Part shown: positions 1-35,033 of the stretch, in pieces
Layout: every line of letters begins with the position of its first letter
Numbering within the stretch: position 1 is the first letter of the stretch
Assembly: GCA_007117695.1 (NCBI GenBank)
Contig: SKFZ01000009.1
Span: 1 to 35,033, forward strand
Direction: 5' to 3'
Source of the DNA: Bacilli bacterium
Lineage (GTDB): Bacteria > Bacillota_I > Bacilli_A > RF39 > UBA660
Length of the DNA stretch: 35,033 nt
The notes under the pieces: model-generated
What the model saw: the letters and a program-made list of their open reading frames with translations, nothing else
The model's database searches: none
Told to the model about the DNA's origin: nothing
Made by a program: the position numbers and the translations under genes

Positions 1-207
1 ACTAATTAGAAACTCACCGCTTATAGTAACGTCTTCTTCTGTTTCGTTTTCAAGATAATAAACGATGTCATGCCCTTGCCAAGTTCTTTGCTTAGCAGTT
101 AATGTCAAACCTTCAGCTGGTGGTGTCGAATCATAACCATCGACTTCTACAATAGTTAATCCGACGATGAATAAAGCAAGCACAATAAATGCTATAAACT
201 TTTTCAC
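1..207 (-). CDS. Partial secreted/membrane-anchored protein (VKKFIAFIVLALFIVGLTIVEVDG...YYLENETEEDVTISGEFLI), possible Ig-like domain; C-terminus outside window
   Basis: Minus-strand frame open to window edge; GTG start at 207 behind AAGGAGG; hydrophobic N-terminal signal; TGCTATAAT extended -10 at 229-234. Confidence 0.6.
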   Translation of the reverse strand, partial: MKKFIAFIVLALFIVGLTIVEVDGYDSTPPAEGLTLTAKQRTWQGHDIVYYLENETEEDVTISGEFLIS

Positions 208-348
208 AACCATACCTCCTTAATTTAGATTATAGCACAAAAAATTAAAATAAATAAAAAATAATGATTATCAATTTAAATTAGGTTTTCTTTTACTAAT
301 AAATTTGATATAATCATTTAAGAAAAGTACTAAATGAGGTGGATATTA

Positions 349-441
349 ATGAGTGATAAAACTAAAAGAATATTTGCAATAATTGCCCTAATCTTTATGA
401 TAATCGGATTTATTGCACCATTACTTGCTATTTTTATATAA
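349..441 (+). CDS. 30-aa single-pass small membrane protein (MSDKTKRIFAIIALIFMIIGFIAPLLAIFI)
   Basis: ATG with upstream GAGGTGG, TGATATAAT extended -10 at 306-314, hydrophobic segment, followed directly by a terminator. Confidence 0.6.
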   Translation: MSDKTKRIFAIIALIFMIIGFIAPLLAIFI

Positions 442-473
442 AAAAAGAACTTTAAAAAAGTTCTTTTTTTTAA
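440..473. terminator. Probable bidirectional rho-independent terminator (AAAAAAAGAACTTTAAAAAAGTTCTTTTTTTT)
   Basis: AAGAACTTT/AAAGTTCTT stem flanked by A and T tracts between convergent genes. Confidence 0.75.
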
Positions 474-1114
474 TTACATTCATCCACTACAATAGTTCTG
501 ATTATAATTCTAATAATATCTTGATTTTCAACTTTGTAACTAGCATAATATGTTCCTGCGTTATCTAGATTATTTAAATCAATAGTATTTCCATAATAAT
601 CAAAATATGCCACTTCATATTCACCAATAAAATTCCCTTGATAATCAGTTGCATAAACACCTGGATCATTAAAGTTTGAGTTTAAACATAAATTCAAAAT
701 ATTAGGCCCATTTAATCTAATTAAAGGAGCGTTTTCTACATCGTAAGTTAACTCATTAAACTCTTCCATTACAAAAGCTTTAACTGCAATATCATCTTTA
801 ACTACTTTTATTAAAGTTCTAGGATCAAACCTTTCATCTGTAATAGGGTTTTTAATATTATTTTCAATATAACCTTCGAACTCTAATTGATTTAAACTTA
901 TAAACATAGCAGAGCCAGTCTTCAAACTAACTTGGAGCATTTTATCCGTATAATAACTTTTAGATGCCAATTCAATATTTCTAATCTGACTTTTATATGC
1001 ACTGTTTTTATAATTTGAAATGCTATTTTCAATAACAGGTATTACTAATATTGAAATTAGTGATAAAATTACGACAATTCCTACTAATTCTACCAAAGTA
1101 AATCCTTTTTTCAT
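470..1114 (-). CDS. Type IV prepilin-like protein with C-terminal Ig-like (DUF5011-type) domain
   Basis: MKKGFTLVELVGIVVILSLISILVIPV class III signal; C-terminal 'PLIRLNGPNILNLCLNSNFNDPGVYATD...AGTYYASYKV'. ORF track starts at 1132; likely ATG at 1114. Confidence 0.8.
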   Translation of the reverse strand: MKKGFTLVELVGIVVILSLISILVIPVIENSISNYKNSAYKSQIRNIELASKSYYTDKMLQVSLKTGSAMFISLNQLEFEGYIENNIKNPITDERFDPRTLIKVVKDDIAVKAFVMEEFNELTYDVENAPLIRLNGPNILNLCLNSNFNDPGVYATDYQGNFIGEYEVAYFDYYGNTIDLNNLDNAGTYYASYKVENQDIIRIIIRTIVVDECN

Positions 1115-1121
1115 ACAATCC

Positions 1122-1340
1122 CTACTCAACATTAAAATCTTCTAATTCATTATTTTCTTTTACAATCTTAGTTACTTTTTCTTCTGCTTCATCTAACTTT
1201 TTTTGACAAGATTTTGCAAGCTTCATAGCTTCAGTATATTTGTCAATTGCCGAATCTAAGTCTAAATCACCGTCTTCTAACTCTTTTATAATTTCCTCTA
1301 ATTTACTTAACTCATCCTCTAATTTAACTTTTTCACTCAT
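1122..1340 (-). CDS. xseB: Exodeoxyribonuclease VII small subunit
   Basis: Sequence pattern (LEEIIKELEDGDLDLDSAIDKYTEAMKLAKSCQKKLDEAEEKV); adjacent to xseA. Confidence 0.95.
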   Translation of the reverse strand: MSEKVKLEDELSKLEEIIKELEDGDLDLDSAIDKYTEAMKLAKSCQKKLDEAEEKVTKIVKENNELEDFNVE

Positions 1341-2595
1341 AATTTACCTCCTTTACAAGTGTATTAACATTTCCATCTTTAAATTTAATTGTAATTTTAT
1401 CATTGATTTGTAAATCTTTTATTTTTACAACTTTATCATCTTTCTTAACAATAGTATAACCTCTTTTTAAGGTATTGAGTGGATTTAATATATTCAACTT
1501 ATCAATCTTATTGTTAAGCGAGTTATGATAATCTTTAGTTATTAATTCTGGTTTTTCAATAATATAACTTTTTATAATGTTGTTATAAATATTATGCAAT
1601 GAATTTTTTTTATTTATTATAAGTTGATTTAATATCTCTACATACTGATCTTTTTGTTGTTGCTTATTTTGATATAAAACAAAAGGATTTTTTAAAATAT
1701 AATGATCTTTATAACTTATAAAAACATTTTGTATGTATTTTAATTTATTTTCAATTATTTTATTGGCCCTAATTTTAACATTATCTATATTAGTTAAAAT
1801 GTTGATAAAATTAGGAGCAACAATTTCCGCGGCGGCTGTAGGTGTTGGTGCTCTTTTATCTGCCACAAAATCACTAATTGTAAAATCAACCTCATGGCCT
1901 ACTGCACTAATAATTGGTGTTTTAGCCTCAAATATAGCATACGCTACATCTTTCTCATTAAAGCTCCACAAATCCTCAATGGAGCCCCCACCACGCCCTA
2001 AAATAATTACATCCAATCTAAATTGATCAGCTTTTTTAATAGCACTAACAATTGATTCATGAGCATTTTTACCTTGAACAAGACTTGGGAACAAATAAGT
2101 TTCAGCAAACGGATACCTTCTTTTTAATGTTGTTAATATATCTTTTACTGCTGCCCCATTCTCTGCTGTAATAATACCAATCTTGTTTGGTATTTTAGGT
2201 AATTCTTTTTTATTTTCTTCTTTAAAAAGGCCTAACCCATCTAATTCTTTTTTCAAGTTTTCAAAAGCCACATGAAGACTTCCTAATCCATCCTCTTTCA
2301 TGTCTTCTATATAAATTTGATAGTTTCCTGTAACTTCATAAACTGAAACTCTACCTATTACTAATACAGTTTGTCCATCTTTTGGAGTGAAAGTTAATCT
2401 TTTTGTCGAGCCTTTAAACATTACAGCACTAACTCTAGCATTTTCATCTTTTAATGAAAAATATAAATGCCCTGTTGTTCCTTTTAAATTTGATATTTCG
2501 CCTTTCAAAAAAACAGTTGATAAGTTTTCATCTGTATCAAATTTGTGTTTCAAATATTTGTTTAAAGCACTAACTGTTAAGTATTTATTTTCCAT
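1333..2595 (-). CDS. xseA: Exodeoxyribonuclease VII large subunit
   Basis: OB-fold N-terminus, 'IGIITAENGAAVKDILTTLKRRYP', 'ILGRGGGSIEDLWSFNEKDVAYAI', 'SAVGHEVDFTISDFVADKRAPTPTAAAE'. Confidence 0.97.
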   Translation of the reverse strand: MENKYLTVSALNKYLKHKFDTDENLSTVFLKGEISNLKGTTGHLYFSLKDENARVSAVMFKGSTKRLTFTPKDGQTVLVIGRVSVYEVTGNYQIYIEDMKEDGLGSLHVAFENLKKELDGLGLFKEENKKELPKIPNKIGIITAENGAAVKDILTTLKRRYPFAETYLFPSLVQGKNAHESIVSAIKKADQFRLDVIILGRGGGSIEDLWSFNEKDVAYAIFEAKTPIISAVGHEVDFTISDFVADKRAPTPTAAAEIVAPNFINILTNIDNVKIRANKIIENKLKYIQNVFISYKDHYILKNPFVLYQNKQQQKDQYVEILNQLIINKKNSLHNIYNNIIKSYIIEKPELITKDYHNSLNNKIDKLNILNPLNTLKRGYTIVKKDDKVVKIKDLQINDKITIKFKDGNVNTLVKEVNYE

Positions 2596-2603
2596 TATAT
2601 CAC

Positions 2604-3005
2604 CTACTTATTATGGTAAACTTTATCTAAAACACTATTAATCATTTTTCTAACTTCATCATCACTATACATCTTAGCAAGTTCAATCGCCTCATTAATA
2701 CAAACAATGTCTGGAGTTTCTGTATATGTTAATTCAAAAATACCCATTTTTAAAATTGCTTGATCAGTATAACCTAATCTGTCTATTGTCCAATCTTTTA
2801 AGTATTTATTTGCAATTTCATCGATTTCCTTTTCATGAGTAACTACACCATATACAACTTCTTTTACAAATTCATTTTCCATTTCTAAGACTTCTTTTAT
2901 AACTTCTTCAATGTCATATTTCATATTGTTTTTTCTATATACATTTATTTGATAAAGAATTGTCATTATTTTATTTCTAAGTTCACTTCTTGTTAATTTT
3001 TTCAT
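2604..3005 (-). CDS. nusB: Transcription antitermination factor NusB
   Basis: 'TRSELRNKIMTILYQ', 'AILKMGIFELTYTETPDIVCINEAIELAKMYSDDEVRKMINSVLDKV'. Confidence 0.93.
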   Translation of the reverse strand: MKKLTRSELRNKIMTILYQINVYRKNNMKYDIEEVIKEVLEMENEFVKEVVYGVVTHEKEIDEIANKYLKDWTIDRLGYTDQAILKMGIFELTYTETPDIVCINEAIELAKMYSDDEVRKMINSVLDKVYHNK

Positions 3006-3047
3006 ATTATCACCACAATAATTATAGCACTTAAGTTATTAAAAGTA

Positions 3048-3077
3048 AAAGAAAAACATTACTTCTGTAATGTTATT
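3048..3077 (-). terminator. Rho-independent terminator downstream of the 3073-3615 gene
   Basis: AACATTAC-AGAA-GTAATGTT stem followed by TTTCTTTT on the minus strand. Confidence 0.75.
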
Positions 3078-3615
3078 TTTTTTCCATATTTTTAAAATAT
3101 TCTTTAGCCTCATCTAAATAATTCAAATAGTGATGTCTTTTCAATGATTCTGGAACTTCAGCTTTAAGAGCATCTCTAATTAATGTTAATTTTTTAAGAA
3201 TAATGTTAACTTCTTCTACTTTTTTTCTGTATTTTTCAAAAATTAATTCATACCAAAATTTAAAAAAATAACTTATGAACAAAAAAGTAACAATGAAAGA
3301 AATGATAGTTGCTATATTAACTATATTGTCTTCTAAATAAAATACTACGCCAAGCAATGTATTAAAAATAAAATTAAATACTAAAAATGACATAACAAGA
3401 AGAACAACATTAATAACAAATAAAGCAAGTCCCGCAAAGAAGCTGCTTAATTTTCTTTTTTTAGCTTCCGTTTGCACTATAAGTTTGAAATCAAGAAGAA
3501 CTTCAAATTGTTCTTTTTCTTCCATTTTTTCTACACTTATTAAAACTTTATTTAATTCGTTTTCTAAATTATCAATTCTTTTAGTTTTAATAAAATTTAT
3601 TAAATCTTTAATCAC
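3073..3615 (-). CDS. Membrane protein with two central TM segments, unknown function
   Basis: GTG start with GGTGAT SD and TGATATAAT promoter; charged ends flanking hydrophobic segments. Confidence 0.75.
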   Translation of the reverse strand: MIKDLINFIKTKRIDNLENELNKVLISVEKMEEKEQFEVLLDFKLIVQTEAKKRKLSSFFAGLALFVINVVLLVMSFLVFNFIFNTLLGVVFYLEDNIVNIATIISFIVTFLFISYFFKFWYELIFEKYRKKVEEVNIILKKLTLIRDALKAEVPESLKRHHYLNYLDEAKEYFKNMEKK

Positions 3616-3659
3616 ATTATCACCACTTAAATTATATCATAAAAATATGTATTTTAATA

Positions 3660-5480
3660 TTAATCTCTTAAATAAACAGGAGTAACATCGAAGGCTGATA
3701 CCGCAACATTTACATTGGCTGCATAATTATCTATCTCTACATCACCTTCACCATAATTGTTACGCCTAAAAGTCCATGTTCCAATATCTGTTACACTATT
3801 TGGAATAAATACGCTTGTAATTTCATTATCTATAAAAGTACTATTTCCAATTGTAAGTAAATTGTTTGATAATACTACTGTTTCAATATAATTATCTCGA
3901 AAAGAATGTGATCCAATCGATAAAACACTATTTGGAATAGTAACTGTTGTCAATTCATTATTAGAAAACGCACTATCTTCAATTTCTACCAAATTGTTTG
4001 ATAAAGTAAGTGAGCTAATAATGTTTTCTCTAAAAGCGTGCTCCCCTATTGATGTAATTGAGTTGGGTATAATTATTTCTGATATATTATTTCTTGCAAA
4101 AGCATATCTTGGTAATGTTGTTAATAAAGAATTTATTGATACATTAGTTATTTCATTTCTATGAAAAGCTTCATTTCCAAGAGATGTTAAATTATTAGGA
4201 AGATCTACACTAGTGATTTCATTATCTCTAAAAGCAACAGTTTCAATATTAGTTAAACTACTTGGAAAGTCCACACTAGAAATTTTGTTGTTAGCAAAAG
4301 CACCAAATTTTATATCAGTTAATGTACTAGGCAATGAAATGCTTTGAATCTGATTAATATGAAATGATGTAGGACCTATCACCTCAACACCTTCTTCAAT
4401 TATTAGTGTTTCAATCAAGTTATTTCTAAATGAATTATCTTCAATAATTTCTATGTTTCCAGGAATAGTAAGTGTTGTAAGTAAATTAGTGTGAAAAGCA
4501 TTAGTTCCAATTTTATTTAGTGTGCTTGGAATATTTAAAGTGTTTATATGATTTTCTCTAAAAGCAAAGTCATCGATTTCTTCCAATGAACTAGGCATAC
4601 TAAAAGATTCAATAACATTTAAATAAAATGATGCAACACCAATTCTCTCTAAACCATTTGTTAACGATAATGTGGAAATATTATTTTCTCTAAATGCATG
4701 ATCATCAATATTAATTATATTACTTGGAATACTTACATTTGTTAAATTATTATTTCTAAACGCACCAAAACTTATCTCATTTATGGTATTTGGTATATCA
4801 ATATTTTCTAATTCATTATACGCAAAAGCAAAACTTCCAATTGAAGTAATATTGTTTGAAAGATTAACTGATGGAATACTATTTGTACTGAATGCATGTG
4901 TTTCTATTTCAGTTATAGTTGATGGCAAAACTAAATAAGTAAGCCCCTTATCACTAAATGCCTCTTCACCTATTTTAAAAACCTCTTCACCATCAATATG
5001 CGATGGTATAATAACAGATGATATACACCCAGTTTCATTAGTATTATAGTTTGTTATAACGCCCTCACTAAACTCAAAACAAGATTCAGACATTAAAGTA
5101 ATATTAGTTAAATCACAAGTTTCATAATCAGTTGATTCAGTTATTTCATTCCCGATTTTAAAATAACATTTATTATTAAATTCTAATGCAAGGGCAATAC
5201 TTTCATCTGGCAAAACAACAACTTCTCCTGAGTCTGGTCGATTACCTGAATAATCTAGCTCGTCTAATATGTTCTCATTAAAATTTATTGAATTATTATT
5301 TATTTGTACTCCAGAGTAATATATTTCACCAGCTCTTTGTATGTTATTAACGCTTTCAAAATTAGCCTTGTCTCTAGAGTTATTTATTGCATCCATAACA
5401 TTTGGAGTTGCTATTAACGCGATTAATCCTATTACAATTATCACTGCAAGTAATTCTATTAATGTAAAACCTTTTTTCAT
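3660..5480 (-). CDS. Type IV prepilin fused to BspA-type leucine-rich repeat domain (18 x 22 aa)
   Basis: MKKGFTLIELLAVIIVIGLIALIATPNVMDAI class III signal; tandem 'IPNSITSIGEHAFRENIISSLT'-type repeats. ORF track starts at 5489; SD AAGGTG supports ATG at 5480. Confidence 0.88.
   Translation of the reverse strand: MKKGFTLIELLAVIIVIGLIALIATPNVMDAINNSRDKANFESVNNIQRAGEIYYSGVQINNNSINFNENILDELDYSGNRPDSGEVVVLPDESIALALEFNNKCYFKIGNEITESTDYETCDLTNITLMSESCFEFSEGVITNYNTNETGCISSVIIPSHIDGEEVFKIGEEAFSDKGLTYLVLPSTITEIETHAFSTNSIPSVNLSNNITSIGSFAFAYNELENIDIPNTINEISFGAFRNNNLTNVSIPSNIINIDDHAFRENNISTLSLTNGLERIGVASFYLNVIESFSMPSSLEEIDDFAFRENHINTLNIPSTLNKIGTNAFHTNLLTTLTIPGNIEIIEDNSFRNNLIETLIIEEGVEVIGPTSFHINQIQSISLPSTLTDIKFGAFANNKISSVDFPSSLTNIETVAFRDNEITSVDLPNNLTSLGNEAFHRNEITNVSINSLLTTLPRYAFARNNISEIIIPNSITSIGEHAFRENIISSLTLSNNLVEIEDSAFSNNELTTVTIPNSVLSIGSHSFRDNYIETVVLSNNLLTIGNSTFIDNEITSVFIPNSVTDIGTWTFRRNNYGEGDVEIDNYAANVNVAVSAFDVTPVYLRD
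3741..4928 (-). repeat. 18 tandem 66-bp units encoding 22-aa BspA-like LRRs
   Basis: Consensus (I/L)PxxhxxIxxxAFRxNxIxxhx repeated in register in the translated ORF. Confidence 0.85.
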
Positions 5481-5536
5481 AAAAAACACCTTATCCTTAT
5501 TTTAAAAGTATATAGTATATGATAATAATTTTCAAA

Positions 5537-5567
5537 TTAAAAAAATAGAAAGTTAACTTTCTATTTT
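5537..5567 (-). terminator. Rho-independent terminator with perfect 13-bp arms (AAAATAGAAAGTT/AACTTTCTATTTT)
   Basis: Perfect palindrome then T-rich tract on minus strand, overlapping the TAG stop of the 5561-5941 gene. Confidence 0.8.
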
Positions 5568-5941
5568 ATTATATATTTCTCTGCTTCCCCTTGGTATAGT
5601 TTAACAAATGTCATAATATATAAATAAATTATCATTACAAACAATAAGATCCAACCAAATATTGGCACAATAAATAATATTAACCATATATATGGTGATA
5701 AATAATATTCGCTTCCGGCAATATCAAGTTTTTTAGCGGTCACTGCTAACATTTGAAAGTTTAAAACATTAAGCATTACTGCAAAAGGAAATAATAATAT
5801 TAAACCTATTAACCAATTTTTCCAATTGAAATACCAAGAATCTTCTTTAAAACAATCAAGCATTGCGGCAAGTAATATAGGGCCTCCCATTGCATATAAC
5901 AGTATCCAAAACCAAAAATATTCTCTTTTTAATAAAATCAT
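5561..5941 (-). CDS. Small multi-pass membrane protein, unknown function
   Basis: Hydrophobic ORF; GGAG SD; TGATATAAT at 5961-5966. Track start 5950; ATG at 5941 better spaced. Confidence 0.7.
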   Translation of the reverse strand: MILLKREYFWFWILLYAMGGPILLAAMLDCFKEDSWYFNWKNWLIGLILLFPFAVMLNVLNFQMLAVTAKKLDIAGSEYYLSPYIWLILFIVPIFGWILLFVMIIYLYIMTFVKLYQGEAEKYIIK

Positions 5942-5966
5942 TTTCATCACTCCTAAAAGTATTATA

Positions 5967-8507
5967 TCATTTTTTTTCTATTTTTTCCTTAATTTCATAC
6001 AAAAAGTTTATTGCATCCATCGGGGTTAACTTAAGTATATCTAGTTCTTTTATTTCTTTTAAAGTCTCATCTTCTTCTTTAGTCTCTTCGAAAGAAAAAT
6101 CAAAACTTTCTTGAATTATTTTATCACGACTTTTTTCTTTGTTTTCATAGACTTTTAATATATCACTTGCTCTTTTAGTTATTTCTTCAGGCAAATTAGC
6201 TAGTTTAGCCACATGAATACCATAACTTTTATCAACACTACCATCCTTAACCTTATGTAAGAATATTATTTCGCCAGCTTCTTCTTTAGCACTAACATGA
6301 ACATTTTTAAGACCATCTAAAGTTTGTTCTAAATCAGTCAATTCATGATAATGCGTTGAAAATAATGTCTTTGCTCTTATTTTTTTATCTACGTATTCAA
6401 TAATAGATTGCGCCAAACTCATCCCATCGAATGTTGCGGTACCTCTTCCTAACTCATCAAATATGATCAAACTATTTTTAGTAGCATTGCTAACAGCGTT
6501 TTTAGCCTCGTTCATTTCTACCATAAAAGTAGATTCCCCACTTACCAAATCATCACTGGCACCAATTCTAGTATATATTGCATCAAATATTGGCATATTA
6601 GCACTTTTAGCAGGTACAAAACAGCCAATCTGCATCATAACACTAATAATTGCTGTTTGCCTCATATATGTTGACTTACCAGCCATATTTGGGCCTGTTA
6701 TTAATAAAACATTTGTTTTATCATCCATAAATATATCATTACCAACATAAACATCATCAGACACTACCTCAACAACGGGATGTCTAGCATCTTTCATATC
6801 AATTAAATTATCTTCATTTATTTGTGGTCTAGTATAATTATTATTTTCTGAAACAGTTGCAAAAGATTGTAAAACATCTATCTCACTAAGTATTTTAGCA
6901 TTTTTTTGTAAACTAGTAATGTATTTTGCAACTTCATCTCTAATTTTCATAAACAATTCATATTCTAAATTAACTATTTTCTCCTCAGAATTTAATATCA
7001 TTGCTTCTTTTTCTTTCAAAATTGGACTAATATATCTCTCACAATTACTAAGGGTTTGTTTTCTAGTATATCCATACTCATCTTTAACATTTATAACTTG
7101 TCCTTTACTTACTTCAATGTAATATCCAAATACTTTGTTATAGCCTACTTTTAAATTTTTTATTCCCGTTTTTTCTTTCTCTTCCTTTTCAAACCTAGCG
7201 ATAAAGTCTTTACCATTTTTTCTAATGTCTTTTAATTCATCCAATTCATTATTATAACCATCTTTTATAATGTAACCCTCTTTTATAGTAATAGGTGGGT
7301 CCTCGTAAATTGCCTCTTCTAATAAATTATGTAAGTCAGTTAAATCTACTAAACTTTTATCATAATTAATTGATTTTAATATTTCGTTAATTTTAGGTAA
7401 TGGAATTAAACTTCTTTTTAATTGTAATAAATCTCTTGCATTAGCTGTACTAAAAGCAATTTTACCACTTAATCTTTCAAGATCATAAACTTCATCTAAT
7501 AATTCTTTTAATTCTTCTTTTAAAATGAATTCTTTCAAAAACTTACTAACTATGTCTTGTCTTTTTATAATCTCTTCCTTCTTAATTAAAGGATTTTCAA
7601 TATACATTTTTAAGCACCTAGAACCCATAGCAGTCTTTGTTTTGTCAAGCAACCAAAACAAAGAATTTTGTCTTTCTTTTTGACGCATTGTCTCAGTCAA
7701 CTCTAAGTTTCTCTTAGTATGAATATCCATTTTCATACTAGCATTTTCATCCACTATGATAACATTTTTAAAATGGTTTAATGTTTTAAGTTGAGTTTCA
7801 TATATATATGATAGCAGTACTTTTAGTGATTTTTTAATTCTAATATCTTCAACATCACTATAAAGTTTTTCATAATAAGCAGTTTCACTTTTCAAGTACG
7901 TTACAATTATATTAAAATTGTTTTTCAAAGTTGATGTTATTTTAGGATCTAAACTTTCACTTAAGACAATCTCTTTAACATTTAGTGAAAGTAAATTACT
8001 AATTAAAAGAGTGTTATCTTTTTTTATTACTTTTGAAAAAAGATCTCCTGTTGTAATGTCAGTATAGGAAATAACATACGCATGTTTTACATCAATAATT
8101 GAAGCAATAAAATTATTAGTTTTTTCATCTAAAAAGTCACTATTAATAACAGTTCCTGACGATATAACTTGGACTATACCTCTTTTTACTATTCCCTTAA
8201 CATCTTTAGCATCTTCAAGTTGCTCACAAATTGCAACCTTATGTCCTTTTTCTACTAATTTTTCGATATATATATCTTTAGCATGATGTGGAACACCACA
8301 CATAGGAATTCTATCATCTAATCCGGCATTTTTGCCTGTTAGTGTTAATTCTAATTCTTTGGATGCTAAAACGGCATCTTCAAAAAACATTTCATAAAAA
8401 TCTCCGAGTCTAAAAAAAAGAATTACATCTTTGTTTTCTTCTTTTATATCGACATATTGTTTAACCATTGGGGTTAGTTTTGATTTATCAATGTTTTCTA
8501 ATTTCAA
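5967..8507 (-). CDS. mutS: DNA mismatch repair protein MutS
   Basis: 'DVILFFRLGDFYEMFFEDA', Walker A 'ITGPNMAGKSTYMRQTA', 'IIFDELGRGTATFDGMSLA', 'TLFSTHYHELT'. Probable TTG start at 8507 (track 8516). Confidence 0.98.
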   Translation of the reverse strand: MKLENIDKSKLTPMVKQYVDIKEENKDVILFFRLGDFYEMFFEDAVLASKELELTLTGKNAGLDDRIPMCGVPHHAKDIYIEKLVEKGHKVAICEQLEDAKDVKGIVKRGIVQVISSGTVINSDFLDEKTNNFIASIIDVKHAYVISYTDITTGDLFSKVIKKDNTLLISNLLSLNVKEIVLSESLDPKITSTLKNNFNIIVTYLKSETAYYEKLYSDVEDIRIKKSLKVLLSYIYETQLKTLNHFKNVIIVDENASMKMDIHTKRNLELTETMRQKERQNSLFWLLDKTKTAMGSRCLKMYIENPLIKKEEIIKRQDIVSKFLKEFILKEELKELLDEVYDLERLSGKIAFSTANARDLLQLKRSLIPLPKINEILKSINYDKSLVDLTDLHNLLEEAIYEDPPITIKEGYIIKDGYNNELDELKDIRKNGKDFIARFEKEEKEKTGIKNLKVGYNKVFGYYIEVSKGQVINVKDEYGYTRKQTLSNCERYISPILKEKEAMILNSEEKIVNLEYELFMKIRDEVAKYITSLQKNAKILSEIDVLQSFATVSENNNYTRPQINEDNLIDMKDARHPVVEVVSDDVYVGNDIFMDDKTNVLLITGPNMAGKSTYMRQTAIISVMMQIGCFVPAKSANMPIFDAIYTRIGASDDLVSGESTFMVEMNEAKNAVSNATKNSLIIFDELGRGTATFDGMSLAQSIIEYVDKKIRAKTLFSTHYHELTDLEQTLDGLKNVHVSAKEEAGEIIFLHKVKDGSVDKSYGIHVAKLANLPEEITKRASDILKVYENKEKSRDKIIQESFDFSFEETKEEDETLKEIKELDILKLTPMDAINFLYEIKEKIEKK

Positions 8508-8529
8508 AGTAATCACCTAAATAGATTAT

Positions 8530-8562
8530 ACAAAAAAAAATGAAATAAGTCTATTATTTCAT
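8530..8562 (-). terminator. Rho-independent terminator downstream of the S16 protease gene
   Basis: TGAAATAA-TAGAC-TTATTTCA stem followed by TTTTTTTTT on the minus strand. Confidence 0.75.
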
Positions 8563-9528
8563 CTTTAAATTTAATTTATCAATTGCCTCAATAATACTTG
8601 AAACATATATGATTTCAGTTTGAATTGAAAAATCTTCAACTACTTTTTCAGATTCCTCTTTATTCTCATAAGGTAGTATAAACAAGTCAGCGTTATTGTC
8701 ACCACCGATTAATTTGTGTTTGATGCCTCCAACTTTCAAAACATCTCCATCTTTAGTTATTTCACCAGTAGCATATATATTTATAAATAACTCTTCTTGT
8801 GTATATGTATAATACATCGAAAGTGCTGTAGCAAGCCCCCCAGATGATCCACTTACTCTTCTTTGTTCATTAATTTCAAACCCGACATCTGTGTTTATTT
8901 CATAATACTCTGAACCTATTATCCCAACTAAATATTGTTCACGTTCATCATCATAATAACGCTTTCCAGTTATTTCAACTTCTTTCTCATCTCTTAATAC
9001 GGTAATATTAAATTCTTCTTCATCATCTATATCACCTATAGCTTCATAAAAATCATCAAAGTTATTAATTATCCTATCATTTACTTTTTTTATTACGTCT
9101 TCTTCTTTCAATTCGAAGTTACTTTCTTCGCTTACAAAAGCAATAGTAAAATTTTCATTATCTATGCTATATTCAATACCTTCATAGTCTAAAAGCCATC
9201 TAAGCGCTCTATAATAAGTTTCATTTACCATGTTTCTACCTATTTCTGATACTATCTCATACTCATCATCTCTAAAAAAGCTTTCCTTATACTGAAAAAG
9301 GTCTATCCTATCATCAAATTTACTTCTAATATAATAACCTAATGTTGCCCCTTTCGTAAGAACATAAGGAACATATATGCTTTGCTCTTTAGTACTTGTA
9401 TAATCATATGCTTCACTTATTAAACTTCCTCTTCCAGGAGTACTAACTTTATACCTTGGTATTGGAAGTAATAAAATTAATATGATTATTAATATAATGT
9501 TTATAATTTTTAATTGTTTTTCACTCAT
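8554..9528 (-). CDS. YlbL-like membrane-anchored PDZ/Lon-type (S16) serine protease
   Basis: N-terminal TM; 'VSGSSGGLATALSMYY' Ser box and 'VGGIKHKLIGG' Lys box of the S16 dyad. Confidence 0.85.
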   Translation of the reverse strand: MSEKQLKIINIILIIILILLLPIPRYKVSTPGRGSLISEAYDYTSTKEQSIYVPYVLTKGATLGYYIRSKFDDRIDLFQYKESFFRDDEYEIVSEIGRNMVNETYYRALRWLLDYEGIEYSIDNENFTIAFVSEESNFELKEEDVIKKVNDRIINNFDDFYEAIGDIDDEEEFNITVLRDEKEVEITGKRYYDDEREQYLVGIIGSEYYEINTDVGFEINEQRRVSGSSGGLATALSMYYTYTQEELFINIYATGEITKDGDVLKVGGIKHKLIGGDNNADLFILPYENKEESEKVVEDFSIQTEIIYVSSIIEAIDKLNLKMK

Positions 9529-9547
9529 ATATACTCACCTCTTAACA

Positions 9548-10939
9548 CTAATTATTTAAAATACATCGAATGGAGTTACCAACAGATTGTGAGACTATTG
9601 ATCGGTTTATTTCATCACTATCAGAAAATAAACTTCTAGTCCATACATTATCATCATTAGCTAACGATGATGTTAACCACGAATTTTGTTGTCCTGCAAA
9701 TATTAATCCAATAGTAGGTGATCTATATCCTGAAGGTATTGCATTAAATGCAATATCATTACTTCCATCCCAATCAATTTCCGACTTTAACATTTCACCT
9801 TCGGTTGTTCCTCTCAATCCTGTTTCATCTAAATCTATTTCTGACAACCCTAAAAATGTTTCCATTTCTTTAAAATCATCATCCGATGGAATTCTAAAAC
9901 CAGCAGGGCATATACCTTCAGCACCTTCTTCATTAGAACCATCCATAGCTAACTCCCATTGATATAATACTTCCTCTTCAATCCCTGACATATAACTTCC
10001 TTGGTTTGAACCCTCATTTGGCCCATGAATTCTACATGCATTATAAGGTTCTGAAGAATCAAAGTCCGCGTTTAAACATTCAGTTGTTGTATATGCAAGA
10101 TTTTCAGCAAACCAACATTGTTCACCAATTCTAGTAATTTTGTAAGTATTACCATCTCTATAATCAATTATTGTTCCGCTGCATTCATCAATTATTTCAA
10201 CCGTTCTTGTTTTTATATCAACAACTTCATCATCAATTCTAAAAATATATTCTAATTCGTATACACCATAAGTTTCATTATCAACTTCGCCAACAACTTC
10301 TACTCGTGGATCGTTTTCTATTAAATCATTGTCACCCTCAATGGTGTACCAACCTGGCTCAGTATATTGATAAACTTTCATGTTTGAAGAACCTTTCAAT
10401 AAAACCGCCACTTCTTGATCATTATACCCATCAAAAACAACATCCTCTATTGAGGTGTTTCTGCTGTTGAAAGGGTATAAGATATTAACACCATAGTTTG
10501 TATCAAAAAAATTATGATTTATAGGCACTTTTACTATTAAAACAGAGTCTAACTTAGCTTCTGAAACACCATCTGTTTTCTCTACTCTAATATCAACATC
10601 ATTAAACCTGCTACCAGATACTAGTTCAGTTGAATAATCACCATAACTAAATATATGGTTACTAACATCTATTACTAATCTGGCATTAGAACCATCACTA
10701 TATATAAAATTCAAACAGTTTCTACCACATTTTAATACGGCTTCTAAATTTTTATTGTATAAATCTTCATTTATTTTCGAACTAATTATTGTTTGTTTAT
10801 TTAAAAGTTGAGTTCTTATCCCACTAGAAACGTATACATCTCTTAGTGATAGCAATACTTGAAAAAGCAAACTAACAATTACAAATGTTAATGTTACTGA
10901 GACAATTAACTCTACTACTGTAAACCCTTTTTTATTCAT
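9548..10939 (-). CDS. Type IV prepilin with Ig-like linker domain and C-terminal FISUMP domain
   Basis: MNKKGFTVVELIVSVTLTFVIVSLLFQVLLSL class III signal; C-terminus 'DYRDGNTYKITRIGEQCWFAENLAY...YQWELAMDG...ICPAGFRIPSDDDFKEMETFLG...GYRSPTIG...WTRSLFS...SIRCI'. Confidence 0.88.
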   Translation of the reverse strand: MNKKGFTVVELIVSVTLTFVIVSLLFQVLLSLRDVYVSSGIRTQLLNKQTIISSKINEDLYNKNLEAVLKCGRNCLNFIYSDGSNARLVIDVSNHIFSYGDYSTELVSGSRFNDVDIRVEKTDGVSEAKLDSVLIVKVPINHNFFDTNYGVNILYPFNSRNTSIEDVVFDGYNDQEVAVLLKGSSNMKVYQYTEPGWYTIEGDNDLIENDPRVEVVGEVDNETYGVYELEYIFRIDDEVVDIKTRTVEIIDECSGTIIDYRDGNTYKITRIGEQCWFAENLAYTTTECLNADFDSSEPYNACRIHGPNEGSNQGSYMSGIEEEVLYQWELAMDGSNEEGAEGICPAGFRIPSDDDFKEMETFLGLSEIDLDETGLRGTTEGEMLKSEIDWDGSNDIAFNAIPSGYRSPTIGLIFAGQQNSWLTSSLANDDNVWTRSLFSDSDEINRSIVSQSVGNSIRCILNN

Positions 10940-10950
10940 AATTCCCCCTA

Positions 10951-11466
10951 CTAATATACTATTACGGTTGCAAAAGTACCATCATCATACTCAACAATTA
11001 GCCTATATTTACCAATTTCATCCTCGTAATTAATATATTTAATGAAATCTTTTTTACTCTCACTTATAAAAGTAATATTTCTAAGTTCACTAATAACATT
11101 TTCAGTGTTTTCATCTACTAACATCAATGTTTTAACTTCTGATACCGAGTAAAGCAGTTGACAATATTCTATTTCGGCAGCCAACTCTGCATTTAAATTA
11201 CCAACTAAATTACATGTTGATAAATTAACATAAGGAAGGCCTGAACTATTTAACTGATCTCTTGCTTCAAAAAAAACATTCTCTTCGATAAAATCTCTTA
11301 TATTTGCTAACCTATAAAGACCATCTACTGTATTATAGTTGAAAGTTCTACTGTAATTTGCTTCTATTCTTTGAAATTGCACAAACAAAAAAATCAATGT
11401 TGAAACGACAAACACAGTTACAATTAATGTTTCAATTAACAAAAATCCTTTATTGTTAAATTTCAT
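10951..11466 (-). CDS. Type IV prepilin/minor pseudopilin (ComG-like)
   Basis: MKFNNKGFLLIETLIVTVFVVSTLIFLFVQFQRIE class III signal; GGAGG SD; adjacent to pilin gene and divergent from comGA-like gene. Confidence 0.8.
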   Translation of the reverse strand: MKFNNKGFLLIETLIVTVFVVSTLIFLFVQFQRIEANYSRTFNYNTVDGLYRLANIRDFIEENVFFEARDQLNSSGLPYVNLSTCNLVGNLNAELAAEIEYCQLLYSVSEVKTLMLVDENTENVISELRNITFISESKKDFIKYINYEDEIGKYRLIVEYDDGTFATVIVY

Positions 11467-11485
11467 AATTAAGCCTCCGTTTTTA

Positions 11486-11514
11486 TTGTATTTACTCTAA
11501 ATATATTATATAAT
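11486..11514 (+). promoter_or_regulatory. Promoter of the ATPase gene (TTGTAT-17-TATAAT), overlapping a minus-strand TATAAT at 505-510
   Basis: Hexamers at 11486-11491 and 11509-11514; reverse TATAAT at 11505-11510. Confidence 0.6.
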
Positions 11515-11559
11515 AGTTTTAGAATAAATGCTAGGTTAAGTTTCAAAGGGGTTGAAAAT

Positions 11560-12915
11560 GTGATAAGAAAATATGATTTTGATAAAACACCTGTTGTAGA
11601 GGTTGTTAACAGTATTATCATTGATGCTGCAAAAAATGGAGCTAGTGATATCCACTTTGATCCAATGGAAAAAGAAATGAAAGTCCGTATTAGAATAGAT
11701 GGTGTTTTAATAGATTACACAAATATACCAAATGCGGTTGTTAAAAACCTAGTTACTAGAATTAAAATTTTAGCGTCTATGAACATTACTGAATCTAGAT
11801 TACCACAAGATGGTGCTATAAAAACAACATTACAAGAGTTGGATTTAGACCTTCGTGTTTCCTCTCTTCCTACTAATGAAGGTGAAAAGATAGTTATTCG
11901 TTTACTTGATTATACTATGAGTAAAGCGGGGCTTGAAACTTTAGGACTTAGTGACTCAAATTTGAAAAAAGTTTTATCTATGATAAAAACACCAAGTGGT
12001 ATTATATTAGTAACCGGGGCAACTGGTACTGGTAAATCTACTACTGTTTACTCTATTTTACATAGACTAAATAAAGAAGATACTAACATTATTACTGTTG
12101 AGGATCCAATAGAAATGGATATAGCAGGAATTAACCAGGTTCAAACAAATAGTGAAATCGGCTTAACATTTGCCTTCGCACTTAGATCTATTTTACGTCA
12201 AGACCCCAACATTATAATGATTGGTGAGATCCGTGATACAGAAACTGCTAAAATTGCTGTTCGTGCATCTATTACCGGGCACTTAGTTTTATCAACTCTA
12301 CATACTAACAACTCTCTTAACACTATAGAGCGTTTACTTGATATGGATGTTGAAAGATACTTACTTGCAAGTGCTTTAACAGGAATTGTTTCACAAAAGC
12401 TTGCTAGAAAGCTATGTGATCATTGTAAAACTAAGAGGCCTACTAATGATTATGAAAAAGGATTATTCAAACGTACATTAGGTGTTGATGTTTTAGAACT
12501 TTACAATGCTGAAGGTTGTGAAAAATGTGGTAATGGTTATATGGGCCGTACATCAATACATGAAGTTTTATTAATAAATGAAGGAATTAGAGATGCTATA
12601 AGTAATAATTTATCTAAAGATAAATTAAGAACATTAGTATATAAAGCCGATGTTACTACTCTACTTCAAGATGGACTAGAAAAAGTTATGAGTGGTCTTA
12701 CATCATTTGAAGAAATGTTGAAATTAATTGAATTAGATAATGATGTTGTTGATAGTGCAAATGATTCATTTGACTTAAAAGAAGCCTTACAAGTTTCTAA
12801 TATGGCTAAGACAGATAGCACTAATACTAACGAACCAGCACAAAAAGAAAGTAACAATACGCCTGAGCCAACCCCAAAAACAGAATATGACGATGATGTT
12901 GAAGTTTTGATTTAA
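11560..12915 (+). CDS. comGA: Type IV pilus/competence assembly ATPase (PilB/GspE/ComGA family)
   Basis: 'ASDIHFDPMEKEMKVRIRIDG', Walker A 'VTGATGTGKSTTVYS', 'MIGEIRDTETAKIAVRASITGHLVLSTLHTN', paired CxxC (CDHC...CEKC). GTG start behind AAAGGGG. Confidence 0.95.
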   Translation: MIRKYDFDKTPVVEVVNSIIIDAAKNGASDIHFDPMEKEMKVRIRIDGVLIDYTNIPNAVVKNLVTRIKILASMNITESRLPQDGAIKTTLQELDLDLRVSSLPTNEGEKIVIRLLDYTMSKAGLETLGLSDSNLKKVLSMIKTPSGIILVTGATGTGKSTTVYSILHRLNKEDTNIITVEDPIEMDIAGINQVQTNSEIGLTFAFALRSILRQDPNIIMIGEIRDTETAKIAVRASITGHLVLSTLHTNNSLNTIERLLDMDVERYLLASALTGIVSQKLARKLCDHCKTKRPTNDYEKGLFKRTLGVDVLELYNAEGCEKCGNGYMGRTSIHEVLLINEGIRDAISNNLSKDKLRTLVYKADVTTLLQDGLEKVMSGLTSFEEMLKLIELDNDVVDSANDSFDLKEALQVSNMAKTDSTNTNEPAQKESNNTPEPTPKTEYDDDVEVLI

Positions 12916-12939
12916 AGCAAGTATTACTTGCTTTTTTTA
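12914..12939 (+). terminator. Rho-independent terminator of the ATPase gene
   Basis: AAGCAAGT-ATT-ACTTGCTT followed by TTTTT. Confidence 0.8.
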
Positions 12940-12971
12940 TGCATAAAAAAAGAAGAAATTGATTATAATCC

Positions 12972-14366
12972 TTAATCTTCTTTTACTTGTCTAATTAATC
13001 TAATTGCTTCATTAACAGTCTCCATATCTGGTTCCATAACATATGCTCTTGAAGATGGATTTGAATATGTAAAGTCGCTGCTATCAGAGCCATCTAAATT
13101 ATATTGTTCGATACTCCAATTCGCATTATCAGAAATCTGCATTCTAATTAAACTTACAATGTCATCACTACTCATATTAGTATCAAACATGCCATCCATG
13201 CTATTTAAAATTGAATTATACCTAGTTATAACATCTCTTTGAGTCGTTTTGTTTATTAATCCCTCGATTACTGCTTGTTGATTTTCACCGCGGGCACGAT
13301 CTCCTCCTGGTAAATTATTTCTTTGCCTTACAAATACTAAAGCTTTTTCACCATCCATAAAGTTATTTCCTCTATTAAATGAATATCCTTTAGCAGAAAA
13401 TGCGTAATTAGAATCGACATTAATACCACCAAGAGCGTCAACTAATCTAACAGTTGATGAAAAATTCACTCTTAAATAAAATTCAATATCTGTTTCTAAT
13501 AATTGTGATACAGTATTTTTCGAAACATCAACACCATATATTCCAGTATGGGTCAATTTATCCTTATAACCTGTAGTACCAGGAATTCTAACATAGTAAT
13601 CTCTTGGTATGCTTATTAACAAAATTTCTTTAGTTTTCGGATTAATAGTCATAACAATATTAACATCACTTCTAGCTCTATTGCTAATGCTACCGTGAGT
13701 ATCAATTCCTGAAATATAAATACTAAAAGGATCGTTAGTAACATCAACATCAGTGTCTTCTCTTACGACTCTATTTCTAACCTCAAATTCAAAAATTACA
13801 ATTGTTTCTTCTTCAAATAAATTATTAGATTCATTTAAAATATCTCTAAAATTCTTCTCAACTACTACAGCATCATATTCGTTATTAAATAATTTAGTAT
13901 CAATATCACCAAGAATATTAGTTTCTGATATAGTAGTGTTTTTTTCATTAAGTTCATCTTTCAGCAAACTCATTTCATCTGCCATGTTATTGTGAAGTAA
14001 TACATTTAAACCATCTATTTCATTATGATTTGAATCTTTTAATGCTAAACCATAATATTTAGTAGTTTCAAACTCTAACCCGGTCATATTCCTTAAAAAA
14101 TTTAAAGTATTACTACTATACCTAAGACCTACAACCATAACCACTGATACTAGAAGCGCTAAAAAAGTACTAAATACTTTAACTTTTTTATTTTTAAAAT
14201 AAGTTATACCTATAACAATAAAAGTACATATTATCAAAACTAAAAAAGCTAAAATAAAATAATAGTTTGATGGTAAAAAACCACTTCTAAAAATTGTAAA
14301 CAAAAAATACAAAACAACTAAACTAAAAGCTGCTGCGATAAAATTAAATATTTTTTTCATCATCAT
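12972..14366 (-). CDS. LytR-CpsA-Psr (LCP) family protein with N-terminal TM region
   Basis: 'SRARSDVNIVMTINPKTKEILLISIPRDYYVRIPG', 'LVDALGGINVD', 'GEKALVFVRQRNNLPGGDRARGENQQAVIEGL'. Track start 14387; SD GAGGAG favours ATG at 14366/14360. Confidence 0.93.
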   Translation of the reverse strand: MMMKKIFNFIAAAFSLVVLYFLFTIFRSGFLPSNYYFILAFLVLIICTFIVIGITYFKNKKVKVFSTFLALLVSVVMVVGLRYSSNTLNFLRNMTGLEFETTKYYGLALKDSNHNEIDGLNVLLHNNMADEMSLLKDELNEKNTTISETNILGDIDTKLFNNEYDAVVVEKNFRDILNESNNLFEEETIVIFEFEVRNRVVREDTDVDVTNDPFSIYISGIDTHGSISNRARSDVNIVMTINPKTKEILLISIPRDYYVRIPGTTGYKDKLTHTGIYGVDVSKNTVSQLLETDIEFYLRVNFSSTVRLVDALGGINVDSNYAFSAKGYSFNRGNNFMDGEKALVFVRQRNNLPGGDRARGENQQAVIEGLINKTTQRDVITRYNSILNSMDGMFDTNMSSDDIVSLIRMQISDNANWSIEQYNLDGSDSSDFTYSNPSSRAYVMEPDMETVNEAIRLIRQVKED

Positions 14367-14411
14367 TTCTCCTCTTGACTTAAACATTATACAATTAAAT
14401 TATGAAAAAGA

Positions 14412-14434
14412 AAAACTCATATTAATGAGTTAAT
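14412..14434 (-). terminator. Rho-independent terminator after the Zn-peptidase gene
   Basis: AACTCATTAATATGAGTT followed by TTTCTTTTTC on minus strand. Confidence 0.65.
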
Positions 14435-15122
14435 CTCTACCTCTTAACATTATTAAAAGTCTCAGTATATTTAGCAGTGTTGCGATCATTCCAGCAACAT
14501 ATGTAAGTGCTGCTGCACCTAACATGTTTTCAACTTTAACTTTTTCATCTTCAGTAATAAAATTATGTTTCTCTAACTCTGCTCTGGCACGTTTAGATGC
14601 ATCAAATTCAACTGGTAATGTAACTAGTTGAAAAACGAATGTAGCAAGTAATATATAAATACCTATTAACAAATATCCGGTTAACCCGGCGATAAAGGCA
14701 ACAAATATACTAAAATAACCCAAGTAAGTAACAAGCCTAACAACAGGAACTAACATAGCTCTAATTCTCATAAAAATATAGCCATCTTTATCTTGTATAG
14801 CATGTCCCACTTCATGAGCTGCAACCGAAACTGCTGCAATACTATTTGCATTATAAATATGTTCAGAAAGCCTAACGACTTTTCTCGATGGATCATAGTG
14901 ATCTGTAAGTTCTCCCTTTGTTTGAACCACTCTAACATTAGATAATCCATTTTTATCTAAAATTTCTCTTGCAACCGCAAGGCCTGTGTATTTTGTTTTA
15001 ACTTTTTTGTACATCCCATAAGATGATTTTATTTTAAATTGGGCATAAGTTGTAACGATTATTGCTAAAACAAACAATGATATAGTAACAACATTTTCAA
15101 GCCCTAATAGTGCTAAGTTCAT
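14430..15122 (-). CDS. YugP-like membrane zinc metallopeptidase
   Basis: HEVGHAIQ zinc motif, 'LPVEFDASKRARAEL', 'AALTYVAGMIATLLNILRLL'. Track start 15155; AGGAGG supports ATG at 15122. Confidence 0.9.
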   Translation of the reverse strand: MNLALLGLENVVTISLFVLAIIVTTYAQFKIKSSYGMYKKVKTKYTGLAVAREILDKNGLSNVRVVQTKGELTDHYDPSRKVVRLSEHIYNANSIAAVSVAAHEVGHAIQDKDGYIFMRIRAMLVPVVRLVTYLGYFSIFVAFIAGLTGYLLIGIYILLATFVFQLVTLPVEFDASKRARAELEKHNFITEDEKVKVENMLGAAALTYVAGMIATLLNILRLLIMLRGRD

Positions 15123-15132
15123 GATATCCCTC

Positions 15133-15891
15133 CTAAGATAATATTGTGATAACACTCATAAAGTCTACTTGAAGTAAAAATAACATGAGTGCAGCGATTG
15201 CCAAAAATGGTCCGAATGGAACTATATGCTCTTTGTTTTTATTAATAGTAATTATTGAATAAGGGAGTGCAATAAATGAACTTAAAAATATAGTTATAAT
15301 TGCAATTGGAAACCCCAAATACATACCAAAAATAAACATAAGCTTTATATCGCCACCACCCATAGATTCTTTTTTAAAAACAACATCTCCAAACTTCTTT
15401 AAAAGAAGCATGAATAGTGCGGCAACGAAACCATTGAATAAAACCATGAAAAATGATACATCACCTGCATATAATGAATATATTAGCTTTGCAATAAGCG
15501 CAAATATAATCACCTCATCAGGTATAATCATAGTTTGATAATCACTAATGAATATTATAATCAATGATGAAACAAAAATCAATCCGATAATTAATTCTAT
15601 ACTTAGTCCAAAAACTAAATATGTAAAAACAAACAAAGCACCTGTTATAAACTCAAAAATAGGATAGAATGCCCCTATTTTAGTTTTGCAATTTTTGCAC
15701 TTACCTCTTTGAATTAACCAAGAAAGCACAGGAATCAACTCAATTGGAGTCAATCTGTGCTTACAAATAGGACAATTGGATGGTGGATGAACTATCGATT
15801 CTTCTTTAGGTAATCTATACCCTACTACATTGAAAAATGAACCGAATACTAACCCTAAAATAAATAATGTAATTATAATTATGATTTCCAT
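15133..15891 (-). CDS. pilD: Type IV prepilin peptidase (PilD/ComC)
   Basis: 'GSFFNVVGYRLPKEESIVHPPSNCPICKHRLTPIELIPVLSWLIQRGKCKNCKTKIGAFYPIFE', 'DYQTMIIPDEV', 'SMGGGDIKLMFIFG'. Confidence 0.96.
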   Translation of the reverse strand: MEIIIIITLFILGLVFGSFFNVVGYRLPKEESIVHPPSNCPICKHRLTPIELIPVLSWLIQRGKCKNCKTKIGAFYPIFEFITGALFVFTYLVFGLSIELIIGLIFVSSLIIIFISDYQTMIIPDEVIIFALIAKLIYSLYAGDVSFFMVLFNGFVAALFMLLLKKFGDVVFKKESMGGGDIKLMFIFGMYLGFPIAIITIFLSSFIALPYSIITINKNKEHIVPFGPFLAIAALMLFLLQVDFMSVITILS

Positions 15892-15899
15892 AATTCCTC

Positions 15900-17858
15900 C
15901 TAACTTTGAATTGTTTGATACATATTAAACATTGGAATAATTATAGCAAGAACAATTCCTCCAACTACCACTGTTAAGAATATGATCAAAAATGGCTCAA
16001 TAAATGTTTTTAATCTAGTAACTGAGTTTGAGTGTAACTCCTGGTAATAGTCAGCAACTTTTCTCATCATTTCAGGAAGTTGTCCAGTTTTTTCACCAGT
16101 TACAATCATCTCATATGCAGGCACTGGAAATGCCCAGTGTTCTTTAAATGATTTAGATATTTTTTCACCTTTCGCAAGGTTTGTAATAGTATCTAAAATA
16201 AGCATTTTAAATATTTCATTATTAGTAATTTTATTTAAAATCTCCATACTATCAGTAATGAAAACATTATGCGACAAAAGAGATGAGAATGTTTTAGAAA
16301 ACATTGTAATCTCATTGTATATAATAACATCACCAAATGCAGGCATTTTCATCAGTATCCACTGAACCATTGTTTTAAATAACTTTACATTTGAGTATAA
16401 GTATTTAAAAATCATTACAAAGACAATAAAGCCTAGAACAATATACAATGTATTATTTTGCAAGAAATCACTTGTTCTCATAATAAACAATGTAAACTCA
16501 GGTATTTGTGAACTATCCATCGATTCATAAATTTGAACGAATCTAGGAATAACAAATATTAAAATAAAGCCTATTACACCAACTGAAATAGTAAATATAA
16601 TAATTGGATATAACATTATTGTAAGCATTTGTTTTCTGGTTTTATCTATTTCTGTAAAATATTCACTCATATCGTCTAAAACTTCGGCAAGCTGTCCTGT
16701 CATTTCAGCAGTCTTTATCATATTTATTAATATTTGTGGGAATGTATTTCCTTGTTTAGTAAGGGCTTCACTAAACGAATCACCCATAGTCAAATCATAA
16801 ATGATTGACCTAAATACTCTTTGATAACTTTTTTTAGGAAATTGATTTGTCAAAATTTTAAGTGAGTCAACAAGCGGTATTCCCGCCTTTATGTAAGTTG
16901 ACAATTGTGTTAAAAAGAATATTAAGTCTTTATTTTTTATTTTAATAGACGTACCACTATTACCATATAAAGCTCTTATCATCTTATTAGTTCTAATACT
17001 ATAAACTTCCATGTCTTCAGATAATAAAAATGAATGTACTTCAACTCTCGAATAAGCATCAAAGTATCCCTTTACTACTTTACCATCTGCATTTTTAGCT
17101 ACATATTCAAACAGTTGTTTAGTTTTACTCTTTTCTTCTTTATCCTCATCAAATGAAGACAATAGTGCTTCTTTTTCAACTTCTAATCTGTTTTTACGAT
17201 TTTTAATTAATGTTAAATTATTATATTGTTTTTTTATACTATTTTTTAAAGTGTATGGCCCTTTTATTAAAGCTTCTAAAAAACTATTAATATAATCTCC
17301 TAATGACTTTTTCCCAAGGTCAATTTGATCGTTTTTATAATTATTTAACTCTTTTGCTTTGAGTTCTTCTTCTCTTTGTTTTTTCTTCTCTTCGATTAAA
17401 TCTTTCTTTTTGGCAGCCAATCTTTTTTGACGCTCTTCATTTTCTTTTCTTTTTCTTTCGATTTCTGCTTCTTTTTCTTTCCTCATTAAAGCTTTAACTT
17501 CTTGATTCTTTTTGTATGCAAAAATGAACTTCTCAAAGATTTTATAATAAACTCTATAAACAAAATAGCAAGAGTATACAAACCCTCTAAATACAAAGTC
17601 CAAAAATGAGTTAATATAATCAAATAATATACCCAAAAACAAAAACATATAAATTAATAAAATTCTTGCTCCTTTTAAAAAGTATATTAAAATATTTGTT
17701 AGTGTATTAATTGTTGTATACGATAAAACGTATACAAACAAGAAAAAACCTACTGAAAAATACTTAATAAATCTAAAAGGCATGTGCAAAAGAAAATTTA
17801 AACTTTTGTAAACAAAAATAAATGGTAATAAATACTTTGGTTTGCCCACAAAAAACAC
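15900..17858 (-). CDS. comGB: Type IV pilus inner-membrane platform protein (PilC/ComGB/GspF) with ~250-aa N-terminal TM and coiled-coil extension
   Basis: Two T2SSF repeats ('FLTQLSTYIKAGIPLVDSLKIL', 'MFSKTFSSLLSHNVFITDSMEILNK') and C-terminal 'RLKTFIEPFLIIFLTVVVGGIVLAIIIPMF'; track start 17864 (TTG), SD favours GTG 17858. Confidence 0.93.
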   Translation of the reverse strand: MFFVGKPKYLLPFIFVYKSLNFLLHMPFRFIKYFSVGFFLFVYVLSYTTINTLTNILIYFLKGARILLIYMFLFLGILFDYINSFLDFVFRGFVYSCYFVYRVYYKIFEKFIFAYKKNQEVKALMRKEKEAEIERKRKENEERQKRLAAKKKDLIEEKKKQREEELKAKELNNYKNDQIDLGKKSLGDYINSFLEALIKGPYTLKNSIKKQYNNLTLIKNRKNRLEVEKEALLSSFDEDKEEKSKTKQLFEYVAKNADGKVVKGYFDAYSRVEVHSFLLSEDMEVYSIRTNKMIRALYGNSGTSIKIKNKDLIFFLTQLSTYIKAGIPLVDSLKILTNQFPKKSYQRVFRSIIYDLTMGDSFSEALTKQGNTFPQILINMIKTAEMTGQLAEVLDDMSEYFTEIDKTRKQMLTIMLYPIIIFTISVGVIGFILIFVIPRFVQIYESMDSSQIPEFTLFIMRTSDFLQNNTLYIVLGFIVFVMIFKYLYSNVKLFKTMVQWILMKMPAFGDVIIYNEITMFSKTFSSLLSHNVFITDSMEILNKITNNEIFKMLILDTITNLAKGEKISKSFKEHWAFPVPAYEMIVTGEKTGQLPEMMRKVADYYQELHSNSVTRLKTFIEPFLIIFLTVVVGGIVLAIIIPMFNMYQTIQS

Positions 17859-17898
17859 CGCCAATCCCCTACTTTATCGTTATTACAATTATAACATA

Positions 17899-17935
17899 AA
17901 AAAAAGAAAAAAATAACTTATTTTTTTCTTTTTTT
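17899..17935 (-). terminator. Very A/T-rich terminator hairpin (18-bp arms) overlapping the end of trmK
   Basis: AAAAAAAGAAAAAAATAA / TTATTTTTTTCTTTTTTT perfect arms. Confidence 0.6.
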
Positions 17936-18622
17936 AGCCAAACAAACTAATATTTTGTATTTTGCTTTTTTAAATACTTTCGTATACGGTATATTTTTAT
18001 ATGTTTCTTTTAAATTATCGTGTACATATTTCATATAATCTTTATACCTTTTTGTATACTTACCAAAATAAAGTTCTGAAAAACTATATGTTTCTTTTTT
18101 TAATTTTTCATCACGTTTTTTTTCATCATCATTTTTGTATTTTTCTTTTCTAGCTCTAATAAACCTTATTAAAACATAGTATTTACCCTTTTCAAAAACG
18201 ACAAATTCAGTATCAATTTTATATTTGTTTTTATACATGTATTTTCTTAGTTTATACAAATTATTGTTACTTTGAATAATAATTGTTCTAGCTGCTTTAA
18301 AATCACTATTTTCCAATATTTTAATTATAGTATTAGTACCCATCCCAGAGATGACAACATTATCAGACTCTCTTAATGTGACATTTTCAAGTCCGTCATT
18401 CAACATTATTTCTAAATTAGGCACAACATATTTCTTTTTGTTAGCCTTAGCAGCCTTTATAGCATTTTCGTTAACATCAATTGCTAATACACTAGCAACT
18501 CTCTCATTTTTTAAAAGATAAATACCTAATAGAGCATGATCACACCCAACATCAACAACCCTTTTTTTAGTAATTACTAAATTAGAAAGTTCATATAACC
18601 TTTTAGATAACATATTATTCAC
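17918..18622 (-). CDS. trmK: tRNA (adenine(22)-N1)-methyltransferase TrmK
   Basis: '[26 protein letters not shown]', '[16 protein letters not shown]', '[23 protein letters not shown]'-like region; downstream of rpoD. Confidence 0.93.
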
Positions 18623-19694
18623 CCAAATAATCTTTCAATTTCTTAGCACGTGATGGGTGTCTTAGTTTTCTAAGAGCCTTCGCCTCTATTTGTCTAATAC
18701 GTTCTCTTGTTACGCCAAACATTTGACCAACTTCTTCTAAAGTCCTACCTCTTCCATCTTCAAGTCCAAACCTTAACTTTACTACTTTTTCCTCACGCTC
18801 TGTTAAAGTTTCTAACACACTACCAATTTCATCTTTTAACATCTCATTTGTAGCATACTCCTCAGGAGACAAATTTCTTTCATCTGGCACGAAATCACCT
18901 AAATGTGAATCCTCTTCTTCACCAATTGGTGTTTCTAAAGAAACTGGTTCTTGACTAATTTTATAAATATCTCTTATTTTTTCTACAGGAACTTCCATTT
19001 TTTTAGCAAGTTCTTCTTCAGTTGGTTCTCTATCAAGTTCTAAAGTCATTTGTCTTTGGATTCTTGCAAGTTTATTAATTGTTTCAACCATATGAACAGG
19101 AACCCTAATTGTTCTTGCTTGATCAGCTATAGCTCTAGTAATGGATTGTCTTATCCACCATGTTGCATAAGTAGAAAACTTAAACCCTTTACCAACATCA
19201 AACTTTTCAACCGCTTTCATCAACCCAATATTACCTTCTTGAATCAAATCTAAAAATAGCATCCCACGACCAACATATCTTTTGGCAATACTTACAACTA
19301 ATCTTAAATTTGCTTCAGCAAGTCTACTTTTAGCACTCAAATCACCTGCGATAATTTGATCAGCTAAAGCTAATTCTTCATCCATCGACAATAGCTTTAT
19401 TTGACCTATTTCTTTTAAATACATTCTAACCGGATCGTCGATAGTTAAATTTTTAGTTAAAATTTCATCTGGTTCAACTTGTATCTTTTTTCCTTCTGCT
19501 TCTTCATCTGGTGCTACAACTTCAATTTTGTGCTCACCTAAAGCATCATAAAGTTCATCTAACGAATCAGCATCCAAATCAAGCCCTTTTAATGCTGTTG
19601 CTAACTCTTCATACGTTAACTTATTATCATTCTCAATTCCCAACTTAATTAATTCAGCTTTTCTCTCCCCAAACGTTTTTATTTCATTAATCAT
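18615..19694 (-). CDS. rpoD: RNA polymerase primary sigma factor
   Basis: Regions 1.2-4.2: '[21 protein letters not shown]', '[24 protein letters not shown]', '[20 protein letters not shown]', '[26 protein letters not shown]'. Confidence 0.98.
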
Positions 19695-21435
19695 TATTAT
19701 CTCTCCTCATTTTTAATTCTACTATCTCTTGAGCAACTTTTGCCTTCTCACTAGATGATCTACTATCTTTCAATTTTCTTTTAAGTAATTCAATAGAATA
19801 ATCTAAATTATAATCTTCAATTACTTTAATATAATCTTCAATTTCTTCTTTTGCATAATCTTTTTTTAAATTTAATCCGTTTAAAAAACCAATAGTTTTA
19901 ATTATTTCTTCATCTTCTATTTCTGTTATTAAATCAGCTTCATTAATATAATTGTTTTTTTTGTAAAAAATAATTATATGCTTTGCTAAATCACGAAACC
20001 TTTTACTTGGTAAACAGCTTACTTTTTTTAAATATGATTGAATAATCGAAACATCATTTAGCATATAATAAACTAAATTCATCTCTGCTTTTTCATATTT
20101 GCTATATTTTCTTTTAATAATTGGTTTTGAACTTGAAATATATGCTTCTTCTTTTTTTTCGTCTTTTTTTACTATTTTTGATTTTAAAAACTGTTTATCA
20201 AGTCCACTCTCTTCTGCAAGTTTATTAATTGAAACTTCAATTAATATATCATCATCAATTTTATTAATCGCTTGAGTTGCTAAGTTAACATATTTTGAAA
20301 GTCCATCGCTAGAATTCAAATCTAATGTCTTTTTATAGTGTTTTAATTTAAAATCAATTAGATCAGTAGGATTTTCAGTTAATTCAACAAAAGCTTCCTT
20401 ACCATACTTCTTAATATAATCATCAGGATCTAGGCCTTCTTCTATTTGAATGATTTTTGGTACTATATTGTTTTTAGTTAAAATATCAGCCGCACTAATT
20501 GTAGCGTTAACTCCAGCATCATCTGAATCAAAACATAAAAGAACTTCATTTGAAAGTCTTTTAATCAAATTTACGTGATCATTTGTAAATGCTGTTCCCA
20601 TTGTTGCAACAACATTCTTAACACCTGCATCATAGGCTTTAATAACATCCATAAAACCTTCCATTACAATGACTTTTTTATTTATTCTAGAATAATTTTT
20701 GCACCGATGATAATTATATAAAAGTTCTCCTTTTTTAAAAATATCGGTCTCTCTAGTATTAACATACTTGTTTGTACTTTGATTTTTATAATCTCTTCCG
20801 CTGTAAGCCACTACATTTCCATACAAATCCCAAAGCGGAAACATGATTCTATTATAAAACGCATCATACATTCCTTTTTCGTTTTTCAAAACTAATCCAC
20901 TTTTCAAAATGTTTTCATTATCGAATTCTTTTTTCAAAAGTAAATTAGTTAAACTGTCTTTTTCATTAAGTGATAATCCAATTTCAAATTCTTTTATAGC
21001 CTCATCACTTATTTCTCTATCTTTTAAATACTTTTTCGCATCCATACCCATTTTAGTATTTAAATTATTTTTAAAAAATTTATTTGAAATATCATATATT
21101 TTATAAACCGGATTTTCTTTCTCTTCTTTTCTAGTTACATCAATGTCGATATTAACTCCAGCTTTATCAGCGGCAATCTTAAGCGCTTCTTTAAAGTTTA
21201 TGTGCTCATAATCCATCAAAAAATTGAAAACATTTCCTGTCGCACCACAAGAAAAACATGTATAAATTTGCTTCTCTTCTGAAACACTCATACTAGGATT
21301 ATTATCATCATGAAAAGGACAAACGCCAAAATAATTTTTCCCTCTTTTAGTCAAGGAAACATATCCACTTATCAAATCAACTATGTTTATATTATTTCTA
21401 ATATTTTGAATTTCTTCTTTAGATACTATGCTCAA
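19687..21435 (-). CDS. dnaG: DNA primase
   Basis: CHC2 zinc finger '[40 protein letters not shown]', TOPRIM region '[14 protein letters not shown]...[12 protein letters not shown]'. Track start 21444; GGGAG spacing favours TTG at 21435. Confidence 0.96.
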
Positions 21436-21491
21436 ATAGATCACTCCCTAGTATAATATACGATACTAAAAACAAAATTCCTTTTTTTATA

Positions 21492-23477
21492 TCAAAAAAA
21501 TGTAAAAATTTCCATTTTTTCCTTAAATTTTATTAAAATCATCCCATTTCTACTCGTTTTATAATATTTATTTAAATTATTTAATACCTTCTTGCTAGGT
21601 AAATTATATAAATTATTTTTGGATGCAGAAATCAAACTTACTTTTGGGTTCAAATTTTTTAAAAACTTTTTCGAGCTACTAGTATTAGAACCATGGTGTG
21701 ATATTTTTAAAACATCTATATCTTTTAATCCATAATTTTTAAGTATTTTTTCTTCTTGTTTTTTATAAATATCACCTGTAAGTAAAACACTATAATTATC
21801 AAAAGTAATAAAGCATACTAAGCTATCTTCGTTTTCATCAGTATACACATCATTGATAAAGTTAAAAGTGTAATCATTAACTTTGATTTTGTACTTACTA
21901 ATATTTTTAACAGTCACACTTTTTTTAGTCGCTACATTAACAATTTTATTTTCTAAATAATTGTTTCCACCACTGTTTAAATAAACATTATTTACATCAA
22001 AGTTTCTTATAATGTTTGGTGCTTCTTTGGCGTGATCTAAGTGACCATGAGTAATTACTAAATAATCAATTCTATTAATACCTAAACTTTTTATAAAAGG
22101 AATAATAACATAATTGCTTAAATTATATTCATTATCATAAAAATGACCCCCTGTATCGAATAAAAAAACTTTGCTTGCTCTTGGCATTACAAATAAGATG
22201 CTTTCTCCCATGCCTACATCTATCATGTATAGTTTTGAATAATTTATAAAATAGTTACTGTTTTTGATTATTAAAATTATTAATATAGTTATCATAAAGT
22301 ACTTTATATTTGAACTTTTCACATATAAAAACAAAATAAAATAATATATTATAGTTAATAATATATTTGGTCTTTTAAATATAATTAAAAAAGAGTCATT
22401 GTTTAAATATGTAACTAGGTTTTCGAATAAGACAATTAAATAAGATAAAATATATTCATTTGAAAAAACAAAAGATAATACTGAAACAGGAAACAAAACT
22501 AAAGTGACAATTGGTATAAATATTAAGTTATAAATAAAAGATAATATGTTATATTCAAAAAAGTAATAAATAGTAATTGGAAAACTAGCTAAACTGGCAA
22601 CTAATGAAATGTTGAAGAGTTTTAAAAAATAGTTTTCATATTTTTTGTTGTATGAAAAAACTAATATATAAAAAGTCACAATAAATGAATAATAAAATGA
22701 TGGACTAAACAAATAATAAGGATTATAAAAAAGCATTATACTTAAAATAAAAATTAAAATATAATAATTTTTTAATTCAATTTTAAAAGTTTTTTTAAAA
22801 AATACTAATATAAATAATAAAGCAGCCCTGTAAACCGAAACCTTCATAATTAAAAACGAATACAGTAATAAAAAAATAGATACTAAAATATAACTATATA
22901 AACTTCTTTTAATGAATAGTTTTAAAATGCTCAGCAATATAAATGAAAAAAACATTACATGCATTCCAGAGATTGAAAATAAATGGCCAATACCCATTTT
23001 ATTATAATATTCATTACCAATGTTTTTGCCTAATATGAAAGTTTTTATGTAGTTTTCGTTCTCAAATCTACTACTTTTTTCATTCAAATAATTTTTCAAA
23101 AAATAAAGTTTTGAATCACTTTTAAGTATGGAAATATCATCTGTTGATACTGCATTAAAGATTTTCTTTGATTTTAAATATTTTTTATAACAAAAAACAT
23201 TAAAGTTTCTGCTTTCTCTAATTTCTGTTTTATCATTTTCTAAAAAAACCTTATCACCATAAATAAACTTGCTTGTATCAGAAGTATATACAATAAAGTT
23301 TTGGCTAGAATTTACTAAAATATAGTTTTCACTTATTTCATAAACAATGCCTACTATACTATCTTTTTTATACTCATGGTTTTTAAAATTAATAATTAAT
23401 ACAGAGTATACTATCGCAAAAAATAATATTATAAAGTATGTCTTTTTATATTGTAATAAGTTCCTTAAAGTTATTAT
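21492..23477 (-). CDS. comEC: Competence protein ComEC (DNA channel plus C-terminal MBL-like domain); N-terminus requires a non-canonical start
   Basis: 'GIGHLFSISGMHVMFFSFILL', 'VYRAALLFI', MBL 'DTGGHFYD...VITHGHLDHAKEA...LLTGDIYKKQEE...ISHHGSNTSSSKKFLKNLNP'. Track begins at TTG 23099, but the same frame is open to 23489 and encodes a ComEC-like N-terminus. Confidence 0.9.
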   Translation of the reverse strand: MITLRNLLQYKKTYFIILFFAIVYSVLIINFKNHEYKKDSIVGIVYEISENYILVNSSQNFIVYTSDTSKFIYGDKVFLENDKTEIRESRNFNVFCYKKYLKSKKIFNAVSTDDISILKSDSKLYFLKNYLNEKSSRFENENYIKTFILGKNIGNEYYNKMGIGHLFSISGMHVMFFSFILLSILKLFIKRSLYSYILVSIFLLLYSFLIMKVSVYRAALLFILVFFKKTFKIELKNYYILIFILSIMLFYNPYYLFSPSFYYSFIVTFYILVFSYNKKYENYFLKLFNISLVASLASFPITIYYFFEYNILSFIYNLIFIPIVTLVLFPVSVLSFVFSNEYILSYLIVLFENLVTYLNNDSFLIIFKRPNILLTIIYYFILFLYVKSSNIKYFMITILIILIIKNSNYFINYSKLYMIDVGMGESILFVMPRASKVFLFDTGGHFYDNEYNLSNYVIIPFIKSLGINRIDYLVITHGHLDHAKEAPNIIRNFDVNNVYLNSGGNNYLENKIVNVATKKSVTVKNISKYKIKVNDYTFNFINDVYTDENEDSLVCFITFDNYSVLLTGDIYKKQEEKILKNYGLKDIDVLKISHHGSNTSSSKKFLKNLNPKVSLISASKNNLYNLPSKKVLNNLNKYYKTSRNGMILIKFKEKMEIFTFF

Positions 23478-24084
23478 AAGACGCTTCTCCTATTCCAGAA
23501 ACTTCCATAATCTCTTCTTTTTTTAAAAATTTATTTTCCTCCCTATAAGCGATAATGTCTTTGGCTCTTGCTTCTCCTATTCCAGGCAAAGTAGTTAACT
23601 CCTCTATGCTTGCTTCGTTAATGTTTATTAACTTTGTATCTTCATCTAAGTCTTCATAAATATCACAATTTTCATAATTTACATCTGGACAAATACACTT
23701 TTCTTTAATAATTACTTCTTCTATTAACACTTCTTTTTCAAAAAAATCATCATCAAAAACATAAATAACATCTTGATCCTCAACTACTCTGCTTAAATTG
23801 ATATTTATAGTGTTTGCATCCTTTTTAAAACCGCCGGCTTTATTAATAAAATCTATTACTCTAGAGCCTTTAGGAAGTTTTAATACCCCTTCTTCTTTTA
23901 CTTCTCCTTTTATATCTGCGAAAACATACTTTTCTTCCTTCACTATTATTTCTTCACATGGCTTGCACTCTTTTTCTTTGATAGTAATAGTTTGTTCCTC
24001 ATTTTGACTAATTACAACTAACGTTATTATTACTACTATTAAAACAGCATTTAAAATTAAATTTTTATATTTATATATTCTCAT
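23446..24084 (-). CDS. comEA: Competence protein ComEA (membrane-anchored, SLBB plus HhH)
   Basis: N-terminal TM; 'VFADIKGEVKEEGVLKLPKGSRVIDFINKAGGF' and 'LININEASIEELTTLPGIGEARAKDIIAYREENKFLKKEEIMEVSGIGEASYNNFKELITI'. Track start 24111; ATG 24084 follows GAGGTG. Confidence 0.94.
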   Translation of the reverse strand: MRIYKYKNLILNAVLIVVIITLVVISQNEEQTITIKEKECKPCEEIIVKEEKYVFADIKGEVKEEGVLKLPKGSRVIDFINKAGGFKKDANTININLSRVVEDQDVIYVFDDDFFEKEVLIEEVIIKEKCICPDVNYENCDIYEDLDEDTKLININEASIEELTTLPGIGEARAKDIIAYREENKFLKKEEIMEVSGIGEASYNNFKELITI

Positions 24085-24130
24085 AAAAAAACACCTCACT
24101 AATATATACAATTAGTAAAGCGTATTTCTT

Positions 24131-25306
24131 TTATTTTATTTTAATTTTTTTTCTAACCGATTCAATGTGCACTCGTTGTACTAATGCTAATCCTAGTATA
24201 AAAGAAAGCGTAAATGAAGGTCCATAACTAAAAAATGGAAGCGTCACCCCGGTTAGAGGTATAAGCCCAAATAATCCTCCTAAATTAATAAATGTATGGA
24301 AAAACATATAAAAAGCAAATCCAAGTGCGATATATTGCCCTCTTATATTACAAGCTTTTTTTGATATATCTAAAATTCTTTTTAGCAAATAAAATTTAAA
24401 AAACAATATTAAAGAAGCACCTATAAATCCTAGTTCTTCTGCTATAATTGCAAAAACCATATCAGTATGAGCATCTGGAATATATGAATGCTTTTGAGCA
24501 CTATTACCAAGACCTACTCCAAATATTCCACCTTCATTTATTGCAATAAATGAGTTGCAAACTTGAAAGCCGGTCCCCTCATAATCACTACAAGGATCTC
24601 TAAAATTAGTTAACCTGCTAACTTGGGTTGGTCCAAAAAGTCCAGTTCCTGTCGCTGCCATTATTATTAATGATAGTCCAGCTAATGCTGTAAATAAACC
24701 AATCAAAATTGTTTTATCTTCTTTTTTTATAGGACTAGCCAAAAATATTGCAATGCTTATTAAACCCATCAGTCCACCACCACCGGCATCACCGTGAATT
24801 TGAAAAACAATTATTGGTAGTAAAAATAAAACTGCCGATATAAATATTAATAATTGTAAATTATCTTGAAAACTATACTTTTTATCTTGCAACCTTCTAA
24901 ATTTAGTTTCAAATATTATTGCACTAAAAAGGATAATCGCCGGTTTTGCAAGTTCACTTGGTTGTCCCCCAGTTGAGAACCAATTTAAATTACCTTTATG
25001 CTCTTGCCCTACAATAATTAATAATATATTTAAAAACAAAGCACCACCAAAAAGTAATAGTGATATTTTATCAAGTTTTTTAGTACTTATATTGATTATA
25101 AACAAAAACATAACAAAACCAATTACTAAAAAGAATGCATGTCTTTGCATATAAAAAAATAATGGTTGACTATATCTCACCACTGTTTCTGAGGAAGCTG
25201 ATAAAATATTTAAAAGTCCGAATGCGAAAAAAAGAGTTGTTATAATCGCGATAGGTTTATCTATGTCTCTTAAATTTTTTATAGTCATTTTTAAAAAATC
25301 ACTCAC
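24131..25306 (-). CDS. rodA: SEDS family protein RodA/FtsW
   Basis: Multi-TM; 'GNLNWFSTGGQPSELAKPAIILFSA', 'QIHGDAGGGGLMGL', 'YIPDAHTDMVFAIIAEELGFIGA', 'GLIPLTGVTLPFFSYGPS'. GTG start at 25306 behind AAGGTGAT. Confidence 0.93.
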   Translation of the reverse strand: MSDFLKMTIKNLRDIDKPIAIITTLFFAFGLLNILSASSETVVRYSQPLFFYMQRHAFFLVIGFVMFLFIINISTKKLDKISLLLFGGALFLNILLIIVGQEHKGNLNWFSTGGQPSELAKPAIILFSAIIFETKFRRLQDKKYSFQDNLQLLIFISAVLFLLPIIVFQIHGDAGGGGLMGLISIAIFLASPIKKEDKTILIGLFTALAGLSLIIMAATGTGLFGPTQVSRLTNFRDPCSDYEGTGFQVCNSFIAINEGGIFGVGLGNSAQKHSYIPDAHTDMVFAIIAEELGFIGASLILFFKFYLLKRILDISKKACNIRGQYIALGFAFYMFFHTFINLGGLFGLIPLTGVTLPFFSYGPSFTLSFILGLALVQRVHIESVRKKIKIK

Positions 25307-25378
25307 GTTATCACCTTTATAAATTATAACATAATTTAACAATTTTATAATAGTAAATAGTTAAATAAAAGTAAAATA

Positions 25379-25387
25379 TGATATAAT
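25379..25387 (+). promoter_or_regulatory. Extended -10 (TGATATAAT) of def
   Basis: TGATATAAT 20 nt upstream of ATG, with GAGGTGAT SD between. Confidence 0.65.
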
Positions 25388-25407
25388 ATCGTTGATGAGG
25401 TGATACT

Positions 25408-25956
25408 ATGTTTAAAAAATTAGAAATCGTTAAGGATTCTAACAAAATTTTAAGAGAAAAAAGTAAAGAAGTTAATTTTCCGTTATCTTCTTCTGATAAA
25501 GATACAATCAATAAAATTATTAAGCATTTAACATATAGCCAAATACCTGATTTATCTGAAAAATATGATATTAGACCAGGAATGGGATTAGCTTTTGTGC
25601 AGCTAGGTATGTTAAAAAGAATTGTTGTAGTTGTTCATGAATACGAAGAGGGAAAATTCAAAGAATATGTTTTAATAAATCCTAAAGTTATTAGTCAATC
25701 AAAAGAAATGATTGCAGCTGGCTTAGGTGAAGGTTGTTTAAGTGTTGATAAAGAAATTGAAGGACATGTACTTAGACATGCTAGAATCACAATTGAAGGA
25801 TTTGATGTTAATGGTGAAAAGAAAAAGATCAGAGCCAGAGAGGAATTAGCAATCGCTTTTCAGCACGAGCTAGACCATTTAGATGGAATAATGTTTTATG
25901 ATCGAATAGACCCCAAAAAAAGATTTTATGAAGAAGGAGAAATTAGATTTTTATGA
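25408..25956 (+). CDS. def: Peptide deformylase
   Basis: 'GMGLAFVQLG' (motif 1 variant), 'EGCLSV', 'QHELDHLDG' (HExxH). Confidence 0.95.
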   Translation: MFKKLEIVKDSNKILREKSKEVNFPLSSSDKDTINKIIKHLTYSQIPDLSEKYDIRPGMGLAFVQLGMLKRIVVVVHEYEEGKFKEYVLINPKVISQSKEMIAAGLGEGCLSVDKEIEGHVLRHARITIEGFDVNGEKKKIRAREELAIAFQHELDHLDGIMFYDRIDPKKRFYEEGEIRFL

Positions 25957-26990
25957 AAAACATAAAATACTTGTTTATACGAATTAAAAATTTAGATTAT
26001 AAAAACTTTTTTAATTACATAAATAAAGTAAACAAAAAAACAAATAAAAATAAAATATTTATTTTCTTTGATACTATATATTGTGGTATAAAATATCAAG
26101 CCGGATATATGGACTATTATCTTTTTGAAATGTATGATATGAATAAGCAGCAAAGAAGTACTGTTTTAACAAGAGGTAAAAACAATATGATAATAAAATA
26201 TTTTAATGATAAGAAATATTTTAACACTTTTTTATACAAACCAAAGTTCAATGAGAAGTTCAAAAAATTTATTAATAGAGATTGGATTTTAATAAATGAA
26301 AATTCTTATGAAAAATTTTTAAAGTTTACTAATGGAAAAGTTAACTTTATTGCTAAACCAATCGATGGCACTTGTGGAAAAGGTATTGAAAAAATTAATG
26401 TTGATGAGACTGATAAAAAAGAACTGTTTAATTATTTAATACAAAATAAAATAAACTTGTTAGAAGAAAACATTACTCAGCACGATGATGTTAATAAAAT
26501 GTATCCTCACTCTATAAACACAATTAGGGTAATTACTTTATATAACAATAAAAACAATAAATCGACTGTTTTTAGTGCTTATTTTAGAATAGGAAATAAT
26601 AATAAGTTTGTCGACAACTTTAATAGTGGTGGTATGGTTGTTCCAATCGATGTGAAAACAGGGGAAATAAAATATAATGCCCTAGATAAAGATGGTAATT
26701 TATACGACAAACACCCAATGACCCAAACAAATATTAAAGGTTATGTTATTCCAAAGTGGGATGAGATAATAAAATTTTCTAAAAAATTAGCACTAGTTGA
26801 AAAAAATATTGGTATTGTTGGTTGGGATATAGCAGTCACTAATAAAGGACTTGATGTTGTTGAAGGGAATGAATTTCCTGGGCATGATATATATCAACTA
26901 CCACCCCACAGAACCGATAATATAGGGGTTATCCCAGAATTTGAAAAAGCATTAAACAATATAGGATTAACAAAAAAAGACATTTTTTAA
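25953..26990 (+). CDS. Sugar-transfer-associated ATP-grasp family protein
   Basis: 'FIAKPIDGTCGKGIEKI', 'LLEENITQHDDVNKMYPHSINTIRVITLYN', 'VGWDIAVTNKGLDVVEGNEFPGHDIYQ'; ATGA overlap with def. Confidence 0.8.
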   Translation: MKNIKYLFIRIKNLDYKNFFNYINKVNKKTNKNKIFIFFDTIYCGIKYQAGYMDYYLFEMYDMNKQQRSTVLTRGKNNMIIKYFNDKKYFNTFLYKPKFNEKFKKFINRDWILINENSYEKFLKFTNGKVNFIAKPIDGTCGKGIEKINVDETDKKELFNYLIQNKINLLEENITQHDDVNKMYPHSINTIRVITLYNNKNNKSTVFSAYFRIGNNNKFVDNFNSGGMVVPIDVKTGEIKYNALDKDGNLYDKHPMTQTNIKGYVIPKWDEIIKFSKKLALVEKNIGIVGWDIAVTNKGLDVVEGNEFPGHDIYQLPPHRTDNIGVIPEFEKALNNIGLTKKDIF

Positions 26991-27005
26991 TTAAATGTCT
27001 TTTTT
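26973..27005. terminator. Bidirectional terminator between convergent ATP-grasp and smc genes
   Basis: AAAAAAGACATTT / AAATGTCTTTTTT with A and T tracts both sides. Confidence 0.75.
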
Positions 27006-29945
27006 CATTTCTTCTAATTTAACACTAACTAGTTTACTAACACCAGATTCTTGCATAGTAATACCATACAGTGTGTCAACAAATTCCATTGTTTTCTTTT
27101 TATGTGTTATAAGTATAAATTGAGTGTCTTTTTTAAATTTAGTTAAGAATTCACCGAAAGATGCCACATTAACTTCATCAAGCGCAGCTTCCACTTCATC
27201 TAAAATACAAAAAGCAACCGGCCTTGATTTTAAAATAGCAAACAACAAACTTATCGCTGTTAATGTTTTTTCACCACCAGATAATAAAGATATACTTGAT
27301 AACTTTTTACCAGGCGGAGAGGCTACAATATTAATCCCGGTAGTAAGCATATTGCTTTTATCTGTTAACTCTAAATAAGCATTACCACCCTTGAAAAGCT
27401 CATTAAATACTTGTTTGAAATTTTCGTTAACAACTTCAAAAGTTTTTTGAAACTCTTTTTTCATAACATTATCCATCTTGTTAATTATTTCTAATAAGGT
27501 GTCTTTAGCGTTTTCTAAATCTTCTATTTGCTTTTCTAAAAAGTCTTTTCTTTCGCTAGTTTTTTCATATTCATCTTTCGCACCTATATTAACTTCACCT
27601 AATGATTTTATTTGTGACTTCAAAGTTGACACTCGCTTTCTAGCTTCATCAACATTAATTTCAAGAAGGTAATTTTTACACGCGTAATCATAAGTCATAG
27701 AATACTGTTCAGATAAATTATTCAAAAGTGTATCTAACTTAACATCTACCCTATTCAACTCAATTTCATTAGCTTTTAAATTTTTAGATATTTCTAAGTA
27801 TGTTGAATTTTCTTTCTTTAAACTCAAATTATATAAATCTAAATCATCTTTCGCTTTTGAACGCTTAGATTCTAACTGCTCTAACATAGAAAAACAATCG
27901 TTGTATTCTTTCTCCTTTTCATAAAAAAGTTTTAAAACTTCCTCTTCCTCGTTAGATAGTTTTTTATTTAATACGTTGTTAATCCCTTTTATTTCTCTTT
28001 CTAAAGCCTCAAGTTTTTCATTATATTGATTAACCAAATTGTGCGATTCCAAATACTTTTGTTCTGCACTAACCTTTTCTTTGGTAACTAAATAAAGTTC
28101 ATCTTCCATACTTTTAATATTATAGTCTACTTCGTTTATTTTTTCTTCTAAATCTTTAACTGTTGAATCTAATTCTTTTAACTTATACATAGTTAGTTCT
28201 AGTTCGTATTTATCAGAAATTATATTTCTTTCTTTTTTTCTAGATCCACCTGTTATAGATCCACCAACATGAACTACATCGCCATCTAATGTAACAATTT
28301 TAAACTTATTATTAGACTTTCTACTAATTTTATTAGCCGCATCTAAGTTATTCGCGACTATAACAGTACCGAGTTGGTTTTCAATAATGTTTTCATACTG
28401 TTTGTTATACTTAACTAAATTACTTGCAACATTAATAAAACCCGACTCTTTTCTTAATTCCTCTAATATATTTGAATCAATGTACCTCTTTTTTATAACA
28501 TTAATTGGAAAAAATGATGCTTGACCTAAATTGTTTGATTTTAAATAATTTATTGCTTCTTTAGCGCTCTCTTCATTATCTACCACTAAAAAATTACTTG
28601 CATATGAAAGTGCGGTTGATATTGCTTTTGCATGGTCTTTAGAAACTTCAATTAATTCACCAATCGGTCCATGTACCCCATTTAATTTTGGGTTATTTAA
28701 AATGCTTTTTACTGAACTAGGAAGTGATTGATTTTCTTCTATAGTAACCTGGAGTGACTTAGCTTGATTTTTAAGTCTCATTTCATTAAACGATTCAGTT
28801 TTTAAACTTTTTTCTAAATTGCTTCTTTTAATATTCAAATTTGATATATTTTCTTCAATTTTTCTCAACTTTGAAACAAATTCATTCACATTTTCTTCTA
28901 AGTTCTTTTCTTTTTTTTCTAATTTATCAATTTCATTTATATAATTGTACTTAGTTTCCTTTAAAGATACCAAGTTATCATGATACTTAGAATCATCAAC
29001 TTTATATTTTTGCCTCTCTAAAATAATCTTTTTTCTACTATTTGCTTCTTCTTTTTCTTTAGTTAATTTAAAGAGCTGATTGTTTAAATTACTAATTTCT
29101 TTTTCTATTTCTAATATGATAGTTTGATATTCTAAAACTTTCGCTTCATCACTTCTGCTTTTAGTACTGATTTTAGTTATTTCTTTATTTCCATCTTCAA
29201 CAGCTTTTTTCAACTCTTGATACTTTTCATTCAAAATAGTTATTTCCTTAGTAATCAAAGCAACTTCAATTTCACTTAATTCTTCTTTATAGTCTAAATA
29301 TTTAATCGCTTTATCCCTTTGCCCTTTTAATGGCTCAACCTGTCTTTTTACTTCTTCTAAAATGTCATTTATTCTAATAGAGTTTTCATGAGTCTTATCT
29401 AATTTTCTTAGTGCTTCTTCTTTTCTTTTCTTATATTTTAATACTCCTGCGGCCTCTTCAATAACAACTCTTCTATCATCTGCTTTACTACTAATTATAT
29501 CTTCTATTTTACCTTGTGAAATTATATTTAAACTTTCTTTTGAAATACCTGTATCTAAAAATAAATTAGTTATATCTTTCAACCTAGATTTTTGATTATT
29601 TATATAATATTCATTTGTTCCATCTTTATACAATACTCTTTTAATAGAAACTTCGTTAAAATCTAAGTTTAAGTACTTATCTTTATTATCAAAAACAAGT
29701 GTAATGGTCGCAATATTAGCGGCATTTCTTGATGAAGAACCAGAAAAAATAACATTTGTCATGTTATCTGAACCTCTTAAAGATTTTACAGATTGTTCTC
29801 CTAAGACCCAACGAACAGCATCAACAATATTTGATTTACCACTTCCATTTGGTCCAACAACTCCAGTAATACCATCATTTAATTCAATTTTAGTATTATC
29901 GGCGAAAGATTTAAAACCACTAGCTTTAATTTCCTTTAAATACAT
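26991..29945 (-). CDS. smc: Chromosome segregation protein SMC (short, 984 aa)
   Basis: 'GFKSFADNTKIELNDGITGVVGPNGSGKSNIVDAVRWVLGEQSVKSLRG', hinge 'NGVHGPIGELIEVSKDHAKAI...SITGGSRKKE', signature 'LSGGEKTLTAISLLFAI', 'CILDEVEAALDEVNV'. Confidence 0.98.
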   Translation of the reverse strand: MYLKEIKASGFKSFADNTKIELNDGITGVVGPNGSGKSNIVDAVRWVLGEQSVKSLRGSDNMTNVIFSGSSSRNAANIATITLVFDNKDKYLNLDFNEVSIKRVLYKDGTNEYYINNQKSRLKDITNLFLDTGISKESLNIISQGKIEDIISSKADDRRVVIEEAAGVLKYKKRKEEALRKLDKTHENSIRINDILEEVKRQVEPLKGQRDKAIKYLDYKEELSEIEVALITKEITILNEKYQELKKAVEDGNKEITKISTKSRSDEAKVLEYQTIILEIEKEISNLNNQLFKLTKEKEEANSRKKIILERQKYKVDDSKYHDNLVSLKETKYNYINEIDKLEKKEKNLEENVNEFVSKLRKIEENISNLNIKRSNLEKSLKTESFNEMRLKNQAKSLQVTIEENQSLPSSVKSILNNPKLNGVHGPIGELIEVSKDHAKAISTALSYASNFLVVDNEESAKEAINYLKSNNLGQASFFPINVIKKRYIDSNILEELRKESGFINVASNLVKYNKQYENIIENQLGTVIVANNLDAANKISRKSNNKFKIVTLDGDVVHVGGSITGGSRKKERNIISDKYELELTMYKLKELDSTVKDLEEKINEVDYNIKSMEDELYLVTKEKVSAEQKYLESHNLVNQYNEKLEALEREIKGINNVLNKKLSNEEEEVLKLFYEKEKEYNDCFSMLEQLESKRSKAKDDLDLYNLSLKKENSTYLEISKNLKANEIELNRVDVKLDTLLNNLSEQYSMTYDYACKNYLLEINVDEARKRVSTLKSQIKSLGEVNIGAKDEYEKTSERKDFLEKQIEDLENAKDTLLEIINKMDNVMKKEFQKTFEVVNENFKQVFNELFKGGNAYLELTDKSNMLTTGINIVASPPGKKLSSISLLSGGEKTLTAISLLFAILKSRPVAFCILDEVEAALDEVNVASFGEFLTKFKKDTQFILITHKKKTMEFVDTLYGITMQESGVSKLVSVKLEEMKKDI

Positions 29946-30001
29946 ATTAAAATCACCCGCAAACTATAATAATTATACTATATAAATACTTGATACACAA
30001 T

Positions 30002-30025
30002 AAAAAAAGCCCCTTTAGGCTTCTA
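30002..30025 (-). terminator. Rho-independent terminator
   Basis: AAGCC-TAAAG-GGGCTTTTTTT on minus strand just after the 30023 stop codon. Confidence 0.8.
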
Positions 30026-30559
30026 TTTTAAGGTGTGTTTTTCTAAAAGATCTAAAAGATAGTTTAAAACTTCTTTTAATTCAACAATTTTATCTTTTAT
30101 TTTATTGCTTTTCACATTAGTGTTGTCAATTCTTAATAAATAACTTTTACCTTCCTTAGAATAAGTAACTTCACTATTAAACATTTTATATTTATTTGAA
30201 ACTTTAATTAAATCATCCTCATTATCAAAAACAATATATATTTTTTTATTATTAATATAAATACTATCTTTAATAAATGATTTTAAATAATTTTTAATAT
30301 GATTATAGTCTATAAAAATGTAATCGATTTTATTTTTTTTATATTTTTTTTTTATTTTATTTAGTGGTAAATCAATTTTTTCAAAAAAACTTTTATTTTC
30401 TTCATCTCCAAATTCAATAGACTTTAATAAATGTAATTTTGAAATTTCTTTGTTTTCTTTAGCAGCTTTTAAAAAACTATTAAAAGAAATACCAATTAGT
30501 ATTACATCACCAGTTACATCTTTTATTAAATTGATTAATTTAGTTTCAATAACTTTCAT
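30023..30559 (-). CDS. Hypothetical protein, unknown function
   Basis: Intact ORF; ATG at 30559 behind GGAGA (track start 30571). Confidence 0.7.
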   Translation of the reverse strand: MKVIETKLINLIKDVTGDVILIGISFNSFLKAAKENKEISKLHLLKSIEFGDEENKSFFEKIDLPLNKIKKKYKKNKIDYIFIDYNHIKNYLKSFIKDSIYINNKKIYIVFDNEDDLIKVSNKYKMFNSEVTYSKEGKSYLLRIDNTNVKSNKIKDKIVELKEVLNYLLDLLEKHTLK

Positions 30560-30572
30560 AAATTTCTCCATA

Positions 30573-30745
30573 TAAAAACCTAGATTGAAGTGCCGCTAAC
30601 GATAAACCTGATCAACCAGGTGGGCATCACATTGCGAAATTAGGATCCTTATTCTAAAAATAAGTATTCAACACATCCACAAATTAGATTCCCAATCGTT
30701 ATAAAAATAGAGATTTTCATTTGCAAACACCATCATATCTAGGGT
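30573..30745 (-). ncRNA. ssrS: 6S RNA (SsrS) candidate
   Basis: Non-coding; consensus promoter; 5' CCCUAGAU pairs with 3' AUCUAGG plus GGUGUU/GGCACU; 5' 'UGUUUGCAAAUG' and 3' 'GUUAGCGGCAC' resemble 6S end blocks; 3' hairpin ACCUG-GUUGAU-CAGGU; ends in UUUUU. Confidence 0.75.
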
Positions 30746-30751
30746 AATTTA

Positions 30752-30780
30752 ATTATATCATTTAAGGTATCCATAGTCAA
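30752..30780 (-). promoter_or_regulatory. Near-consensus sigma-70 promoter (TTGACT-17-TATAAT, extended TG) for the 6S-like RNA
   Basis: TTGACT at 30775-30780, TATAAT at 30752-30757, spacer ATGGATACCTTAAATGA. Confidence 0.85.
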
Positions 30781-30791
30781 TTTTTCTTTAC

Positions 30792-31595
30792 TTAATATTC
30801 ATCTAAATAGTTGATTTTTTTATTGTCTTTTTTATACTCAATAATATTGTCTAAATTGACATTATGAGCACTTGCAAAAATATTTTTTCTAACATATTCA
30901 TTATTTTTTTCAAGTTCATTAATTAAATTTTTCATTTCGCTTCGTTTACTATCGTTTATAGATTTTGAAAGTGGACAACCACAATTTATAAACTCAAGAT
31001 TATTATAATTAACCCAAGCCTTAACGCTTTTTTCGTATACATTATAAAGTGGTCTAATTAACTCTACTCCTTCAAAGTTATCACTTTTAAGTTTAGGCAG
31101 CATTGTTTTAAATGTCCCACTATATAAAACATTTAACATAGTAGTTTCAATTACATCATCAAAATGATGACCTAGTGCAATTTTATTACACCCTAGTTCA
31201 CTTGCTTTATTGTAAAGATATCCTCTTCTCATTTTCGCACACAAATAACAAGGTTCTCTTTCAGCATTTTTCTCTACTATTTCAAAAATATCTGTTTCAA
31301 AAATTTCTATATTTAAGTTTAATTTTTTAGCATTTTCCTTTATCATTTTTAAGTTTATATCATTATATCCAGGATTCATAGAAATAAACTTTAATTTAAA
31401 ATCAATTCTTTTGTGTCTTTGAAATTCTTCTAACACTTTGGCCAGCAAAAAAGAGTCCTTACCCCCACTAATGCAAACTGCAATAACATCACCATCTTGA
31501 ATTAATTCATAATCATACACAGCCCTAATAAATTTTGCAAAAATATCTTTTCGATATTTTTTTATAATGCTCTTTTCAATACTTCTATAATCCAT
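30792..31595 (-). CDS. TtcA-family tRNA thiolation PP-loop ATPase
   Basis: SGGKDS PP-loop, 'CYLCAKMRRGYLYNKASELGCNKIALGHHFDDVIETTMLNVLYSG', 'NCGCPLSK'. Confidence 0.88.
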   Translation of the reverse strand: MDYRSIEKSIIKKYRKDIFAKFIRAVYDYELIQDGDVIAVCISGGKDSFLLAKVLEEFQRHKRIDFKLKFISMNPGYNDINLKMIKENAKKLNLNIEIFETDIFEIVEKNAEREPCYLCAKMRRGYLYNKASELGCNKIALGHHFDDVIETTMLNVLYSGTFKTMLPKLKSDNFEGVELIRPLYNVYEKSVKAWVNYNNLEFINCGCPLSKSINDSKRSEMKNLINELEKNNEYVRKNIFASAHNVNLDNIIEYKKDNKKINYLDEY

Positions 31596-31639
31596 TTTAT
31601 CACCACAACAATTATATAAAAATTAGCGTTTTATAGCAA

Positions 31640-31665
31640 GAAAAAAAGCGTATAATTACGCTTTA
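31640..31665 (-). terminator. Rho-independent terminator
   Basis: AAAGCGTAATTATACGCTTT followed by TTTTC on minus strand, overlapping stop of 31656 CDS. Confidence 0.75.
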
Positions 31666-32099
31666 ACCTTGTGATTGCTAATTTCTTTAACATTATCTAC
31701 TTCATCTAAAATTAAATGATCTACATTTTTACCATTAACCAATAAATTACCAACTATATTTGTTACAGCAGCATTTCTAGCACTTAAACTTAAAAGTGAA
31801 TAATAAAAATCTTTTTTCCCTTCAATTAACTTGAACCTGCTATTTTCAAGTGCATCTACTGTAAAATCCTCTACTACAATATCGTTTGCAACAACGTCAA
31901 TTTCAGTTTGCAAATCAGATTTACAATTTATTATTTCAACATCACTATTGCTAACTATTTTAATATTACCTGAAAACTCACATTCACTAAATATAACACT
32001 CTTATTATCTGTATTAAAAACCGTGTTTTCAAATTTATCATTTGAAAATCTAACAATTTCATCATTAGACTTTATATACTTTTCATTTGTTTTATTCAT
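31656..32099 (-). CDS. Hypothetical protein, possibly small beta-helix-like
   Basis: Intact ORF with 4-nt overlap with upstream gene; short beta-strand-like repeats (FENTVFNTDNKSVIFSECEFSGNIKIVSNSDVEIINCKSD). Confidence 0.7.
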   Translation of the reverse strand: MNKTNEKYIKSNDEIVRFSNDKFENTVFNTDNKSVIFSECEFSGNIKIVSNSDVEIINCKSDLQTEIDVVANDIVVEDFTVDALENSRFKLIEGKKDFYYSLLSLSARNAAVTNIVGNLLVNGKNVDHLILDEVDNVKEISNHKVKA

Positions 32100-32920
32100 T
32101 TTCTTTTACCTCTTTTCTGTTCATCTTCCAACAATTTTATAACTAAATCAGTAACATCAATACTCGCATCGTGCTCATCTAAATCATTTCTTAACTCAAT
32201 TAATCTAGATTTCAAAGTTTTGTTTTGCTGTCTTAATGTGATTATTGGGTCTCTTGAAATGCTCATTTCAATTGGAATTGCAACTTTTTGCTTTTTAAAT
32301 TTATAATCCTTTGTTGATGATAAAAATATTGATTCTAAATACTTTAATTCTTCTTTATCAACTATCGTTAACATAGAATAATCATAATTTCTACCTTCAT
32401 GTTTTCTTACAATAATTTTATTGGAATTAAGTGCTGAAGTAGTTGTTGAAATTTCTTTATCATGATTTATAACAAAAAAATTCATGTCTTGTATCTCTGA
32501 AATGTTTCTCATTGCTTCTGTTCTTGCCTTAATTCTATATGGATTTAACAATTTCCCGTCATATTTTTTATTAAATGCAATTGCACATGTTGGGTCTTCT
32601 GTTAGTAGTTCTAAAATTTTAAATGAGTGAAGCCTTTCAATTTTTAACTGCTTTTGCAAGTAATCTGTATCTTTTATAGCCTGTGAATCCACACCAAATA
32701 AATGAGCTAGATTTTTTTTAACAAAAGTGAAATTTACTTCTTCACCACTAGACAATAAAATTTTATAATCATAGTCTATATGATTTTCTTTATAGTTTTG
32801 TAATTGTTCTTTTAAATTTTCTAATACTTCTTTCATCTTATCGTCACCTGGATAATTAATTTCAAACTTGTAATTTGAATTATGAGATAAGATCAGATCT
32901 TCTCTTGAGATTGCTTTCAT
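32096..32920 (-). CDS. Hypothetical protein, possible PBECR4-like nuclease domain
   Basis: 'YKILLSSGEEVNFTFVKKNLAHLFGVD' N-terminal motif; ATG at 32920 behind AGGAGG (track start 32923). Confidence 0.65.
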   Translation of the reverse strand: MKAISREDLILSHNSNYKFEINYPGDDKMKEVLENLKEQLQNYKENHIDYDYKILLSSGEEVNFTFVKKNLAHLFGVDSQAIKDTDYLQKQLKIERLHSFKILELLTEDPTCAIAFNKKYDGKLLNPYRIKARTEAMRNISEIQDMNFFVINHDKEISTTTSALNSNKIIVRKHEGRNYDYSMLTIVDKEELKYLESIFLSSTKDYKFKKQKVAIPIEMSISRDPIITLRQQNKTLKSRLIELRNDLDEHDASIDVTDLVIKLLEDEQKRGKRK

Positions 32921-32945
32921 CAATTACACCTCCTAAGTCTTGTAT

Positions 32946-32974
32946 ATACTAACATAAGGTGTAATCTAAGTCAA
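32946..32974 (-). promoter_or_regulatory. Promoter TTGACT-17-TAGTAT upstream of the 32920 gene
   Basis: TTGACT at 32969-32974 (abutting aspS stop), TAGTAT at 32946-32951. Confidence 0.65.
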
Positions 32975-34699
32975 TTATAAATTTTCTTTTTTTAATCCTA
33001 ATTCTTTTAATTGAGAATCATCAATAGTATTTGGTGCTTCAGTCATTAAGCACTGGGCGCTAGCAGTTTTTGGAAATGCTATTACATCTTTAATATTTTC
33101 AGTTTTAGAAAGAAGCATAATAATTCTTTCCAAACCAAAAGCAATTCCTCCATGTGGTGGCACCCCATATTTGAAAGCTTCTGTTAAAAAGCCGAATTTC
33201 AATTTGATTTCATCTTTAGTTAACCCAAGTGTTTCAAAAACTTTTTCTTGTAACTTTGGATCACTAATCCTAATGCTTCCGCCTCCAACTTCATAACCAT
33301 TTATGACAAAATCATAAGCTTTTGCATAACATTTTGAAGGCTCATTTAAATAATTTAAATCAGTATTAATTGGTGCTGTAAAGGGGTGATGTGCCGAAAA
33401 ATATCTTTTAGCTTCATCATCATATTCAAACATTGGAAAATCTACTACCCATAAAGGTTTAAATTCACCTTCATTAATTAATGATAAATCTTTACCTAAT
33501 TTCAATCTTAGAGCTCCTAATGACTTTTTAACTACATGATGTGAATCTTTAGCAATGATTATAGTGCTATCACCCTTCAACGTTAAAAGTTCTTTAAGGT
33601 CTTTTAATTCATTATCAGATAAGTTCTTTACTAAACTTCCACTAAATTCTTTGTTTTCATACTTTAAGAAAAACAATTTATTAAGTCCAAATTTTTTAAC
33701 AAACTCAACTAATTTATCTTGTTCTTTTCTAGAAATATTGTTTTCTACTACTAAACAATTAATAGCTTCATTACCATTTATTTTAAACAGATCAAATTCC
33801 GTATGTTTAAAAACATCTGCTAAATTTCTTAATTTTAAATCAAACCTTAAATCCGGTCTATCACTACCAAAATCATTTATTGCATCTTCATATTTGATTT
33901 TTAAAATGTTTTCATCGAACTTAACACCTAAAAAGTCTTTGAAAATTTTCTTCATTAAACCTTCAACAACATTCATAACATCTTCTTGCTCGACAAAACT
34001 TAATTCCATGTCAAGTTGCGTGAATTCTGGCTGCCTATCTGCTCTTAAATCTTCATCTCTAAAACATCTAGCAAATTGATAATATCTTTCGATTCCTCCA
34101 ACCATTAATAACTGTTTAAAAAGTTGTGGTGATTGTGGAAGTGCATAAAACTTCCCATTATAAACTCTTGAGGGAACTAAGTAATCCCTTGCACCTTCTG
34201 GAGTAGATTTAGTTAAAATTGGAGTCTCAACTTCAATAAACGATAGTTCGTTTAAGTAATTTCTAATTAAACTTGTTACTTTGTGTCTTAAAACAATATT
34301 GTTTTTTATGTTTTCTCTTCTAATATCTAAATATCTATACTTAAGCCTTGTATCTTCTAGTGCAGTAGTATTTATAAGTTCAAAAGGAAGGTCATTTGAT
34401 TCGCTCAAAATATTTAAGTATGTTAAATCTATTTCGATATCACCATTTTCAATTTTAGAATTTATACTAGATCTTTTTATAATTGTACCTTTAACTTCTA
34501 TTACAAATTCACTTCTAATTTTACTTGCAAGAGAATAATATGTGTTTTCGGGTTTAACTACAACTTGTAAAATGCCGGTTCTATCTCTTAAGTCTATGAA
34601 AATTAATCCACCTAAGTTTCTAGCCTTTTGCACCCAACCTTTTAATACAACTTCTTCACCTAAATTTTTATTGGAAAATTCATTGTTAAATTTCTTCAT
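32975..34699 (-). CDS. aspS: Aspartyl-tRNA synthetase
   Basis: 'VVLKGWVQKARNLGGLIFIDLRDRTGILQVV', 'IEVETPILTKSTPEGARDYLVPSR', 'LPQSPQLFKQLLMVGGIERYYQFARCFRDEDLRADRQPEFTQLD', 'GIAFGLERIIMLL'. SD AGGTGATG supports ATG at 34699. Confidence 0.98.
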   Translation of the reverse strand: MKKFNNEFSNKNLGEEVVLKGWVQKARNLGGLIFIDLRDRTGILQVVVKPENTYYSLASKIRSEFVIEVKGTIIKRSSINSKIENGDIEIDLTYLNILSESNDLPFELINTTALEDTRLKYRYLDIRRENIKNNIVLRHKVTSLIRNYLNELSFIEVETPILTKSTPEGARDYLVPSRVYNGKFYALPQSPQLFKQLLMVGGIERYYQFARCFRDEDLRADRQPEFTQLDMELSFVEQEDVMNVVEGLMKKIFKDFLGVKFDENILKIKYEDAINDFGSDRPDLRFDLKLRNLADVFKHTEFDLFKINGNEAINCLVVENNISRKEQDKLVEFVKKFGLNKLFFLKYENKEFSGSLVKNLSDNELKDLKELLTLKGDSTIIIAKDSHHVVKKSLGALRLKLGKDLSLINEGEFKPLWVVDFPMFEYDDEAKRYFSAHHPFTAPINTDLNYLNEPSKCYAKAYDFVINGYEVGGGSIRISDPKLQEKVFETLGLTKDEIKLKFGFLTEAFKYGVPPHGGIAFGLERIIMLLSKTENIKDVIAFPKTASAQCLMTEAPNTIDDSQLKELGLKKENL

Positions 34700-35033
34700 G
34701 CTCATCACCTAATTTCTCATCTAAAAACCCTAATAAAAACTCTTCTTTAAGTTTTTCTTCTGTATGATTTTCATTATCTTTTATAGTTAAAACTCTTTCC
34801 CTTAACTCTTCTTCACCAATAATAATTACAAACTTAGAATTATATCTATCAGCTTGTTTAAAGTTAGCTTTTAAGTTTCTATCCATGTAGTCGATATCTG
34901 CTTTAAATCCATTTAATCTTAAAAATGCTAATAAGGAAAATGCATATTCTTTTTCCTTTTCACCAATTGGTACTAAATAAACATCTAAACTATTATTTTT
35001 AAGCAAGTTTATATTTTCTAAATCAAGAGCTTG
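34686..35033 (-). CDS. hisS: Histidyl-tRNA synthetase, C-terminal part (runs off window)
   Basis: Anticodon-binding domain 'VYLVPIGEKEKEYAFSLLAFLRLNGFKADIDYMDRNLKANFKQADRYNSKFVIIIGEEE'; open to window end; upstream of aspS. Confidence 0.92.
   Translation of the reverse strand, partial: QALDLENINLLKNNSLDVYLVPIGEKEKEYAFSLLAFLRLNGFKADIDYMDRNLKANFKQADRYNSKFVIIIGEEELRERVLTIKDNENHTEEKLKEEFLLGFLDEKLGDEHEEI

Follow-up and report, generated by a model that had tools for sequence, protein, structure and literature searches.

The window, that is the whole 35,033-nt stretch of DNA analysed, encodes the assembly ATPase ComGA, the platform protein ComGB, a prepilin peptidase, the competence proteins ComEA and ComEC, and four class III prepilins (Table 1), an inventory that a first-pass annotation had already recognized and whose coordinates we have corrected. 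The DNA comes from a gut-type bacterium whose genome is very small, represented by a 548-kb metagenome-assembled genome (81% complete, estimated contamination 0.7%); its family consists of genome-reduced Bacilli that appear to be uncultured, and 145 genomes of the family were used for comparison. comGA and comGB lie apart and in opposite orientation rather than in a comGA-GG operon, and pilD and comGB form a separate gene pair; this layout is common to the whole family, in agreement with the earlier claim that the components do not make up one operon. No second T2SSE or T2SSF gene was found in the assembly, the sole copies of both lying in the window, although this count of one machine rests on an 81%-complete assembly and could miss a second. 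T2SSE matches number two or three in many relatives, and the single second copy examined in a relative adjoins a MinD/CpaE-like gene, suggesting that it is probably the TadA of a Tad system. The N-terminus of ComGB bears a hydrophobic/charged extension of ~200 aa; its TTG start is uncertain, and the comGB frames of relatives are mostly 573–754 aa. The earliest ATG, GTG or TTG codon of the comEC frame is at 23099; translation probably begins at a rarer codon overlapping comEA.

Table 1. Pilus and competence genes of the window
Feature	Coordinates	Strand	Remarks
Class III prepilin, 220 aa, type-B pilin module ('L..GyI...NP.T.e')	470..1132	-	N_methyl E=0.003
Modular prepilin, 609 aa	3660..5489	-	Type-A pilin module (~1-125), then BspA-type LRR solenoid; LRR_5 E=6.5e-91
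Minor prepilin 'slot J', ComGE/ComGF-like (weak)	9548..10939	-	Pilin module ~1-165, Ig-like ~178-250, FISUMP ~256-461
Minor prepilin 'slot I', ComGD-like (weak), 171 aa	10951..11466	-	No ectodomain in this genome
comGA, assembly ATPase, ComGA/PilB-type	11560..12915	+	Sole T2SSE gene detected in assembly; Walker A GATGTGKST, zinc-type Cys pairs
Prepilin peptidase (A24)	15133..15891	-	GGGD and other aspartate motif; four N-domain cysteines
comGB, platform protein, ComGB/PilC-type	15900..17864	-	Two T2SSF domains
comEC, DNA-import channel	~21492..23489	-	Open frame 665 aa
comEA, SLBB and helix-hairpin-helix DNA-binding protein	23446..24111	-	Mostly beyond 23477, where the first-pass annotation ended the system

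A class III motif followed by a hydrophobic stretch occurs in only four of the 53 ORFs of at least 60 aa in the window, as compared to an expectation of 0.005 such prepilins per window from shuffled N-termini. Three of the four had been described as carrying large ectodomains; those of the LRR protein and of slot J are solid (for slot J, FISUMP E=1e-27 and Ig-like E=4e-7), whereas the C-terminus of 470–1132 has only a weak Ig-like match (E=0.008, under the Pfam cut-off). An LRR prepilin is found at the equivalent place in L061, adjoining a 5561-like gene and mutS. The pilins do not reach the ComGC-GG equivalog cut-offs, their best matches being to ComGC, ComGD, ComGE and ComGF and falling far below; for slots I and J the ComGD/E/F models score best, and we dropped their naming as ComG pilins because these matches are weak. 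Substrate-binding-protein domains do not occur among the significant ectodomain matches.

In AlphaFold2 models of 3660–5489 and 9548–10939, a long helix and a beta-sheet pilin fold precede the ectodomain. The former has a helix at residues 10–63 and strands at 87–119, with the solenoid following; in the latter, pLDDT is mostly >90 for the pilin fold and about 68–88 for the Ig domain, and FISUMP is not resolved, confidence in the LRR and FISUMP regions being medium to low. Foldseek matched the 3660–5489 model to LRR surface proteins of the BspA type (4fs7, E=1.3e-8) and the Ig region of 9548–10939 to bacterial Ig-type folds; no pilin structure was returned at a significant score by Foldseek on both models or by a PDB profile search with slot I.

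The scale of the prepilin expansion and module exchange is not visible from the window alone. At least 28 prepilins (27 N_methyl matches, 25 of them passing the Pfam threshold, with E values as low as 3e-11, plus the sub-threshold 10951–11466) stand against a single detected gene each for T2SSE and T2SSF; several contigs terminate within pilin genes and completeness is 81%, so prepilin counts are lower bounds. The prepilin density of this assembly, in which prepilin genes occupy at least 6.5% of the DNA, is the highest among the 145 family genomes, and the top relative has 62 prepilins in one genome. The HMM search that had been proposed as a check thus gave a large set, and it included six short ComGC/GspG-like pilins of 135–143 aa outside the window, two of them in tandem; the reported lack of a short ComGC-like pilin holds within the window but not as a feature of the system. 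A canonical comGC-GG operon was found nowhere in the 81%-complete assembly, in keeping with the earlier reading of a dispersed single machine with domain-decorated pilins.

Through their pilin modules, 22 prepilins of this genome fall into a single homology group, and the same module classes comprise both bare (135–143 aa) and decorated pilins (up to 1356 aa); the largest prepilin of relative G096 reaches 2250 aa. More than half of the genome's prepilins have a C-terminal surface domain (LRR, FISUMP, Ig repeats, LamG, DUF285, GLUG or propeller-like). They share with modular type IV pilins a leader with G(-1), F(+1) and E(+5) before a hydrophobic helix, extra domains that are not pilus-specific (LRR_5, FISUMP, LamG_3, DUF285, Big_13/DUF7743, GLUG), and, as indicated by bare/decorated homology and the AlphaFold2 models, a globular pilin module between helix and extra domain. 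This genome also encodes at least one LRR surface protein with a conventional membrane anchor and no class III motif, and we therefore rejected the idea that LRR proteins are always pilins. Over the 145 genomes, sortase counts tend to fall as pilin counts rise, weakly and with kinship ignored (Spearman -0.27, P=9e-4); in view of this weak correlation and the presence of two sortases here, we likewise rejected full replacement of sortase anchoring.

The slot I/J pair (10951 and 9548) is the next gene pair, on the opposite strand, in 56 of 80 comGA loci, with nine further loci ending before the pair could be seen; the synteny comparison suggested in the first-pass annotation thus finds it kept among relatives. 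At the level of sequence, comparison shows that the ectodomains of these slots have been gained, lost or exchanged. Slot I proteins are decorated in 17 of 62 scorable cases (at least six changes on the ComGA tree) and slot J proteins in 8 of 56 (at least four changes); in relatives, slot I ectodomains are DUF285, DUF285 with LamG, ALK_LTK_GRD or DUF6273, and orthologous slot J proteins are bare or have another ectodomain. Decorated orthologous slots recur in independent assemblies. Module exchange is also suggested by paralogues: the closest pairs of G107 have 94–100% nucleotide identity across most of the first ~450–600 nt, as compared to about 40–60% across the ectodomain and the two 150-nt flanks, and in this genome the pilin modules of L030 and L031 are 78% identical, with unrelated domains. 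From these identity profiles we infer recombination in G107, near-identical modules set in unrelated sequence being a signature of cassette exchange. PHROGs searches of the G107 pilin arrays gave weak matches only, to long, functionally uncharacterized phage proteins, and these allow no interpretation.

We consider it probable that one competence-type type IV pilus machine assembles this large dispersed set of modular pilins and is used as a platform that presents a repertoire of adhesins. Processing and assembly would fall to ComGA, ComGB and the prepilin peptidase, whose genes all lie in the window. Each pilin has a class III leader and a pilin module of ~125–165 residues, as the sequences show and, for two of the modules, AlphaFold as well. 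If PilB and PilC of Streptococcus sanguinis are a guide, bare short pilins would probably form the filament shaft, and decorated pilins may occupy the tip or be scattered thinly along the filament. The comGA-adjacent pair are conserved ComGD/E/F-like minor pilins with ectodomains gained, lost or exchanged; elsewhere the pilin module may act as a homologous handle for ectodomain swaps by recombination. The likely output would be one filament presenting a changeable adhesin set and not DNA uptake alone, and the machine plausibly binds surfaces or particles. Counting against the proposal are ectodomains of >1000 aa (to our knowledge, none as large occurs on the pilin modules of known filaments), the medium to low confidence of the LRR and FISUMP models, and the failure of Foldseek to return pilin folds. 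As a tentative extension, the competence pilus might have been turned into a general platform for surface display, with tens of modular pilins taking the place of part of the sortase-anchored surface proteome; the homogenised module would be the recombination handle for cassette-like swapping of ectodomains as receptor-binding tips, and, with DprA lost and ComEC retained, any imported DNA would be food or ComEC would have another role, instead of transformation being served.

The sheer size of the ectodomains (up to 1356 aa here and 2250 aa in G096) and the distance of many prepilin genes from the machine genes would also suit display without filament incorporation, the class III leader and pilin helix forming a processed membrane anchor or a short bindosome-like assembly; the Sulfolobus bindosome, with large non-pilin proteins that have class III leaders and a pilus machine, is a precedent (PMC4371748). 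We think this unlikely, as decorated proteins keep the full globular pilin module common to bare pilins, and the genome's own conventionally anchored LRR surface protein indicates that a pilin is unnecessary for display. The occurrence of ComEA and ComEC within the same 24 kb, the presence of ComEC in 128 of the 145 family genomes, and the best matches of slots I and J to ComGD/E/F models, though far below cut-offs, would fit an ordinary competence pilus chiefly serving natural transformation by binding and importing DNA, its decorations being minor embellishments. DprA is the usual partner for transformation, in recombination of imported DNA; yet a search that recovered it in one relative and in 10 named controls did not detect it in the other 144 of the 145 family genomes, this one included, a result that speaks against a main role in ordinary transformation. 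DNA import via ComEA/ComEC, if any, is probably not ordinary DprA-dependent transformation. Moreover, a ComGC-GG set is far smaller than the up to 62 prepilins of a single genome, and the added domains have folds known from surface or binding proteins rather than from DNA-binding ones, leaving this second reading quite improbable. Artefact (chance motifs, unprocessed signal anchors, mis-assembly or contamination) might be suspected in a metagenome-assembled genome with several contigs ending within pilin genes, but is extremely improbable: the shuffles, the HMM scores and the orthologous decorated slots in independent assemblies rule out chance motifs and mis-assembly, and contamination is put at 0.7%.

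If one machine does assemble the modular pilins, the system would represent an extreme of domain-on-pilin grafting, with at least 6.5% of assembled DNA devoted to prepilins that depend on one small machine. In the comGA-linked pair, the bare, DUF285, lectin, FISUMP and glycine-rich forms make up a natural series for studying effects of minor-pilin ectodomains on binding; near-identical modules with unrelated tips suggest diversification of surface adhesins using intact genes; and the family-wide presence of ComEC with DprA absent makes DNA uptake without transformation directly testable.

The system, which had been put forward as an under-described pilus type, is not a new one, modular pilins bearing LRR, FISUMP and lectin domains having been published (PMC8179133). 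It is of the ComG/PilB type, and Tad/Flp pili were not detected in this genome. Like the Com pilus of Bacillus and Streptococcus, it has one extension ATPase, one platform protein, ComEA and ComEC, minor pilins that are weakly ComGD/E/F-like, and no detected retraction ATPase (the 81%-complete assembly yielded a single T2SSE gene); unlike that pilus, with its comGA-GG operon, it has genes dispersed family-wide, expanded decorated pilins, an extended ComGB N-terminus and no detected DprA. With archaeal class III proteins and the Sulfolobus bindosome it shares many class III substrates, few machines and large functional domains (PMC4371748); in the bindosome, however, it is substrate-binding proteins that carry the class III leader (PMC4371748), whereas here the globular pilin module is kept and bare and decorated paralogues coexist. 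The closest likeness is to modular (bimodular) type IV pilins such as S. sanguinis PilB (vWA) and PilC (lectin), for which presentation by filaments as adhesins has precedent and of which a survey gave 264 architectures, the largest protein being 860 aa (PMC8179133, PMC9934059). The survey's top 15 architectures include LamG and, on one reading of the InterPro numbers, LRR_5 and FISUMP (PMC8179133). As in S. sanguinis, a functional domain is grafted after a pilin module. The S. sanguinis pilus has five pilins, whereas at least 28 prepilins are encoded here in 0.55 Mb and 62 in a relative, and single proteins reach 1356 aa, or 2250 aa in G096, beyond the survey maximum. Further differences from published modular pilins are the exchange of ectodomains at conserved minor-pilin slots and the occurrence of near-identical modules with unrelated ectodomains inside one genome.

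The window, one 35-kb contig of a 548-kb assembly (31 contigs, estimated 81% complete), encodes the entire gene set that the first-pass annotation had listed for a dispersed competence/type IV pilus system: comGA, comGB, prepilin peptidase, comEC, comEA, and four prepilins. In 4 of its 53 ORFs a class III motif is accompanied by a hydrophobic stretch, as compared to 0.005 with shuffled N-termini. Three of the prepilins had been described as decorated, i.e. bearing an extra surface domain C-terminal to the pilin module; the LRR and the Ig plus FISUMP assignments are secure, while the third, an Ig domain, falls under the Pfam cut-off. The nearest named relatives of ComGA come from metagenome-derived genomes that carry the labels Bacilli, Tenericutes or Mollicutes; RF39 is the likely order. 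The comEC frame contains no ATG, GTG, or TTG upstream of 23099, i.e. in its first ∼130 codons, and its start codon is therefore probably of a rarer type, overlapping the end of comEA. Ahead of its usual N-domain, the platform protein has an N-terminal extension of ∼200 aa, both hydrophobic and charged, that could substitute for missing assembly proteins; comGB frames in relatives are mostly 573–754 aa.

A single T2SSE (ComGA-type ATPase) gene and a single T2SSF (ComGB-type platform protein) gene were found in the assembly, both inside the window. N_methyl matches number 27, spread over 13 contigs, with the fourth window prepilin, under threshold, in addition; this count is a lower bound because contig ends cut several prepilins, and the genes found occupy at least 6.5% of the assembly. 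The reported lack of a short ComGC-like major pilin holds for the window and fails for the genome, where six prepilins of 135–143 aa occur elsewhere, two of them in tandem on contig C2. One homology group joins 22 of the genome's prepilins through their N-terminal 135 residues. By eye it contains two module types, A (SG..P..G....G.i..AL...C) and B (L..GyL....NP.tge), each with both bare and decorated members. AlphaFold models of two window prepilins place a long helix and a beta-sheet ahead of the ectodomain, with pLDDT mostly >90 to residue 165 in the slot J prepilin, and ∼76–87 through most of residues 1–110 in the LRR prepilin, whose LRR part matches BspA-type surface proteins. Between the propeller-like (L030) and DUF285 (L031) prepilins, nucleotide identity is 78% across a 403-nt stretch of the pilin module and protein identity is 76% over the first 125 residues, beyond which similarity is at background.

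Prepilins and associated features in the studied genome and its relatives
Feature	Location	Detail
Prepilin, claimed Ig	window 470-1132	
Small membrane protein	window 3073-3615	between pilin and housekeeping genes; no Pfam match
LRR prepilin	window 3660-5489	
Small membrane protein	window 5561-5950	between pilin and housekeeping genes; again adjoins mutS in relatives
Slot J prepilin	window 9548-10939	
Slot I prepilin	window 10951-11466	
Platform protein	window 15900-17864	
comEC frame	window 21492-23489	
Competence channel	window 21492-24111	recombination partner DprA, normally found with it, apparently missing from 144 of 145 family genomes
FISUMP-bearing prepilins	own genome	outside the short set
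LamG prepilins	own genome	two secure, one borderline
LRR + Ig or DUF285 prepilins	own genome	1356 and 1122 aa
Ig-type repeat prepilins	own genome	1167 and 1109 aa
DUF285 prepilin	own genome	410 aa
GLUG prepilin	own genome	908 aa
Propeller-like prepilin	own genome	weak match
Prepilins with extra domains lacking a Pfam name	own genome	
LRR_5 proteins outside the pilin set	own genome, L140 6378-8485 (C17 end)	one with an ordinary N-terminal membrane anchor; another cut by contig end
Row of six prepilin genes	relative G107, L144 252-6310 and L149 5412-8284	pilin modules up to 100% identical
2250-aa open frame	relative G096, L147 1143-7895	prepilin-type N-terminus and fn3 domains
Second T2SSE ATPase	relative G016, L143 68-2155	preceded by MinD/CpaE-like gene

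Decoration also changes at a conserved position. In 56 of 80 comGA loci of other genomes, genes for two minor prepilins, which we term slots I and J after the window pair, adjoin comGA on the opposite strand; among named families, slot I most resembles ComGD and slot J ComGE/ComGF, with both scoring far under the cut-offs. With the window counted, 17 of the 62 slot I proteins that could be scored bear an added domain (DUF285, DUF285 plus LamG, ALK_LTK_GRD, DUF6273); at slot J the figure is 8 of 56 (FISUMP, glycine-rich ALK_LTK_GRD, DUF6273). The ComGA tree calls for at least six and at least four decoration changes, respectively. At the relative locus L061, an LRR prepilin occupies the position matching that in the window, beside mutS and a homolog-like counterpart of the gene at 5561; its module looks like type B, whereas that of the window prepilin is type A.

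N_methyl matches are present in 143 of the 145 compared genomes of the family (median 9), among which the studied assembly has the highest prepilin density (49 per Mb, median 8); among sampled genomes of the class that lie beyond the family, none exceeds 12 matches. Full searches retrieved 62 prepilins in G107 and 38 in G096. The closest G107 paralogues are 94–100% identical across most of the first ∼450–600 nt, then ∼40–60%, a level also seen in the 150 nt on either side, upstream and downstream. What they share is the pilin module and not the gene neighbourhood, probably through gene conversion or recombination acting on that module. The G107 prepilin row has coiled-coil-looking stalks with differing C-terminal tips, a layout recalling phage tail fibres; its PHROGs matches are weak and unnamed. 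The second ATPase of G016 suggests a Tad pilus in some relatives.

These pili might serve DNA import or adhesion. ComEC is retained in 128 of the 145 family genomes, and DprA gave no match in 144 of them, being found in one and in 10 control genomes. Since DprA has an important part in transformation elsewhere (PMC2216020, PMC6533540) and is rarely found here, any active DNA import is unlikely to be for ordinary transformation. The extra domains of decorated prepilins belong to surface or binding folds, and in Streptococcus sanguinis modular pilins act as adhesins (PMC8179133, PMC9934059); together with the scarcity of DprA, this makes adhesion the better-supported candidate for the main role. 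Across the 145 genomes, pilin counts tend weakly to fall as sortase counts rise (Spearman -0.27, P = 9e-4, kinship ignored).

In our literature search, whose partial coverage makes absence weak evidence, no paper described any of three features in these Bacilli: such a prepilin expansion, the exchange of domains in slots I and J, or ComEC retained without DprA. Pili go unmentioned in a paper on uncultured Bacilli of related orders. Two entries in the top 15 of a published modular pilin survey, IPR026906 and IPR011871, we take to be LRR_5 and FISUMP. That survey (PMC8179133) already describes >1,200 modular pilins in 264 architectures, the most extreme of 860 residues, so the proposal of an under-described pilus type is not supported; archaea are likewise known to encode class III proteins in large numbers (PMC4371748).
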